A DNA stretch of 64,000 nt from Eubacteriales bacterium. GTDB taxonomy: Bacteria; Bacillota; Clostridia; Lachnospirales; Lachnospiraceae. The stretch covers positions 1-64,000 of the forward strand of contig JAUNGC010000010.1 of assembly GCA_030524745.1 (NCBI GenBank), written 5' to 3'. Under the pieces are notes generated by a model, which was not told the DNA's origin, did not search any database, and was given only the letters and a program-made list of their open reading frames with translations. Positions 1-64,000 of this stretch are shown here, in pieces (positions within the stretch are counted from its first letter, which is position 1; every line of letters starts with the position of its first letter). A program made the position numbers and the translations under genes.

Positions 1-54
1 TAAGGCAACGGACTCTGACTCCGTCATTTCAAGGTTCGAATCCTTGTAGCCCTG
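1..54 (+). tRNA. tRNA-Gln (CUG), 3' part only
   Basis: The window opens inside a tRNA. An anticodon stem ACGGA/TCCGT encloses a 7-nt loop whose central triplet is CTG, and the T-arm (CAAGG/CCTTG around TTCGAAT) and the 3' acceptor strand TAGCCCT plus discriminator G follow. The CCA end is not encoded. The D-arm and 5' acceptor strand lie outside the window, so acceptor pairing cannot be checked. Confidence 0.9.
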
Positions 55-58
55 TCAG

Positions 59-98
59 AAAGAAAAATCCATGAGTTACGGCTTATGGATTTTTCTTT
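59..98 (+). terminator. Rho-independent terminator after tRNA-Gln
   Basis: A 14-bp stem (59-72 with 85-98) is formed by an A-rich left arm and a T-rich right arm ending in TTTTTCTTT. It directly follows the tRNA and should end its transcript. An in-frame ATG at 85 lies inside this stem and so is unlikely to start the next gene. Confidence 0.8.
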
Positions 99-175
99 AG
101 TTGAACGAAGAAAAAGTCCGGGGCGAATGTCCCCGCGGGTTCATGGGCAGAACATGGCTGCAATCGCATATTTTC

Positions 176-204
176 TTGCGGAATTGCTGTTTATCGGATA
201 TAAT
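176..204 (+). promoter_or_regulatory. Sigma-A-type promoter of the glycosyltransferase/peptide operon
   Basis: TTGCGG (176-181) and a perfect TATAAT (199-204) are separated by 17 nt. Transcription would start near 211, leaving a leader of about 75 nt before the first start codon. It is the only good promoter I see ahead of the operon that runs to about 16796. Confidence 0.7.
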
Positions 205-285
205 GATACCGGGAAAGGCATACCGGCACAGGGACGGCTGGCGGGAGATGGTCCGGGAAAGAAGAACGGAAGGCGGCGGGAAGGT

Positions 286-1812
286 ATGGCGGGTTACAGC
301 AAAGCTGACAGAAAAAATGACGATATGATAGAAATTGCTTATGCGATCCATGATGATTCCGGCTCCTATTATGAATATCTGGGGGTGTCCATGGTTTCCG
401 TCATGGAAAATACACGGGAAGTTTTGCGGTTTCATGTGCTCTGCGATGATACCCTGGCCGCGTCGGCGAAGGAAAAGCTGACGGCTATGTGTAAAGCTTA
501 CGGGCAGCGCATCTGTTTTCACAGGGTCGCGCCGGATGAAAGAATCTCTGTCACGGAGCTTTTGAAAGCCGGGTACAACGAGGGGATTTTGTACCGACTG
601 TATCTGCCGGAGTTGCTTTCGTCTGTCCGCAGGATCCTGTATCTGGATGCGGACATTCTGGCGAACGGAGATGTACGGAAACTGTGGGACGTGGATGTGG
701 AGGCATATGCGGCCGCCGGGCGCTGGGACCCGCCGCTGCTGGGATTTAAACCGGTGGAAGAACCGCTGCGGGCAAGGTGCCGGCCGTTCCGGGAGAGCAC
801 GGACTGGACGAAATACGTCAACTCCGGCGTGCTGGTGCTGAATCTGGAAAGGATCAGAAAAGAGCATCATCTGTGGGAAGAGGCCGTTTCTTTCTGGAAC
901 CGCTACGGTATGGTACTGCCGGATCAGGACGCGGTCAATTATATTCTGCGGGGAAAAATCCGCCTGCTCCCGCCCTGCTGTAATATGCCGAACCGGGATT
1001 GCCCGCAGCAGAGAAAGGGAATCTTTTATCACTATACTTATATGGGGCAGGAGCGGGAAACCTTAGATCCGGTTGACGAACTCTATCTCTCCTATTGGAA
1101 AAAAACGCCCTTTTACAGGGCCGGTTACGGAAAAAGAGAAAAGGCGGCCTTTCTGGGCGGGATGAAAAATCGTGCAGGGATATATGAGAGGCTGGAAAAA
1201 CTAGGGAAATTAGACCGGGAGGACGTCCTCAATTATGGGAGATGTCTTTATTGGAAAGGGGAATTCCAACAAGCCTATGCCTATTTGGCCGGTCGGGGTG
1301 CACAGGCGTCGGCGTTTCCCGATTACGGGGGGTGCGCAGAGCGGGAGCATGTCTGGGAGATGGATCGGGCGTTCCTCATGGCGAAGTCTTTAAGGGAGAT
1401 GAAAAGAACGGAGGAAGCAATAATCCTTCTGCAGGAGTCGCTTTATGCGGACGGCGACTGCGCCTTTCCGGAACATGATGCGCGCAGCATGGAGCAATGG
1501 CGCTTTCTGGGAGAGCTTTATTGCGAAACGGGGCGGTATGAAGAAGCCGGGGAAGCGTTTCTGCATTGCCTGTATTTCGGAACGCCGGAAAAGAATGCCT
1601 GCGCGCTGGCGGCGCTTTTTTGTCTGGTGAAGTGCATGCTTTGCATGGACAGGCTTTCGGAAGCGGAAACCTATTATACCATGCTGGATACGCTCGCGCC
1701 TCTGGACAACGGGGTGAAGCTGTGCGGTATCAGGCTGGAACGGGCAAGACGGAAAAAGGAGGCGGTATTATCCGGGAATTCAGCTGGGAAGCTTACGACG
1801 GAAGGGAAATAG
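286..1812 (+). CDS. GT8-family glycosyltransferase with C-terminal TPR-like region
   Basis: This is a retaining glycosyltransferase resembling LgtC/GlgA-type GT8 enzymes, about 508 residues. After a short N-terminus the GT8 fold begins with IEIAYAIHDDSG and LGVSMVSVMENT, and the metal-binding DxD is visible in YLDADILANGD (about residues 121-123). The downstream NSGVLVLNLE and DQDAVNYIL blocks are also typical of the family. The last 180 or so residues carry repeated helix pairs (LGELYCETGRYEEAGEAFL) that look like tetratricopeptide repeats. The reading frame is open from 85, but that ATG lies in the tRNA terminator and upstream of the promoter. I prefer ATG 286, preceded by GGGAAGG at short spacing; ATG 325, where homology begins, is the alternative. 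It is the first gene of the operon and overlaps the start of the radical SAM gene. The acceptor is unknown. Confidence 0.85.
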   Translation: MAGYSKADRKNDDMIEIAYAIHDDSGSYYEYLGVSMVSVMENTREVLRFHVLCDDTLAASAKEKLTAMCKAYGQRICFHRVAPDERISVTELLKAGYNEGILYRLYLPELLSSVRRILYLDADILANGDVRKLWDVDVEAYAAAGRWDPPLLGFKPVEEPLRARCRPFRESTDWTKYVNSGVLVLNLERIRKEHHLWEEAVSFWNRYGMVLPDQDAVNYILRGKIRLLPPCCNMPNRDCPQQRKGIFYHYTYMGQERETLDPVDELYLSYWKKTPFYRAGYGKREKAAFLGGMKNRAGIYERLEKLGKLDREDVLNYGRCLYWKGEFQQAYAYLAGRGAQASAFPDYGGCAEREHVWEMDRAFLMAKSLREMKRTEEAIILLQESLYADGDCAFPEHDARSMEQWRFLGELYCETGRYEEAGEAFLHCLYFGTPEKNACALAALFCLVKCMLCMDRLSEAETYYTMLDTLAPLDNGVKLCGIRLERARRKKEAVLSGNSAGKLTTEGK

Positions 1813-2945
1813 TTATTTGCGGCCCGCTTGACAGGTGCGTGCCCATTCTGCTCGCGTTTCCGGAGTCGTTTCCGGATACAATCCGGATCTGTGATGAGGC
1901 GCATGCCGGCATGGATTTTGCACGGCTTGTAAAGGCGGCCGGCATGGAGAAGCTGCAGCGCCTTTGTGTCCGGTTTATTTCCTGTGAGGAACTGGGACAG
2001 TTTCGGGACGTTTATGTGATTCTGGCGGGAAAAACGTATTTCCGGGCATACTGCAGGCATCTTAAGTATACGGGGCCGGCTGATTTTTATTCGGCGGTTC
2101 CGATTCTGCAGGACGGCTTTGACAAGCAGGACTACTTTGCGTATTTCACATCCTTGTACCGCAGGCGCAGGGAAGGAATTTTCTTCGGAGGCGTGGAGAT
2201 CGATCTGACAAAGCGCTGTACGCTGCGATGCAGGGAATGTGCAAATCTGATGCAGTATTACGACTTGCCGGAACGGATGCCGGGCGGAATCATACTGGAA
2301 TCGGTGAAACGCCTGCTGGATGCTTCGGACGGCGTTGCGATGGTCAAGATACTGGGAGGAGAACCGCTGCTGGAACAGGAACTGCTGGAAAAGCTGCTGC
2401 AGCTGCCTCAGCTTGTCAGCCAACAGAAGGTTCTGGGAATACAGATCATCACCAACGGAACGTTGCTGTTTCGGGAGAAACTGTTAAAGCGTATGAAGGC
2501 AAATCCGCTGGTGGGAGTTCTTTTGAGCAATTACGGCGCTTTATCTGCAAGGGAAGAGGAAATAAAAGAACAGCTTCGCGCTTACGGGATCCCGTTTGCG
2601 GAAATCGGGGAAGAGGATGTATGGCGGCGCTACGGCGATCCCCGCAGGGTGTATCAGACGCCCGGAGAGGCAAAGAAGCTGTTTGAAAAATGCAAATCGA
2701 AGGAAAACTGCTGTACATTGCTGGACGGCAGACTGTATGCCTGCCCGAGGGCCGCTCATGGGGAGGCGCTGGGCTTTTATCCGCCGAAGCGGGGGGAGAG
2801 CGTGGCGCTTATGGAGGAACCGTGGGACGCGGAGAGCATGCGGGAGAAACTGAAAGAGTTTTACTTCAGGGAAGAGGCGGTGCAGGCCTGTTCGTGCTGT
2901 ACCAACATGCGCGGCGCGCTGATCGGGCGCGCGCAGCAGATGTGA
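1767..2945 (+). CDS. Radical SAM protein with N-terminal Rossmann-like domain
   Basis: This is a predicted [4Fe-4S] radical SAM enzyme. CxxxCxxC is present as CTLRCREC (about residues 151-158 from the start used here), followed by the SAM-binding KILGGEPLL stretch. C-terminal cysteines (KENCCTLLDGRLYACPR and QACSCCTN) could bind an auxiliary cluster, as in SPASM or twitch domains. The first 110 residues read like a small nucleotide-binding fold (EIVICGPLDRCVPIL). Start choice is uncertain. A strong AGGAGG (1757-1762) is followed in frame by ATT at 1767 and ATC at 1770, with no ATG nearby. GTG 1722 and ATG 1566 lie deep in the upstream gene, and ATG 1911 would cut the N-terminal domain. A non-ATG start near 1767 fits best. 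Its substrate could be the peptide at 7368 or a sugar; the sequence does not decide. Confidence 0.8.
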   Translation: MIREFSWEAYDGREIVICGPLDRCVPILLAFPESFPDTIRICDEAHAGMDFARLVKAAGMEKLQRLCVRFISCEELGQFRDVYVILAGKTYFRAYCRHLKYTGPADFYSAVPILQDGFDKQDYFAYFTSLYRRRREGIFFGGVEIDLTKRCTLRCRECANLMQYYDLPERMPGGIILESVKRLLDASDGVAMVKILGGEPLLEQELLEKLLQLPQLVSQQKVLGIQIITNGTLLFREKLLKRMKANPLVGVLLSNYGALSAREEEIKEQLRAYGIPFAEIGEEDVWRRYGDPRRVYQTPGEAKKLFEKCKSKENCCTLLDGRLYACPRAAHGEALGFYPPKRGESVALMEEPWDAESMREKLKEFYFREEAVQACSCCTNMRGALIGRAQQM

Positions 2946-2978
2946 CGCCGGAAAGGAAACGGGAACAAAAAACGGCTT

Positions 2979-3977
2979 ATGGACGGACAGAAAACGGAAA
3001 ACCGGACGCTCAGCATCATACTTCCGGTTTTCAATGGGGAAAAAACGGTGCGGCGCAGCATAGAGTCCGTTCTTCGGGCAAAGAAGGTCCCGCTGGAACT
3101 GGTGATCGTTGACGACGGTTCCACGGACCGCACGGGAGAAATCTGCCGGCAGTACGCGAAAGCCTGCTCCTGCGTCAGGTTTTTTGGTCAGGAAAACCGG
3201 GGGCCGGGGGCTGCCAGAAACGCGGGGCTTCGCCGGGTGAGCGGCGCTTATGTGGGATTTATGGACGCGGACGACTGTTATGTGCCGGAAGCGTTGGAAA
3301 GGGCATGGGAAATTTTGAACGAAAAGCGGGCGGACGCGGTCTGCGTAGGGATCCGGACGTTTTTGCAGTCGGAATTTCCCGACGGAAAGGGAACGGTTCT
3401 CTATGAAGGCGATGACAGCCTGATTAGCGGAAGGGAAGCGTTCCGGAGAATGCTCGGCGGAGAAGGATTGGATTCCAACACCTATGCGAAGTTTTACCGA
3501 AGGGATATGCTTCCCGACGATCTGCATTTTTTTGAGGGAAGGCTGGGAGATGAGATCCCGGTCACTTACCGGATGCTTTTGTCCGCAGAACGGGTCTGGC
3601 TGATGAAGGGGACCGGATATCTGTACTGTATCGATGAAAGCGGAACGAGCCTGAGCGGCGTGCGGTTTGCGCCCTGCTACTTTGAGATGGCGGACCGGGC
3701 GAAGGAACTGTATGAGCTTGTGTGCGGGCAGTATCCGGACTTTCGGGAGGAAGCGGCGGGTTTTTATCTGGATCTGGCGCTGCAGTGCGTGGAGCGCATT
3801 GCCGGGCAGGAAGAGATACGGCCGTATGAAGAGGGGCTGGTCAGACTGCTGAAGGAACTCGGGAAGCATCGTGAGGAACTGAAAAGGACGCCGCATATCG
3901 GGCGGGAGCGAAAGCGGTGGCTGGCTTTTTTTCTGCTGTCGTGCCGGGCGGCGAAAAACAGGGATGATAGAAAATGA
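2979..3977 (+). CDS. GT2-family glycosyltransferase
   Basis: A GT-A-fold inverting glycosyltransferase of 332 residues. The N-terminus carries the classical GT2 pattern: SIILPVFNGEKTV, then VIVDDGSTDRT for nucleotide binding, GPGAARNAGL, and the metal-binding MDADDCY. No membrane segments are evident, so it should be cytoplasmic and use a nucleotide-sugar donor. It starts 33 nt after the radical SAM gene and overlaps the next gene by four bases (ATGA), which indicates translational coupling. The C-terminal third is not diagnostic of donor or acceptor. Its place in the peptide/exporter operon suggests action on the same product, which is inference. Confidence 0.85.
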   Translation: MDGQKTENRTLSIILPVFNGEKTVRRSIESVLRAKKVPLELVIVDDGSTDRTGEICRQYAKACSCVRFFGQENRGPGAARNAGLRRVSGAYVGFMDADDCYVPEALERAWEILNEKRADAVCVGIRTFLQSEFPDGKGTVLYEGDDSLISGREAFRRMLGGEGLDSNTYAKFYRRDMLPDDLHFFEGRLGDEIPVTYRMLLSAERVWLMKGTGYLYCIDESGTSLSGVRFAPCYFEMADRAKELYELVCGQYPDFREEAAGFYLDLALQCVERIAGQEEIRPYEEGLVRLLKELGKHREELKRTPHIGRERKRWLAFFLLSCRAAKNRDDRK

Positions 3978-5212
3978 AACGGAGAATTGCAATATCGGTT
4001 ATTATTCCGGCGTATAATGCGGAAAAATATATCGGAAAATGTCTGGAAAGCGTGAGAGGGCAGAGCGCGCCGGACGTGGAAATCCTGTGCGTGGACGACG
4101 GCTCTGCGGACACCACGTCGGATATCGTCCGCGCCTGCGCCCAAAAAACAAAGAATCTGCGGCTGATCCGGCATGAGGAAAACCGGGGACAGGCATATGC
4201 CAGAAATTGCGGGCTGCGGGAAGCGGCGGGCAAATATGTTTATTTTCTGGATGCGGACGATATGCTTCAGGGGGAGGATTCCCTGCAGCGCATGTATGAA
4301 CTGGCGGAAAAGGAAGAACTGGACTGCGTCACTTTCGGGTCAGAGGCGTTTTATGAGGATTTGGCGGCGCGGACAGAGTATCCCACGGCGCTGGCCCGGC
4401 ATGCTTCCTATGAAGGCGTTTTTGACGGCGAGGCGTATCTGAAGAGGCTGTTTGACAGCGGGGATTTTAAGCCGGCGGTCTGGATGCAGTTCTGGAACAG
4501 AGAATTTCTGCAAAAACAGGGGCTTTGCTTCGATGAGGAACTGCCGCCCTGCGAAGATCTTCTGTTTACCGTCTGCGCGTTTTGCAGGGCCGGGCGGATT
4601 GGGCATTTGAACCGGGTGATGCATCGGTATCTGTGTCGGACGGATTCCTCGTCGAGGGAGGTCAATCTGAATCTGTACAGGGTTCATGCGCTCTGCTATT
4701 TTCATATACAGGAATTTTGCCTGAAGGAGAGAGTCGGGACGGATACGTTCGCGGTGGTCACGGATTACTGCAGGAGTTTAAAAGACTGCGTGATGGATAT
4801 GGCGATCGCGCTGATCCGGAAAGGCGTGGATATCCGGACGGCGGAATTTGCAAATCCGGGATATGGGGTTTTGCTGGCGGAACTGCTGACCGGACGTTTC
4901 CTGCGGCTGAAGCGTTTTTTTGCCCCGCAGGAATATGAGGTGCTGCGCAAAAGCGGCAAAATCATTGTTTACGGGGCCGGCACGCTGGGAAAAGACACGG
5001 AAGCGCTTCTTGCCATGTTCGGGTTGGAGAATTTTGTCACGGCGGCGAATCACCGCTGGGGCGGCGCAGAAGAACAGGTTGTTTTGGAGGAACTAACGGA
5101 ATATAGAGAGGATGCGGTCGTTTTGATCGCGGCGTCGCGGGAAAATCTGGAAAAAAGAATCGCAAAAGTGACCCGGCTGGGTTTTCGGACTTATATTTGC
5201 ATGGATCAATAG
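3974..5212 (+). CDS. GT2 glycosyltransferase with C-terminal Rossmann-like domain
   Basis: A 412-residue GT2 enzyme. The catalytic domain shows ISVIIPAYNAEKYI, CVDDGSADTT, GQAYARNCGL and FLDADDML. From about residue 325 a second domain begins with KIIVYGAGTLGKDTEALL, a glycine-rich beta-alpha-beta motif like the small nucleotide-binding domains found at the ends of many surface-glycan transferases. A similar fold appears to make up the N-terminus of the nearby radical SAM protein. The start overlaps the previous stop (ATGA) and the stop lies just before the next GT2 gene. Donor and acceptor cannot be read from the sequence. Confidence 0.85.
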   Translation: MKRRIAISVIIPAYNAEKYIGKCLESVRGQSAPDVEILCVDDGSADTTSDIVRACAQKTKNLRLIRHEENRGQAYARNCGLREAAGKYVYFLDADDMLQGEDSLQRMYELAEKEELDCVTFGSEAFYEDLAARTEYPTALARHASYEGVFDGEAYLKRLFDSGDFKPAVWMQFWNREFLQKQGLCFDEELPPCEDLLFTVCAFCRAGRIGHLNRVMHRYLCRTDSSSREVNLNLYRVHALCYFHIQEFCLKERVGTDTFAVVTDYCRSLKDCVMDMAIALIRKGVDIRTAEFANPGYGVLLAELLTGRFLRLKRFFAPQEYEVLRKSGKIIVYGAGTLGKDTEALLAMFGLENFVTAANHRWGGAEEQVVLEELTEYREDAVVLIAASRENLEKRIAKVTRLGFRTYICMDQ

Positions 5213-5241
5213 ACGAAAAAAAGCGGCGGCAGGCGAAAAAG

Positions 5242-6324
5242 ATGGAAAAGGGTACGGACAAGCCGAAGACGATCAGCGTCTGCATGATCGTAAAAAATGA
5301 AGAAAAGGTGCTGGACAGGGCGCTGAAGGGCGTTTCCCGGTTCGCGGACGAGATTGTTGTGGTGGACACGGGTTCCTCTGACCGCACGATGGAAATCGCG
5401 GCGAAATATACGGACCGGATTTATGAGCATCCGTGGGAAGGGCATTTCGGGCGGATGCGCAACATTTCATACTCCTATGCCGTCTGCGATTATGTGATGT
5501 ATTTCGACGCGGATTATGAGATAGACGCGGAAAATGCGGACCGGATCAACCGGCTCAAGGAGACGCTGACGGTGGAGAAATCCGTCTGCGTGACCTATTA
5601 TTCGCCGGAGCAGAAGCTTCCGGTTATGCTCCATTGTATTTCCCTGCGGGACGGACGGAGGTGGGAAGGCGCGGTGCACGAGCGGCTTCCCCTGAAAGAT
5701 CCGGTTCTTTATACGGATATCGTGATCCGGCACGTGAAAAAGGAAGAACTGCACTATGAGAGAAATGTGCAGCTATTTCCGAAGCTGACGCCGGAAGAAC
5801 TGCGGGCGCATTACTGGCTGGCGGCGCAGTGCTACAGCGACAGCGTTATGGCGGACGCGTCCGGCTGGGCGGACTTTTTCTTTGAACTGGCGCAGCGGGG
5901 AGAATATGATTTTACGGACAAGCCTTCCCCGGCGGTGACGGCGGGCCATGTGTTGATGTATTACGGCAGATACCGGGAGGCCCTGAAATGGCTGGAAGCG
6001 TATCTGGCGGAGTCGGGACGCTGGCTGGAAATACATGTCCGCAGCCGGGGCGCGGCGGAGGGCGCTTGCGGCAGGGATGCGGATGCGTTTGTCGGAGCGG
6101 CGCTTTCCTGTGATGAAAAAGCCTGTAACTATGCCGTAAGGTGCGCATTGGGGTGCGGAGAATGGGTCCGCGCCGAAACGCTGAACCAAAGACTGAAGGC
6201 GTATCATCAAAATTCCCCTCTTTTTTTGCTGAACCGCTTACGGATAGAGCGGGCGCGAAAAAAAGAGGCGGGCAGACAGGAGGAAGCGGATGGAAATCAG
6301 CGTGTGCATGATTGTCAGGAATGA
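5242..6324 (+). CDS. SunS-like GT2 glycosyltransferase with TPR-like C-terminus (copy 1)
   Basis: About 360 residues. It begins with [19 protein letters not shown], has VVDTGSSDRT, an FGRMRNISYSYA segment, YFDADYEID as the DxD site, and a later GAVHERLPL block. The VHE element plus a helical repeat C-terminus is shared with the SunS-type S-glycosyltransferases of glycocin biosynthesis and with related GT2/TPR proteins. I chose ATG 5242, with AGGCG at suitable distance, over ATG 5197, which would overlap the upstream gene and has no clear ribosome site. Two paralogues sit at 6290 and 8579. Family resemblance supports a cytosolic protein or peptide glycosyltransferase, but specificity is unproven. 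Confidence 0.82.
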   Translation: MEKGTDKPKTISVCMIVKNEEKVLDRALKGVSRFADEIVVVDTGSSDRTMEIAAKYTDRIYEHPWEGHFGRMRNISYSYAVCDYVMYFDADYEIDAENADRINRLKETLTVEKSVCVTYYSPEQKLPVMLHCISLRDGRRWEGAVHERLPLKDPVLYTDIVIRHVKKEELHYERNVQLFPKLTPEELRAHYWLAAQCYSDSVMADASGWADFFFELAQRGEYDFTDKPSPAVTAGHVLMYYGRYREALKWLEAYLAESGRWLEIHVRSRGAAEGACGRDADAFVGAALSCDEKACNYAVRCALGCGEWVRAETLNQRLKAYHQNSPLFLLNRLRIERARKKEAGRQEEADGNQRVHDCQE

Positions 6325-7420
6325 GGAAGCGGTGCTGGAACGGTGCCTCAAATGCGCGGTGCAGTTCGCGGACGAGCTGATCGTGGTGGATACGGGATCG
6401 TCGGACCGGACGAAGGAAATTGCGGAAAAATATACCGACCGGGTTTACGACTATGTCTGGGACGACGATTTTGCCGCCGCCAGAAATTTTTCCTATGAAA
6501 AAGCCGCCTGCGACTATGTGATGTGGCTGGATGCGGATGACGATATCGAGCGGGAGGATATCGAACGGATTAAATTTTTAAAAAGGGATATGCCGTCCGA
6601 TACAGATGTGGTATATTTTAGATATACGGGAGATGCGGCGGAGGATAATCTCTTCGGAGATAATGAAGTGATGCGCGACAGACTGGTCCGGCGCAGCCTG
6701 CGCCCGGTTTGGGTGTACCCGGTTCATGAGGCGATTCCCATACAAAAAGAATGGAAAGAATTGTATCGTCCCGATATCCGGATTTTTCACCGGAAGCGGC
6801 GGATCAATGAAGAACGCCGGAATATCCGCATATTTGAAAGAAAGCTGTCGGAGGGCTTCGTGCCGGACAGCTTTAGCCGCAGCTATTATTGCAGAGAATT
6901 GTCCGTAGACGGAAGCCATGAACGGGCGGTGGAGGAATTCCACAGGCTTTTGCGGGAAGGCAGCCGCGGCGATATCGACTACGCCATGTTTTATTACATT
7001 CACAGCATGAAAAAGCTGAACCGCTGCGGGGAACTGCGAAAACGGCTGGAAGATTATGTGGAAACATACGGCGGGCAGGAAGCGGCGCTGTGCACGCTGG
7101 GGGATCTGTGCCTGCGCGACCGGGAGTACGAGCGGGCGGCGGCCTGGTATCGGGAGGCGCTGGCGCTGCAGGCGGATATCTGTGATAAGAACATTCATTT
7201 TCCGGCGTATCGGGAGTTTTTGCCGCTGCTGGGAATCGGAAAGGCATATATCCGGATGGGAAGGCCTGCGGAGGCGGCCGCCGCTCTGAAAAAGGCGGAA
7301 CGCATTCATCCGTCGTATGTGGAGCTGAAACTTTTAAAACTATATCTGGAAAGGATGGATAAGAAGCATGAGAGAACTGATGAAGAAGCTGATGGAAGCG
7401 GGAAAGGCGGACGCGCTTAA
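6290..7420 (+). CDS. SunS-like GT2 glycosyltransferase with TPR repeats (copy 2)
   Basis: 376 residues, with an AGGAGG ribosome site eight bases before ATG 6290 and a 35-nt overlap with the upstream gene. The catalytic part shows EISVCMIVRNEEAVLERCL, VVDTGSSDRT, DDDFAAARNFSYEKA, the metal site MWLDADDDIE and a PVHEAIPI block. The second half contains clear TPR-type helix pairs (LGDLCLRDREYERAAAWYREAL and LGIGKAYIRMGRPAEAAAAL). This closely follows the SunS layout of a GT2 domain plus TPRs. The last 53 nt overlap the start of the small precursor-like gene at 7368 in another frame, so peptide and transferase are probably translated in coupled fashion. Confidence 0.85.
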   Translation: MEISVCMIVRNEEAVLERCLKCAVQFADELIVVDTGSSDRTKEIAEKYTDRVYDYVWDDDFAAARNFSYEKAACDYVMWLDADDDIEREDIERIKFLKRDMPSDTDVVYFRYTGDAAEDNLFGDNEVMRDRLVRRSLRPVWVYPVHEAIPIQKEWKELYRPDIRIFHRKRRINEERRNIRIFERKLSEGFVPDSFSRSYYCRELSVDGSHERAVEEFHRLLREGSRGDIDYAMFYYIHSMKKLNRCGELRKRLEDYVETYGGQEAALCTLGDLCLRDREYERAAAWYREALALQADICDKNIHFPAYREFLPLLGIGKAYIRMGRPAEAAAALKKAERIHPSYVELKLLKLYLERMDKKHERTDEEADGSGKGGRA

Positions 7421-7589
7421 TTCGCTGGACGAGTTCATGGAGGCGGCAAAGGAACTGGGATATACACAGGAGCAGGTTGAGGAAGCGCTGGATGATTTCG
7501 ACGGGTTCCCGCTGGACGACGACGATCTGGATGAGATTGTCGGAGGAATGACGATGCATAAGGCGCCGATGAGGAACCGGGGAAGATGA
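7368..7589 (+). CDS. Putative RiPP precursor peptide with double-glycine leader
   Basis: A 73-residue peptide. Residues 1-60 form a helical, strongly acidic leader ending in [12 protein letters not shown] (GG at 59-60), with [16 protein letters not shown] before it. This is the pattern of Nif11/NHLP-type leaders cut by C39 peptidase exporters. The remainder is a 13-residue basic tail, [13 protein letters not shown], without Cys or Ser; Thr62 is the only hydroxyl residue. ATG 7368 has AAGGATGG about nine bases upstream and overlaps the previous gene by 53 nt; ATG 7380 is an alternative. A C39-type ABC exporter lies 2 kb downstream in the same operon. The precursor role is inferred from leader, size and context; the core may be modified or simply trimmed and exported. 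Confidence 0.75.
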
Positions 7590-7635
7590 TTCCCGGAGAT
7601 GTTCGGGGCGGAATCGGACGGAGCAAGCGGATGAA

Positions 7636-8589
7636 ATGATGAAAAAACGTGTGTTGGTTACCGGAGGCGCCGGGTTTCTGGGCGCGCATCTTTGCCGGAG
7701 ACTGATCCGGAAGGGCGCTGCCGTAATATGTCTGGATAATCTTTGGACAGGGAGGATGGATAACATTCGTTCTCTGGCGGCGCATCCGGATTTTACATTT
7801 GTCAGACATGACGTTACAGAGCCGTTTTACGCGGAGACGGATCAGATTTATAATCTCGCCTGTCCGGCCAGCCCTGCTCATTATCAGCGGTATCCAGTAG
7901 AGACCTGCAAAACGAGCGTGCTGGGGGCGATCAATATGCTGGAACTGGCGAAGCGCACGGGCGCAAAAGTTCTGCAGGCGTCCACTTCCGAGGTATACGG
8001 GGATCCGGAACAGCATCCCCAGACGGAGGTTTATAACGGGTGCGTAAATTCCACGGGGATCCGCGCCTGCTACGATGAAGGAAAGCGGGCGGCGGAAGCC
8101 CTGTTTTTTGATTATCACCGTCAGTACGGCGTGGATATTAAGGTGATGCGCATCTTTAATACCTATGGACCGGGAATGCAGCCCGGCGACGGACGCGTTA
8201 TCCCGAATTTTATCACGCAGGCGCTGGCGGGCAGGGACATTACCGTATACGGGGACGGAAAGCAGACCAGGAGCTTCTGTTATGTGGACGATGTGATCGA
8301 GGCGATGATACGGCTCATGGAAGCAGAGAATGGCTTTACGGGGCCGGTGAATGTGGGAAACCCGTGCGAATGTACGGTCGGGATGCTGGCGGAGCAGATC
8401 ATTGCGCGGACACAGAGCGGGTCGAAAGTCGTTTTTTCGCCCCTGCCGCCGGATGACCCGAAGCGGAGGCGGCCGGACATCGGGCTGGCGCAGAGGACGC
8501 TCGGGTGGAAACCTCTGATCGGCCTGGAGGAAGGGCTGGAGAGAACGATTGCCTATTACAGAACGGGGGCATGGACGGATGACGCCTGA
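7636..8589 (+). CDS. UDP-glucuronate decarboxylase (UDP-xylose synthase)
   Basis: A 317-residue short-chain dehydrogenase/reductase of the extended NDP-sugar epimerase type. The NAD-binding motif is [43 protein letters not shown] and the catalytic YDEGKR are highly characteristic of UXS enzymes, which convert UDP-glucuronate to UDP-xylose with tightly bound [13 protein letters not shown] and RSFCYVDDV complete the family pattern. No membrane anchor is visible. It directly follows the precursor peptide gene and overlaps the next GT2 gene by 11 nt. Its presence suggests that at least one transferase here uses UDP-xylose or a pentose made from it. Confidence 0.88.
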
Positions 8590-9388
8590 CGGTCAAAAGA
8601 CGCTCAGCGTGTGCATGATTGTGAAAAATGAAGAGGCGGTTCTGGGACGATGCCTGAGGGACGCCGCTTTTTTTGCGGATGAGATCGTCGTTGTGGATAC
8701 CGGATCTGCAGACGGAACCAGAAAAATTGCGCGCGGATTCACGGATAAGGTTTTTGATTTTGTATGGCGGGAGGATTTCGCGGCGGCGCGAAACGCGTCC
8801 TTTGAAAAGGCGTCCTGCGATTATGTCATGTGGCTGGATGCGGACGACAGAATTGACGAAGAAAACGGAAGCAAAATCCGCAGTCTGAAACGGAGCCTTT
8901 GCCAAAAGCTGGTGATGGCCGGATATGAAAGGCCGGAAAACGGCGGTATTTTTTTATATCCCCGGATCGTCAGGCGGGACGCCGGGCTTGTGTGGAAGGG
9001 CGCGGTGCATGAGCGTCTGGCGCCGCGGGATGGGGAAAACGGCCCGGTGGAGGCGGATATTTTCACGGCGGATTTTGTGATCCGGCATGAGAAAGCGGGC
9101 GCGCCCGATTATGGGCGGAATATCCGGATTATGGAGAGGCTTTGCAGACAGGAGTTTCGGCAAAGCTTCTGGTTTTGCGCACAGTGCTTTCTCGACTGCG
9201 TGCTGGCGGATGAAGAGGAAAAAGCGGGGCGATATCTGGCATTGGCGAAGGACAGTGAAACTCCGTTTGAAGACAGGCTGGAAGTTTACGCCCTGATTAA
9301 CAGGGTATTGAAATATCATAAAAAATACGACGCCATGATAAAATGGAACGCGATGTATTTAAAAGACAGAAAAGAGGGAAAACCGTGA
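8579..9388 (+). CDS. SunS-like GT2 glycosyltransferase (copy 3, short)
   Basis: About 269 residues starting at ATG 8579, which overlaps the UDP-xylose synthase stop; the in-frame ATG 8549 would overlap by 41 nt and has no better ribosome site. It shares [52 protein letters not shown] and GAVHERLAP with the transferases at 5242 and 6290, so the three are paralogues. The C-terminal helical region is shorter, with room for only about two repeats. Its stop overlaps the GTG start of the next gene. Coupling to the UDP-xylose synthase makes it the best candidate xylosyltransferase, though this is only positional evidence. Confidence 0.82.
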
Positions 9389-9621
9389 GGAACGAATCCG
9401 TTTTTCGGGAAAAAAGCCTGGAACGCATTTCATCACCGGAGGAGATCGGAGACTACATGAAGGTGACGACTCCGGGGATGTGGCTTGTGATGGCGGCGAT
9501 TCTCCTGCTGCTTGCTGCGGCTCTCATATGGAGCGTGACGGGCCGGATCGAGTCTGCCGTCGTGGTGGACGGGCAGGAGATGACAGAAAGTATCGCGCCG
9601 ATTACCTTTTTGATTGAGTAG
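9385..9621 (+). CDS. Miniature NHLP-type secretion (HlyD-like) membrane protein
   Basis: A 78-residue protein from GTG 9385, which overlaps the previous stop and is preceded by GAGGG. FREKSLERISSPEEIGDYMKVTTPGMWLV, followed by a single membrane helix (MAAILLLLAAALIWSVTGRIES), matches the N-terminal part of the NHLM/NHLP bacteriocin secretion protein, the membrane-fusion subunit that normally continues into a coiled-coil and barrel region. Here the frame stops about 25 residues after the helix. The ABC exporter gene follows 17 nt later with its own start, so this looks like a natural short form rather than recent decay; I see no continuation of the family in the other frames. It probably anchors to or regulates the exporter. 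Confidence 0.7.
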   Translation: MRNESVFREKSLERISSPEEIGDYMKVTTPGMWLVMAAILLLLAAALIWSVTGRIESAVVVDGQEMTESIAPITFLIE

Positions 9622-9638
9622 GAAGAGGACAAAAGTTC

Positions 9639-11843
9639 ATGGACAGAAAGATCAAAGTGCCGGTGACAGGCGGCGTGGCGAAGGTCCCGGTCATTCTGCA
9701 GCTGGAAGCGCTGGAGTGCGGAGCCGCCTGCCTTGCGATGGTTCTTGCATATTATAACAAATGGGTCCCGTTGGAACAGGTCCGGGTGGACTGCGGCGTT
9801 TCCCGGGACGGTTCCAATGCAAAAAATCTGCTGAAAGCGGCGAGAAGCTATGGGATGACCGCGAGGGGCTACCGCTATGAACCGGAGTCCCTGCGGGAAA
9901 AGGGAAAGTTTCCCTGCATTATACACTGGAATTTCAATCATTTTGTGGTGCTTGACGGTTTCCGGAAAAATCGGGCCATCCTGAATGATCCGGCCAGAGG
10001 TGTGACTGAGGTTTCCATGGAGGAATTTGACCGTTCCTTTACCGGGATCTGCATCCTGCTGGAACCGTCGGAGATCTTTGTGCCGGACGGCCAGAAAAAG
10101 AGCATGGCGGGCTTTGCGCGCAGGCAGTTGAAGGGCGCGGGGGAAGCCATGCTCTTTACCGCGCTTGTGTCCGTGGCGACGGCGCTGATCGGTGTAATCA
10201 GTCCTGTTTTTCCCAGGGTATTTCTGGACCGGCTGCTTACCGGAACAAATCCGGCGTGGATTTCCCCCTTCTTTTGGATACTAGCCGCTTTTGTGCTGAT
10301 TCAGATTGTTCTTTCCGGCATACAGGCGGTATATTCTCTGAAGCTTCAGGGGAAGCTGGCGATCAGGGCGAACGCGCGGTATATGTGGCATGTGCTGAGG
10401 ATGCCGGTTGAGTTCTTTTCCCAGCGGCTTTCGGGGGACATCGCGGCGCGAAAAAGCGCCAATGCCGGCATTGCGTCCACTTTGGTCAATACGCTTGCGC
10501 CGACCGCGCTGAATCTGGTCATGATGGCGGTCTATCTCACGATCATTTTGCGCTACAGCGTGCCGCTGACGCTGATCGGCATAGGGGGAATGGCAGTCAG
10601 CCTCCTTGTGAACCGGTACGTATCCGGCAGGCGCGTCAATATTTCCAGAGTGCAGATGCGCGACCGGGCGAAACTCGTCTCCGCCACGGTGACGGGGATC
10701 GAGATGATCGAGACGATCAAGGCCAGCGGGGCGGAGAACGGTTTTTTTGAAAAGTGGGCGGGCTGTCAGGCTTCCGTTAACACGCAGGATGTGAAGGCGC
10801 TGAAGCTGGATCGGTATTACAAACTGATTTTGCAGCTCGTTTCCGCACTGGTGAACACGGTGATTCTGGCGCTGGGCCTGTATCTGATTATGCAGGGACA
10901 GTTTTCCGTGGGCATGCTTCTGGCGTTTCAGACGATGCTCCATTCTTTTCTGACGCCTGTCACAGAACTTTCGACGGCGGGCAATACCGTGCGCGAGATG
11001 CGGGCGGACATGGAACGCATTGAGGATGTGATGGAATACCCGACGGATGTCGAATACGGAGAGGAAGGGACACGGCGGGAGGAAATCAGCTTTGATAAGC
11101 TGACGGGAAAGGTAGAACTGAGAAATGTGACGTTCGGATATTCCCGCCTTGCGCCGCCCCTGATCGAAAATTTCAGCATGACCGTGGAAGCGGGACAGAA
11201 GGTGGCTGTTACGGGGTGCTCCGGCTGCGGCAAGTCCACGCTGGCCAAACTCATTTCCGGCCTGTATAAGCCGTGGAGCGGCGAAATTCTGTTCGACGGG
11301 AAACCGATATCGGAGATTGACCGCAATATTTTTACCGGATCACTTGCGGTGGTGGATCAGGATATTACGCTTTTTGAGGATACCATAGCGAACAATATCA
11401 AAATGTGGGACAGTTCCATAGAGGATTATGAAATGATACTCGCTTCCAGGGATGCGAGCCTGCATGAGGATATTATGCAGAGGGACGGCGGATATCAATA
11501 CAAACTGGCGGAGGGCGGCAGAGATTTATCCGGCGGACAGAGACAGCGCATGGAGATCGCCAGAGTGCTTGCGCAGGATCCTACGGTTATCGTCATGGAC
11601 GAAGCGACCTCCGCGCTGGATGCCAGAACGGAATATGAGGTGGTGAAGGCCATTCAGGACAGAGGCATCACCTGTATTGTGATCGCGCACCGGCTTTCCA
11701 CGATCCGCGACTGTGATGAGATCATTGTTATGGAGCAGGGGAAAATTGCAGAGCGCGGCAGCCATGAAACGCTGATGGCGCGCCACGGCAGATATGAGGA
11801 ACTCATCTTAAGCGAACAGGAGGCGGCGCATGGGCTGGTTTGA
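9639..11843 (+). CDS. NHLP-type C39 peptidase/permease/ATPase exporter
   Basis: A 734-residue peptidase-containing ABC transporter (PCAT). The N-terminal C39 domain has the QLEALECGAAC active site with Cys27, His101 in HFVVLDG and Asp117 in NDPARG, so it should cut leaders after a double glycine. About six membrane helices follow (residues 165-430). The nucleotide-binding domain has Walker A GCSGCGKST, signature LSGGQRQRMEIAR and Walker B VIVMDEATSALD. It matches the family described as NHLP/NHLM bacteriocin export peptidase/permease/ATPase. The likely substrate is the double-glycine peptide at 7368. It overlaps the next ABC gene by 14 nt, consistent with two half-transporters made together. 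Confidence 0.92.
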   Translation: MDRKIKVPVTGGVAKVPVILQLEALECGAACLAMVLAYYNKWVPLEQVRVDCGVSRDGSNAKNLLKAARSYGMTARGYRYEPESLREKGKFPCIIHWNFNHFVVLDGFRKNRAILNDPARGVTEVSMEEFDRSFTGICILLEPSEIFVPDGQKKSMAGFARRQLKGAGEAMLFTALVSVATALIGVISPVFPRVFLDRLLTGTNPAWISPFFWILAAFVLIQIVLSGIQAVYSLKLQGKLAIRANARYMWHVLRMPVEFFSQRLSGDIAARKSANAGIASTLVNTLAPTALNLVMMAVYLTIILRYSVPLTLIGIGGMAVSLLVNRYVSGRRVNISRVQMRDRAKLVSATVTGIEMIETIKASGAENGFFEKWAGCQASVNTQDVKALKLDRYYKLILQLVSALVNTVILALGLYLIMQGQFSVGMLLAFQTMLHSFLTPVTELSTAGNTVREMRADMERIEDVMEYPTDVEYGEEGTRREEISFDKLTGKVELRNVTFGYSRLAPPLIENFSMTVEAGQKVAVTGCSGCGKSTLAKLISGLYKPWSGEILFDGKPISEIDRNIFTGSLAVVDQDITLFEDTIANNIKMWDSSIEDYEMILASRDASLHEDIMQRDGGYQYKLAEGGRDLSGGQRQRMEIARVLAQDPTVIVMDEATSALDARTEYEVVKAIQDRGITCIVIAHRLSTIRDCDEIIVMEQGKIAERGSHETLMARHGRYEELILSEQEAAHGLV

Positions 11844-14007
11844 CGAACAGATAAGACAGCGGATTGCAAACGATGATGAAATGTTTGCGGATGCGTTCGC
11901 GCAGATGGCAAATCTGGTCAGCGGCAGAAAAATTGCGGCTGGTTTTGCGGATAACCGGCAGATTGCCGTGGAAGCGGTGGGAGATATCCTGAAATATTAC
12001 CATGTCCGGGCGCAGGAGATCCCGGATAAGATGAAGGATATCAATGAAATACTGGAATTTCTTCTGCGCCCGTCCGGCATTATGAGGCGGACGGTCAGGC
12101 TGACGCCGCGATGGTATGAGGACGCGGCCGGCGCAATGCTGGGTACGAAGAAGGACGGAAGCGTGATCGCCATTCTCCCCGGCAGGATGCGCGGCTATTC
12201 CTATAAGGACTATGTGACGGGAAAAATAATAAGGATAAACAGAAAAAACGCCGCGGAAATTGAAGAAGAGGCAATCTGCTTTTATCAGCCGCTTCCGCTT
12301 CGGAAACTGAACGCGGCGGATCTTCTGCGCTATATTTTCCGGCAGCTTCATGCCGGGGATTATGCCCTGATGGTCGCCGCTGCTTTTGCGGCGGCGCTGG
12401 TTGGCATGGTGACGCCGCGCATAACCCGTTACCTGTACGGAGAGGTGCTGGACTATAAAAATACGGCGCTGCTGGCCGGCGCGATCCTGACGCTCTTGTG
12501 CGCGACGCTTTCGGGATGCCTGTTTTCTTCGGTAAAGGAAATTCTGAACGCCGGCATATCCGCGAAAATGAATCTGGCGGTGGAAAGCGCCATGATGATG
12601 CGCGTGCTCTCCCTCCCGGTGGATTTTTTCAAAAAATACGGCGCGGGGGAGCTGGCGGACCGGATGGAATACATGGGCAACCTGTGCGGTATGCTGTTCG
12701 ATGCGGTTTTTTCCGCGGGACTGACGGCGGTGTTTTCCCTGCTGTATATCGGACAGGTATTGGCATATGCGCCGGAACTGACGGCCCCGGCGCTTCTGGT
12801 GACGCTTGTGACTCTGCTGCTTTCCCTCGCCGCTTCCCTTCTGCAGATGCGCGTATCGGAGCGGCAGATGACGGAAGCGGGCAGGGAAAGCGGCATGGTT
12901 TATGCGCTCATCAACGGCGTGGCGAAGATTAAAAACGCCGGGGCGGAAAAGCGGGCGTTCGCCAGATGGGGCAGGCAGTATGCGAAGGCGGCGAAGGATC
13001 TGTATAAGCCGCCGATGTTTCTTCGGCTGAACGGCGTAATGATAACGGCGGTTTCCCTGTTCGGAACAATCGTCCTGTATGGCGCAGCGCTGCGTTCCGG
13101 GGTGACGGTGGCGGACTATATGGCCTTTAACAGCGCCTGGGGCATGGTAAACGGCGCGTTTGCTTCTTTTGCGGGAATTGCGGTCACGGCGGCGCAGATT
13201 CGGCCGATGCTGAAAATGGTGCAGCCGATTCTGGAGACGGAGCCGGAGATGGACGGAGGCAGGCATGTGGTCACGAGGCTTCGGGGTTCGGTAGAACTGA
13301 ACAATGTGTCCTTTCGCTACAATGACGCCATGCCCAATGTGCTGGACGATTTGTCCCTGAAAATCCGTGCCGGACAGTATGTGGCGATCGTGGGAAAGAC
13401 CGGGTGCGGCAAGTCCACGCTGATGCGCATCCTTCTGGGGTTTGAAAGGCCGCAGAGGGGCGCCGTTTATTATGACGGGAAGGACATCGCTTCGATGGAT
13501 TTAAAATCGCTGAGACAGAAAATCGGCGTTGTCATGCAGAACGGCAGGCTGTTTCAGGGGGACATTTATTCCAATATCGCGATCTGCGCGCCGCAGCTCA
13601 CGATGGAGCAGGCATGGGAGGCCGCGGAAATGGCGGGGATGGCGGAGGACATCAGGCGGATGCCGATGGGGATGAATACGCTGATTTCCGAAGGACAGGG
13701 CGGCATTTCCGGCGGACAAAGACAGCGGCTCATGATCGCGAGGGCGATCGCACCGAAGCCGAAAATCCTCATGTTTGACGAGGCGACGTCCGCGCTGGAC
13801 AATATCACGCAGCGGAAGGTGTCGGAATCGCTGGATAAACTGAAGTGTACCAGAATTGTGATCGCACACCGGCTCTCCACGATCCGCAGCTGCGACAGAA
13901 TCATCGTGCTGGATAAGGGCAGGATCGTGGAGGACGGCACTTATGAAGAACTGTTGGAGAAGAAAGGATATTTCAGTGAACTGGTGGAGAGACAGCGTGA
14001 AAGGTAG
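11830..14007 (+). CDS. NHLP-type ABC exporter permease/ATPase, second subunit
   Basis: 725 residues. The first 165 or so are a soluble domain (DEQIRQRIANDDEMFADAF onward) without the C39 active site, as is usual for the second NHLP-type transporter. Membrane helices span about 175-460, and the ATPase domain has GKTGCGKST, ISGGQRQRLMIARAI and ILMFDEATSALD. It probably pairs with the C39 transporter encoded immediately upstream to form a heterodimeric exporter. The stop lies just after the GTG start of the phosphatase gene, so translation continues through the operon. Confidence 0.9.
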   Translation: MGWFDEQIRQRIANDDEMFADAFAQMANLVSGRKIAAGFADNRQIAVEAVGDILKYYHVRAQEIPDKMKDINEILEFLLRPSGIMRRTVRLTPRWYEDAAGAMLGTKKDGSVIAILPGRMRGYSYKDYVTGKIIRINRKNAAEIEEEAICFYQPLPLRKLNAADLLRYIFRQLHAGDYALMVAAAFAAALVGMVTPRITRYLYGEVLDYKNTALLAGAILTLLCATLSGCLFSSVKEILNAGISAKMNLAVESAMMMRVLSLPVDFFKKYGAGELADRMEYMGNLCGMLFDAVFSAGLTAVFSLLYIGQVLAYAPELTAPALLVTLVTLLLSLAASLLQMRVSERQMTEAGRESGMVYALINGVAKIKNAGAEKRAFARWGRQYAKAAKDLYKPPMFLRLNGVMITAVSLFGTIVLYGAALRSGVTVADYMAFNSAWGMVNGAFASFAGIAVTAAQIRPMLKMVQPILETEPEMDGGRHVVTRLRGSVELNNVSFRYNDAMPNVLDDLSLKIRAGQYVAIVGKTGCGKSTLMRILLGFERPQRGAVYYDGKDIASMDLKSLRQKIGVVMQNGRLFQGDIYSNIAICAPQLTMEQAWEAAEMAGMAEDIRRMPMGMNTLISEGQGGISGGQRQRLMIARAIAPKPKILMFDEATSALDNITQRKVSESLDKLKCTRIVIAHRLSTIRSCDRIIVLDKGRIVEDGTYEELLEKKGYFSELVERQRER

Positions 14008-16426
14008 AACGAAACGACAGAGAGCCGCTTTTGCGGTATTGACAGCGATCGTACTTTTTCTGGCGATTTCCGGTTGGGGGATTATTGCGAGCGGGAAGCT
14101 GTCCGTTACCATCATTCATATTCCCATCATCATCGGGACGATTGTGCTCGGGCTGCCCGAGGGGCTGGCGCTTGCGGGGATATTCGGAATTTCAACCATG
14201 ATGAGGGCGGCGTCCTATCCGGAAGGATCTCTGGACGCATTGTTTCAAAACCCGCTTGTTTCCGTCTGGCCGCGGCTCATGATTCCCGTCGTTGTGCGGC
14301 TGGTATGGAAGGGAGTCAGAAGGATCGCGGACGATCACACGGTTTCGGCTGCGCTGATCTGCAGCGGATTCACCGCTGTTTTCGGCGTGCTGGCAAATGT
14401 GACGTTCGTGATGTCCGCGCTTGTGGCGCTGTATCCGGCAAGGCTCGGCATCACGGACAGCGTGTCGGCAAGCGCCACGGTGGTGACCAATATGATCGGT
14501 TATAACGTTGTGTTTGAGATCCTGACGGCAGTGCTGTGCGCCTGCGCCTTTGTGCCGGCGCTGCAGGGCTGGCTGGGGGAACGCAGAGAAAACGCGGACA
14601 AACCCATCCGCAAAACCTTTCAGAAATGGCTGCTGCTGTTTATCACCCTGGCTTTCTTTGCCATGCTGTTCTTTTTTTATAACATGCAGACGCGTCAGGA
14701 CGTAAAAGGCGCGGAGAAGCTGATGCAGGAAAAATGCGGGGATGTACTGCGGATGCTGCAGCTGGCGGAGGGACAGGATGTGGGAGTCCGTCTGACGGTC
14801 GGGGAAAGCGGGGCTGTTCTGCTCATAAAAGACGGCGTGATCGTATCCGGCGGCATGGAAGAATGGGAGGGAAAGAGCGCGTCTTTTATCGGCCTTGATG
14901 CGGATAAGACAGGACCGGGGGAACTGACCGGGGTGGAGATAGACGGCGCAGCGTTTACCGGCATGTACCGGGAGACGGATGATTACATCGTGTTTGTGCT
15001 GCTGCCGGACAGTGAGATTTATGCGGAGCGAAACGAACTTGCGGTTCTGCTTCTGGGCGGTCTTTTATGTCTGTTTCTTCTGATGTATGCCAATATTTCC
15101 CGGCTGGTGCAGAAAAATGTGGTGCATAAAATACAGGATGTGAACGATTCGCTGGCCCAGATCCGAAAAGGCAATCTGGAGGAAAAGGTATCGGTTTTGG
15201 GTAATACGGAGTTCGCCGCGCTGTCGGAAGGCATTAACGCCACGGTCAACGCCCTGAAGGAGACGATGGAAGAGGTTGCCGCAAGGATGAATCAGGAAAT
15301 GGAGTTTGCAAGGCAGATTCAGCATTCCGCGCTTCCTGTGACGGAGCAGGTGGCGCCGAAGAAAAAAGAATATGAAATACGGGGCGTCATGGAGGCGGCA
15401 AGGGAAGTCGGCGGGGATTTTTACGACTATTTTCTGATCGAAGAAAATAAGCTGGGGATTGTGATCGCGGACGTTTCGGGAAAAGGGGTTCCGGCGGCGC
15501 TGTTCATGATGACGGCAAAGACGCTGATTAAAAATTTTGTTCTGAACGGAAAGAGTCCCGCAGAAGCTCTGCAGCTTGCCAATGCGCAGCTTTGCGAAAA
15601 CAATGAAGCGGGAATGTTTGTGACGGTGTGGCTCGGCGTGCTGGATTATGATGCGGGAGAACTGGAATTTGCCAATGCCGGACATAACCCGCCGCTTTTC
15701 AAAAAGCGCGGCGAACCGTTTTTTTACATGGATCATAAGCGCTATAAACGCAGCATCATGCTCGGCATGCGGGAGGGAATTGCTTACAGGAACAACCGGA
15801 TTTCCTTTACGAGGGGCGACATGCTCTGCCTTTATACGGACGGCGTCACGGAGGCCAACAACAGTGAAGGAGAGCTGTACGGAGAGGAGAGGCTGAAACG
15901 ATGCGTGGAAAATCACTGGGAAAAGGAGCCGGAAGAACTGATACGGGCCATCCGGGAGGATATTGACCGCTTTGTGCAGGATGCGGAGCAGTTTGACGAT
16001 ATTACGATGGTGGTTTTGAAAATGAACGCGGAATGGAAAGAGACTGCGGTTGAGGCCGTATATGAGAATACGGCCGGGCTTGCTGCGTTCGTGGAGGAGA
16101 ATCTGCCGCAGGAGTGCAGCGTAAAAATCCGCCGTCAGATTGCGGTTGCATTTGATGAGGTGTATTCAAATGTGGTAAAATACAGCAGGGCGAAGCAGCT
16201 TGTCCTGCGACTGGGGATTCTGAAGGATACGATTTATCTGGAATTTACAGACGATGGGATCCCGTACAATCCGCTGGAATGCGGGGAACCGGATCTGCGG
16301 GCGCCCAGGGAGGAAAGGCCGGTCGGCGGGCTGGGGCTTTTTGTGGTGAAGCGGATCATGGATGAGATGGAATACCAGTATCGGGATGAGAAAAACAGGT
16401 TTACCATAGGAAAGAAATTCCTGTAG
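13997..16426 (+). CDS. Membrane SpoIIE-type PP2C phosphatase fused to RsbW-like kinase domain
   Basis: About 809 residues from GTG 13997 (GGAGAG six bases upstream); ATG 13943 lies well inside the upstream gene. Domain order: a multi-helix membrane region (residues 1-205) with GLPEGLALAGIFGIS and LFQNPLVSVWPRL, resembling ECF transporter S-components; a transmembrane helix near 209; an extracytoplasmic segment of about 120 residues; a helix near 347; a HAMP-like linker; a PP2C/SpoIIE phosphatase (REVGGDFYDYF near 469, ADVSGKGVPAALFM, YTDGVTEA, DDITMVV near 667); and a C-terminal GHKL ATPase of the anti-sigma kinase type (AVAFDEVYSNVVKYS near 716). It should both dephosphorylate and phosphorylate a STAS partner, and one is encoded next. 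The signal sensed is unknown. Confidence 0.85.
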   Translation: MKGRTKRQRAAFAVLTAIVLFLAISGWGIIASGKLSVTIIHIPIIIGTIVLGLPEGLALAGIFGISTMMRAASYPEGSLDALFQNPLVSVWPRLMIPVVVRLVWKGVRRIADDHTVSAALICSGFTAVFGVLANVTFVMSALVALYPARLGITDSVSASATVVTNMIGYNVVFEILTAVLCACAFVPALQGWLGERRENADKPIRKTFQKWLLLFITLAFFAMLFFFYNMQTRQDVKGAEKLMQEKCGDVLRMLQLAEGQDVGVRLTVGESGAVLLIKDGVIVSGGMEEWEGKSASFIGLDADKTGPGELTGVEIDGAAFTGMYRETDDYIVFVLLPDSEIYAERNELAVLLLGGLLCLFLLMYANISRLVQKNVVHKIQDVNDSLAQIRKGNLEEKVSVLGNTEFAALSEGINATVNALKETMEEVAARMNQEMEFARQIQHSALPVTEQVAPKKKEYEIRGVMEAAREVGGDFYDYFLIEENKLGIVIADVSGKGVPAALFMMTAKTLIKNFVLNGKSPAEALQLANAQLCENNEAGMFVTVWLGVLDYDAGELEFANAGHNPPLFKKRGEPFFYMDHKRYKRSIMLGMREGIAYRNNRISFTRGDMLCLYTDGVTEANNSEGELYGEERLKRCVENHWEKEPEELIRAIREDIDRFVQDAEQFDDITMVVLKMNAEWKETAVEAVYENTAGLAAFVEENLPQECSVKIRRQIAVAFDEVYSNVVKYSRAKQLVLRLGILKDTIYLEFTDDGIPYNPLECGEPDLRAPREERPVGGLGLFVVKRIMDEMEYQYRDEKNRFTIGKKFL

Positions 16427-16496
16427 ACAGGAAGAAGCGGTATATTTGCAGAGGCGGTCCGATGGGACGCGGCATGGACGAAAGGAAAGATTTCAT

Positions 16497-16796
16497 ATGC
16501 AGATTACGAAAAGTGTAACGGAAGGAACGCTGACAGTCAGGATCGAGGGAAGGCTGGACACGACGACGGCGCCGATGCTGGAAGGAGAACTGAAGCGTTC
16601 GGTGACGGACGGAACAGAACGTCTGATATTTGATTTTGAGAAAGTGGAATATATGTCGTCCGCAGGAATCAGGGTGCTGATGGCGGCGGACAGGGTGATG
16701 AGCAGACAGGGGGAAATGAAGTTGATTCATGTGAACGAGGACATTATGGAGATCCTTGACATGACCGGACTGACGGATTTTCTCACGATTGAGTAG
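16497..16796 (+). CDS. STAS-domain anti-anti-sigma (RsbV/SpoIIAA-like) protein
   Basis: A 99-residue single STAS domain starting at ATG 16497, with AAGGAAAG upstream; the frame is open from 16446 but without a good ribosome site. LTVRIEGRLDTTTAPMLEGEL and LIFDFEKVEYMSSAGIRVLM are diagnostic, with the phosphorylatable serine at 54 or 55. In known systems the unphosphorylated form captures a kinase/anti-sigma partner. The natural partner is the phosphatase/kinase fusion directly upstream. No sigma factor gene is present nearby, so the output may be exporter activity, another partner, or a sigma factor elsewhere. This is the last gene of the operon. Confidence 0.9.
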   Translation: MQITKSVTEGTLTVRIEGRLDTTTAPMLEGELKRSVTDGTERLIFDFEKVEYMSSAGIRVLMAADRVMSRQGEMKLIHVNEDIMEILDMTGLTDFLTIE

Positions 16797-16827
16797 AAAC
16801 GGCGGCGGGATGCTGCCGCTTGCGCCT

Positions 16828-16862
16828 GTCCGTCGGTTGCGCGACGGCAGGGCCGGACTTTT
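16828..16862 (+). terminator. Terminator closing the peptide/exporter operon
   Basis: GTCCG (16828-16832) pairs with CGGAC (16854-16858), enclosing an inner CCGTCG/CGACGG hairpin, and four T follow. The T-tract is short, so strength is uncertain, but the position between the STAS gene and the next promoter fits. Confidence 0.55.
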
Positions 16863-16897
16863 CGTCGGACCCGCATTCATCGGGGCCGGCTGAAGCG

Positions 16898-16926
16898 TTG
16901 TAAAATCCTGCTTTTTATGGTATCAT
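16898..16926 (+). promoter_or_regulatory. Promoter for thioesterase/cvfB
   Basis: TTGTAA (16898-16903) and TATCAT (16921-16926) are spaced by 17 nt, about 90 nt ahead of the thioesterase start codon. Two genes with a 15-nt gap follow. Confidence 0.6.
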
Positions 16927-17016
16927 CATAAAAGATGCCGGCTGACGGGGATCATATTTCAGTTCGCCCGAACCGGTATCGGCAGGGTGACGGAAACGGA
17001 GGTTTGGCTTTAATCT

Positions 17017-17736
17017 ATGTATACATTTGACAGCAGGGTGCGTTACAGCGAGACGGATGAAAAGGGACTTTTAAGCATTGCGGGGATCGTGGATTATTTT
17101 CAGGATACCTCTACCTTTCAGTCGGAGGATCTGGGACTCGGAATCGAATATCTGCGGAAACAGGATATGCTTTGGGTGATGAGCGCCTGGCAGATTGTGA
17201 TTCATGAATATCCTGCGCTGGGGGAGCGGATTACGGTGGGAACATTCCCGTATCAGTTCAGAAGCTTTATGGGAATGCGTAACTTTTTTCTGGACGACGC
17301 TGTGGGGAGACGGCTCGTATCGGCCAATTCCATCTGGACGCTCATGAATATGAAAAAGGGAACGCCGGCCCGGGTGACGCCTGAGATGGAGCAGCGTTAC
17401 GTGCTGGAAGAGAAGCTGCCGATGGAATATGCGCCGCGCAAGATTGCCGTTTGCGAAGGAGGAACGCGTCAGGAGTCCTTTACGGTGGGGAGACAGCATC
17501 TGGACGGAAACCATCACGTTAACAACGGACAGTATATTCATATGGCGATGGACTATCTGCCGGAGAATTTCAGAGTCGGGCAGATGCGGGCGGAATATAA
17601 AAAGTCCGCTCTTTTGCATGATGAAATTGTTCCTGTGGTCAGCGGGCGGCAGGACCTGGTTACCGTATCTTTGTGCAACGAAAAAGAAGAACCATATGCG
17701 GTGATAGAATTTCAACAGGCGGCCCATTTATCATAA
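17017..17736 (+). CDS. Acyl-ACP thioesterase (FatA/FatB-like)
   Basis: A 239-residue double hotdog-fold protein. YTFDSRVRYSETDEKGLLS, YFQDTSTFQSEDLG and the second-domain GRQHLDGNHHVNNGQYIHMA, with the conserved His-Val-Asn-Asn, identify the bacterial acyl-ACP thioesterase family. It should release fatty acids from acyl carrier protein in the cytosol and so tune chain length or lipid supply. Length agrees with clostridial homologues. The gene is first in a two-gene unit with the CvfB-like protein. Confidence 0.88.
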   Translation: MYTFDSRVRYSETDEKGLLSIAGIVDYFQDTSTFQSEDLGLGIEYLRKQDMLWVMSAWQIVIHEYPALGERITVGTFPYQFRSFMGMRNFFLDDAVGRRLVSANSIWTLMNMKKGTPARVTPEMEQRYVLEEKLPMEYAPRKIAVCEGGTRQESFTVGRQHLDGNHHVNNGQYIHMAMDYLPENFRVGQMRAEYKKSALLHDEIVPVVSGRQDLVTVSLCNEKEEPYAVIEFQQAAHLS

Positions 17737-17751
17737 AGAGAGAGAAGAAAA

Positions 17752-18585
17752 ATGCTGGAATTAGGAAAAGTACAGGAACTGACAGTGATAAAAAAAGTGG
17801 AATTCGGCGTGTATCTGGCAGAACCGGACAATGAAGAACAAAGGGTTTTGCTGCCGGCCCGGCAGGTGCCGGAGGGGACGCAGATCGGAGACAGGATTTG
17901 TGTGTTTCTTTACCGGGATTCCAAGGACAGACTGATTTCGACGACCGCAAGAGCGAAGCTTACGCTGGGCGAGGTGGCGGAATTGAAAGTGGTGCAGACG
18001 GGAAAGTTCGGCGCTTTTCTGGACTGGGGACTGGAAAAGGACCTTTTTCTGCCTTTTAAAGAACAGACGAAGAAGGTAAGGGAAGGAGAAAGCTTTCCGG
18101 TTGCGCTTTATGTGGATAAAAGCGGACGCCTGTGCGCGACCATGAAGCTTTATCATTATCTGCGGACGGACAGCCCCTATCAAAAGGATGACAGAGTAAC
18201 GGGATATTTATATGAAATCAGTCCGCAGTTCGGCGCGTTTGTGGCTGTGGACGGCCGGTATTCCGCCCTGATCGCACCGAAGGAAATGTACGGGAAGCTG
18301 CAGGCGGGAGACCGTGTGGAAGCCAGAGTGACAAGGGTGCAGGAAGACGGAAAGCTGGATCTGAGCCTGCGGGAAAAAGCATATGTCCAGATTCAGGCGG
18401 ATGCAGAAAAGGTGCTGGAAGTTCTGGACAGCTTTGACGGCGCGCTGCCCTTTAACGATAAAGCCTCTCCGGAGGTGATCCGCAGAGAAATGCAGATGAG
18501 CAAGAACGAGTTTAAGCGGGCGGTAGGGAATCTTCTGAAGGCGGGAAAAATAGAGATAACCGACAGGTCGATCCGACGTTTGTAA
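17752..18585 (+). CDS. cvfB: CvfB-like S1 RNA-binding protein
   Basis: 277 residues with tandem S1-type OB folds and a C-terminal winged-helix region, the CvfB/YitL layout. Visible S1 features are LGEVAELKVVQTGKFGAFLDWG followed by DLFLPFKEQ, and a further repeat at VTGYLYEISPQFGAFVAVDGRYSALIAP. The C-terminus (SPEVIRREMQMSKNEFKRAVGNLLKAGKIEI) is the typical helix-turn-helix end of the family. CvfB is known in staphylococci as an RNA-binding virulence regulator; its role in Clostridia is undefined. Confidence 0.85.
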   Translation: MLELGKVQELTVIKKVEFGVYLAEPDNEEQRVLLPARQVPEGTQIGDRICVFLYRDSKDRLISTTARAKLTLGEVAELKVVQTGKFGAFLDWGLEKDLFLPFKEQTKKVREGESFPVALYVDKSGRLCATMKLYHYLRTDSPYQKDDRVTGYLYEISPQFGAFVAVDGRYSALIAPKEMYGKLQAGDRVEARVTRVQEDGKLDLSLREKAYVQIQADAEKVLEVLDSFDGALPFNDKASPEVIRREMQMSKNEFKRAVGNLLKAGKIEITDRSIRRL

Positions 18586-18629
18586 AAATGCACAAAAGTC
18601 GCCCGGATTCCCCGCACGAAAGGGAAAAC

Positions 18630-18658
18630 TTGCCAATGAGAAAGAATGATGATATAAT
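18630..18658 (+). promoter_or_regulatory. Promoter upstream of WecG/TagA-like gene
   Basis: TTGCCA (18630-18635), a 17-nt spacer and a perfect TATAAT (18653-18658) lie just ahead of ATG 18682. The predicted start point is only about 15 nt before the start codon, so the 5' leader would be very short. Confidence 0.65.
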
Positions 18659-18681
18659 ACTTCTATTGGCGGGGTGACAAC

Positions 18682-19350
18682 ATGAGAAGATTTTCAATTC
18701 TGGGAATTTCCCTTGCGGACTTTACGGCGAGGGAGGGGCTTAGAAAGGCCGACCGGTATTTAAGAAACGGAGCCCTCAATACGGCGACATATCTTACGGC
18801 ACAGACGCTGGCCCAGGCAGCGCAGGATGACAGAATCAAAGAACTTCTGGAAAACACGGATCTTACCCTGTGTGTGGAGCCGGATATTCTGGAGGCGGCG
18901 GGAATTGCGAACGCAGGGCGGATTCATGAGATCGAGGACAGAGTCTTTCTGAGGGAATTTCTGAGAAGGCTGGCCCGGCAGCAGGAGAGCGTTTATGTGT
19001 TAGGGGATAACGGACAGCAGGCGGAAGCGCTTCGGGAGATGCTTCTTGACCAGCAGGAAAGTTTGAATATTGTGGGATACAAGGGCTATGAAGAGGTGGA
19101 AGGACAGCCGGAACGTCTGATGAACGAACTCAATGAGGCGGCGCCTGACGTGATCTTTTCCAGGATGACATGGCCTGTGGATCTGGAATTGATGCACATG
19201 GGCCGGAAATTTTTAAACGCAGAATTATGGATTGCCCTTCCGGAAAAGAAACTGCCCGGGAAAAAACGTTCCACGGTAATTTATCAGATCAGGAAGAAGT
19301 TGTTTCAGAAAAAAGTGAAAGAATATAATGAGGAGAAAGCAGTTCCGTAA
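18682..19350 (+). CDS. Divergent WecG/TagA/CpsF-like (GT26-type) protein
   Basis: A 222-residue protein with the general outline of the WecG/TagA/CpsF family: an N-terminal ILGISLADFT segment, a central SVYVLGDNGQQAEALREML Rossmann-like strand-helix, NIVGYKGYEE, and a C-terminal VIFSRMTWPVDLELMHMGRKFLNAELWIAL. The usual short catalytic blocks of the family are only weakly recognisable (TNxE is replaced by CVEPDILEAAG, and the lGxPkQE block by SRMTWPVDLELM), so activity is doubtful. It could be a sporulation- or envelope-linked homologue without transferase function. It stands alone between its promoter and its terminator. Confidence 0.6.
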   Translation: MRRFSILGISLADFTAREGLRKADRYLRNGALNTATYLTAQTLAQAAQDDRIKELLENTDLTLCVEPDILEAAGIANAGRIHEIEDRVFLREFLRRLARQQESVYVLGDNGQQAEALREMLLDQQESLNIVGYKGYEEVEGQPERLMNELNEAAPDVIFSRMTWPVDLELMHMGRKFLNAELWIALPEKKLPGKKRSTVIYQIRKKLFQKKVKEYNEEKAVP

Positions 19351-19370
19351 AGGGAATTGCTTTCTTTTTT
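19334..19370 (+). terminator. Terminator after WecG/TagA-like gene
   Basis: A 12-bp stem (19334-19345 with 19353-19364, one G-U pair) is followed by six T. The left arm overlaps the last codons of the gene. Confidence 0.8.
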
Positions 19371-19519
19371 GGGAATTTGCATAATTTTTTTCGGTTTTCC
19401 TATAGCTTTTTTTGTGGTTTTCTATTAAAATATATGGAAGGCATTATCTTGTGGGTATTGTAAAAAGTGCAGAACATTGCGACGGGGGCGTATGTTTCTG
19501 CGTCGAGAGGAGAAGGGGT

Positions 19520-20608
19520 ATGATTTCAAATCAGATATTGCAGAGCACGATTGACGGATTGAAGACTATCGCCCGCGTGGACTTGTGCGTGGTTGACGTG
19601 GACGGTAAGATGGTCGCTTCCACAACGGAAGAAATGGAGGGGTGTCTCGAACCCGTCCGCGCTTTTGGCGAATCCGCAGCCGAGAGCCAGGAAGTGCAGG
19701 GAAATCAGTTTTTTAAGATTTATGACGAGCAGCAACTGGAATATATTCTTGTCGCTGGAGGGGCCGGCGAGAATGTTTATATGATCGGCAAGATGGCTGC
19801 GTTTCAGATTCAGAATCTGCTTGTGGCCTATAAAGAACGCTTTGATAAGGATAATTTTATTAAGAATCTGCTGCTGGACAACCTTCTCCTGGTGGATATC
19901 TACAGCCGGGCAAAGAAATTACATATTCAGGCCGACGCGGACCGTACGGTCATGATTATTGAATACGGTGAAAGCCGGGAAAACAATATCCTGGAACTGG
20001 TACGGGAAGGCTTTAGCGGAAACAGCCGCGATTTCATCACAGCAGTGGACGAGAACAATGTTATCATCGTAAAAGAACTGACGGAAAATGACGGCGGCAA
20101 AGAGATTGAGAGGACGGCCGGAAGCATCAGCGCCTATCTGGTAAGTAATGGAATCGCGGATGTCCGTATTTCTTACGGAACCGTGGTAAAAGAGATAAAA
20201 GAAGTCAGCCGTTCCTATAAAGAAGCGAAGATGGCAATGGACGTGGGGAAAATTTTCTTTGACGAACGCTCTATTATCGCTTATAGTGAATTAGGGATAG
20301 GGCGTCTGATTTATCAGCTTCCGATTCCGCTGTGCAAGATGTTCATCAGGGAAATCTTCGGCGGGAAGAGTCCGGATGAGTTTGATGAAGAGACGTTGAC
20401 CACGATTAACAAGTTTTTTGAGAACAGCCTGAATGTTTCGGAAACGAGCCGTCAACTGTTCATTCACAGAAATACGCTGGTGTACCGGCTGGATAAGCTG
20501 CAGAAGAGCACCGGGTTGGATCTGCGCATTTTTGAGGATGCAATCACTTTTAAAATTGCGCTGATGGTAGTGAAGTACATGCGGTACATGGAATCTTTTG
20601 AGTATTAG
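19520..20608 (+). CDS. PucR/CdaR-type transcriptional regulator
   Basis: About 362 residues from ATG 19520, preceded by a strong GGAGAAGGG site; the frame extends upstream to 19412 without support. The C-terminus has the PucR-type helix-turn-helix: TINKFFENSLNVSETSRQLF followed by IHRNTLVYRLDKLQKSTGLDL. The middle holds a GGDEF-like CdaR domain (SISAYLVSNGIADVRISYG and SYKEAKMAMDVG), and the N-terminus a sensory region beginning ISNQILQSTIDGLK. It lies 14 nt before ftsE, so the regulator and cell-division genes may share a transcript. The ligand is unknown; despite the family name it need not sense sugar diacids. The name also differs from the cyclase partner CdaR at 55501. Confidence 0.82.
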   Translation: MISNQILQSTIDGLKTIARVDLCVVDVDGKMVASTTEEMEGCLEPVRAFGESAAESQEVQGNQFFKIYDEQQLEYILVAGGAGENVYMIGKMAAFQIQNLLVAYKERFDKDNFIKNLLLDNLLLVDIYSRAKKLHIQADADRTVMIIEYGESRENNILELVREGFSGNSRDFITAVDENNVIIVKELTENDGGKEIERTAGSISAYLVSNGIADVRISYGTVVKEIKEVSRSYKEAKMAMDVGKIFFDERSIIAYSELGIGRLIYQLPIPLCKMFIREIFGGKSPDEFDEETLTTINKFFENSLNVSETSRQLFIHRNTLVYRLDKLQKSTGLDLRIFEDAITFKIALMVVKYMRYMESFEY

Positions 20609-20622
20609 GATGGTGAAAAAGT

Positions 20623-21363
20623 TTGGCATTAAACGACAAGAGAAAAAAGAAGAAAAAGGACGTGGATGATTCCGTTATCATACTGGATAAGGTGAGCAAA
20701 TCTTATTCGACAGGTTCTCCGGCGCTGGATGAAGTGAGTCTGAAGATTAAGAAAGGGGAATTTGTTTTCATCGTAGGAGACAGCGGTTCCGGAAAATCAA
20801 CGCTGATTAAGCTGCTTTTACGGGAATTGACGCCCACCAGCGGTAGGGTGGTGGTAAACGGATCCGATATGGCGAAGCTGAAACATCGCCAGGTGCCGAA
20901 ATTCAGAAGAAATCTGGGGATTGTTTTTCAGGATTTCCGGCTGCTGAACGATCGGAATGTTTATGAGAATGTTGCGTTTGCGCAGCGCGTTGTGCTGACG
21001 CCGACGAAGGAGATCAGGAAGAATGTGCCGAAAGCGCTGGCGGTTGTGGGGCTGGCGGGAAAATATAAAGCCAAGACGAAGCAGCTTTCCGGCGGAGAGC
21101 AGCAGCGTGTGGCGCTGGCGCGGGCGCTTGTGAACGAGCCGCCGATTTTGCTGGCCGATGAGCCGACAGGAAATCTGGACCCGAAGAATTCATGGGATAT
21201 TATGAAGCTTCTGGAGAAGATCAATGAGGAAAAGGGAACGACGATCCTCGTGGTAACGCATAACAGAGAAATCGTAAATGCGATGAAGAAGCGCGTTATT
21301 ACGATGAAGAAGGGCGTTATTGTCAGCGACGAAGAAAAAGGCGGATATATCGATGAGGATTAG
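20623..21363 (+). CDS. ftsE: Cell-division ABC ATPase FtsE
   Basis: 246 residues starting at TTG 20623. After a lysine-rich N-terminus come Walker [10 protein letters not shown], the Q-loop [18 protein letters not shown], signature [13 protein letters not shown] and Walker [12 protein letters not shown], all typical of FtsE. It powers FtsX at the septal membrane to control peptidoglycan hydrolases. The next gene, encoding FtsX, starts within its last codons. Confidence 0.93.
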
Positions 21364-22252
21364 TACATTTTTTTATACGCTCAAACAGGGCGTGATCAAT
21401 ATTTTCAGAAACAAATGGTTCTCTCTGGCGTCTATCGCTACGATCAGCGCCTGCCTGTTTTTGTTCGGCCTGTTTTATACGGTGATTGCGAATTTCCAGA
21501 ACATTATTAAGAATGCGGAACAGGAAGTTGCCGTTACCGTATTTTTCAATGAAGACGTGACGCAGGAAGAGATGGAGCAGGTCGGCGAGATGATCCGCGC
21601 GAGAGAAGAGGTTTCCAGAGCGGAGTTTGTTTCGGCGGACGACGCCTGGGCAGAATGGGCGCCGGAAAATATTGGAGAGGATTATGAGGAGATTTACACG
21701 GAAAATCCGCTGGAAGGCTCCGATAACTATAAGGTTTATATGAAGGACGTCTCCATGCAGGAGGATCTTGTGACATGGCTGGAGTCTCTTTCACAGGTGC
21801 GAAGCGTAAAGCGCTCGGAACTGGTGGCGACAACGCTGACCGGCGTGAATGCGATTGTGGCGTACGCTTCTTTGGGAATCATTGTGATTTTGCTGGCGGT
21901 ATCCATTTTCCTGATCAGCAACACGGTCGTGATCGGTATTTCTGTCCGCAAGGAGGAAATCGGAATCATGAAATATATTGGCGCAACGGATTTTTTTGTC
22001 CGTTCTCCATTTGTGATTGAAGGCATTTTAATCGGTCTGATCGGATCGGGCATTCCTCTGGGAGCGATTTATGTGCTGTATCTGCAGGTGATGGAGTATG
22101 TGGCGGTGCAGTTTCCGGCTTTGACAGGACTGATACAGTTTTTGCCTGCGGAGGAGTTGTTTCAGACGCTTTTGCCGATTTCTCTGGGTCTGGGGGCCGG
22201 AATCGGTTTTCTGGGAAGCTTTATTACGGTGCGCAAGCATCTTCGGGTATAG
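21353..22252 (+). CDS. ftsX: Cell-division membrane protein FtsX
   Basis: About 299 residues from ATG 21353, overlapping the ftsE stop by 11 nt; the upstream in-frame ATG 21320 lies inside ftsE. One helix near the N-terminus ([20 protein letters not shown]) is followed by an extracellular loop of about 130 residues and three helices, as in FtsX. The loop is the usual binding site for coiled-coil hydrolase activators such as PcsB or EnvC, and such a protein is encoded next. Confidence 0.92.
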
Positions 22253-22259
22253 AAAGAGG

Positions 22260-22287
22260 GCGCGCCCAGCCCAGGGGCTGTGCGCGC
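22260..22287 (+). repeat. GC-rich hairpin between ftsX and the M23 gene
   Basis: GCGCGC (22260-22265) pairs with GCGCGC (22282-22287), then after one mismatch CAGCC pairs with GGCTG around a 4-nt loop. There is no T-tract, so it is more likely an mRNA processing or stabilising element than a terminator. Confidence 0.65.
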
Positions 22288-22315
22288 GGCCACAACCATA
22301 TAGAGGATGAATAGA

Positions 22316-23530
22316 ATGGTGAAAAGAAAAAAATGTGCGGCAGCCGGACTCTTGCTGGGAGTCCTGCTGTCGTTGCTGTTACCTGCCGGGATCGCCGAGG
22401 CAAGCAGTCTGGAAGAGAGCATCAAACAGAAGCAGACGGCGATCAGCCAGGCGGAAGCAGAGAAAAAGAAGCTGCAGTCCGGATTGTCCGATATCAAATC
22501 TATGGTGGCAGAGTTGGAGAAGTCCAAGAACGATCTGGAAAGCTATGTGACGCAGTTGGATCAGCAACTGGCGACTCTGGAAGAAAAAATAGAGGAATTA
22601 CAGGAACAGATTGTTGAGAAAAAGGAAGAGGTTGCGCAGGCAAAAGCGGATCTGGAAGTGGCGCAGGAGGTTGCGCAGAAGCAATACGGAGATATGAAGA
22701 ACCGCCTGAAATATATGTATGAAAACAGTACGGGAAACGGCTATATGGAGGTTCTGTTTTCGGCGGGAAGCTTTTCCGATTTGCTCAATCAGGCGGAATA
22801 CATTGAAAAGATCAGCGCTTATGACAAACGGAAGCTTCTGGAATACCGGCAGAATGTGGAGTATATGAATCTCTGCAAGGAAACGCTGGAAGAAGAGGAA
22901 GAAGTTTTAAGCGAAGCGGAGAAGAGCCTGAAGCAGGAACAGGAGTCCGTCAATACGCTGATTTCGGAGAAAGAAAAGCAGATCGTGGCTTACGAAGGAG
23001 ATATCAGCAATCAGGAATCGGTGATCGCCGCATATGAGGCGGAGATCGCGGACCAGAATGCGACGATAGCCGCGCTGGAAAAGGCGGTTGCGGCGGAAAA
23101 GGCGCAACTGGAAGAGCAGAACCGGTTGAAATATGACGGCGGCATGTTCCAGATGCCGTGTCCGGGATATACGCGCATTTCCGATGATTACGGGAACCGG
23201 ATTCATCCCATCCTGAAGACACAGCAATTCCATAATGGGGTGGATTTTGCGGCGCCGAGCGGGACGCCGATCCTGGCGGCTTACGATGGTAAAGTGGTGG
23301 GAGCGGCTTATAACAGTTCCATGGGCAATTATGTGATGATCGATCATGGCGACGGGCTGTATACGATTTATATGCATGCCTCCAAGCTTTATGTGTCGAA
23401 CGGACAGACTGTGAGCAAGGGAGAGCAGATCGCGGCGGTCGGCTCTACCGGCCGTTCCACCGGGCCGCATCTGCATTTTTCGGTACGGTTAAACGGCAGT
23501 TATGTGAGTCCGTGGAGTTATTTGAAATAG
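22316..23530 (+). CDS. Coiled-coil M23 peptidoglycan hydrolase (PcsB/EnvC-like)
   Basis: About 404 residues from ATG 22316 (GAGG nine bases upstream; ATG 22307 is too close to it). A signal peptide (KRKKCAAAGLLLGVLLSLLLPAG, cleavage after AEA) leads to a long coiled coil rich in Glu, Gln and Lys (about 30-265). The C-terminal M23 LytM domain has HxxxD at His306/Asp310 (FHNGVDFAAP) and HLH at 385-387, the zinc and catalytic residues, so the enzyme should be active. In other bacteria FtsEX activates such coiled-coil hydrolases at the division site; adjacency to ftsEX makes this the likely client. Confidence 0.9.
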   Translation: MVKRKKCAAAGLLLGVLLSLLLPAGIAEASSLEESIKQKQTAISQAEAEKKKLQSGLSDIKSMVAELEKSKNDLESYVTQLDQQLATLEEKIEELQEQIVEKKEEVAQAKADLEVAQEVAQKQYGDMKNRLKYMYENSTGNGYMEVLFSAGSFSDLLNQAEYIEKISAYDKRKLLEYRQNVEYMNLCKETLEEEEEVLSEAEKSLKQEQESVNTLISEKEKQIVAYEGDISNQESVIAAYEAEIADQNATIAALEKAVAAEKAQLEEQNRLKYDGGMFQMPCPGYTRISDDYGNRIHPILKTQQFHNGVDFAAPSGTPILAAYDGKVVGAAYNSSMGNYVMIDHGDGLYTIYMHASKLYVSNGQTVSKGEQIAAVGSTGRSTGPHLHFSVRLNGSYVSPWSYLK

Positions 23531-23549
23531 CAGGCGGATTCGCCGGTTC

Positions 23550-23579
23550 TTGAACACCGGCCGGCAGGCATACTATACT
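23550..23579 (+). promoter_or_regulatory. Promoter of S41 protease gene
   Basis: TTGAAC (23550-23555) and TATACT (23574-23579) are separated by 18 nt, about 30 nt before the start codon. The region overlaps a GCCGG/CCGGC inverted repeat. Confidence 0.6.
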
Positions 23580-23611
23580 TTAGTGATAAGAGATGGACTG
23601 GAGAGGCGAAG

Positions 23612-24844
23612 ATGAGTCATAAGAGAAGTTTTGCGGGGGGATTGATTGCGGGCGTCATGCTGACATTGCTTCTGGGGTTCGGATATTTTGCGGGACGTCA
23701 GCTCTATCAGGCCTTCGGAATGGGAAAAGGCGTGTTGAGCATGAGTGGCGTTTCCGGAGAAGACGGATCTGTCGTGAACGCCAATACGGAGCAGAAGATG
23801 GATGTTCTGGAAGATATGATAGAGGAATATTTTCTGGAAGAGGTGGATTCCCAGGTTCTGGAAGAGGGCGTTTACAGAGGGATGATCAGCGCGCTGGGCG
23901 ATCCTTATTCCACCTATTATTCTCAGGAGGAACTGGAAGAACTGCAGAACAAGACCCAGGGGATTTATTACGGAATCGGCGCCCGCGTGGGGATCGATGC
24001 AGAGACGTCCCTTCCCCGCATTGCCAGCGTGATTTCGGATACGCCGGCGGAGGAGGCCGGCCTGATGGCGGGAGACCTGCTTTATAAGGCGGACGACACG
24101 CTGCTGCAGGGGATGGATTTAAGTTCCGCGGTGGCGCTCATCAAGGGCGATGAAGGAACGACGGTTCACCTGACCGTGATCCGGGAAGGCGAAACGGATT
24201 ATCTGGAATTTGATATTGTGCGCCGCAAGCTGAACAATGAAACCGTGACATATCAGATGCTGGAAGACAATATCGGCTATATCCAGATTCAGGAGTTTGA
24301 CGATGTGACGCTGGATCAGTTCACGGACGCGCTGGCAACCTGCCGGGGATCCGGAATGGAAGGACTGATACTGGATCTGCGCGGTAACCCGGGCGGAAAC
24401 CTGACTACGGTGTGCGACATCGCCAGGCTGATGCTGCCCAAAGGGCTGATCGTGTACACGGAAGATAAGAACGGCGAGCGGGAAGAATATAGCTGCGACG
24501 GCGAGCACCAACTCGGCGTTGAACTGGTGGTTTTAGTGGATGGAAACAGCGCCTCCGCGTCGGAAATTCTGGCAGGCGCCATCAAGGACTACGGAATCGG
24601 GACGCTGGTGGGAACCACCACCTTCGGAAAGGGAATTGTGCAGCGGATCATGCGTCTGTCCGACGGTTCAGCCGTGAAGCTGACTGTGAGCAATTATTAT
24701 ACGCCTAACGGAAATAACATCCACAAAATCGGGATCGAGCCGGATGTGGAGGTGCCTTTTGAATCCGGCCCTTATCTGGAGGACGGGACGGATAACCAGC
24801 TCGATAAGGCGCTGGAAGTATTGAAGGAAAAGATGGGACAATAA
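23612..24844 (+). CDS. S41 carboxy-terminal processing protease (CtpA/CtpB-like)
   Basis: 410 residues: an N-terminal signal anchor (GGLIAGVMLTLLLGFGYFAG), a PDZ domain (about 120-200; GIYYGIGARVGI and SVISDTPAEEAGLMAGDLL), and the S41 catalytic core. The dyad is Ser315 in NSASASEI and Lys340 in TFGKGIVQ, 25 residues apart as in E. coli Tsp. It cuts proteins at C-termini outside the membrane, often envelope or signalling proteins. Its position after the M23 hydrolase suggests control of that hydrolase, which is inference. Confidence 0.92.
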   Translation: MSHKRSFAGGLIAGVMLTLLLGFGYFAGRQLYQAFGMGKGVLSMSGVSGEDGSVVNANTEQKMDVLEDMIEEYFLEEVDSQVLEEGVYRGMISALGDPYSTYYSQEELEELQNKTQGIYYGIGARVGIDAETSLPRIASVISDTPAEEAGLMAGDLLYKADDTLLQGMDLSSAVALIKGDEGTTVHLTVIREGETDYLEFDIVRRKLNNETVTYQMLEDNIGYIQIQEFDDVTLDQFTDALATCRGSGMEGLILDLRGNPGGNLTTVCDIARLMLPKGLIVYTEDKNGEREEYSCDGEHQLGVELVVLVDGNSASASEILAGAIKDYGIGTLVGTTTFGKGIVQRIMRLSDGSAVKLTVSNYYTPNGNNIHKIGIEPDVEVPFESGPYLEDGTDNQLDKALEVLKEKMGQ

Positions 24845-24858
24845 AATAATAGCGTATA

Positions 24859-25800
24859 TCAGTGAAAGACATCTCTGGCAGAAGCGATAAAGTATTTCAT
24901 CGCTTTTGTCAGGATGGCTTTTTTTCTGTGGGCGAGAAAAATGTCCCGATAAGCGTACTTGCCGTTTACCGCATAATAAATCAGACTGTTTTGTTCCGGG
25001 GCAAGTTTGATCAGCGTGTCCGTCACAAAAACGATGCCCAGATCCTGTGCCGAGAGGTTGTATGCGGTCATGAGCTGGTTCAGATACAGGGCGCGGGCTG
25101 GTTCAAAACCATGCTGCTGGCAGATATGAATACTTCTTGCATGCATATCATGGCCCTTTTTCAGAAGAATAAACTGGTTGTTTTTAAATGCAGAAATCGG
25201 AATGAAATGATCGTTATTTTTGTGCCGGTTGTTTAGAATGTCGGCATAAGTGTATTGATAATCGCGGTAAAATTCGTTAATCGCATAATCTTTCGGAACC
25301 GCCAGAAGAATCTGTTCCGTCAGAATATGGTGCGATTGAAAAAAATCGTGATTGTATACGCCGGCATCCAGAATCAGGTCAATGTGTTTTTCCAAAGCCA
25401 TATCATATAATTCGATGGAGTCAGATTCTACAATTTCAAAGGTGATAGCCGGATAGGATCTGGAAAAGTGCTTGATGATGGGCGGAAGCATGCAGGAAGA
25501 GAAAAAATTTGCACAGGCCACCGTCAGATGGCCGACCTGCATATTCGCAATTTCAGAAAGCTTGTTTTGAAAATCATACTCGATGGAATTAATTCCTTCC
25601 ACCGCTTCAATATAAACTCTGCCGGCTTCTGTCAGTGTGACGGGATGGGTGGAGCGGTTAAAAAGCTGCATGCCCAGTTCGCTTTCGGTTTTTACGACAG
25701 CGGCGCTGAGTGCGGGTTGGGAAATATAAAGATTTTTTGCCGCTTTGGAAAAGCTTCCCGTTTTATAGACCTCATAAATGTATTCCTTTTTTCCTAACAT
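24859..25800 (-). CDS. LysR-family transcriptional regulator
   Basis: 313 residues on the minus strand, with GGAGGTAAA directly before its ATG. The N-terminal helix-turn-helix (EVYKTGSFSKAAKNLYISQPALSAAVVKTESELG) is typical of LysR proteins, and the rest is a periplasmic-binding-protein-like effector domain. It is divergent from the catabolic operon starting at 26035 and separated from it by a 234-nt A+T-rich region with a palindrome, the classical arrangement for LysR control of the neighbouring operon. The effector is presumably the substrate or an intermediate of that pathway. Confidence 0.9.
   Translation of the reverse strand: MLGKKEYIYEVYKTGSFSKAAKNLYISQPALSAAVVKTESELGMQLFNRSTHPVTLTEAGRVYIEAVEGINSIEYDFQNKLSEIANMQVGHLTVACANFFSSCMLPPIIKHFSRSYPAITFEIVESDSIELYDMALEKHIDLILDAGVYNHDFFQSHHILTEQILLAVPKDYAINEFYRDYQYTYADILNNRHKNNDHFIPISAFKNNQFILLKKGHDMHARSIHICQQHGFEPARALYLNQLMTAYNLSAQDLGIVFVTDTLIKLAPEQNSLIYYAVNGKYAYRDIFLAHRKKAILTKAMKYFIASARDVFH
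24883..24907 (+). terminator. Weak terminator after the S41 protease gene
   Basis: AGCGAT (24883-24888) pairs with ATCGCT (24899-24904), followed by TTT. It lies inside the 3' end of the convergent LysR gene. Stem and T-tract are short. Confidence 0.35.
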
Positions 25801-25845
25801 TTTACCTCCGGTGATACAGTATCCAGCTATTTTGGGCGTTCTGAC

Positions 25846-25851
25846 ATTATA
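25846..25851 (-). promoter_or_regulatory. Possible -10 box of the LysR gene
   Basis: Read on the minus strand this is TATAAT, about 45 nt ahead of the LysR start codon. The matching -35 region is poor, which is common for autoregulated LysR genes. Confidence 0.35.
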
Positions 25852-25859
25852 AGAAAAAA

Positions 25860-25873
25860 TATATAATTATATA
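25860..25873. promoter_or_regulatory. Palindromic operator candidate for LysR
   Basis: A perfect 14-bp palindrome, TATATAATTATATA, lies between the divergent genes, centred about 20 nt upstream of the -35 box of the catabolic operon. The distance suits a LysR recognition site. A+T-rich palindromes arise by chance, so support is moderate. Confidence 0.4.
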
Positions 25874-25886
25874 CGAATATATCTAT

Positions 25887-25915
25887 TTGATTATAACTCC
25901 CGTATGTGGTAATAT
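25887..25915 (+). promoter_or_regulatory. Promoter of the catabolic operon
   Basis: TTGATT (25887-25892), a 17-nt spacer and TAATAT (25910-25915) face the dipeptidase gene. Transcription would start near 25922, just before the leader terminator. Confidence 0.55.
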
Positions 25916-25940
25916 CAATAGAAATAAATCAAAAGCGAAG

Positions 25941-25990
25941 ACAAAGGAGTCCGGAAATGAATTCTGCGACTCCTTTGTTTTTTTCTTTTG
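25941..25990 (+). terminator. Strong terminator in the leader of the catabolic operon (attenuator candidate)
   Basis: A perfect 11-bp stem, ACAAAGGAGTC with GACTCCTTTGT (25941-25951 and 25968-25978), is followed by a run of seven T and then CTTTT. It lies between the predicted promoter and the first gene, 45-90 nt before ATG 26035, with no gene in front of it. Confidence 0.7.
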
Positions 25991-26034
25991 TACAAATAGA
26001 GCAGTGAACAGGTCAGACAGGAAGGAGAAACGGT

Positions 26035-27006
26035 ATGAAAAAATATGTTGATATGCATTGTGATACGCTGTTATGTACCATAACCGATGGAAAGGATGAT
26101 ATGTATTCGTTACCCGGGGGAATGTTGGATATCAGAAGATTGAAGGAGGCCGGCGCGCTGGCCCAGTTCTTTGCAATTTTCTTTCCGGCTCCGTCCGACG
26201 AATTGATGAAAGAACTGGATACGGATGAAAAATACTTTCAGGCTTTGTATCACACCTTCCGGAATACGCTGGAAAAGAATTCTGATTTGATTCGCTTTGC
26301 GGGAAATTATGAGGACGTGGTGCGGAATGAAAAGGATGGCCGTGTGTCCGCATTCTTAACGCTTGAAGACGGGAGAATGATACAAAACGATCTGGCCCGT
26401 CTGCAGGAATTTTATCAAAAAGGGGTCCGTCTGATTACCCTGACCTGGAATTTTGAAAATTGCTTCGGCTATCCAAACGCAAAGGATCCGCAGTTGATGA
26501 ATCTGGGACTGAAACCTTTTGGAAAAGAGGCGGTGGAAGAAATGAATCGGCTGGGCATGCTGATCGATGTTTCCCACCTTTCCGACGGCGGATTTTATGA
26601 TGTGGCAAAGATCAGCAAAAAGCCTTTTGTGGCTTCTCATTCCAATTGCAGAAGTCTTTGTCCGCATCAGCGAAACCTGACGGATGATATGATACGGGTC
26701 CTGGCCCAAAAAGGCGGGGTCGCGGGGCTCAATATCGCCGGACATTTCTTAAATCGGGATATTACCGACGATCACGGACGGATCGAATCGATGGTAGAGC
26801 ATGTTTTATACATGACCAAACTCGGCGGAGAGGATTTTGTGGCCATCGGAACCGATTTTGACGGCGTAGGAGGCCAGTTGGACATTGATGAGCCCGGAAA
26901 GCTGGAACTTTTGTTTGAGGCTCTCAAGAAGGCCGGATTCTCAGAGCGGCAACTGGATAAGCTGGCCTGGGGGAACGCGATGCGGGTGATCCGGGAAGCG
27001 CTTTAA
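26035..27006 (+). CDS. Membrane dipeptidase family (M19) metallopeptidase
   Basis: 323 residues, AAGGAG before ATG 26035. The M19 zinc site begins with VDMHCDTL (HxD) near the N-terminus and continues with LIDVSHLSDGGFYD, FVASHSNCRSL and AIGTDFDGVGG, all recognisable family blocks. M19 enzymes cut dipeptides, including those with a C-terminal D-residue. No signal peptide is visible, so the enzyme acts on imported dipeptides in the cytosol, consistent with the ABC importer encoded downstream. It is the first structural gene of the operon. Confidence 0.9.
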   Translation: MKKYVDMHCDTLLCTITDGKDDMYSLPGGMLDIRRLKEAGALAQFFAIFFPAPSDELMKELDTDEKYFQALYHTFRNTLEKNSDLIRFAGNYEDVVRNEKDGRVSAFLTLEDGRMIQNDLARLQEFYQKGVRLITLTWNFENCFGYPNAKDPQLMNLGLKPFGKEAVEEMNRLGMLIDVSHLSDGGFYDVAKISKKPFVASHSNCRSLCPHQRNLTDDMIRVLAQKGGVAGLNIAGHFLNRDITDDHGRIESMVEHVLYMTKLGGEDFVAIGTDFDGVGGQLDIDEPGKLELLFEALKKAGFSERQLDKLAWGNAMRVIREAL

Positions 27007-27026
27007 CAAGGCAGGAAGGAAAAAGT

Positions 27027-27956
27027 ATGAAGGTATTTTTGTGTGAGGACATCCATCATAAAGCATATGAACTTCTTCAAAGCAGGGCGGAAATCGTCAG
27101 CGATTGGGAAAGAATCGGAGAGGCGGATGGAATTCTCAACCGGAATTTGCATATCGACCGGGCGTTGATGGAAAAATGTCCGAATCTGAAGGTAATCGGC
27201 ATTCATGGAACGGGAAAGGACGGCGTGGATCTGAAGGCAGCCAGGGAACGCGGCATCAAGGTGGTCTATGTGCCTTATGAAAATGCGGATTCCGTGGCGG
27301 AACTGATCGTGGCGTTTGCGCTGGTTATGGCCAGAAAAATTGTGCTGGCCGACAGAATGCTGTTAAGCGGCGAGCCTCTTTCCTGCGGACCGGCAGTGCT
27401 GCAGGGAACGGAACTTTCCGGAAAAATCTTCGGCATGGTGGGGTGCGGCGATATTGCCATGCGGGCGGCGAAGCGGCTGAAAAACGGCCTGGGCATGAAG
27501 CTTGTCGGATACTCTCCGTCTTTGACGGAGGAAAAGGCAAAGAAGCTGGGAATCGGACGCTGCGGTTCGGTGGAAGAGGTTTTTGAACAGGCGGACGTCG
27601 TCAATATCGGCGTGCATTTAAACGCACAGACGGAAAATATGATTACGAAAGAAGTGCTGGCCCATGCGAAGAAAGGCGCAATTCTGATCAATACCGCCAG
27701 AGGAGGCGTTTTGAACGAGCGGGATTTGTATGATGCGTTGCAGAGCGGCGTGATTGCGGCCGCTGCCTGTGATGTTTTTGCATCCGAACCTCCCACCGGA
27801 GAAAATCCGCTGGTCGGTCTGCCCAATTTCCTGGCCACACCGCATATCGGCGCAACGACAGAGGAAGCGTTGTATCGGGTGGGGTGCAGTGTGGTGACGC
27901 AGATTCTGGATGTGCTGGAGGGAAGACGGGCGGCCCACGAATATGAAGAGGAATAA
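27027..27956 (+). CDS. D-isomer-specific 2-hydroxyacid dehydrogenase
   Basis: 309 residues. The NAD-binding glycine motif is FGMVGCGDIAMRAAKRL, the conserved arginine is in NTARGGVLNERDL, and the catalytic histidine is in TPHIGATTEEA. The order and size match the D-2-hydroxyacid dehydrogenase family, which interconverts 2-oxoacids and D-2-hydroxyacids. In this operon it probably reduces an oxoacid made by the aminotransferase or the amino acid dehydrogenase. Substrate specificity cannot be read. Confidence 0.88.
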   Translation: MKVFLCEDIHHKAYELLQSRAEIVSDWERIGEADGILNRNLHIDRALMEKCPNLKVIGIHGTGKDGVDLKAARERGIKVVYVPYENADSVAELIVAFALVMARKIVLADRMLLSGEPLSCGPAVLQGTELSGKIFGMVGCGDIAMRAAKRLKNGLGMKLVGYSPSLTEEKAKKLGIGRCGSVEEVFEQADVVNIGVHLNAQTENMITKEVLAHAKKGAILINTARGGVLNERDLYDALQSGVIAAAACDVFASEPPTGENPLVGLPNFLATPHIGATTEEALYRVGCSVVTQILDVLEGRRAAHEYEEE

Positions 27957-27960
27957 AAAT

Positions 27961-29190
27961 ATGGAAGCTGTCAGAGTAAAGAAGCTATATGACGGAACGA
28001 TGGAAAAGCCTGTCGATAACGCGACAATATTTTTCGATACAGAGGGAGTCCGGGAAATATGCGCCTCCACGGAGGAAGCGGGCAGGCTGGCAGAGAAGTA
28101 CCGGATTACCATACAAGAGACGGAAACGTTTATGACGCCGGGCCTGATCGACGCCCATGTGCATTTGACGCTGCCCGGGGACGGGACGGCGGGAGAAGAT
28201 CAGCTACGGCAGATTGCGGCGGAGGAAATTCAAATGCTGGCGCTGGACAATGCGATGACGGCGCTGCGCTGCGGTGTAACGACTCTCCGGGATGTGGGAT
28301 CCTATCAGGGAATGGCGCTGCATGTGAGAAATTATTGCAGGCGGACCAAAAAAGGGCCGGATATTTTAGTCGGCGGGATGCCTTTGACGAGCACGAACGG
28401 GCACTGTCATTATATGGGCGGGGAAGCGGACGGAATTTTGGAAATTCGGAAAATGATCCGTTCTCAGATGAAAAGCGGAATTGATTTTGTAAAACTCATG
28501 GCGACTGCCGGAGGAACAAAGGGCATATCTCAGGCGGACCCGTTTTCTTTGGAAGAATTGTGCGAAGCCGTGGAAGAAAGCCATCGGCTCGGCTTAAAAA
28601 TTACCATGCATGCCAGCAGAATAAACGGATTGAGAAAGGCTGTGCATTCCGGTCCGGACGGGCTTGAACATTGTCAGTTCACGGACGGCGGGCAGATTGT
28701 AAAGGATCAGGCCCTTGCGGAGGAGATCTGCCGCAGGAATATTTATCCCTGCCATACGCTGGCGGTCAATGTGGCCGGCCTGTATTCCTACTTTAAGGAG
28801 AAGCCCCAGGAACTCTGGAGTCTACAGGACCAAAAGGACTTTGAGTGGCAGGAAAGGTGTCTGGAACTGATGCCGGCGCAGCTTGCTTTTCAATTGAAAT
28901 GCGGTGTGCCTACAATCGGCGGAAGCGATGCCGGGTGGAAATTTACGCTGTTTCAAAATGCCATGCAGATCAGCATGGAAATGATGGAACAGGCGGGGAT
29001 GAACGGGCGGGATATCATTTATTCCTGCACAGGACTGTGTGCAAAAGCGCTGGGAATTGAGAATCAAACAGGAACCATCAAAGAAGGACTGCAGGCGGAT
29101 TTCCTTTTGCTCCGGGAGGATCCGGGGGAAGATATCAAAGCGTTTTATAAAATCGAGAAGATCTATAAAAACGGCGTATGGGTTCATTGA
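27961..29190 (+). CDS. Amidohydrolase (imidazolonepropionase/prolidase-like)
   Basis: About 409 residues from ATG 27961; the frame is open from 27910 inside the upstream gene. The metal site HxH is in LIDAHVHLTLPG, followed by ALRCGVTTLRDVG, IDFVKLMATAGG (probable metal-bridging lysine), LKITMHASR, GLEHCQF and IGGSDAGWKFT. These match the amidohydrolase branch containing imidazolonepropionases and Xaa-Pro or Xaa-Arg dipeptidases. Hydrolysis of a cyclic amide or a dipeptide is likely. It is the second hydrolase of the operon. Confidence 0.85.
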   Translation: MEAVRVKKLYDGTMEKPVDNATIFFDTEGVREICASTEEAGRLAEKYRITIQETETFMTPGLIDAHVHLTLPGDGTAGEDQLRQIAAEEIQMLALDNAMTALRCGVTTLRDVGSYQGMALHVRNYCRRTKKGPDILVGGMPLTSTNGHCHYMGGEADGILEIRKMIRSQMKSGIDFVKLMATAGGTKGISQADPFSLEELCEAVEESHRLGLKITMHASRINGLRKAVHSGPDGLEHCQFTDGGQIVKDQALAEEICRRNIYPCHTLAVNVAGLYSYFKEKPQELWSLQDQKDFEWQERCLELMPAQLAFQLKCGVPTIGGSDAGWKFTLFQNAMQISMEMMEQAGMNGRDIIYSCTGLCAKALGIENQTGTIKEGLQADFLLLREDPGEDIKAFYKIEKIYKNGVWVH

Positions 29191-29244
29191 GGTGATGAAT
29201 GCCTCCGGCATTTATACATAAATAAACGAAGAAGGAGAAAAATT

Positions 29245-30861
29245 ATGAAAAAAGACAAGTTGAGAATGCTGACATCGCTTGTGCTCTGCATCGGTTTGGC
29301 ACTGAGCGGATGTTCGGGCAGCGCATCAGGAACTACGACAACAACTGCCGGTGCGGCAACGGAAGCGCAGACAGGTGAACCGGCTGAAACAGCGGCAGAT
29401 GCGGCATATGCAGATACATTTGTCGTCGGACTTCAGGACGATGTGAATTGTCTGGATCCGGATCAGTCCATCGGCGCCACGGAAGGCAGCGTGATGGCCC
29501 ATATTTATGAAGGGCTGGTACGGGAAGACGCGGACTGCAACATCATCCCTCTGCTGGCGGAAAGCTGGGAAATCAGCGACGATGGTCTTACGTATACGTT
29601 TCATTTAAAAGAGGGCGTAAAGTTCTCAGACGGGACGGATGTTACAGGAGAGGACTGGATCTGGTCGTTAGAGCGGGCGCGCGACAATGAAAGTTCCAAT
29701 TCCCGTTCGGTGGCAGAGCCGATTGCGTCTGTGGAGGCTCCCGACGACACCACCCTTGTGATTACCTTAAAGGAGCCCTGCGCAAGTTTTATGGCCAATC
29801 TGTGTAAATGGAATATGGTTGTGAAATCCAAGGCGCATTTTGAGGAAGTTGGAAGCGAGGAAGCGTTTTCCAGGTCGCCTCTCGGAACCGGTCCTTATAT
29901 GCTGACGGACTGGAAACAGGGCGAGTCCTTAAGCTTTACGGCAAACCCCTACTATCACGAAGCGGGATATCCACTGACACAGAACATGGTATATAAGATT
30001 ATTTCCGATGATAACACCCGCCTGCTGCAACTGCAGTCCGGCGATATCGATATTATGGTATCGGCCCCCGCATCCATGGCGGAATCCATCGAAGCGGCGG
30101 CAGGAGTGAGTCTGCAGGCTTTTCCCTCCACACAGATCCGCTATCTGACCTTTAACTGTTCTCAGAAACCGCTGGATAACCAGCTTGTTCGCCAGGCTTT
30201 GGACTATGCGACGGATAAACAGGAAATTCTGGATGTGGTGGCAAACGGATATGGAACGATCGCAAATGCATACTTCAATAATATGTATACGGATTTTCAC
30301 GACGATACCCTGACGGCGAGAGGCGCTGACTACGAGAAGGCGAAGGAACTGCTGGCAGAGGCGGGCTATCCCGACGGATTTGATATCACGATGAACGTTT
30401 ATGCGGGCAACAGCGTCTATGAGGATATTGCAACCTGTCTGCAGTCTGAATGGGCGAACGCGGGTGTGAATGTGACGATTGAACCGCTGGAATCCGCTAC
30501 CATGAAGGCGGCGATCAAGCAGCCCGACGGTTATGTGGTAACAGTTCTTCAGTGGACGGACTCAACGCCGGACCCCAACGACCTGTCTGCATTTGAATGC
30601 GTGTACGAAGATGCGAACCAGTACAACTCCTTTGTATACAATCATGAACTGGAAGATCTCTACTACGAAACCGCAACGGAAATGGATCGGGAGAAACGTG
30701 CGGAGTTGTTCAAAGAACTGCAGCAGGAAGTTTATGAGTGGTGCAATTTTGTACCTCTGTTCCAGGGCGAGTTCATCTATGGCGTATCTGATAAAATCAG
30801 CGGTCTTAGCGTAACTCCGTTCAACAAAATGGATGCGAAGAATATTCAGAAGATGGAATAA
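29245..30861 (+). CDS. Peptide-type ABC importer substrate-binding lipoprotein
   Basis: 538 residues of the SBP family 5 (DppA/OppA type). A lipoprotein signal peptide ends at the lipobox ALSGC with Cys23, followed by a Ser/Thr/Ala-rich linker. Family landmarks include TFVVGLQDDVNCLDPDQS, YEGLVREDADCNIIPLLAESW and TYTFHLKEGVKFSDGT. It captures the substrate outside the membrane for the permeases encoded next. A strong hairpin separates it from the first permease gene and could raise its mRNA level. Confidence 0.92.
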   Translation: MKKDKLRMLTSLVLCIGLALSGCSGSASGTTTTTAGAATEAQTGEPAETAADAAYADTFVVGLQDDVNCLDPDQSIGATEGSVMAHIYEGLVREDADCNIIPLLAESWEISDDGLTYTFHLKEGVKFSDGTDVTGEDWIWSLERARDNESSNSRSVAEPIASVEAPDDTTLVITLKEPCASFMANLCKWNMVVKSKAHFEEVGSEEAFSRSPLGTGPYMLTDWKQGESLSFTANPYYHEAGYPLTQNMVYKIISDDNTRLLQLQSGDIDIMVSAPASMAESIEAAAGVSLQAFPSTQIRYLTFNCSQKPLDNQLVRQALDYATDKQEILDVVANGYGTIANAYFNNMYTDFHDDTLTARGADYEKAKELLAEAGYPDGFDITMNVYAGNSVYEDIATCLQSEWANAGVNVTIEPLESATMKAAIKQPDGYVVTVLQWTDSTPDPNDLSAFECVYEDANQYNSFVYNHELEDLYYETATEMDREKRAELFKELQQEVYEWCNFVPLFQGEFIYGVSDKISGLSVTPFNKMDAKNIQKME

Positions 30862-30913
30862 ACACAGATACAGGCCGGCACTGCAGCCGGACTGCAGTGA
30901 AATGTGACGTGCC

Positions 30914-30945
30914 GGATGGCCTGCCGCTTGTGCGGCCGGCCATCC
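30914..30945 (+). repeat. Strong hairpin between binding protein and permease genes
   Basis: GGATGGCC (30914-30921) pairs with GGCCATCC (30938-30945); after a one-base mismatch GCCGC pairs with GCGGC around TTGT. There is no T-tract. Such intercistronic hairpins often stabilise the upstream binding-protein mRNA relative to the permease part. Confidence 0.7.
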
Positions 30946-30962
30946 CAAATGAGGAGTTACAT

Positions 30963-31901
30963 ATGGCGAGAGTAAGATATATCGGGAAAAGAATGGCGCA
31001 GATGTTGTTTGTACTTGTGGTGGTGGGGATATTTATTTTTTTCCTGGTCCGCCTGATACCGGGGGATCCGGCGGATATTCTCATGGGCGAACAGGCTACG
31101 GAAGCGGATATTCAGGCATACCGGGTGAAAATGGGGCTGGATCAGCCGCTCATCATACAATTTTTGAAATTTGCAAAAGGAATGCTTCATCTTGACTTCG
31201 GGACATCCCTGTTATATAAGGTGCCCTGCATGGAGATGGTTTCGGAGAAAATTTTTGTGACGATTAAGCTCACGGCAGTTTCGATTCTGTTTTCCCTGCT
31301 CCTCAGTATTCCGCTCGGCTTTCTGGCCGGTCTGCATCAGGATAAACCCGTGGACCAGATCAGCAGAATTGTTTCGCTGATTGCCATATCCATGCCCGGT
31401 TTTTGGGTCGGATTGCTGCTGATGGTATTGTTTTGTGTGAATCTCGGATGGTTTCCTGCCGGCGGAATGGAAGAAGGCTTTTGGGGACAATTAAAATCTC
31501 TGATTCTTCCGGGACTTGCTCAGGCGCTGATGACTGCGGCATTGCTGATGCGCAATCTGCGCAATTCCGTCATTGAAATCAATACGAAGGACTATATTGA
31601 TTTCGCAAAAAGCAAAGGTCTTTCCCAAAGAAGAATTCAATGCGCTTATATCATGAAAAATTCACTGGTTTCCACAATTACGCTTTTATCCACCCGTATT
31701 GCGTTCATGCTGGGGGGCAGCGTCGTCATAGAATCGGTATTTTCCCTGCCGGGGATCGGAAAGCTGACGGCAGATGCAATTTTTTCCCGGGATTATCCGA
31801 TGATACAGTGTCTCGTATTCATGTTTGCGCTGATTGTTGTGGTGATTAATTTTGTAAACGATATTATTTACTCCTTTATCGATCCGAGAATTACATTATA
31901 G
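30963..31901 (+). CDS. Peptide-type ABC importer permease (DppB-like)
   Basis: About 312 residues from ATG 30963, with GAGGAG upstream; the frame extends back to 30897 without support. Features of the DppB family: an N-terminal helix, LVRLIPGDPADILMGEQAT, about six membrane helices, and the ATPase-contacting EAA-like segment near KDYIDFAKSKGLSQRRIQCAYIM. It forms the channel with the second permease. Confidence 0.92.
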   Translation: MARVRYIGKRMAQMLFVLVVVGIFIFFLVRLIPGDPADILMGEQATEADIQAYRVKMGLDQPLIIQFLKFAKGMLHLDFGTSLLYKVPCMEMVSEKIFVTIKLTAVSILFSLLLSIPLGFLAGLHQDKPVDQISRIVSLIAISMPGFWVGLLLMVLFCVNLGWFPAGGMEEGFWGQLKSLILPGLAQALMTAALLMRNLRNSVIEINTKDYIDFAKSKGLSQRRIQCAYIMKNSLVSTITLLSTRIAFMLGGSVVIESVFSLPGIGKLTADAIFSRDYPMIQCLVFMFALIVVVINFVNDIIYSFIDPRITL

Positions 31902-31911
31902 GAGGTGCGGC

Positions 31912-32763
31912 ATGAAAAGAACATGGAGCGAAAAAATAAGGCGCGCGGCGGATGCGGCACTTCACAATAAATCCTTTGTCATGGGGCTGGTATTGATCGG
32001 GTTCCTTCTGATTATTGCGCTGTTTCCGCAGCTTTTTACCTCCTATGACCCGACGAAGCTGGATCCTTCCCATAAAATGCTTTCTCCTTCAGCAGAGCAT
32101 TTGTTTGGAACGGACAATTACGGCAGAGACGTTTTTGCGCGGTGTATCTATGCGACAAGGGTGGATCTGCAGGTGGGATTTTTTTCCGCCATTGTACCCT
32201 TTGCGTTCGGAACCGTTATGGGAATTTTAGCCGGCTACTACGGCAAGTGGGTGGATATGGTCGTGATGCGTTTTCTGGATGTGGTGATGGCCCTGCCCTT
32301 TACGATTCTTGTGGTTGCGATCATGGCTGTTTTGGGAAACGGGATCCGGAACATGTACATCGCGATCTGGATCATCGGATGGGTCACCTTTACCAAGCTT
32401 GTGCGGGCGGAAGTGCTGGTGATGAAAAATTCGGAGTTTCTGATGGCGCTTCGCATATCGGGATTTTCCGATATGCGGATTATTTTCCGGCATATTTTAC
32501 CCAACGCAGTCAGTTCCGCGATTGTGTATCTGGCCTCTTATATCGTCATGTGTATGCTCACCTGTGCGTCCTTAAGTTTTCTGGGACTGGGCGTGCAGCC
32601 GCCGACGCCGGAATGGGGATCGCTTATGAACGACGGAAGAGCGTATCTGGCGCAGGCGCCGTGGATCACCTGTTTCCCGGGCATATTCATTGCGGTTGCA
32701 GGCGTGGGTTTCAGCCTGCTGGGAGACGGCATGTCCGATTTTCTGCGCGCAAGAGGAAGATAA
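31912..32763 (+). CDS. Peptide-type ABC importer permease (DppC-like)
   Basis: 283 residues, starting after GGAGGTGCGGC. LFGTDNYGRDVFARCIYATRVDLQVG is the DppC hallmark, and five to six membrane helices and the cytoplasmic SEFLMALRISGFSDMRIIFRHILPN loop follow. It pairs with the DppB-like permease. Confidence 0.92.
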   Translation: MKRTWSEKIRRAADAALHNKSFVMGLVLIGFLLIIALFPQLFTSYDPTKLDPSHKMLSPSAEHLFGTDNYGRDVFARCIYATRVDLQVGFFSAIVPFAFGTVMGILAGYYGKWVDMVVMRFLDVVMALPFTILVVAIMAVLGNGIRNMYIAIWIIGWVTFTKLVRAEVLVMKNSEFLMALRISGFSDMRIIFRHILPNAVSSAIVYLASYIVMCMLTCASLSFLGLGVQPPTPEWGSLMNDGRAYLAQAPWITCFPGIFIAVAGVGFSLLGDGMSDFLRARGR

Positions 32764-32787
32764 ATCCGGAGGAATGGAGGAATGCGA

Positions 32788-33795
32788 ATGGAAACGGAAG
32801 CTTTATTAAAGGTTACGGATCTTCATGTGGAATTTCATAAGAGAAAGTCCAGCGTGTATGCGGTGAACGGCGTTTCCTTTGAAGTATATAAGGGAGAAAC
32901 CTTCGGCATTGTGGGGGAATCCGGCTGCGGCAAGAGCATGACCTGCAAAGCGGTTCTGGGGCTGCTCAAAAGCCCCGGAAAGGTGACGGAGGGCAAAATC
33001 CTGTTTGAAAACAAAGACCTGCTGGCCATGTCGCCAAAGGAACTCAACCGGGTGCGCGGCCATGAATTGGGCATGATTTTTCAGGAGCCGATGACAGCGC
33101 TGAATCCGCTGCTGAAAATCAAATCCCAGATTTTTGACGCGCTGGATCCCGCTGTCTATAAAACGAAACAACAGAAATACGACAGAGCGCTGGAGATGAT
33201 GAAGCTGGTAGGCATCCCTTCTCCCGAAGTCAGATTGGAAGAATATCCTCATCAGTTTTCCGGCGGTATGAGACAGAGAGTGATGATTGCGATTGCGCTT
33301 TGCTCGGGGCTGAAAATGGTCATCGCGGATGAGCCGACGACGGCGCTGGATGTGACGATTCAGGATCAGATTTTAAAGCTGATTAACAGCCTGAAGGAAC
33401 AGATGAATATGAGCGTGATCCTCATCACCCATGATCTGGGGGTGGTGGCGCAGATGTGCGACAGGGTTGCGGTGATGTATGCGGGAATGATTATGGAAAT
33501 GACGGATGTGGTGTCTCTGTTTTATCATCCGCTTCATCCATATACCACCGCCCTGATGGGGACGCTGCCCTCCGCGCAGCAGGTTGGCCGGGAACTGAAC
33601 GCGATTGTGGGAATTCCGCCCAGCCTGACAGAGCGGATAGAAGGCTGTCCGTTTGCGCCAAGGTGCGCTTGGGCTTCGGAAATCTGCCGGAAGCAATGTC
33701 CCCGGCTGACACAAAAGGAGCCGGGCCATTTTGTCAGATGCCATTTGGACAATCAGGAAAGCGGACAAAACGGAGGATGGGACAATGGCGAATGA
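32788..33795 (+). CDS. Peptide-type ABC importer ATPase (DppD-like)
   Basis: About 335 residues. Two starts six bases apart are possible (ATG 32782 and 32788); GGAGG at 32774 favours the second. Walker A is GESGCGKSM, the signature FSGGMRQRVMIA, Walker B MVIADEPTTALD, and the C-terminal cysteine cluster (GCPFAPRCAWASEICRKQCP) is typical of oligopeptide transporter ATPases, where it can hold an iron-sulfur cluster. It overlaps the partner ATPase gene. Confidence 0.92.
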   Translation: METEALLKVTDLHVEFHKRKSSVYAVNGVSFEVYKGETFGIVGESGCGKSMTCKAVLGLLKSPGKVTEGKILFENKDLLAMSPKELNRVRGHELGMIFQEPMTALNPLLKIKSQIFDALDPAVYKTKQQKYDRALEMMKLVGIPSPEVRLEEYPHQFSGGMRQRVMIAIALCSGLKMVIADEPTTALDVTIQDQILKLINSLKEQMNMSVILITHDLGVVAQMCDRVAVMYAGMIMEMTDVVSLFYHPLHPYTTALMGTLPSAQQVGRELNAIVGIPPSLTERIEGCPFAPRCAWASEICRKQCPRLTQKEPGHFVRCHLDNQESGQNGGWDNGE

Positions 33796-34783
33796 GAAGG
33801 AAATCTTATTGGAAGTGAAAAATGTCTGCAAATACTTTCCCGTAAAACGACGTCCGGGAAAATTCGTGAAGGCGGTGGACGATGTCAGCTTTTTTGTCCG
33901 GAAGGGAGAAAACCTGGGCATTGTGGGAGAGTCGGGATGCGGGAAAAGCACGCTGGCAAGAACCCTGATCCGTCTTTACGAACCTACTTCCGGAACCATC
34001 ATGCTGGATGGAAATGATATTTCCGGCCTGACGGGAAAAAAGCTGAACGCCGCCCGCGGAAAAATGCAGATGGTTTTTCAGGATCCCTATTCCTCTCTGG
34101 ATCCAAGGATGACTGTCTATGCAATTTTAAAGGAAATGCTGAAAGTGCACAAAATATGCCCTGATGCGGAGATTCCCGAAAAAATAGAAGCATTGCTTTC
34201 CATGACGGGGCTTGGCCGGGAGTCCGCCTCCCGGTATCCGGGGGAATTTTCCGGCGGACAGCGGCAGCGGATCTGTATTGCGCGGGCGCTGTCATCCCAT
34301 CCGGAATTCATCATAGCGGACGAGCCGGTTTCCGCCCTGGACGTGTCCATTCAGGCGCAGATTCTGAATCTTTTGAAAAAGCTGCAGAAAGAATTGAATC
34401 TGACCGTATTGTTCATCTCCCACGATCTGAATGTGATCCGTTATATCAGCGACCGGGTGATCGTGATGTATCTCGGGTCCGTGGTGGAGGAGGGACGCAC
34501 GGAGGATGTTTTTTTAAAACCGCTCCATCCTTATGCGGAGGTGCTGACGAAGGCGGTTCCCGAACTGGATCCGAAGGTCCGGTCCAGAGAAAGCGCCATA
34601 GAGGGCGATCTGCCAAGTCCCATCGATCTGCCGGAAGGGTGCAGATTTCATCCACGGTGTAAATATTGTCAGGAAAAATGCAGGACCGAAAGGCCGCTGC
34701 TTGCGGAGACGGACGGCGGCAGAAGAGTCGCTTGCCATTACCCGCTGCATTATCAGGAATCGGAGGAAAAAGAAAATGAGTGA
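33785..34783 (+). CDS. Peptide-type ABC importer ATPase (DppF-like)
   Basis: About 332 residues from ATG 33785 with GGAGG upstream, overlapping the previous gene by 11 nt. Walker A GESGCGKST, FQDPYSSLDPRMTV, signature FSGGQRQRICIAR and Walker B IIADEPVSALD are present, and the C-terminal GCRFHPRCKYCQEKC cluster again marks the Dpp/Opp family. It completes the five-component importer. Confidence 0.92.
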   Translation: MANEKEILLEVKNVCKYFPVKRRPGKFVKAVDDVSFFVRKGENLGIVGESGCGKSTLARTLIRLYEPTSGTIMLDGNDISGLTGKKLNAARGKMQMVFQDPYSSLDPRMTVYAILKEMLKVHKICPDAEIPEKIEALLSMTGLGRESASRYPGEFSGGQRQRICIARALSSHPEFIIADEPVSALDVSIQAQILNLLKKLQKELNLTVLFISHDLNVIRYISDRVIVMYLGSVVEEGRTEDVFLKPLHPYAEVLTKAVPELDPKVRSRESAIEGDLPSPIDLPEGCRFHPRCKYCQEKCRTERPLLAETDGGRRVACHYPLHYQESEEKENE

Positions 34784-35723
34784 ACGTGAATGTAAGGCCG
34801 GAGCGCTGACCGCAAAAGCGGGAGAAAAGGTGTCCGGTTATCTGGAAGCTGCAGAAACAGAGGCGAAAGTGCCGGTTACGCTGATTTGCGGCGCAAAAGA
34901 AGGAAAAACGGTGGTGATCTGTTCGGGAACCCACGGCGCGGAGTTTTTGGGCGTGGAAACGGCAATTCGTCTGGCGGAGGAGCTTACGCCGGAAATGGTC
35001 AACGGCAATCTGATTTTTACCCATCCATCCAATGTACCTCAGTTTATGGAAAAAACTGCTTATGTGGGACCGGATGACGGCAAAAATTTAAACCGCGTGT
35101 TCCCGGGGAAAGCGAAAGGAACGGTCTCAGAGAGGATCGCTTATCTGATCAGTTCCCAATTGCTGTCTCAGGCGGATTTTTTCATGGATCTGCACAGCGG
35201 GGACATTCATGAGACGCTGACGCCCTATGTGATTTATTCCAGTCTGGGAACTCCGGAATCCAACCGCATTTCCAGAGAAGCGGCGGCTCTGATGGGAGCG
35301 GGCTTTCATGTGCCTTCCGCAGGAGCGACAAGCGCAATGGGATATTGTGCCATGCAGGGTATTCCCGGCATTCTTCCGGAAATAGGGGAAGGCGCGAGAT
35401 GGACCGAAGAAGAGGCGGCGTTTTATAAAAAGGGCGTCGTTAACGTGCTGAAATATCTGGGCGTGCTGGAAGGTGAAACGCAGGACCTGGGAGCAAGCAA
35501 ATGGGTTCCTTCCAATGAAGTTCTGTTTGCCTCTGCGGACGGACTCTGGTATCCGAATGTCCGGCCCGGGCAGGCTGTAGCAAAAGGAGAATGCGTCGGG
35601 GTGCTCAGGGACTTTTTCGGAAAGGAACTGGAAAACTATGTCTCGCCGAAGGACGGTAATGTGCTCTTTATGGCATCCTCGCTGTCTCTGCTTCACAATG
35701 ACCCTGTGATCGGAATCGGGTGA
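34776..35723 (+). CDS. Succinylglutamate desuccinylase/aspartoacylase-like zinc amidohydrolase
   Basis: About 315 residues from ATG 34776 (GGAGG about nine bases upstream, overlap with the previous gene by 8 nt). The zinc-binding start CSGTHGAEFLGVETA (HxxE), FTHPSNVPQF, GKNLNRVFPGK and FMDLHSGD are blocks of the AstE/AspA M14-like family, which removes an acyl group from the amino nitrogen of amino acids. The C-terminus ends in a small beta-rich domain common to these proteins. In this operon it suggests that the imported compound, or a product of it, is an N-acyl amino acid. Confidence 0.85.
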   Translation: MSERECKAGALTAKAGEKVSGYLEAAETEAKVPVTLICGAKEGKTVVICSGTHGAEFLGVETAIRLAEELTPEMVNGNLIFTHPSNVPQFMEKTAYVGPDDGKNLNRVFPGKAKGTVSERIAYLISSQLLSQADFFMDLHSGDIHETLTPYVIYSSLGTPESNRISREAAALMGAGFHVPSAGATSAMGYCAMQGIPGILPEIGEGARWTEEEAAFYKKGVVNVLKYLGVLEGETQDLGASKWVPSNEVLFASADGLWYPNVRPGQAVAKGECVGVLRDFFGKELENYVSPKDGNVLFMASSLSLLHNDPVIGIG

Positions 35724-35729
35724 ACTGCC

Positions 35730-36635
35730 ATGGTGAAAATTACGCGGGAACATGTGACATATGCCCTGAGCGCGCTGGATGAGCCGGCGGCAGTGGTGGA
35801 GCCGGGAGAATGTGTGGAATTTGAAACCTACGACTGTTATCAGGGAAAGCTTTTGAAGGAAGGATCCACTTTTGCGGACGTGGACCGCAGGTTCGGAAAT
35901 CCTGCCACAGGTCCGGTATATATTAAAGGCGCGCAGCCGGGAGACCTTTTGAAAATTGAAATAAAGAAGCTGGAACTTGGCCCGGTGGGGATTCTGGATA
36001 TCGGGCCGACCAGCGGAGCGCTGCGGGAATTTTTTGAGGAGCCTGTGATCCGGCGGCTCCCGGTGAAGGATGGATATCTGCTGTATAACGATTCCATCCG
36101 TGTTCCCATAAAACCGATGATCGGTGTGATTGGGACGGCTCCTTTGGGAGAGCCTGTCAGCACAAAAGCGCCCAAAGATCACGGCGGAAATATGGACTGT
36201 ACCCGGATTGAGGAAGGTGCCGTTTTGTATTTACCGGTATTTGTGGAGGGAGGCCTTTTATCCACCGGTGATTTCCATGCAATCATGGGAGAAGGAGAGG
36301 TCGCCAATTGCGGCGTTGAAATAGAAGGAAAAGCGACGCTCAAAATTGACGTGGTCAAAAATACGGGAATTACATATCCGGTGCTGGAAAACAGGGAACA
36401 ATGGATGACGATCGCTTACGGAGAAGATCTGGATGAAGCTTCGGAAAAAGCCGTGAAGCAGATGTTCGCCTTTTTATGTGGACAGAAGAAGCTTTCCAAA
36501 GTGGATGCCGGCATGCTGATCGATATGGCCGGAGACCTGATCGTGTGTCAGATCGTGAATCCCTATAAGACCGTGCGTCTGGAAGTTCCCAAGTGGCTGA
36601 TTGCCAGGATCAAAGAGGAAAATGAAAGTAAATGA
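35730..36635 (+). CDS. Acetamidase/formamidase family protein
   Basis: 301 residues, only 6 nt after the previous gene. GDLLKIEIKKLELG, MIGVIGTAPLGEPVSTKAPKDHGGNMDCT, YLPVFVEGGLLSTGDFHAIMGEGEV and CGVEIEGKATLKIDV are the FmdA/AmdA family blocks. Members hydrolyse short amides, releasing ammonia and a carboxylate. It adds another amide-cutting step to the pathway. Confidence 0.9.
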   Translation: MVKITREHVTYALSALDEPAAVVEPGECVEFETYDCYQGKLLKEGSTFADVDRRFGNPATGPVYIKGAQPGDLLKIEIKKLELGPVGILDIGPTSGALREFFEEPVIRRLPVKDGYLLYNDSIRVPIKPMIGVIGTAPLGEPVSTKAPKDHGGNMDCTRIEEGAVLYLPVFVEGGLLSTGDFHAIMGEGEVANCGVEIEGKATLKIDVVKNTGITYPVLENREQWMTIAYGEDLDEASEKAVKQMFAFLCGQKKLSKVDAGMLIDMAGDLIVCQIVNPYKTVRLEVPKWLIARIKEENESK

Positions 36636-36648
36636 TGAGGTGACCGAT

Positions 36649-37863
36649 ATGAATGCAATCGCAGAAAAGTTTGCAAAGCTGGGTGTGGATCATGCGCCCG
36701 GCCAGGAAGTGAGACAGAAAGAAGAGGAACTTCCCCTCATCGGAAATCCGGTGGAAGGTTCCCTGGTGGATTTTTCCCATGGCGACGTGGATGCTTTTGC
36801 GCCGGTTCCCGGCGCGCTTAAGCTTTACGTGGATGGCGTAAATGCCGGAGGCTGTCAGGCCTATACGGAGTACCGGGGAAAAAAACGTATCCGGGAAGAA
36901 CTGGCGGTCAGTCTGGCGAACTTTACCAAGGCGCCCATTGATGCGGATTCGGAACTGATCCTGACCCCCGGCACGCAGGGCGCGCTGTTTCTGGCGATGG
37001 GGGCCGTTGTGGCTCCCGGAGATAAGGTGGCCATCGTGGAGCCGGACTATTTTGCCAATCGCAAGCTGGTGGAATTTTTTGAAGGCCGGATCGTCCCGAT
37101 ACGGATGGATTACATGGCTGAGATGGATAAAGCGGGACTGGATATGGGGCAGCTTGAAAAGGCATTTCAGGACGGCGTAAAGGTATTTGAATTTTCCAAT
37201 CCAAACAACCCTACCGGCGTGATTTACAGCGAAGAGGAAATCCGGGAAATTGCGGCCCTGGCTGAGAAATACGGCGTGACGGTGATTGTGGATGAACTTT
37301 ATTCCCGGCAGGTTTTTGATCATCGTACATACACCCATTTAAGGGCGCAGAATATTCTGGATCCGGACAGACTGCTCACGATTTTAGGACCATCCAAGAC
37401 GGAATCCTTAAGCGGCTACCGCCTGGGGACTGCCTTTGGGTCGGCTGCTCTGATTACAAGGATGGAAAAGCTGCAGGCGATCGTTTCCCTGCGGTGCGCT
37501 GGATATAATCAGAAGGTATTTGAGACGTGGTTTCATGAACCGGAAGGCTGGATGGAAGCGAGGGTTTTGGCTCATCAGAATATCCGGGATGATTTGATGA
37601 AGCTGTTTTGTGAGGCGGACGGGATTTCTGTCAGAATGCCGGAAGGAGGAAGCTATATTTTCCCCTGCGTTGAGGACCTGAAGCTGGATATCAGAGTATT
37701 TACGAAGGTACTCCGAAAACTTGCCAATGTGATTGTAACGCCCGGCACGGAATTCGGACCGCAGTATACGAACTGCTTTCGCCTGAATTTTTCTCAGGAT
37801 CCGGAGGCGGCCCATGCCGCTGTGGAGCGGACAATTGAAATCATAAAGAGGTATCGGGTATGA
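36649..37863 (+). CDS. Class I/II PLP-dependent aminotransferase
   Basis: About 404 residues from ATG 36649 (GAGGTGA six bases upstream). PLP landmarks are LTPGTQGALFLAMGAV, FSNPNNPTGVIYS, VIVDELYSRQVF, and the Schiff-base lysine at about residue 250 in LGPSKTESLSGYRLG. The C-terminal arginine region is NCFRLNFSQDP. It transfers the amino group from the released amino acid to a 2-oxoacid. Its stop overlaps the start of the dehydrogenase gene. Confidence 0.88.
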   Translation: MNAIAEKFAKLGVDHAPGQEVRQKEEELPLIGNPVEGSLVDFSHGDVDAFAPVPGALKLYVDGVNAGGCQAYTEYRGKKRIREELAVSLANFTKAPIDADSELILTPGTQGALFLAMGAVVAPGDKVAIVEPDYFANRKLVEFFEGRIVPIRMDYMAEMDKAGLDMGQLEKAFQDGVKVFEFSNPNNPTGVIYSEEEIREIAALAEKYGVTVIVDELYSRQVFDHRTYTHLRAQNILDPDRLLTILGPSKTESLSGYRLGTAFGSAALITRMEKLQAIVSLRCAGYNQKVFETWFHEPEGWMEARVLAHQNIRDDLMKLFCEADGISVRMPEGGSYIFPCVEDLKLDIRVFTKVLRKLANVIVTPGTEFGPQYTNCFRLNFSQDPEAAHAAVERTIEIIKRYRV

Positions 37864-38609
37864 AACGGATCGGTTTTCTTGGCTGTGGAAAAATCGGCGG
37901 CTTTATGCTGCAGGAAATTTTAAAAGACGGGGAAGCGCAGGCTGCTTTTATACAGGATCCCTTTTATCGGGGAGACGGGTCGGTGCCGGTGACGGGCAGC
38001 GCGGACGAGACTCTTTTAGAAACGGCGGATCTGGTCATCGAGAGCGCGACAGCGGGAGTTCTAAAGGAGAACCTGGACGTCATTTTAAAGCACTGCGATC
38101 TGATGGTGTTTTCCGTCACGGCTTTTTCTGACCGGGATTTTTATGAGCATGCTACAGAGTTGGCGGAATGTTATCAACGAAGAATTTACCTGCCCCATGG
38201 AGCGATACTGGGGGTGGATGGGATTGCGGACGGCAGGGAACTGATTCGTTCCGTTACGATTGAAACGGTGAAAAACCCCGCCAGCCTGGGACGTTTTGAC
38301 CGGGAACGCACGGTGGTATATGAAGGAAGCTGCCGGGGGGCCTGCGCCGCCTATCCCAGAAATGTGAATGTGCATGCGACGGTCGCTTTGGCCGGGATCG
38401 GATTTGACAAAACGGTATCGCGGATTGTATCAGATCCGGCGGTTTCCACGAACACGCATTTTATCCATATAGAAGGAGAAGGAATCCGGTTCGATCTGGA
38501 TATCAGCAGTTTTGCAGACGGGGGCGTCACGGGGAAATATACGCCTTATTCCGCGGTGGGAAGCCTGCGGCGCATTTTGGGTGAAAGGCGCGGATTTCAT
38601 TTTGTATAA
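37860..38609 (+). CDS. L-aspartate dehydrogenase-like protein (NadX/DUF108)
   Basis: 249 residues, overlapping the aminotransferase gene by four bases. The NAD(P)-binding start is RIGFLGCGKIGGFML. YLPHGAILGVDGI, TIETVKNPASLG, the YPRNVNVHATVALAGIGFDKT block and DPAVSTNTHFIHIEGEG match the aspartate dehydrogenase family, which oxidatively deaminates aspartate or makes iminoaspartate. In a catabolic operon it could release ammonia from aspartate or a related acidic amino acid. It is the last gene before a strong terminator. Confidence 0.82.
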   Translation: MKRIGFLGCGKIGGFMLQEILKDGEAQAAFIQDPFYRGDGSVPVTGSADETLLETADLVIESATAGVLKENLDVILKHCDLMVFSVTAFSDRDFYEHATELAECYQRRIYLPHGAILGVDGIADGRELIRSVTIETVKNPASLGRFDRERTVVYEGSCRGACAAYPRNVNVHATVALAGIGFDKTVSRIVSDPAVSTNTHFIHIEGEGIRFDLDISSFADGGVTGKYTPYSAVGSLRRILGERRGFHFV

Positions 38610-38644
38610 ATACGGCAGAAGCTTTAGCATGCGCAGATGCAGAA

Positions 38645-38667
38645 GCAGACTGCTAAAATAGTCTGCA
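38645..38667 (+). repeat. Hairpin before the operon terminator
   Basis: GCAGACT and AGTCTGC form a 7-bp stem around a 9-nt A+T-rich loop. It lies between the last stop codon of the catabolic operon and its terminator and may protect the 3' end. Confidence 0.5.
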
Positions 38668-38670
38668 CAT

Positions 38671-38717
38671 AAAAGGAACGGCTGCATGTCTTTATGACAT
38701 ATGCAGCCGTTCCTTTT
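38671..38717 (+). terminator. Strong terminator of the catabolic operon
   Basis: A perfect 17-bp stem (38671-38687 with 38701-38717) begins with AAAAGG and ends with CCTTTT. The symmetrical A and T ends make it usable in both directions. In the rest of the 306-nt gap 38610-38915 I see only the promoter at 38805. Confidence 0.85.
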
Positions 38718-38804
38718 CGGCATCCTTTCACAGGTTTCCCGTCAGGCGGTTTTTGGCCGTTGCATTCAGGATTTGGGGCATGCCGGAAGACGGGAAAGAA
38801 GCCG

Positions 38805-38833
38805 TTGAAAAATGCAGCAGATGTGTATAAAAT
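38805..38833 (+). promoter_or_regulatory. Promoter of MATE gene
   Basis: TTGAAA (38805-38810) and TAAAAT (38828-38833) at 17-nt spacing, about 80 nt before the start codon. Confidence 0.55.
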
Positions 38834-38915
38834 GAGAACAGGGATAATCGGCAGTGAGAACGTGATAGATGGTTCGGCTGCCGGAAATTATGCGGGAGAG
38901 GCATAGGATAAAGGG

Positions 38916-40259
38916 ATGAACGACGACAGGCAGATCTTGAAAAATACGTTGACAATGGCATGGCCTGCCATTCTGGAATCTTTTTTCACCGCGTTTGCGG
39001 GATTGGTGGATTCCTTTATGGTGAGCACGATGGGGGCTTATTCTGTGGCGGCGGTGGGACTGACCACGCAGCCCAAATTTATCGGACTTTCTCTGTTTTT
39101 TGCGACAAACGTTGCGGTTTCGGCTCTGGTCGCCAGGAGAAAGGGAGAGGGACGGCAGGAGGATGCAAACACGCTGGCGCTCACCAGCGTATGCTTTGTG
39201 GCGGTCATGGCTGTGATTATTAGCATTCTGATGGTAGCCCTTGCGGATCCGATTATCCGCTTCTGCGGTTCCACGCCGGAAACGCATAACAGCGCGGTCG
39301 CTTATTTCAGGATCATCATGGGCGGCATGATTTTTAACTGCCTGCAGATGGTGATAAACTCCGCCCAGCGCGGAGCGGGCAATACAAAAATTACGATGCG
39401 CACAAATGTCACGTCCAATATCATCAACATCATATTCAACTATTTGCTGATCGGCGGGCATTGCGGATTTCCTGCGCTGGGAATCCATGGAGCGGCTCTT
39501 GCGACGGTGCTGGGTACCGTAGTCGCATGCGGTATGAGCATTGCTTCCGTTTGTAAGAAGGATAACTTTATCAGCATTCCGCTGATTCTTCAGAAAAAAA
39601 TCCGCCCCGGCATGGCGGCGCTGCAGCGCCTGATCGGGCTTGGTTACAGCGTCTTTTTTGAACAGATTCTGATGCGCGTGGGATTTATGATGACTTCTCT
39701 GATGGCGGCTCACCAGGGCAACGACGCGATGGCGGCCCATCAGGTCGCAATGAACATTATGGGATTGTCCTTTTCCTTCGGGGACGGCCTGCAGGCGGCA
39801 GCGGTGGCTCTGATCGGCAGAAGCCTTGGGGAAAACAACGCGGACCTGGCAAAGAAATACGGGAGCACCTGCAGAAAAGTAGGCATGTCCATTTCTGCGG
39901 TGCTGGCAGTCGTCTATTTCTTCGGCGCCCGTCCGCTGTATGGTCTGTTTTTTAAAGAACCGGAAATTGTCGGCATCGGCGTGAGCATTATGCGGGTGAT
40001 TATTTTTATTGTGATTCTGCAGATTTCGCAGGTGATCTATATGGGCTGTCTGCGCGGGGCGGGGGATACGCTGTATACGGCTATCGCCTCCACGCTGAGC
40101 GTTACGGTGATCCGGACGGTGGTTTCGTATCTGGGCTGCTATGTTCTTGGCTGGGGAATTATCGGCATCTGGATGGGCGTAGTCGCAGATCAGCTTTCCC
40201 GCTTTATTTTTGCATCGATCCGGTTCCGGATGGGAAAATGGACGCAGATTAAAATATAA
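38916..40259 (+). CDS. MATE-family multidrug/metabolite efflux transporter
   Basis: 447 residues with 12 predicted membrane helices in two related halves. The N-terminal half shows LTMAWPAILESFFTAFAGLVDSFMV and GLTTQPKFIGLSLFFATNVAVSALVAR, and the second half repeats the pattern (GLGYSVFFEQILMRVGFMMTSLMAAHQG and AMAAHQVAMNIMGLSFSFGDGLQAAAVALIG). MATE proteins expel drugs or metabolites using Na+ or H+. It has its own promoter and terminator, so it is not part of the catabolic operon. Confidence 0.9.
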   Translation: MNDDRQILKNTLTMAWPAILESFFTAFAGLVDSFMVSTMGAYSVAAVGLTTQPKFIGLSLFFATNVAVSALVARRKGEGRQEDANTLALTSVCFVAVMAVIISILMVALADPIIRFCGSTPETHNSAVAYFRIIMGGMIFNCLQMVINSAQRGAGNTKITMRTNVTSNIINIIFNYLLIGGHCGFPALGIHGAALATVLGTVVACGMSIASVCKKDNFISIPLILQKKIRPGMAALQRLIGLGYSVFFEQILMRVGFMMTSLMAAHQGNDAMAAHQVAMNIMGLSFSFGDGLQAAAVALIGRSLGENNADLAKKYGSTCRKVGMSISAVLAVVYFFGARPLYGLFFKEPEIVGIGVSIMRVIIFIVILQISQVIYMGCLRGAGDTLYTAIASTLSVTVIRTVVSYLGCYVLGWGIIGIWMGVVADQLSRFIFASIRFRMGKWTQIKI

Positions 40260-40275
40260 AAACGGGAATCGGCGA

Positions 40276-40319
40276 AGGCTGGGCGCTCAGCCTGAACTGT
40301 GATATTTATCAGTTTTTTT
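40276..40319 (+). terminator. Terminator after MATE gene
   Basis: An AGGCTG/CAGCCT hairpin is followed by AACTG..GATA/TATCAGTT (40295-40312, small bulge), and the latter runs directly into seven T. Confidence 0.65.
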
Positions 40320-40333
40320 CGTTGTCTTCAACC

Positions 40334-40358
40334 GGCGTGCGGTCCCGCACGCCTTATT
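40334..40358 (+). terminator. Second hairpin, terminator-like
   Basis: A perfect 8-bp stem GGCGTGCG/CGCACGCC around GTCC, followed by TTATTTGT. It sits just after the MATE terminator and before the TATAAT at 40422-40427 that may serve the next gene. Confidence 0.5.
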
Positions 40359-40546
40359 TGTCTGTTCTGCAAATCGGGCAAATGTCTGCCGGCAGCAGAC
40401 CTGTGAGGGGGAGAGTTTTTGTATAATAAACCTATATGTGAGCGGGATTGGCTCTGTATCATGCCTGCCGGCGCAAAGTCGCAGGCTGATTTGTTTTTGT
40501 ATTCATTGCGGATGGCGGTTTGAATAATAGTCGAGGGGGTAAAATT

Positions 40547-42064
40547 ATGTTTTGTCATAATTGCGGAAGTCAGTTACAGGATGACGCGGTTTTTTGCTAT
40601 AAGTGCGGCACTAAAGTGATAAGTGAGAAGGATGTGAAAGAGAAAACGGAACCTTCTCCTGCGCCGGAGAGAAATGCCGGCCGGGAAAAAACGGTGCGGC
40701 AGGATACGGCGGCAGAGCCTGAACGGCAGAATGCGCCGCACATTCAAGGCGGTTCATCAGACAAAAAGAAAATCGGGAAGCTGCCTTTTATTCTGGGAGC
40801 GGCAGCTTTGGTTGTGATTGCGGCAATCGTCATCGCGTTGAACTGGGGCGATAAAATCGATTATGTATCCACGGTGGGTACACATACACCTTTTGCAGGC
40901 AGTCAGGGGATCCCTTATACATATGAAGAAGTATTGAATCAATACATGGACGCTCCTGAATGGACGGTACGAGCGGATGGCGATGTACATTATGTCGATG
41001 TCAGTGGGAGGATCAAAGGGAAAGACAATGAACTCAGTATAACATTCGAAGTATCTCCGGATCCGGACAATCCTGACGGCGCTCTCATCAATTCTGATTT
41101 GGTAATGGTGGATGATGTGAAATCCTCCACAAACGATGAAGCTGTCAATTTTTTGTATAAGTTGTTTTGGGCATATGATGAAGGCTACAGCGATTTATCG
41201 TGGTTGGATATAGAGTCCGCAGAGACGGGCGGGAAATCGGACCTCACAGGCATTATGAAAGCTTTTTATGCGGAATATGAAGAAGCTGCGAAGCCCATTA
41301 TACTTGAATGGTTTGACAGACGTCCGCTTATGCAGAATGTAGTTGTTCAATTTATGAATCAGTCTGTTGAATTCGAAGACGGGAGCGGGGAATATCTCAT
41401 GTATGAAATGGATATGTCCTGGGGAAGGTACGGCATTTTCTATGTCAATCCTGACAGCGGCGATATGATTATGGATTCCTGCTTTGATAATTACGGCAAC
41501 TGGTCGTCCGTTCAGGTGACAATGGATCAATGGTATCTGGAATATTATTGGGAATGGACGGAAAATACCGGATATTATTCAGAGATTTATGAGGATTTAT
41601 TCGTTTTGTACGATGGAATGGGATATGAAATACTCGAATATGATGCATTCTATGACTCTTATGTCATATGTAATTGCGACCTTTATTGCTCTGTTGTATA
41701 CGCGGAAGGCGCAATAGCGCCGGAAGCCGATATCGATATGCAGGATTTTGCCGGCCAGTTTGGCTATGATGGGTCATTTGAAGCAGATGGTTACTTTGAA
41801 AATTTCTATTATTACCTGGAAATTGAAGGGGATAACTCGGTATTGTCAGTGACCGAGATGTGGCGCGGCAATTATTTAATTAATTATGCATATGTAACCG
41901 CGGACAATCTGGTGGGGAATACGCTTATATTTTCAGGATATTCCGAAAGCAGTGAAGTCCCGGAAAAGCACTTTTTAACATATATTCCCGCCGCTGAGTC
42001 GCCATTGGGAAAAGATACGATCTATCTGGATGGTGAGTATGAGATGCCCTTTGTGCGGGAATAG
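40547..42064 (+). CDS. Zinc-ribbon membrane protein with large acidic extracytoplasmic region
   Basis: About 505 residues from ATG 40547, with GAGGGGG upstream. The first residues form a zinc ribbon (FCHNCGSQLQDDAVFCYKCG, two CxxC pairs). A charged linker follows, then one membrane helix (residues 77-99, LPFILGAAALVVIAAIVIAL), then about 400 residues outside the membrane. This outer region is strikingly rich in Asp, Glu and Tyr and contains no enzyme motif I recognise. The cytoplasmic ribbon plus single-helix layout is common in uncharacterised Clostridia proteins. A role in envelope sensing or assembly is possible but unsupported. Confidence 0.75.
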   Translation: MFCHNCGSQLQDDAVFCYKCGTKVISEKDVKEKTEPSPAPERNAGREKTVRQDTAAEPERQNAPHIQGGSSDKKKIGKLPFILGAAALVVIAAIVIALNWGDKIDYVSTVGTHTPFAGSQGIPYTYEEVLNQYMDAPEWTVRADGDVHYVDVSGRIKGKDNELSITFEVSPDPDNPDGALINSDLVMVDDVKSSTNDEAVNFLYKLFWAYDEGYSDLSWLDIESAETGGKSDLTGIMKAFYAEYEEAAKPIILEWFDRRPLMQNVVVQFMNQSVEFEDGSGEYLMYEMDMSWGRYGIFYVNPDSGDMIMDSCFDNYGNWSSVQVTMDQWYLEYYWEWTENTGYYSEIYEDLFVLYDGMGYEILEYDAFYDSYVICNCDLYCSVVYAEGAIAPEADIDMQDFAGQFGYDGSFEADGYFENFYYYLEIEGDNSVLSVTEMWRGNYLINYAYVTADNLVGNTLIFSGYSESSEVPEKHFLTYIPAAESPLGKDTIYLDGEYEMPFVRE

Positions 42065-42202
42065 GATATGAGAAAATAAAGCGGGGACGTTTGTAAGAAA
42101 AGCTGTTTGGTCTGTCCCACGGTTGGATCATAAAAGAGAACAGGAAAGTCATAGGGAAAGAAAGAGTGTTTTGAGATCCGGGAAAAATAATATAATATAA
42201 GG

Positions 42203-42246
42203 AGAGAGGAATATCCGGCGGTCAGGTTGGAAATTCCTCTTTTTTT
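42203..42246 (+). terminator. Terminator downstream of the zinc-ribbon gene
   Basis: AGAGGAAT (42205-42212) pairs with ATTCCTCT (42233-42240), with TCC/GGA inside after a mismatch, and six T follow. It lies about 140 nt after the stop codon. Confidence 0.7.
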
Positions 42247-42494
42247 GTGCCTCAGGAACTTTCTCCTGATTTCCTGAAGCATAAAAAAGCCTTCCGGGGT
42301 ATGCGCATGCGCGCGGAAAGGAAAATAAGGCCTATCCCGAAATAACCGGACAATGACACATGAAGAAACTGTACGATATTCTATACATAAAGGCGGTATG
42401 AAGCACAAAATCTGCTCCGTTGAATACCGTTATAGATATTGAAGAATACTTATCGCATATGGGATCAGAATGGTGCTGAATGATGATAGATAAA
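42247..42494. other. Intergenic stretch without recognisable gene
   Basis: Part of the 751-nt gap between the zinc-ribbon gene and the nuclease gene. Only short open frames occur (for instance 29 codons from ATG 42355) and none has a convincing ribosome site. A GC-rich self-complementary patch lies near 42300-42317. Base composition shifts to A+T-rich from about 42400 onward. Confidence 0.5.
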
Positions 42495-42506
42495 GAACAA
42501 ATGTTC
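42495..42506. promoter_or_regulatory. LexA (SOS) box
   Basis: GAACAAATGTTC is a perfect match to the Firmicute LexA operator core GAAC-N4-GTTC. It lies upstream of the nuclease-uvrB-uvrA block and next to a promoter candidate at 42517-42545. No other such box is visible directly ahead of uvrB. Confidence 0.7.
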
Positions 42507-42516
42507 TACAAAACTC

Positions 42517-42545
42517 TGTACAAATTTGAAATTGTATGATACAAT
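42517..42545 (+). promoter_or_regulatory. Promoter candidate beside the LexA box
   Basis: TGTACA (42517-42522) and TACAAT (42540-42545) with a 17-nt spacer. The LexA box ends 10 nt upstream of the -35, so LexA could block polymerase binding. A 270-nt leader would precede the nuclease gene; I see no other structure in it. Confidence 0.4.
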
Positions 42546-42815
42546 ACCGACAGATAAAGTGCTGCACAGGAGCATTGCAGAGATACCCGTTCGTGCTATT
42601 GTGTTCATATCAGTTTTACTACTATTACCTTTCAAAAAATAGCTTTTAGCGACTTTCCTGGATTACTATAAAATGTATGTAAGAGTTTATTTGGTAAAAT
42701 GTGCAACTTTAAGATGGTTTCACAAAATGGTTACATTATCCGATACCTTGAATTAATTTGATACTGAAGATAAGGTGGATTAACATATTGTGGCATATTA
42801 TGAGGAGGCAAGTGA

Positions 42816-43856
42816 TTGGAAATTAAAATAAATAAATCTGAGATATATTTATCTTCAACAAAAGACGAACAGGAATTTTATGATGATGTTCGCCATATTT
42901 TGCAAACAGCGAGAAATTCGGCATATAAAAGTGTTAATTCTATTATGTCCAGAACTTATTGGGAGATAGGCGAAAGAATTGTACAACAGGAGCAACGAGG
43001 AACCGGCAGAGCAAAATACGGTGATTATATTATACGTAACCTGTCAAAAGAACTTTCTGGAGAGTTTGGTACGGGATTTTCTATTGCTAATTTGAAAAAT
43101 TGTCGTCAGTTTTATCGTGCTTTTCCCAAAGATTCAATTGGCTACACGGCGTGTAGCCAATTGTCGTGGTCACATTTGAGAAGCATTATGCGTCTTGATT
43201 CAGAAGAAGAACGCAATTACTATATCCAAGAGGCAATTAAAGGAAGTTGGTCAGTAAAGTTGCTTGAACGTAATATAAAAAGCGGATTTTACAGAAGAAT
43301 GCTCTCTACACAGTTGGAAAATTCATCAGTGGAAAACTATGAATTTGTAAAAGATCCCTATGTACTTGAATTCATGGGATTGCCAGAGAATTATGAGTAT
43401 AAAGAGAGCGAACTTGAAAGAGCGATTCTCAGTCATATACAAAAATTCTTATTAGAGTTAGGGAGAGGCTTTTCGTTTGTGGCAAGGCAGATGAGAATCA
43501 GCACAGAGACTAGTGATTTCTTCTTAGATTTAGTTTTTTACAATTATATTTTGAAATGTTTCGTGATTATTGATTTGAAAACTGATAAATTGACACATCA
43601 GGATATTGGACAGATGGATATGTATGTTCGAATGTTTGATGATTTGAAACGGGCGCATGATGATAATCCAACAATTGGAATTATTCTTTGTACTGATAAA
43701 GATGAAACGATTGTAAAATATTCAGTGTTGAATGATAGTAGACAGATTTTTGCGTCCAAATATATGACAGTATTGCCTACAGAAGAAGAATTAGCGTATG
43801 AACTTGAGAAAAATCAAAGTATGCTTGTAGACAATATACGACAGACAAAAGAGTAA
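42816..43856 (+). CDS. DUF1016/YhcG-type PDDEXK nuclease-domain protein
   Basis: 346 residues starting at TTG 42816, with GGAGG eight bases upstream. The N-terminal half (SVNSIMSRTYWEIGERIVQQEQRG, YGDYIIRNLSKELSGEFG, QLSWSHLRSIMRLDSEEER) and the C-terminal nuclease core (ETSDFFLDLVFYNYILKCFVIIDLKT, with Asp and the DxK-type site, then HQDIGQMDMYVRMFD and GIILCTDKDE) are the DUF1016 pattern. Such proteins often travel with mobile or defence regions. The gene is clearly more A+T-rich than its neighbours in codon use, which suggests transfer. It sits between an SOS box and uvrB. Confidence 0.9.
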   Translation: MEIKINKSEIYLSSTKDEQEFYDDVRHILQTARNSAYKSVNSIMSRTYWEIGERIVQQEQRGTGRAKYGDYIIRNLSKELSGEFGTGFSIANLKNCRQFYRAFPKDSIGYTACSQLSWSHLRSIMRLDSEEERNYYIQEAIKGSWSVKLLERNIKSGFYRRMLSTQLENSSVENYEFVKDPYVLEFMGLPENYEYKESELERAILSHIQKFLLELGRGFSFVARQMRISTETSDFFLDLVFYNYILKCFVIIDLKTDKLTHQDIGQMDMYVRMFDDLKRAHDDNPTIGIILCTDKDETIVKYSVLNDSRQIFASKYMTVLPTEEELAYELEKNQSMLVDNIRQTKE

Positions 43857-43955
43857 AAAATGTTGTGGTATTTTATATAGTGCTATTTTAAACATTTTAC
43901 GGATTTCTGGCCTATACTCGAACTTTTCAGGTCACTTGGAGGTGAAAAGCACATT

Positions 43956-46013
<2,058 letters not shown>

Positions 46014-46062
46014 GAAAAAGGATAAAGAGAAGCGCCGTTTGCGCGGCAGAATGAGAGGAAAC

Positions 46063-48930
46063 ATGGAACAGGCAAAGAAGATGCTCTCCCGGAAAAACAG
46101 CATTATCATCCGGGGAGCGAATGAACATAATCTGAAAAATATTGACGTGGATATTCCCCGGGATGCGCTGGTGGTGCTGACCGGACTTTCCGGTTCGGGA
46201 AAATCATCCCTGGCGTTTGATACCATTTATGCGGAGGGGCAGCGCCGTTATATGGAGTCTCTCTCCTCCTATGCCCGGCAGTTTCTGGGGCAGATGGAAA
46301 AGCCCGATGTGGAAAAAATCGAGGGACTTTCGCCGGCCATTTCGATTGACCAGAAGTCCACAAACCGAAATCCCCGTTCCACGGTGGGAACCGTGACGGA
46401 AATTTACGATTATTTCCGTCTTCTGTATGCCAGAATCGGCATTCCGCACTGTCCAAACTGCGGTAAAGAGATCAAAAAACAGAGCGTGGACCAGATGGTG
46501 GATCAGATCATGGCCATGCCGGAAGGCACCAGAATTCAGCTTCTTGCGCCGGTGGTCAGGGGCCGGAAAGGTCGTCATGAGAAAGTGCTGGACCGGGCGG
46601 CAAAGAGCGGTTATGTGCGGGTGCGGATCGACGGGAATCTGTATGAACTTTCCGAAGAAATCAAGCTGGATAAAAATATTAAGCATAACATTGAAATTGT
46701 GGTGGACAGGCTGATCGTCAAACCCGGCATTGAGCGGCGCCTGACGGATTCCATTGAGAATGTGATGGGGCTTTCCGAAGGCCTGTTGTTTGTGGATCTG
46801 GTTGGTACGGATGCGGAGATGCTGACTTTCAGCCAAAGCTTTTCCTGCCCGGACTGCGGCGTCAGCGTGGATGAAATCGAACCCAGAAGTTTTTCCTTCA
46901 ACAATCCCTTCGGCGCCTGCCCGGATTGCTATGGCCTTGGCTATAAGATGGAATTTGCGCCGGAACTGATGATTCCCGACAGGTCTTTGAGCATCAATCA
47001 GGGAGCGATTGTTGTGACGGGGTGGCAGAGCTGCTATCAGCCGGGATCCTTCACCAACGCGATTTTACAGGCGCTGTCAAAGGAATATCATTTCAGTCTG
47101 GATACGCCCTTTCAGGATTATCCGGAGGAAATTCAGGATATGCTGCTGCATGGAACAAACGGAAGGGAAGTGATTGTCTATTATGAGGGACAGAGGGGAA
47201 AAGGCCAGTATCCTGTCGCCTTTGAAGGGCTGATCAGGAGCGTGCAGCGCAAATACCGGGAAACGGCTTCCGATATCATGAAGCAGGAATATGAATCTTT
47301 TATGCGGATCACGCCCTGTAAACTCTGTAAAGGACAGCGCCTGAAACGGGAAGCGCTGGCGGTCACCATATGCGATAAAAATATTTATGAGGTCACCTCC
47401 ATGTTTATCGGAGAACTGCAGGATTTCATTTCCAATCTGACTCTGACGAAACAGCAGATGCTGATCGGAGAACAGATTCTGAAAGAAATCAGGGCGAGAG
47501 TCGGATTTCTGATCAATGTGGGGCTGGATTATCTTTCTTTGTCGAGAGCCACAGGCACTCTGTCGGGCGGAGAAGCGCAGCGGATCAGGCTGGCCAATCA
47601 GATTGGCTCCGGTCTGGTGGGCGTCTGCTACATTCTGGACGAACCCAGCATCGGTCTGCATCAGAGGGACAACGATAAGCTGCTGAATGCGTTGAAAAAT
47701 CTGCGGGACCTGGGCAATACGCTGATCGTGGTGGAACATGACGAAGATACGATGCGGGCGGCGGACTATATTGTGGACGTAGGCCCTGGCGCGGGTTCTC
47801 ACGGCGGAGAGATTGTGGCCTGCGGCACCGTGGAGGATATCATGAACACGCCGGAATCCATCACCGGGCAGTATTTGAGCGGCGTTTTGAAGATTCCGGT
47901 TCCGGCATCGCGCCGTACGCCCAACGGCTGGCTTACAGTCCGGAAAGCTGCGGAAAATAATTTAAAGAACATCGACGTGCGTTTTCCTGTCGGCGTATTC
48001 ACCTGTGTGACGGGCGTTTCCGGATCGGGCAAATCGTCTCTGGTAAATGAGATTCTTTATAAGCATCTGGCACGGGATCTGAACCGGGCGAGATGCATTC
48101 CCGGAAAGCATGCGGGCATTGACGGGATCGAACAGTTGGACAAGGTCATCGATATCGACCAGTCTCCGATCGGGCGGACGCCCCGTTCCAATCCGGCGAC
48201 CTATACCGGCGTATTTGATATGATCCGCGACCTGTTCGCGTCCACGGCGGACGCCAAAGCGAAGGGCTATAAAAAGGGACGTTTCAGCTTCAACGTCAGG
48301 GGCGGCCGCTGCGAAGCCTGCAGCGGCGACGGCATCATCAAAATTGAGATGCATTTCCTGCCCGACGTTTATGTGCCCTGCGAGGTCTGCGGCGGTAAGC
48401 GTTATAACAGAGAAACGCTGGATGTAAAATATAAGGGCAAAAGTATTTTTGATGTGCTCGATATGACGGTGGAAGAAGCGCTGCCCTTTTTTGAAAATGT
48501 GCCCAGCATTCATAATAAGATTCAGACGCTTTATGACGTGGGGCTTTCCTATGTGAAACTGGGGCAGCCTTCCACGGAACTATCCGGCGGCGAGGCGCAG
48601 CGCATTAAGCTGGCGACGGAACTTTCCAGACGCAGCACGGGAAAGACGATCTACATTCTGGACGAGCCCACTACGGGACTGCATTTTGCGGATGTGCACA
48701 AGCTGATCGATATTCTGCACCGGCTGACCGAAGGCGGCAATACGGTGGTTGTGATCGAACACAACCTTGACGTGATCAAGACGGCGGATTATATCATCGA
48801 TATCGGACCGGAAGGCGGATTAAACGGCGGTACTATCATCGCCCAGGGAACGCCGGAGGAAGTGGCGAAGAATCCGGATTCCTACACGGGCCATTATGTG
48901 AAAAAGATGCTGGAGCGGGATCCGGAGTGA
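46063..48930 (+). CDS. uvrA: Excinuclease ABC subunit A
   Basis: About 955 residues. Starts at TTG 46039, ATG 46051 and ATG 46063 are possible; I use 46063. Two ABC ATPase halves are seen: [14 protein letters not shown] with [12 protein letters not shown], and [14 protein letters not shown] with [12 protein letters not shown]. Zinc-finger cysteines include [16 protein letters not shown] to CPDCYGLG and CEACSGDG to [10 protein letters not shown]. It recognises DNA damage with UvrB; the gene lies 49 nt behind uvrB. Confidence 0.97.
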
Positions 48931-49011
48931 GCCGGATTCCCATGGCTTTGGCGGTTGCGGTCCGGCAGCGCGCAAATGTAACAAGAAAACGTTAAAATTT
49001 TATGAACCCTC

Positions 49012-49040
49012 TTCCATTCCGGAATTTTTTACGCTATAAT
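49012..49040 (+). promoter_or_regulatory. Promoter of mreB
   Basis: A perfect TATAAT (49035-49040) is preceded at 17 nt by TTCCAT, a weak -35. The leader to the mreB start is about 135 nt and contains a small GGGGC/GCCC hairpin. Confidence 0.5.
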
Positions 49041-49183
49041 GGACGCGGACTATCAAAAAAGGGGCGTAGTATGCCCTGTTGTAACCTGGAAATGCAGAAG
49101 GTTGCGGCTGTTTAATATAGAGTGAAATTGGGAATGATGTGAACGCGGGGTGCGTTTGCGCGCAGATGGAAGGAGACGAAGGC

Positions 49184-50173
49184 ATGCAGTATACAGATAT
49201 CGGAATTGATCTGGGAACAGCGAGTATTTTGGTTTATATAAGAGGGAAGGGCGTCGTTTTAAAGGAGCCTTCCGTTGTGGCTTTTGACAGGGATACGAAC
49301 AAGATCAAGGCGATCGGCGAGGATGCGCGTCTGATGCTTGGCCGTACGCCGGGCAATATTGTGGCGGTGAGACCGCTGCGCCAGGGCGTTATTTCCGACT
49401 ATACCGTGACGGAGAAGATGATGAAGTATTTCATCCAGAAGGCTTTGGGAAAGAAGTCTTTCCGCAGACCCAGAATCGCAGTCTGCGTGCCCAGCGGCGT
49501 TACGGAAGTGGAGAAGAAGGCGGTAGAGGACGCTACTTATCAGGCGGGCGCAAGGGACGTTTCGATTATCGAAGAGCCGATTGCGGCTGCGATCGGCGCG
49601 GGAATTGATATTTCCAGACCCTGCGGCAACATGATTGTGGATATCGGCGGCGGTACCGCTGATATCGCGGTGATTTCGCTGGGCGGCACGGTGGTCAGCG
49701 CGTCCATCAAGATCGCGGGCGACGATTTTGATGAAGCGATTGTGCGTTATATGCGCAAAAAGCATAACCTCCTGATCGGAGAACGTACCGCTGAGGATAT
49801 TAAGATCAAGATCGGAACGGCGTTTAAACGGCCGGAACCGGATTATATGGACGTGAGAGGCCGGAATCTGGTGACAGGTTTGCCTAAGACGATTACGGTT
49901 TCTTCGGAGGAAACGGAGGAAGCGCTGAAAGAGCCCACGATGCAGATTGTAGAGGCGATTCACGGCGTGCTGGAGAAGACGCCTCCGGAACTTGCGGCTG
50001 ATATTGCGGACAGAGGGATTGTTCTGACCGGCGGCGGCAGTCTGCTGCGCGGCCTGGAGGAACTGATTGCGGACAGAACCGGAATCAATACGATGACAGC
50101 AGAAGATCCGATGACAGCGGTGGCGATTGGAACAGGAAAATATGTGGAATTTCTGGGCGGGTACCGTGAATAA
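49184..50173 (+). CDS. mreB: Rod-shape-determining protein MreB
   Basis: 329 residues from ATG 49184, with AAGGAG upstream; the frame extends to GTG 49139 without homology. Actin-fold phosphate motifs are visible: DIGIDLGTASILVYI, VVDIGGGTADIAVISLGG and IVLTGGGSLLRGLEE, with SIIEEPIAAAIGAGI between. It guides side-wall peptidoglycan synthesis. The gene is not accompanied by mreC or mreD here, so it may be an Mbl-like paralogue. Confidence 0.92.
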   Translation: MQYTDIGIDLGTASILVYIRGKGVVLKEPSVVAFDRDTNKIKAIGEDARLMLGRTPGNIVAVRPLRQGVISDYTVTEKMMKYFIQKALGKKSFRRPRIAVCVPSGVTEVEKKAVEDATYQAGARDVSIIEEPIAAAIGAGIDISRPCGNMIVDIGGGTADIAVISLGGTVVSASIKIAGDDFDEAIVRYMRKKHNLLIGERTAEDIKIKIGTAFKRPEPDYMDVRGRNLVTGLPKTITVSSEETEEALKEPTMQIVEAIHGVLEKTPPELAADIADRGIVLTGGGSLLRGLEELIADRTGINTMTAEDPMTAVAIGTGKYVEFLGGYRE

Positions 50174-50210
50174 AGCGGCAGGAAGTCCGGAATTTCCGAC
50201 AGGAAATCAA

Positions 50211-50246
50211 ATGCGGGCGGCCTGACGGCGGTCCGCGTGTTTTTTA
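50211..50246 (+). terminator. Terminator after mreB
   Basis: ATGCGG (50211-50216) pairs with CCGCGT (50233-50238, one G-U), with an inner GCC/GGC stem around TGAC, followed by GTTTTTT. Confidence 0.65.
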
Positions 50247-50279
50247 TACGATACGCTTTAGAAGCATTGGAGGATGCAG

Positions 50280-52529
50280 TTGGAACAGTTAAGCGGATAT
50301 GTGTCCCATGTCATATACCGGAATGCGGCGAACGGCTACACGGTGTTTGAATTGAAAAGTGAAGAGGAAGTGACCTGCGTCGGAACCTTTCAGTCTCTGG
50401 ACGAGGGAGAAATTCTGGAACTGACGGGCGAATTTACGGAGCATGCGGTCTATGGCAGCCAGTTCAAAGTCGCTTCTTTTCAGATCGCGTCTCCGGAGGA
50501 CGCCGCGGGCATGGAGCGGTATCTGGGCTCCGGCGCGATCAAGGGGATCGGCGCTTCTTTGGCGGCCCGCATCGTGAAACGCTTCGGAAAGGATACGTTT
50601 CGCATTATCGAAGAGGAACCGGAGCGGCTGGCGGAAATCAAAGGAATCAGCGAGCGCAAGGCCAGGGATATCGCGGTGCAGATGGAAGAAAAGCGGGAGA
50701 TGCGGGAGGCGATGATCTATCTGCAGCGTTACGGCATTTCCAATACGCTGGCGGTTAAAATTTATGAAGCCTATGGCAGCAGACTTTACGGGATTCTGGA
50801 GGAGAATCCCTATAAGCTGGCGGACGATATTGACGGAATCGGTTTTAAGAAGGCGGATGAACTGGCCGCAAAAATCGGAATACATACGGATTCGGACTAT
50901 CGGATCCGGAGCGGAATTCTCTATACATTGCTGCAGGCGTCCGGCGAGGGACATGTCTATTTGCCGGGCAGCATGCTGGTGAAACGGGCGGCGGATCTTC
51001 TGGAACTGCCGCTGGAGGCGGTGGAAGATCAGATTCCGAATCTGGCAATGGATAAGAAGCTGGTGGTAAAAAAAGAAGGGGAAGATACGCTGTGTTATGC
51101 TTCCGGTTTCTATTATGCGGAACTTTCCTGCGCAAGAATGCTTTCCGAACTGAACATGGCCCTGGTGTTTGGCGGCGAAGTGCAGGATTCGGAAGAAGAG
51201 AAAATTTTATGCAGGATCGAAAAAATGCAGCGGCAGGAAGAACTGGAACTGGACGGTCTGCAGAAACAGGCCGTGCTGGAAAGTGTGAAACACAGCATTT
51301 TGATTCTCACGGGCGGCCCCGGCACCGGAAAGACGACGACCATCAACATGATGATCCGCTATTTTGAAGAAGAAGGGCTGGATCTGTTTCTGGCGGCGCC
51401 CACCGGGCGGGCGGCCAAGCGGATGACGGAAGCGACCGGCTATGAGGCCAGGACCATTCACCGGATGCTGGAATTATCCGGAATGGCGCCGGAGGAAGGC
51501 CGCAGGGCCAGCTTTGAACGGAACGAGGATAATCCGCTGGAAGCGGACGTGGTCATCGTGGACGAGATGTCCATGGTGGATATTTACTTGTTTCAGGCAT
51601 TGCTCAAGGCGATCAGTCCGGGAACCAGGCTGATTCTGGTGGGAGATCAGAACCAGCTTCCCAGCGTCGGCCCGGGACAGGTTTTGCATGATCTGATCGA
51701 AAGCGGCGCGTTTCCCGTGGTCAGACTGCAGAAAATTTTCCGGCAGGCCGGGGAGAGCGACATTGTCGTGAACGCGCATCGCATCAACCGCGGGGAAGAG
51801 ATCAACCTGGATAACAAGAGCCGGGATTTTTTCTTCCTGGAAAGGAGCAGCGTGCCTGTCGTCTATAAGCATATGATACAGTTGATCCGTGAAAAACTCC
51901 CGCCCTATGTGAAGGCGCATCCGTTTGATATTCAGGTGCTGACGCCCATGAGAAAGGGAAATCTGGGCGTGGAAACGCTGAATGGAATTTTGCAGACTTA
52001 TCTGAACCCGGCAGATGCTTCCAAAAAGGAAGCGCAGATCGGAGAGACGCTGTTTCGGGAAGGGGATAAGGTCATGCAGACGAAAAACAACTACCAGTTG
52101 GAGTGGGAGGTTGTGAGCCGGTACGGAATACCGATCGACAGAGGAGTCGGTATTTTTAACGGAGATATGGGGGTAATTAAGGAGATTCAGGAACCGGTGC
52201 AGACGGTGATCGTGGAATATGATGAACACCGCCGCGTGACCTACGGCTATTCCCAGATGGAGGAAGTGGAACTGGCCTATGCGATCACGATTCATAAATC
52301 CCAGGGCAGCGAGTATCCGGCTGTTATCATGCCGCTGATGGGTGGGCCGAGGATGCTGTTTAACCGGAATCTTCTTTATACCGGCGTGACGCGGGCGAGG
52401 GACTGCGTTACCATTTTGGGGAACAGACAGGTTGTGGAAGAGATGATCGCAAATGCCAGCGAAGCAAAGCGATATACCAGTCTGGACAAGAGGATACGGG
52501 AGTTGGAAGGAGAAACTTGCTCACAGTAA
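50280..52529 (+). CDS. recD2: RecD2-like ATP-dependent DNA helicase
   Basis: About 749 residues. TTG 50280 lies six bases after GGAGG, whereas ATG 50274 touches that site, so TTG is favoured. The N-terminal region has helix-hairpin-helix elements (YLGSGAIKGIGASLAARIVKRFG), and the SF1B helicase core has GGPGTGKTTTINMMI, VVIVDEMSMVD, LVGDQNQLPSVGPGQV and ITIHKSQGSEYPAVIMP. Length and order match RecD2 proteins lacking RecBC partners. It probably acts in DNA repair or replication-fork processing. Confidence 0.93.
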   Translation: MEQLSGYVSHVIYRNAANGYTVFELKSEEEVTCVGTFQSLDEGEILELTGEFTEHAVYGSQFKVASFQIASPEDAAGMERYLGSGAIKGIGASLAARIVKRFGKDTFRIIEEEPERLAEIKGISERKARDIAVQMEEKREMREAMIYLQRYGISNTLAVKIYEAYGSRLYGILEENPYKLADDIDGIGFKKADELAAKIGIHTDSDYRIRSGILYTLLQASGEGHVYLPGSMLVKRAADLLELPLEAVEDQIPNLAMDKKLVVKKEGEDTLCYASGFYYAELSCARMLSELNMALVFGGEVQDSEEEKILCRIEKMQRQEELELDGLQKQAVLESVKHSILILTGGPGTGKTTTINMMIRYFEEEGLDLFLAAPTGRAAKRMTEATGYEARTIHRMLELSGMAPEEGRRASFERNEDNPLEADVVIVDEMSMVDIYLFQALLKAISPGTRLILVGDQNQLPSVGPGQVLHDLIESGAFPVVRLQKIFRQAGESDIVVNAHRINRGEEINLDNKSRDFFFLERSSVPVVYKHMIQLIREKLPPYVKAHPFDIQVLTPMRKGNLGVETLNGILQTYLNPADASKKEAQIGETLFREGDKVMQTKNNYQLEWEVVSRYGIPIDRGVGIFNGDMGVIKEIQEPVQTVIVEYDEHRRVTYGYSQMEEVELAYAITIHKSQGSEYPAVIMPLMGGPRMLFNRNLLYTGVTRARDCVTILGNRQVVEEMIANASEAKRYTSLDKRIRELEGETCSQ

Positions 52530-53221
52530 AAGATCTTTTATTTCCAAGAAGATGTCCGGTATGCGACAGGCCGGTGAAACCGGCAGGCGCATTGATTTGC
52601 GCGGCGTGCGCGCCGAAGCTGAAATATGTCGGAGAGCCTGTCTGTTTAAAGTGCGGGAAAGAACTCAAAAGGCCGGAACAGGAATATTGTTTTGACTGCG
52701 CGCATAAGAAACATGAATATGACAGGGGAATCTCTTTATACCAATATGCGGGCATAAGAAAAACGGTATACCGGTTTAAATATGGCGGACGTCTGGAATA
52801 CGCTGATTTTCTGGGAAGAGAGATGGCGGGTCGGCTGGGAAAACAGATTCTGGCATGGAGGCCGGACGCGTTGATTCCCGTGCCGCTTCATCCGAAAAGG
52901 ATGCGAAAGCGGGGATACAATCAGGCGCAGCTTCTGGCAGACAAAACGGGGAAGCTGTTGGGGATTCCCGTGGTTAGCGACTGGCTTTTGCGTACGAAGA
53001 ATACAGTTCCGCAAAAACTGCTGGACGGACGCGCCCGCCAAAATAATTTGAAAAGGGCTTTTAAAATAGGGCGAAATGATGTAAAATTAAAAGCGATTGT
53101 AATTATTGATGACATCTATACGACAGGAAGCACTGTTGATGAAATTGCAGTAACTTGCAGACAACATGGCGTTCAACAAATATATTTTGCCGCGCTTTCC
53201 ATTGGAAGCGGAACGGAGTGA
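52517..53221 (+). CDS. ComF-family amidophosphoribosyltransferase-like protein
   Basis: 234 residues from TTG 52517 (GGAAGGAG upstream), overlapping recD2 by 13 nt. The N-terminus has paired cysteines of a zinc-binding region (CPVCDRP, CAAC, CLKCG, CFDC) and the C-terminus a phosphoribosyltransferase motif, VIIDDIYTTGSTVDE. This is the ComFC pattern, linked to DNA uptake or handling in other Firmicutes. Coupling with recD2 supports a role in DNA metabolism. Confidence 0.88.
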   Translation: MLTVKDLLFPRRCPVCDRPVKPAGALICAACAPKLKYVGEPVCLKCGKELKRPEQEYCFDCAHKKHEYDRGISLYQYAGIRKTVYRFKYGGRLEYADFLGREMAGRLGKQILAWRPDALIPVPLHPKRMRKRGYNQAQLLADKTGKLLGIPVVSDWLLRTKNTVPQKLLDGRARQNNLKRAFKIGRNDVKLKAIVIIDDIYTTGSTVDEIAVTCRQHGVQQIYFAALSIGSGTE

Positions 53222-53248
53222 ACGCGGCGGCTGCAGATAGGAGAATGG

Positions 53249-53638
53249 ATGGTAAACGAAGAGAAAGTTCTGCGGATGACCAAAATGGCGTCGTATGAGG
53301 CGAAGGAAGGAAAGAAGGATAAGGCGGTAGCCGGATATTTCAGAGGCGATTATATCGGAATGCAGATGATCATATCCTTTCTTGTCATTACGGTCGCTTT
53401 TCTGGTGGTGTTCGGCATTTATTTATGCCTGAACTTTGAAACGGTGATGGCGGGCATTTATTCCATGGATCTGGCAGCGGCCGGAAAAAAGCTTCTGGTG
53501 ATTTATCTGGTGGCGCTGGCGGTTTATCTGGTTATGACATATGTGGTTTATCTGATCCGCTATGCGAAAGCGAAAAAGCATTTACGTGTGTTTCTGGAAT
53601 ATCTGAATTGTCTGGAGGACACGGAGGAAGAGGTCTGA
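53249..53638 (+). CDS. Small membrane protein of unknown function
   Basis: 129 residues with two clear membrane helices (MIISFLVITVAFLVVFGIYLCL and LLVIYLVALAVYLVMTYVVYLI), a lysine-rich N-terminal cytoplasmic part and an acidic C-terminus. I do not recognise a named family. AGGAGA precedes the start. It lies 13 nt ahead of the next membrane protein gene and in line with cdaA, so it probably belongs to the same transcription unit. Confidence 0.75.
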   Translation: MVNEEKVLRMTKMASYEAKEGKKDKAVAGYFRGDYIGMQMIISFLVITVAFLVVFGIYLCLNFETVMAGIYSMDLAAAGKKLLVIYLVALAVYLVMTYVVYLIRYAKAKKHLRVFLEYLNCLEDTEEEV

Positions 53639-53651
53639 GAGGATACGGAAT

Positions 53652-54629
53652 ATGAGAAATTTACTTGAGATGAAGGAATATATCAAAGGCTTTTATGCGA
53701 AATATGAAGAATTTGTCGTTCCCGTTCTGAAATTTTTGCTGGGATTTATACTGTTTCTTACAATTAACGGACGTCTTGGCTATATGAATAAGATTAACAG
53801 CCCGGTGATTGTAGTGGTGGCGGCGCTGTTGTGTTCCTTTATGCCGTTGGGCGTGATGGTATTTCTGTGCGCGGTTTTTTTGCTGTTGCACGCGTATGCG
53901 CTGTCGCTGGAATGCATGGCGGCCCTGCTGATCGCATATTTGTTTGTCGGGGTGTTCTATTTCCGTTTTTCGCCGAAGAATCACCTGCTTTTGCTTTTAA
54001 GTCCGCTTTTGTTTATTTTAAAGATTCCGTATGTGCTGCCGCTTGCCGCAGGACTTTTCGGAACTCCGGCAACGGCGGTTCCCGTTATATGCGGCGTGGT
54101 GATCTACTATGTCCTGGCTTATATGACGGGCAATGCGAATGCGCTGGGCGCGGGAGAGAGCGATTCGGCGCTGCAGCGTTTTAAAGATGTGACCACCGGC
54201 GTTACCGGCAACAGGGAAATGATTATCGTGGCGGTTGCTTTTGCGATTACAGTGCTTCTGGTTTATGCGATCCGAAGGATGAGTATCAATTATTCAAGAG
54301 CGACCGCGATTTTGGTCGGGACTCTGGCGGATATTGTGATCCTTCTGGTGGGAGACTTGATGTATGACGCTAACTTTTCGATACCGGCCGTGATTTTCGG
54401 AAGTATCGCGGCGGCGCTGCTGGCGCTCATCATGCAGTTTTTCCATTTTACGCTGGACTATGCGAGGACCGAAAAAGTTCAGTTTGAAGACGACGAATAC
54501 TATTATTATGTAAAAGCGGTTCCCAAGATGGCTGTCGCCGTTCCTGAAAAAAGAGTGAAGAAGATTACCACCCAGCGTGCCGGAGAGGGGACGCGCCGCA
54601 GCCACAGCAAAGGGAAAAGCAGAAAATAA
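53652..54629 (+). CDS. Multi-pass membrane protein of unknown function upstream of cdaA
   Basis: 325 residues with eight or more hydrophobic helices spread over residues 20-275, a cytoplasmic acidic patch (VQFEDDEYYYYVKAVPK) and a very basic C-terminus (RAGEGTRRSHSKGKSRK). No catalytic motif is recognised. The next gene, cdaA, follows after 15 nt. Constant adjacency to the c-di-AMP cyclase would suggest envelope or osmotic homeostasis, but this is only inference. Confidence 0.75.
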   Translation: MRNLLEMKEYIKGFYAKYEEFVVPVLKFLLGFILFLTINGRLGYMNKINSPVIVVVAALLCSFMPLGVMVFLCAVFLLLHAYALSLECMAALLIAYLFVGVFYFRFSPKNHLLLLLSPLLFILKIPYVLPLAAGLFGTPATAVPVICGVVIYYVLAYMTGNANALGAGESDSALQRFKDVTTGVTGNREMIIVAVAFAITVLLVYAIRRMSINYSRATAILVGTLADIVILLVGDLMYDANFSIPAVIFGSIAAALLALIMQFFHFTLDYARTEKVQFEDDEYYYYVKAVPKMAVAVPEKRVKKITTQRAGEGTRRSHSKGKSRK

Positions 54630-54644
54630 GCAGGATTTTAGAGC

Positions 54645-55511
54645 ATGGAGCAGATTAGGGAGTTTGCAGACAAATATTTAACAAATATACAGTTCATAAG
54701 CCCGATGGATGTGGTGGAAATTATCATCATATCTATTATGGTTTATTATGTGATGGTTTTTATCAAAAATACGAGAGCATGGTCCTTGCTGAAGGGCGTG
54801 TTTTTCATTATGGTATTTTTGGTAATCGCGCAGCTTCTCCATATGAATACGATCGTCTGGATTGCGAAGAGCGCTTTCCAGCTTGCGGCCATTGCGCTCA
54901 TTGTCATATTGCAGCCGGAACTTCGTAAGGCGCTGGAACAGCTTGGAAAACGGGATTTTATCTATACGATACTTCCCTTTGACCTGGGCAGTAAGGGCGA
55001 AGAGGGATTGTTTTCGGATAAGACGGTCCGGGAGATTACGAAGGCCTGCGTGGAAATGGGAAAGGTGAAGACAGGCGCGCTTATTGTCGTGAAACAGAAG
55101 GATGCTTTGACCGAATATGAAAGAACGGGAATTGAAGTCGACGGCATTGTAACGAATCAGCTTCTGATTAATATTTTTGAGCATAATACGCCGCTGCATG
55201 ACGGGGCTGTGATTATCCGCGGGGACAGGGTGTCCTATGCGACCTGTTATCTGCCGCTGTCCGATAATATGCAGTTGAGCAAGGAATTGGGGACCAGGCA
55301 CCGCGCCGGAGTGGGAATTTCCGAGGCGACGGATTCCATGACGGTCATTGTTTCAGAAGAAACCGGTAAAATCAGCGTTGCATATAAAGGAGAACTTTTC
55401 AGAGGGCTAAACGCGCAGGAGTTAGAGGGAAAACTGAGATCCATTCAGAATAAGGTTACGGAGGAAAAAGAGCGCAAACGCCGGAAAGGACGGGCCGGAA
55501 ATGAAAAATAA
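54645..55511 (+). CDS. cdaA: Diadenylate cyclase CdaA
   Basis: 288 residues: three N-terminal membrane helices followed by a DAC (DisA_N) domain. The DGA motif is in LHDGAVIIRGDRVSYATC and the RHR motif in GTRHRAGVGISEATDS, both needed to make c-di-AMP from two ATP. The gene overlaps cdaR by 11 nt and glmM follows, the standard cdaA-cdaR-glmM order. CdaR and GlmM modulate the cyclase in other Firmicutes. Confidence 0.96.
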   Translation: MEQIREFADKYLTNIQFISPMDVVEIIIISIMVYYVMVFIKNTRAWSLLKGVFFIMVFLVIAQLLHMNTIVWIAKSAFQLAAIALIVILQPELRKALEQLGKRDFIYTILPFDLGSKGEEGLFSDKTVREITKACVEMGKVKTGALIVVKQKDALTEYERTGIEVDGIVTNQLLINIFEHNTPLHDGAVIIRGDRVSYATCYLPLSDNMQLSKELGTRHRAGVGISEATDSMTVIVSEETGKISVAYKGELFRGLNAQELEGKLRSIQNKVTEEKERKRRKGRAGNEK

Positions 55512-56769
55512 ACTGATGCATAATCTGGGACTGAAAATCATGGCCCTTTTGTTTTCCGCTGTTCTGTGGATGATTGCGACGGGCATCAATAACCCCGTGG
55601 AAACCACAAATATTTCCAATGTTCAGGTACAATTGACCAATACAGGGGGGATTACCGGACGTAACCAAACTTATAAGGTGCTGGAAAATACGGATGTTGT
55701 GAGAGTGACGGTGAAAGCGCCGAAATCCGTTTTGGGTAATATCAGCAGAGAAAATATTACGGTAAAAGCGGATTGTACAAAGATGACAGAAGATAACATG
55801 GTGCCGATTGAAGTTTCGGTCAATGATTATCTGGAAAAGGACATTGAGAATATCACAACCGATAAAAAGTATGTTAAGCTCGAAATAGAAAACAGAATGA
55901 CGGAGCAGCTTGGCATTGAAGTGGTGAAAAACGGGACGCTGCCGGAAGGATACGCCACCGGCACGATTTCCACAGAGACCAATACGATGAGCATATCGGG
56001 ACCGGAATCCGTGATCAGTCCGATAAAACGGGCGGTTGTGGAGGTTTCTTTGGATGGGGTGACTTCTGATATCGGCATGGAAGCGCAGATTAAACTTCTG
56101 GATGAAGAGGGAAATGAGGTCAGCAATTCTGCAATTAAAAAGAGCATCGACAGCGTTAAGGTGAATGTGACGATTCTGCCCACAAAAGAAGTTCCTCTGT
56201 CTTATCAGACAATGGGAACCCCGGCGGATGGATACGCTGTGACGGGAACGGTTGAGTGCACGCCGGGTACGATCCTGATTGCAGGACGGGAAAGCGTCCT
56301 GCAGGAAATCGACAGAATTGAGATTCCGGAGTCAGAACTGGATATTACGGATGCGCGGGAAAGTTATTCCAAGATGATCGATGTGAGCAAGTATCTTCCG
56401 AGCGGCGTAAGTCTGGGAGACAGCAGTTTCAGCGGATATGTCACGGTTTTTGTGGAGATAGAAGCGATTCGCCGCAAGACAGTCGCAATCAGTACGATAC
56501 AGGTGTTGAATACGCCGGAAGGATGGCTGGCGGAAGTGGTGCCGGATCAGAATCTGAGGGTGACGCTTATCGGCCTGCAGAGATATTTGGATGATGTGGA
56601 TGAGACGACCCTCATTCCGCATGTGGATGTGACATCAATTTTGGATGAAGACGGCAATGTACCTGCTGGGGAGCGGGAAATTGTTGTTAACTTTATCATT
56701 CCGGATCGCGTGCAACAGGAAGCGCCGGTTACGGCGGTCATCCGGTTGACAAAGAGAGCGGAAGAATAG
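55501..56769 (+). CDS. cdaR: CdaA regulator CdaR (YbbR-domain protein)
   Basis: 422 residues: an N-terminal membrane helix (GLKIMALLFSAVLWMIATG) and an extracellular part of four YbbR repeats, recognisable by the recurring pattern seen in VETTNISNVQVQLTNTGG and EIEAIRRKTVAISTIQV. It binds CdaA in the membrane and tunes c-di-AMP output. The start lies inside the last codons of cdaA. Confidence 0.93.
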   Translation: MKNKLMHNLGLKIMALLFSAVLWMIATGINNPVETTNISNVQVQLTNTGGITGRNQTYKVLENTDVVRVTVKAPKSVLGNISRENITVKADCTKMTEDNMVPIEVSVNDYLEKDIENITTDKKYVKLEIENRMTEQLGIEVVKNGTLPEGYATGTISTETNTMSISGPESVISPIKRAVVEVSLDGVTSDIGMEAQIKLLDEEGNEVSNSAIKKSIDSVKVNVTILPTKEVPLSYQTMGTPADGYAVTGTVECTPGTILIAGRESVLQEIDRIEIPESELDITDARESYSKMIDVSKYLPSGVSLGDSSFSGYVTVFVEIEAIRRKTVAISTIQVLNTPEGWLAEVVPDQNLRVTLIGLQRYLDDVDETTLIPHVDVTSILDEDGNVPAGEREIVVNFIIPDRVQQEAPVTAVIRLTKRAEE

Positions 56770-56815
56770 TTGCTGGTTACAGGCGACCGGTAACGAAAAA
56801 TAAGGAGGACACAAA

Positions 56816-58165
56816 ATGTCAAGATTGTTCGGCACAGATGGAGTCAGAGGAGTGGCTAACGAAGAACTAACGCCGCTTTTGGCAATGCAGTTAGGGCAGG
56901 CGGGAGCTTACATACTGACAAGGGAAAATAAGCATAAACCAACGATTATGGTGGGGTGCGATACCCGCATATCGGGCGATATGCTGGCCAATGCTCTGAT
57001 GGCGGGAATTTGCAGCGTGGGAGCGAACGCCGTTTACGTGGGGGTTATTCCGACGCCCGCGATCGCTTATCTGACCAAGAAGTATAAGGTAGAGGCGGGT
57101 GTGGTGATTTCCGCATCCCATAATCCGATGGAATTTAACGGAATCAAATTTTTCGACGGAAACGGATATAAGCTGCCGGATGCGCTGGAAGATGAAATCG
57201 AGGATTTGATCAAAAGCGGCATGAAAGGCGTGGAATTCCCTAACGGCTCCGGTGTGGGAAAAATCAAGACCCGCAAGGATGCAAGAGAAGAATATATCAA
57301 TCATGCGGTACAGGCGGTACCGGTGGACTTAAGCGGCATGAAAATTGTGGTGGACTGCGCGGAGGGAGCGGCGCATTATACTTCCGTGGAAGCGCTTCGC
57401 CAACTCGGCGCGGAGGTGGTTCCGATTCACAACATGCCTGACGGTACGAATATCAATTCCAACTGCGGCTCCACTCATATGGGAGAACTGCAGGCCAGGG
57501 TAGTTTTTGAGAAGGCGAATATGGGGCTGGCTTTCGACGGGGATGCGGACCGGCTGCAGGCTGTGGACGAACTGGGAAATGTGGTGGACGGCGATCAGAT
57601 CATGGCGGTAGTCGGCACACATATGCGCAATATGGGAAAATTAAAGAAGAATACCATCGTTGCAACTATCATGAGCAATCTGGGGCTGTTTTTGTTCGGT
57701 GAAAAAGAAAAAATACATGTTGAGAAGACAAAGGTCGGAGACCGCTATGTGCTGGAACGCATGCGCGAGATCGGGGCCAGTCTGGGCGGCGAGCAGTCCG
57801 GCCACATCATATTCCTGGATGAAAATACGACGGGAGACGGACTTTTGTCAGCGCTTCATCTTTTGGAAGTTATGGTAGTGACCGGAAAGCCGTTGTCTGA
57901 ACTGACGAAGGTGATGACAGTGATGCCGCAGGCGCTGGTCAATGCGAAGGTGCCAAATCATAGAAAAGAACATTTTATGGAATATCCGGAAATCGCCGCG
58001 GCAATCGATAAACTGGAGAAAGAATTTGCCGGAGAAGGCCGCGTGCTCATCCGTCCTTCCGGTACGGAGCCGAAAGTGCGCGTCATGATCGAAGGCAAGG
58101 ATAAAGCAAAAATTGATCAGGAAGCCCACAAACTTGCAGAGTTGATCCAGAATCTGATGATCTGA
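56816..58165 (+). CDS. glmM: Phosphoglucosamine mutase GlmM
   Basis: 449 residues. Active serine at about 101 in VVISASHNPMEFNG, metal-binding loop LAFDGDADRLQAVD, sugar-binding GEQSGHIIF and phosphate-binding RPSGTEPKVRVMIEG are all intact. It converts glucosamine-6-phosphate to glucosamine-1-phosphate for UDP-GlcNAc and peptidoglycan, and inhibits CdaA in some species. Preceded by AAGGAGG. Confidence 0.97.
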   Translation: MSRLFGTDGVRGVANEELTPLLAMQLGQAGAYILTRENKHKPTIMVGCDTRISGDMLANALMAGICSVGANAVYVGVIPTPAIAYLTKKYKVEAGVVISASHNPMEFNGIKFFDGNGYKLPDALEDEIEDLIKSGMKGVEFPNGSGVGKIKTRKDAREEYINHAVQAVPVDLSGMKIVVDCAEGAAHYTSVEALRQLGAEVVPIHNMPDGTNINSNCGSTHMGELQARVVFEKANMGLAFDGDADRLQAVDELGNVVDGDQIMAVVGTHMRNMGKLKKNTIVATIMSNLGLFLFGEKEKIHVEKTKVGDRYVLERMREIGASLGGEQSGHIIFLDENTTGDGLLSALHLLEVMVVTGKPLSELTKVMTVMPQALVNAKVPNHRKEHFMEYPEIAAAIDKLEKEFAGEGRVLIRPSGTEPKVRVMIEGKDKAKIDQEAHKLAELIQNLMI

Positions 58166-58181
58166 GCGGGGGGAAAAGGTT

Positions 58182-58229
58182 TCCGGCAAGCCGTCTCTGT
58201 ATGTTTGCGGGACAGAGGGAATTGCCGGA
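58182..58229 (+). repeat. Nested inverted repeat between glmM and ptsH
   Basis: TCCGGCAA (58182-58189) pairs with TTGCCGGA (58222-58229) and CTCTGT (58195-58200) with ACAGAG (58212-58217) inside it. No T-tract follows. It lies just upstream of the ptsH promoter and could be a terminator remnant or a structured 3' end of glmM mRNA. Confidence 0.55.
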
Positions 58230-58243
58230 GAACCTGCGCATGC

Positions 58244-58272
58244 TTGCGATATTCATGGCAGGGTGGTATGAT
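58244..58272 (+). promoter_or_regulatory. Promoter of ptsH
   Basis: TTGCGA (58244-58249), 17-nt spacer, TATGAT (58267-58272), about 40 nt before ATG 58313. Confidence 0.6.
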
Positions 58273-58312
58273 AAAAGTAACCGGAGTTCTGCAAAGAATG
58301 GGAGGGATTGCA

Positions 58313-58576
58313 ATGGTACAGCAGAAGGTAGTAATCAAGAATCCGACAGGGCTTCATTTAAGACCCGCAGGTATCCTGTGTAAGGAAGCGATGCAATATA
58401 AATCCCGGGTCACGTTTGTGTTTGGAGACAGCACGGCAAACGCCAAGAGCGTTTTGAGTGTGCTCGGCGCGTGCGTAAAATGCGGCGATGAGATTGAACT
58501 TTATTGTGAAGGCGAGGATGAACAGGAAGCCCTGAATGCTTTGCTGAAAGCGATTGAGAGCGGTCTGGGGGAATGA
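58313..58576 (+). CDS. ptsH: Phosphocarrier protein HPr
   Basis: 87 residues from ATG 58313 (GGGAGG seven bases upstream); the open frame reaches back to 58205 without homology. His15 lies in NPTGLHLRPAG, the PEP:sugar phosphotransferase phosphorylation site, and Ser46 in ANAKSVLSVLG is the HPr-kinase site. The residue after His15 is Leu where most HPr proteins have Ala. Ser46 implies a role in carbon catabolite control. No ptsI follows, so enzyme I is elsewhere. Confidence 0.88.
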   Translation: MVQQKVVIKNPTGLHLRPAGILCKEAMQYKSRVTFVFGDSTANAKSVLSVLGACVKCGDEIELYCEGEDEQEALNALLKAIESGLGE

Positions 58577-58628
58577 TACAACAGAAAGTTCGTTTTTCGG
58601 ACTTTCTGCTGTCAGGAACAAATGTATT

Positions 58629-58668
58629 CGGCAGCCCGGGGGAACCTGAGCTGCCGTTATGTTCGTTT
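58629..58668 (+). terminator. Possible terminator after ptsH
   Basis: CGGCAGC (58629-58635) pairs with GCTGCCG (58650-58656), followed by TTATGTTCGTTT. The T-tract is interrupted, so strength is doubtful. A longer hairpin at 58582-58608 lacks any T-tract. Confidence 0.35.
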
Positions 58669-58741
58669 ATCAGGCGGCGTATACCTGCGCCAAGGAGCGG
58701 TAATATAACGCGGCGATATCAATAAAGAAGGGAAAGTTATC

Positions 58742-60430
58742 ATGATGAATTATAAGAAATACCGCCGGAATCCGGTGGTGGATTATCCGGAACGGGAATG
58801 GCCAAATAAGGAGATTGAAAAAGCGCCGGTCTGGTGCAGCGTGGATCTGCGGGACGGCAATCAGGCCCTGATCGATCCCATGGTGGTGGATGAGAAGATC
58901 GAAATGTTTCAGTATCTGATCAAATTGGGATTTAAGGAAATCGAAGTGGGATTTCCGGCGGCGAGTCAGATTGAATTTGATTTTCTGCGTCAATTGATCG
59001 AGAGAAAGCTGATTCCGGACGACGTTTATGTTCAGGTTCTGACGCAGTGCAGGGAGGAATTGATAGACCGCACGTTTGAAGCGATTGAGGGCTGCAGTCA
59101 GGCGATCGTCCATATTTATAATTCTACGTCTACCCTGCAGCGCGACGTGGTGTTCCATATGGATCGCCCGCAGATCATCGATATTGCGGTACGGGGAACG
59201 GAAATGGTAAAGGAACGGGCGAAGAACTTCCCGGGAAAAATCATTTTGGAATATTCTCCGGAAAGCTTCACGGGGACCGAACTGGACTTTGCATTGGAAA
59301 TATGTACGGCAGTGCAGAAGACCTGGGGAGCGACAAAGGAAAATCCGATCATTATCAATCTGCCGTCTACGGTTGAAATGACGACGCCGAATGTCTATGC
59401 GGATCAGATTGAGTGGATGAATAAGCATTTTGAAGACCGGGAAAGCATCATTTTGAGCATCCATCCTCATAATGACAGAGGGACCGGCGTAGCGAGTTCA
59501 GAACTTGCGCTTCTGGCGGGGGCGCAGCGCGTGGAAGGCACGCTGTTCGGTAACGGAGAGCGGACCGGAAATGTGGATGTGCTGAATATCGCGTATAACA
59601 TGTTTTCCCAGGGAATTGATCCCGAACTGGAAATCGGTCATATCAACGAGATTATCGAAATTTATGAAAGATGCTGTAAGATTCCGATTCATCCCAGACA
59701 TCCTTATGCGGGAAAACTGGTATTCACCGCTTTTTCCGGCTCCCATCAGGACGCGATCAACAAAGGCGTTCAGGCGATGAAGGAGAGAAAGAGCGAGATC
59801 TGGCAGGTACCGTATCTGCCGATTGATCCCGCGGATATTGGACGGGAATACGAGCCGATTGTGCGGATCAATTCCCAGTCGGGCAAAGGCGGCGTGGCGT
59901 TCATTATGGACACTTATTTTGGATTCAAGCTGCCTAAGGCGATGCACAAGGAATTTGCGAATGTTATTCAGAGAATTTCGGAGAAACAGGGAGAAGTTTC
60001 ACCCGATCAGATCATGGAAAACTTCCGAAGCGAATATCTCAATCAGAAGGAGCCGCTGCACTTCAGACGCCTGCGGGTGGAGGACCTGAGCGCAACGGCG
60101 GGCGCCGGAGAGTTCGATACCAGAGTCATTGTGGACTATACGCTGTCCGGCGGAGAAATCAGGGAGTTTACCGCCGTAGGCAACGGTCCTATCGATGCAG
60201 TGCAGAGGGGACTGAAAGAAGTTTTCGGTATCAATATCAAAGTGCTTGATTATGAAGAACATGCGTTGCAGAGCGGTTCTAATTCTCAGGCGGCGGCTTA
60301 TATCCATATGCTGGACGGAGAAAGCGGCCGCGTGACCTATGGCGTCGGGGTGAGTTCCAACATTACGAGGGCTTCGGTGCGCGCAATTTTCTCTGCGGTA
60401 AACCGCCTGGAACTGGTAAAGGGCGTTTGA
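58742..60430 (+). CDS. leuA: 2-isopropylmalate synthase
   Basis: 562 residues, two adjacent ATG codons at 58742 and 58745. The catalytic barrel begins with WCSVDLRDGNQALIDPM (metal-binding RDGNQ), with SIHPHNDRGTGVASSELALLAGAQRVEGTLFGNGERTGNVD, the GxGERxGN motif. The C-terminal leucine-binding regulatory domain starts near residue 430. It is the long, yeast-like LeuA type with the N-terminal KYRRNPVVDYPEREWPNK segment. It commits 2-oxoisovalerate to leucine. The 165-nt upstream gap shows no T-box. Confidence 0.95.
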   Translation: MMNYKKYRRNPVVDYPEREWPNKEIEKAPVWCSVDLRDGNQALIDPMVVDEKIEMFQYLIKLGFKEIEVGFPAASQIEFDFLRQLIERKLIPDDVYVQVLTQCREELIDRTFEAIEGCSQAIVHIYNSTSTLQRDVVFHMDRPQIIDIAVRGTEMVKERAKNFPGKIILEYSPESFTGTELDFALEICTAVQKTWGATKENPIIINLPSTVEMTTPNVYADQIEWMNKHFEDRESIILSIHPHNDRGTGVASSELALLAGAQRVEGTLFGNGERTGNVDVLNIAYNMFSQGIDPELEIGHINEIIEIYERCCKIPIHPRHPYAGKLVFTAFSGSHQDAINKGVQAMKERKSEIWQVPYLPIDPADIGREYEPIVRINSQSGKGGVAFIMDTYFGFKLPKAMHKEFANVIQRISEKQGEVSPDQIMENFRSEYLNQKEPLHFRRLRVEDLSATAGAGEFDTRVIVDYTLSGGEIREFTAVGNGPIDAVQRGLKEVFGINIKVLDYEEHALQSGSNSQAAAYIHMLDGESGRVTYGVGVSSNITRASVRAIFSAVNRLELVKGV

Positions 60431-60497
60431 GAACAGTCCGGATAGGGAAAACTGTTATGATAAATTAATGAAAGACTTCATAAGAGAGGGATAAGTT

Positions 60498-61709
60498 ATG
60501 TTGGAAAAGCCGGCAATTGCGGGCGGTACGCCTGTGAGAGATACCAGAATATTTTATGGACATCAGTGCCTGGACGATGCGGATTGTCAGGCGGTAATGG
60601 ATGTGTTGAAAAGCGATTATCTGACCTGCGGCCCCAAGATTGAGGAACTGGAACAAAAACTCTGTGAACTGACAGGGGCAAAATATGCGGTGGCCGTCAG
60701 CAATGGAACGGCAGCTTTGCATGTGGCATGCCTGGCGGCCGGCATCGGAGAGGGCGACGAAGTCATTACGACGCCCATCACCTTTGCCGCTTCTGCAAAC
60801 TGCGCGCTTTATTGCGGCGCAAGGCCGGTTTTTGCGGACATCAACGATAAAACTTATAATATCGATCCGGAGAGCGTGCGCGCTCATGTAACGGGGCGGA
60901 CAAAGGCTGTGGTGGCGGTGGATTACACGGGACAGTCCACACAGTTGGATGAACTTCTGGAGATTTGCAGGGAACATGGACTCCTGCTCATTACGGACGG
61001 CGCTCATTCCATCGGAACAAAATACAAGGGGCGGCCTACAGGTTCCATCGCAGATATGACTACCTTCAGCTTTCATCCTGTAAAAACGGTGACCGCAGGA
61101 GAAGGCGGAGCCGTGATGACCAATGACAGAGCGCTTTATGAGAAACTTATGCTGTTTCGGACACATGGCATTACCAGAAAACCGGAACTGATGAGCCGGG
61201 AATCCGGCGATCAAGGAACCATAGGTTCCTGGTATTATGAACAGGTGGATCTGGGTTATAACTACCGGATGACGGATATTCAGGCAGGTTTGCTGATCAG
61301 TCAGTTGAATAAACTGGAAAAGTTCAAAGCGCGCCGCAGGGAGATCGTGAAAAAGTATGACGAAGCCTTTTTGCAGATTCCCCAGGTCACGGTGCAGCAG
61401 GAAATTCCGGAATCCGATACGACCAGACATCTGTATATTTTGCGGATCAATCCGGAAAAACTGACGATTGACAGAAAACAGTTTTTTGACGCGCTGGGAG
61501 CGGAAAACGTCTGCTGTAATGTGCATTATATTCCGGTTTATTATTTCCCCTATTACCAGAAGCTGGGATATCAAAAGGGACTTTGCCCGAAAGCGGAAAA
61601 ACTGTATGAGGAGATCATCAGCCTTCCGCTCTATTACGGCATGAGCGATCAGGATGTGGACAGCGTAATCGCAGCGGTAAAAAAGATCGCCGCATATTAT
61701 GCGCGCTGA
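60498..61709 (+). CDS. DegT/DnrJ/EryC1 aminotransferase (PseC-like)
   Basis: 403 residues, GAGAGGG before ATG 60498. PLP-family blocks: LTGAKYAVAVSNGTAALHVAC, ITTPITFAASANC, and the Schiff-base lysine at about 196 in SFHPVKTVTAGEGGAV. YNYRMTDIQAGLLISQL is typical of sugar aminotransferases. It most resembles PseC, which makes the 4-amino group of UDP-4-amino-4,6-dideoxy sugars for pseudaminic acid. It may start a sugar or surface-glycan cluster that continues beyond the window; no pseB is visible upstream. Confidence 0.85.
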   Translation: MLEKPAIAGGTPVRDTRIFYGHQCLDDADCQAVMDVLKSDYLTCGPKIEELEQKLCELTGAKYAVAVSNGTAALHVACLAAGIGEGDEVITTPITFAASANCALYCGARPVFADINDKTYNIDPESVRAHVTGRTKAVVAVDYTGQSTQLDELLEICREHGLLLITDGAHSIGTKYKGRPTGSIADMTTFSFHPVKTVTAGEGGAVMTNDRALYEKLMLFRTHGITRKPELMSRESGDQGTIGSWYYEQVDLGYNYRMTDIQAGLLISQLNKLEKFKARRREIVKKYDEAFLQIPQVTVQQEIPESDTTRHLYILRINPEKLTIDRKQFFDALGAENVCCNVHYIPVYYFPYYQKLGYQKGLCPKAEKLYEEIISLPLYYGMSDQDVDSVIAAVKKIAAYYAR

Positions 61710-61748
61710 TGCGGATACAGAAAACAGTGTTTGAATGAGGATGAGCCT

Positions 61749-62972
61749 ATGAACGAGAGGGAATACCCAACCCCTTATTTTGTGATCGATGAAGAACAGC
61801 TTACGAAAGATTTTTCCCTGCTCACAGATTCCCTGCAGGCTTCCTGGCCCAATTACCGCATCGGTTATTCCTTCAAGACGAACTCTCTGCCGTGGCTGGT
61901 GACCTTTCTGAAAGCAAAAGGCGTCATGGCGGAGGTGGTGTCAGATGATGAATACGCCCTCGCAAACCGTCTGGGATTTTCGGACAGCGAAATCGTGTAT
62001 AACGGCCCTGTCAAGAAGAAGGATTCCTTTGTACGGTCGCTGCTGGCGGGCGGTATTGTGAACATGGACGGACAGCGGGAACTGGATTGGCTGGAAGAGG
62101 TGTGCCGGGAAAATCCGGACCGGATCATAGCTGTCGGCGTCCGGGTGAACTTCAATCTGGAACAATGCTGCCCGGGACAGACGACAATGGGAGAAGCGGG
62201 CGGCCGTTTCGGCTTCGCCTATGAAAACGGCGTGTTTGCAAAGGTGCTGAAACGGGTCCGGGCGATTCCGAATGCGAGAATTGCGGGACTGCATCTGCAT
62301 TCCAGCAGTAAAACAAGGAGCGTTGCGGTTTTTGAGGCGATCGCGTCGATGGCATGCCGCCTGAAAAGGGAATTTGATCTGGAACTGTCCTACGTGGACC
62401 TGGGCGGCGGATACTGCGGCGGCCTTCCCGGAAGACCACAGTATCCGGACTACTTTCCGGCGGTTGAGAAAGTGCTGCGGGAGGAATTTTCGCCCGAAGA
62501 GACTGCTCTGATTGTGGAGCCGGGCATATCCCTGCTGTCTAAGGCGACCACTTTTGTGACGGGCGTGGTGGATGTGCGGGATATCGGAGAGGAACGGTAT
62601 CTGATTACGGACGGAAGCCGTTTTAACATTGATCCGACGATGATAAAAACCTCCCATCTGTTTCACCTGGAACTGGGTCCGAAAAACGGGCGGGAGCGCA
62701 GGACGCTGGCGCATCAGTGCGTGTCTGGCTTTTCCTGTATGGAAGTGGACCGGATTTTTGAATATGGAAACGGACCGGAACTGATGAGCGGAGACCGGAT
62801 TATCTATGAAAATGTGGGCGGCTATACCATGAGTCTGAATCCCCTTTTCATTCAGTATTTTCCGGATGTTTACATCCGAAGGGAAGGAGAACTTCTCAGG
62901 GTGCGAAGGCGTTGGACGCCGAGTGAGTATGTGCAGAATTGTATGATGTTCGGAGAAGAAGAAAAGATCTGA
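61749..62972 (+). CDS. PLP-dependent decarboxylase/racemase-fold (type III) enzyme
   Basis: About 407 residues from ATG 61749 (GAGG about ten bases before); TTG 61731 is a longer option. The PLP lysine is Lys43 in RIGYSFKTNSLPW, HLHSSSKT and YVDLGGGYCGG bind phosphate, and the C-terminal SGFSCMEVDRIFEYG block holds the second active-site part. This is the diaminopimelate/ornithine decarboxylase fold. Homologues occur in cell-surface and natural-product clusters beside ATP-grasp ligases, as here. The substrate is unknown. Confidence 0.8.
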   Translation: MNEREYPTPYFVIDEEQLTKDFSLLTDSLQASWPNYRIGYSFKTNSLPWLVTFLKAKGVMAEVVSDDEYALANRLGFSDSEIVYNGPVKKKDSFVRSLLAGGIVNMDGQRELDWLEEVCRENPDRIIAVGVRVNFNLEQCCPGQTTMGEAGGRFGFAYENGVFAKVLKRVRAIPNARIAGLHLHSSSKTRSVAVFEAIASMACRLKREFDLELSYVDLGGGYCGGLPGRPQYPDYFPAVEKVLREEFSPEETALIVEPGISLLSKATTFVTGVVDVRDIGEERYLITDGSRFNIDPTMIKTSHLFHLELGPKNGRERRTLAHQCVSGFSCMEVDRIFEYGNGPELMSGDRIIYENVGGYTMSLNPLFIQYFPDVYIRREGELLRVRRRWTPSEYVQNCMMFGEEEKI

Positions 62973-63040
62973 ATTCTGCCGGAATTTTGCCTGAAAGGAA
63001 TCCGTATGCCGGGAATGCGGGTGCGGATGTGGAGAAAACT

Positions 63041-64000
63041 ATGACGATCCTGATTTTAAGCTGCGGCACGAGGAATAAACTGGTTCGTTTTTTTAAGGAA
63101 ACGTTTGCAAAATTGCCGGAAGGCGGCAGAGTCGTAGTGACGGACTGCAGCCCCTGGGCGCCTGCGCTTTACGAGGCGGATCAATATTATCTGGTTCCCA
63201 GGATGACAGAACCGGGATATCTGGACCGTATATTGGAAATCTGTAAGCTGGAAAAGGTGAATGCCGTGTTGCCGCTGTTTGAGGATGAACTGGATCTTCT
63301 GGCCCACAACAGGGAATTGTTTGAACGGGAAGGAATTCGCGCTGTTGTGTCGGGAAAGGAAACCGTGGCATTGTGCCGGGATAAATATTGTTTTTACCGG
63401 CATTTGGTGGAAAACGGCCTTCCGGCTTTGACAACCTGCCTGAATCTGGAACAGTTTGACCGGGCGAGGGCGGAAGGAAAACTGGACTTTCCCGTTTTTG
63501 TAAAACCGGTCAGAGGCTGCGGCAGCGTGGGAATCAACCGGGTGAAGAACAGGGAGCTTCTGGAGACGCTGTGCAGGTACAGTGAAGAGGAATTGCTGAT
63601 TCAGCAGCTTGCGGACGGGGAAGAACTGGGGGTTGATGTTTATGTGGACCTGCTGACAGGCAAACCTGCCGCTGTTTTTGCCAAAAAGAAAGTGCGGATG
63701 CGCGCCGGAGAGACGGAGAAAGCCGTTTCGGTGAAGGACGAGGCGCTGTTTATTCTGGTGGAAAGAATGATATCCACGCTGGATTTTGCAGGACCGGTGG
63801 ATATGGATGTTTTCCGGATAAACGGACAATATTATATATCTGAAATTAATCCCCGTTTCGGCGGCGGCTACCCCCATGCTTATCACTGCGGCGTGAATTT
63901 CCCCGCAATGATTGCAAGGAATCTGGCGGGAAAATGCAATGAGCCTGTAATCGGCGTTTATGAAGCTGGAGTATGTATGATGAAATATTCCGATGAAATG
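63041..64000 (+). CDS. ATP-grasp ligase, C-terminus beyond the window
   Basis: Reading from ATG 63041, 320 codons remain open to the window end. TILILSCGTRNKLVRFF is a pre-ATP-grasp Rossmann start, FPVFVKPVRGCGSVGINRV is the ATP-binding segment, and YISEINPRFGGGYPHAYHCG the metal-binding block near the C-terminal end of the ATP-grasp fold. It resembles CarB-like single-domain ligases of surface-glycan or small-peptide clusters. It would join a carboxylate to an amine, possibly the product of the decarboxylase encoded 68 nt upstream. The true stop is not in the window. Confidence 0.85.
   Translation, partial: MTILILSCGTRNKLVRFFKETFAKLPEGGRVVVTDCSPWAPALYEADQYYLVPRMTEPGYLDRILEICKLEKVNAVLPLFEDELDLLAHNRELFEREGIRAVVSGKETVALCRDKYCFYRHLVENGLPALTTCLNLEQFDRARAEGKLDFPVFVKPVRGCGSVGINRVKNRELLETLCRYSEEELLIQQLADGEELGVDVYVDLLTGKPAAVFAKKKVRMRAGETEKAVSVKDEALFILVERMISTLDFAGPVDMDVFRINGQYYISEINPRFGGGYPHAYHCGVNFPAMIARNLAGKCNEPVIGVYEAGVCMMKYSDEM

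Follow-up and report, generated by a model that had tools for sequence, protein, structure and literature searches.

The locus analysed here raises the question of whether six glycosyltransferases, a UDP-xylose synthase and a radical SAM protein, encoded in one run of genes with a peptide exporter and a precursor peptide, act on the exported peptide in the cytosol or belong to a glycan module of their own. The run lies in a window of 64,000 nucleotides (the whole stretch of DNA analysed) from a gut bacterium and extends over approximately positions 286-16796 of the + strand, on which all features given below are located, with several gene ends overlapping; an earlier note on this DNA had described the run as operon-like, and the genes named there are all present on this strand and co-directional.

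The run is probably an accessory island, as judged from a comparison with an empty site and from its higher GC content (54.6% vs 49.8%). Its left border is the 3' part of a tRNA-Gln(CTG) gene (1..55), inside which the contig starts and which is 95-100% identical over 54-60 bases to the tRNA-Gln genes predicted by ARAGORN in four of 11 same-genus loci compared; the tRNA is absent in the other seven. The first host gene to the right encodes an acyl-ACP thioesterase (17017..17736; PF01643, 83.0 bits), which is near tRNA-Gln in four same-genus loci. The two are separated by 200 bp in one same-genus genome (L261), the single genome supporting the empty site, and by 2.1 kb in L260, while in L257 and L258 the thioesterase gene is adjoined by a tRNA-Gln of opposite orientation. 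A plasmid or phage origin of the island was rejected, the relatives of the transferase Sun3 in plasmid (18 records, one with coverage of at least 80%) and phage sequences (five records, none with such coverage) being all less than 60% identical and the exporter protein ABC1 having no relative among viral contigs; for Sun3, the best 80 of 359 relatives in viral contigs are 26-51% identical in the best segment.

The exported peptide would be the product of a double-glycine precursor gene (7368..7589) located between the genes for Sun2 and the UDP-xylose synthase and overlapping the former. The leader ends in DLDEIVGG and is followed by a short, basic core of 13 residues with one Thr and no Cys. 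This peptide, noted earlier as precursor-like, is taken for the product of a real gene and not of a chance frame because of its leader type and because a different genus has a relative of it (48% identity, E 4.2e-17). None of the Nif11/NHLP leader models of Pfam and NCBIfam (PF07862, TIGR03798, TIGR03793) matches it. A leader-profile search of the genome revealed no second precursor.

Two ABC proteins of the NHLP type follow in the same run: ABC1, with a C39 peptidase domain (9639..11843; TIGR03796, 918.4 bits against a cut-off of 853.3; PF03412, 123.1 bits), and ABC2, without a peptidase (11830..14007; TIGR03797, 722.6 bits against 709.4). Residues C27, H101 and D117 of ABC1, which we take to be the catalytic residues of C39, are invariant among six aligned ABC1 proteins. 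The earlier note had listed two NHLP-type exporters with an intact C39 peptidase; the two proteins are the ABC components of a single standard NHLP system. The NHLP-type export of a double-glycine peptide is supported by both ABC models above cut-off and by the precursor inside the run. A third NHLP component, a HlyD stub, had been overlooked (9385..9621; 78 aa from a GTG at 9385, a start inferred from relatives, or 92 aa from the open-frame ATG at 9343). It overlaps the end of the Sun3 gene and falls short of TIGR03794 (34.3 bits against 156.2), matching positions 1-50 of 421 only; short HlyD forms of 74-99 aa recur across several loci of this exporter clade.

The GT8 protein with C-terminal TPR (286..1812, or from 325; PF01501, 88.8 bits; TPR_12, 31.9 bits) has LgtC as its best solved relative (36.6 bits). 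Five GT2 proteins were identified by PF00535: GT2a (2979..3977; 128.7 bits), GT2b (3974..5212; 131.1 bits) and the GmaR/SunS-like Sun1 (5242..6324; 58.8 bits), Sun2 with TPR (6290..7420; 68.2 bits) and the short Sun3 (8579..9388; 68.9 bits). The UDP-glucuronate decarboxylase (UDP-xylose synthase, UXS; 7636..8589) gives 350.9 bits to the solved 4gll over residues 3-310, and either of two nucleotide-sugar dehydrogenases above cut-off in the genome could be the source of UDP-glucuronate. The assignments to GT8, GT2 and UDP-xylose synthase made earlier are thus upheld by Pfam and the 4gll match. The label SunS-like, given to three of the GT2 proteins, holds loosely: on TIGR04195, with its cut-off of 350 bits, they score 43.3, 34.3 and 47.6, and even the ordinary GT2 protein GT2b reaches 35.3 bits. 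Sun2 and Sun3 are closer to the GT domain of GmaR (96.2 and 97.5 bits, respectively) than to SunS (32 and 48.2 bits), and the analogy with SunS from which peptide glycosylation had been argued is weakened by these scores (31-48 bits for SunS) and by the Cys-free core. No clear membrane span was predicted in the transferases, with one borderline stretch in GT8, and the matches of the run's proteins include no flippase, polymerase or priming transferase.

The radical SAM gene (1767..2945), also listed in the earlier note, encodes a protein with an N-terminal Rossmann-like part and a PF04055 match of 39.3 bits. It has no ATG, GTG or TTG near the expected start; an ATT/ATC at 1767-1770 behind AAGGAGG fits the relatives and is the likely start. 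An alignment of 14 rows shows the CxxxCxxC motif and additional conserved Cys. Its scores stay below the maturase models (CcpM, 34.5 of 500 bits; PapB, 31.8 of 340) and the top model, MoaA (37.3 of 284), and the nearest solved entry is 7wzv (47.8 bits). Regions holding its relatives carry GT2-, Sun- or UXS-type genes (at least 40 bits) in nine of 13 cases, one annotated region having a flippase, and a C39 exporter in none of the 13. As the relatives lie mostly amid sugar genes and never beside a C39 exporter, the protein probably acts on a sugar, and the radical SAM-modified RiPP proposed earlier finds no support here. A viperin-like role was rejected (27.8 bits to PADLOC pVip). A scan of genome contigs yielded no relative of the radical SAM protein, and ABC1 was used instead in a later scan.

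The arrangement of transferase, precursor and exporter was found once more, in a genome of a different genus (G250), in the order Sun2-type transferase, Cys-free precursor, HlyD, ABC1, ABC2, with SpoIIE and STAS genes upstream and a Sun3-type transferase 7.3 kb beyond ABC2 on the other strand; all of these are shared with the window. The two ABC1 proteins are 64% identical, and Sun3 is 50% identical to one of the G250 transferases. In a tree of 36 rows, chosen by similarity to Sun2 and supplemented by transferases lying in those regions, Sun2 is sister to the first G250 transferase (support 100/99), and Sun1 and Sun3 form a clade with the second (100/100), the branches of Sun1 and of the Sun2-type G250 transferase being long. 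A Sun3/G250 profile exceeds 200 bits among 397 family genomes only in the window (561; Sun1, 238) and in G250 (703), the next genome reaching 190; the profile was built from these sequences, so that the gap to 190 bits is what matters. Both lineages adjoin the exporter in both genomes that carry them, and the previously proposed link between exporter and transferases is supported for this lineage, in two genera; since there may be a linkage between the transferases of G250 themselves, they do not count as two independent events. G250 differs in its LanM, SPASM-type radical SAM, MATE and formyltransferase/LPG-synthase genes, and in having no relative of GT8, GT2a, GT2b, UXS or the glycan-type radical SAM protein. 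Its precursor passes PF07862 (27.5 bits against 23.8) but not TIGR03798 (27.7 against 32.3), and its core, LAPKGIFNIRKDNNNKYL, is devoid of Ser, Thr and Cys, while the window core has one Thr, so that no usual acceptor is common to both cores.

We tentatively favour glycosylation of the exported peptide in the cytosol over a separate glycan module with an unmodified peptide, at a probability of roughly 0.45, because the NHLP models are above cut-off, the precursor lies in the run, gene order and lineages recur in G250, the transferases have no clear membrane span, and the run lacks a flippase, polymerase and priming transferase. The precursor would be made in the cytosol, where the transferases may build a sugar chain on it or on a partner, with Sun1-3 as the likeliest enzymes to attach sugar to peptide, GT8, GT2a and GT2b as putative chain extenders, xylose provided by the UDP-xylose synthase and a sugar possibly modified by the radical SAM enzyme. 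As expected from their families, the C39 domain of ABC1 would cleave behind the double glycine and ABC1, ABC2 and the HlyD stub would export the product. Against this reading stand the exporter surveys given below, the absence of a shared acceptor and of the GT8, radical SAM, GT2a, GT2b and UXS genes in G250, where the transferase may instead serve a second precursor, that of LanM, and the rows closest to the Sun2 pair (G074 and G156; support 92/79), whose regions as read hold no exporter. The complete proposal, a new class of glycopeptide in which a Cys-free basic 13-mer bears a xylose-containing, radical SAM-altered oligosaccharide, made in the cytosol by the GmaR/SunS-like lineage with GT8/GT2 extenders, exported through the NHLP C39 system and switched by SpoIIE/STAS, is rather unlikely.

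A reading with two modules is quite possible, if somewhat doubtful: an unmodified short basic peptide, acting as signal or bacteriocin, would be exported by the NHLP system under SpoIIE/STAS control, and a separate transferase, UXS and radical SAM module would alter a surface or storage glycan, perhaps for self-protection or as the signal output. Of 31 short cores (at most 20 residues) near this exporter clade, 26 are free of Cys and 11 carry a net charge of at least +2 (8 of 38 among longer cores), and no Sun, GT8 or UXS types lie near them. The sugar-type neighbourhoods of the radical SAM relatives point the same way, as does the finding that no relative of Sun, GT8, radical SAM or UXS (E 1e-5) lies within 10 kb in any of 80 named exporter loci, 57 of which have at least 3.5 kb upstream; the full gene set was accordingly found nowhere else. 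Nor were these transferases found within 10 kb in 26 family loci with ABC1 picked irrespective of transferases, a count outside which the G250 locus L140 stands, having been chosen by its transferase match. In one exporter locus, L073, a radical SAM match of 20 bits fell under the 30-bit limit applied. These counts were taken over all frames, since the gene caller tends to prefer long antisense frames where a locus is rich in GC, and the family searches sampled 200, 329 or 397 genomes of a larger group. Separate modules are, however, at odds with the position of the precursor between Sun2 and UXS, the overlap of HlyD with Sun3, the recurrence of both lineages next to the G250 exporter and the lack of a flippase, polymerase or priming transferase in the run. 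The neighbourhood comparison suggested earlier thus gave a mixed answer: exporters mostly occur without these transferases, G250 is an exception, and no intact transferase block without exporter was seen among 13 radical SAM regions and 20 Sun2-match regions.

A further reading, in which the GmaR/SunS-like enzymes would act on a different cytosolic target (a regulator, flagellin or the proteins of the partner switch) and the exporter is incidental, is improbable. GmaR, a flagellin glycosyltransferase and antirepressor, is the best solved relative; Sun2 relatives (E 1e-30) are present in 137 of the 329 family genomes sampled, the window's own included, and ABC1 in 0/18 plus 0/2 of such regions outside G250. 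Yet the run shows no flagellar gene, and in the tree both exporter-associated lineages are distinct from the common ones. A radical SAM-modified, S-glycosylated RiPP of the glycocin type, which makes more specific the RiPP system read in the earlier note and has in its favour the gene set, the NHLP exporter and weak TIGR04195 and maturase scores, is very improbable, and glycocin and radical SAM RiPP assignments were rejected, since glycocin cores are Cys-rich with disulfides and the window core, in which one Thr would be available to a sugar, has no Cys, TIGR04195 gives 34-48 bits of the 350 needed, and no radical SAM relative lies beside a C39 exporter.

Among known systems, the window shares with the NHLP/NHLM export system, as described in the available text of PMC2887384, the C39 ABC, second ABC, HlyD-type subunit and nearby double-glycine precursor, but differs in its reduced HlyD, the lack of a recognised RiPP modification enzyme and the added transferases, UXS and glycan-type radical SAM protein. 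The LahT/LahA Nif11-type system of a Lachnospiraceae bacterium (PMC6363468, main text) likewise combines a C39 peptidase-exporter with double-glycine precursors, nine diverse ones of Nif11 type as against one in the window. The string 'glycosyl' occurs 0 times in the available text of the former paper and in the main text of the latter. Glycocins with SunS-type transferases, as outlined in the available parts of PMC12457901 and PMC8620827, also pair GT2 transferases with an exported peptide; the window differs in its Cys-free core, six glycosyltransferases and SunS model score far under cut-off. Among solved proteins, Sun2 and Sun3 come closest to the GT2 domain of GmaR of Listeria (PMC9638930, available parts), whereas the window enzymes are linked to a peptide exporter and not to flagellar regulation. 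Titles, abstract beginnings and term counts from the open literature, searched with limited terms, gave no published work in which either these transferases or SpoIIE/STAS are joined to NHLP export. Attachment of the sugars to the peptide is plausible and, if it takes place, would make this a new kind of glycopeptide pathway, in which multi-sugar glycosylation is tied to a leader-cleaving exporter, and which would be useful for making glycopeptides.

The run ends with a partner-switch set, in agreement with the phosphatase/kinase-STAS pair reported earlier. A membrane SpoIIE-type PP2C phosphatase with seven TM-like stretches is fused to an anti-sigma-type kinase domain (13943..16426, or from GTG 13997; SpoIIE, PF07228, 178.6 bits; HATPase_c_2, PF13581, 52.4 bits) and followed by a STAS anti-sigma antagonist (16497..16796, open frame from 16446; PF01740; TIGR00377, 74.6 bits, above cut-off). 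From their families and recurrent linkage, they may gate expression or activity of the system. This would matter independently of peptide glycosylation and is directly testable: the recurrence of SpoIIE or STAS genes at exporter loci suggests partner switching as the means by which clostridial NHLP export is controlled. Among 80 named loci with an exporter of this clade, 44 carry such a gene, as do 24 of the 33 with at least 9 kb on both sides, against 1/13, 0/18 and 0/11 in comparison regions of lengths unmatched to the exporter loci.

The genome that carries the window (3.57 Mb in 63 contigs, estimated 93% complete and 5% contaminated) holds on the plus strand, at about 286-16796, genes in the order GT8, radical SAM protein, GT2a, GT2b, the GmaR/SunS-like transferases Sun1 and Sun2, a double-glycine precursor, a UDP-glucuronate decarboxylase (UXS), Sun3, an HlyD stub, the NHLP exporter subunits ABC1 (with C39 peptidase) and ABC2 (without), SpoIIE-kinase and STAS. 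The gene set on one strand and the overlapping ends of several genes agree with the operon-like run of the earlier note. Neither its 15 promoter-like sites (10.2 in shuffles, sd 4.0) nor its 27 terminator-like sites (18.0 in shuffles, sd 4.7) clearly exceed chance, which leaves gene order as the sole basis of the single-operon view. The radical SAM gene apparently starts with ATT or ATC directly 3' of AAGGAGG (1767-1773), the nearest upstream in-frame ATG/GTG/TTG being a GTG at 1722, within GT8.

Base 1 of the window is base 1 of contig C59, and bases 1-55 represent the 3' portion of tRNA-Gln(CTG). In a locus of the same genus (L261, genome G405), tRNA-Gln stops at 7016 and the thioesterase match begins at 7217; the corresponding positions in the window are 55 and 17019. 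The tRNA is present in four of the eleven same-genus loci (L261, L260, L257 and L258) and in none of the remaining seven; in L260, 2.1 kb separate it from the thioesterase gene, and in L257 and L258 it adjoins that gene but in the orientation opposite to L261. The run has a GC content of 54.6%, the remainder of the window one of 49.8%. ABC2 relatives (E 1e-100) occur in at least two of the 13 genus genomes among the candidates scored, this one and G404, whose 13.7 kb exporter contig holds no transferases. No integrase was seen; on the left, the tRNA is where the contig stops.

Glycosylation of the exported peptide is our preferred reading, held tentatively at a probability of about 0.45. Of 329 family genomes, 137 carry Sun2 relatives (E 1e-30), the present one among them. 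The best of these outside the window, in G250 of another genus, lies directly 5' of a Cys-free precursor, HlyD, ABC1 (64%) and ABC2. STAS and SpoIIE are found upstream, and a Sun3-type gene lies on the opposite strand, 7.3 kb beyond ABC2. In a tree of 36 rows, Sun2 groups with its G250 counterpart (100/99) and Sun3 and Sun1 with the G250 Sun3-type protein (100/100), and a Sun3/G250 profile exceeds 200 bits only in the window and G250 among 397 genomes. The sequence itself shows which genes are present, what the exporter is, that there is a precursor, an island-like position and, in two genera, the linkage of exporter and transferases. The same G250 cluster (L140/L141, contig G250:C5) has two precursors in total and also carries LanM, a SPASM-type radical SAM protein, MATE and a formyltransferase/LPG-synthase fusion.

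Other exporter loci speak against such a linkage. Sun, GT8, radical SAM or UXS relatives (E 1e-5) were found in none of 80 named exporter loci, although two hold GT2b-type matches of 40-55 bits. These loci are the best 80 of at least 577 confirmed; upstream sequence amounts to 3.5 kb or more in 57 of them and to 9 kb or more in 43. Among 27 ABC1-bearing family loci, none of the 26 picked regardless of transferases holds such enzymes. The tree rows closest to the Sun2 pair (G074 and G156; 92/79) have no exporter within the regions examined. A glycan module separate from the peptide is a possible, though less likely, alternative, the G250 arrangement standing against it.

Regarding peptide glycosylation itself, the main objection is that the two exporter-linked cores (window and G250) have no common Ser, Thr or Cys. 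Modification of another protein would be an unlikely alternative. The window precursor has a leader of the exporter-clade type and a core of net charge +4 with one Thr and no Cys. A leader regex, run near 106 ABC1-bearing loci from a set of 113, detected 69 precursors spread over 35 loci. Cores of at most 20 residues are present in 31 (26 without Cys, 11 with net charge of at least +2, 18 with Pro) and longer ones in 38 (14 without Cys, eight of at least +2); the window core fits the short group. The nearest relative of the window precursor is in G250, away from the exporter locus, and the surrounding 19.9 kb hold no relative of the run's transferases or exporter. ABC1 and ABC2 both score above equivalog cut-offs; the HlyD stub has one membrane-like span, and similarly short versions (74-99 aa) are present in L047, L048, L050, L051, L165, L196, L207, L210 and L218, among others. 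The small NHLP systems L047 (2470-2664) and L048 (3292-3495), with few other such genes nearby, each encode one short basic Cys-free core, NIVYQKNRPGAPKY and KYFRPTRNGRVS, respectively, which may be unmodified signals.

UXS matches a solved UDP-glucuronate decarboxylase, and two nucleotide-sugar dehydrogenases elsewhere in the genome exceed the cut-off. Among 397 family genomes, 11 carry relatives of the radical SAM protein (E 1e-20), the present genome being one of them; nine of 13 fetched regions around them contain a GT2a-, GT2b-, Sun2- or UXS-type gene of at least 40 bits, and four (L097, L101, L108 and L109) contain none. Annotation of 18 neighbours in five regions gave, among others, GT1 enzymes, polysaccharide deacetylase, FkbM methyltransferases, flippase and UDP-glucose-type dehydrogenase, besides aminotransferase, a second radical SAM, Schlafen-like protein, oxidoreductase, APH-type kinase and proteins with no match. 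At its N-terminus, the window's radical SAM protein shows a weak resemblance (20.3 bits) to the Rossmann domain of a quinovosamine dehydrogenase; the protein is probably a sugar enzyme. ABC1 is found in none of the 13 regions, and the RiPP of the earlier note appears highly improbable. We infer, rather than observe, that the peptide is the acceptor, in which order the sugars are handled, what the radical SAM enzyme acts on and what the switch does. In L099, SpoIIE shares a 20 kb stretch that lacks an exporter with a relative of the radical SAM protein and a Sun2-type gene of 56 bits.

Linkage to the exporter is stronger for SpoIIE/STAS than for the transferases. Relatives of either lie near ABC1 in 44 of the 80 named loci (L161-L240, the best 80 of at least 577), in 24 of the 33 with at least 9 kb on both flanks and in eight of 27 family loci (L140 counted), as against 1/13, 0/18 and 0/11 comparison regions, which are not length-matched. 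This association seems to be general within the exporter clade; no report linking SpoIIE or STAS with clostridial NHLP C39 exporters was found in those parts of the open literature searched. An ECF-type sigma gene adjoins the exporter in L047, and the NHLP locus L061 has five long double-glycine precursors in tandem, together with a YcaO protein, SpoIIE and STAS. Elsewhere in the window, a YhcG/DUF1016 nuclease gene (42816-43856) of 34% GC, against about 44-53% in the host genes around it, strongly matches PADLOC PDC-S02 (451 bits) and is a candidate defence gene.
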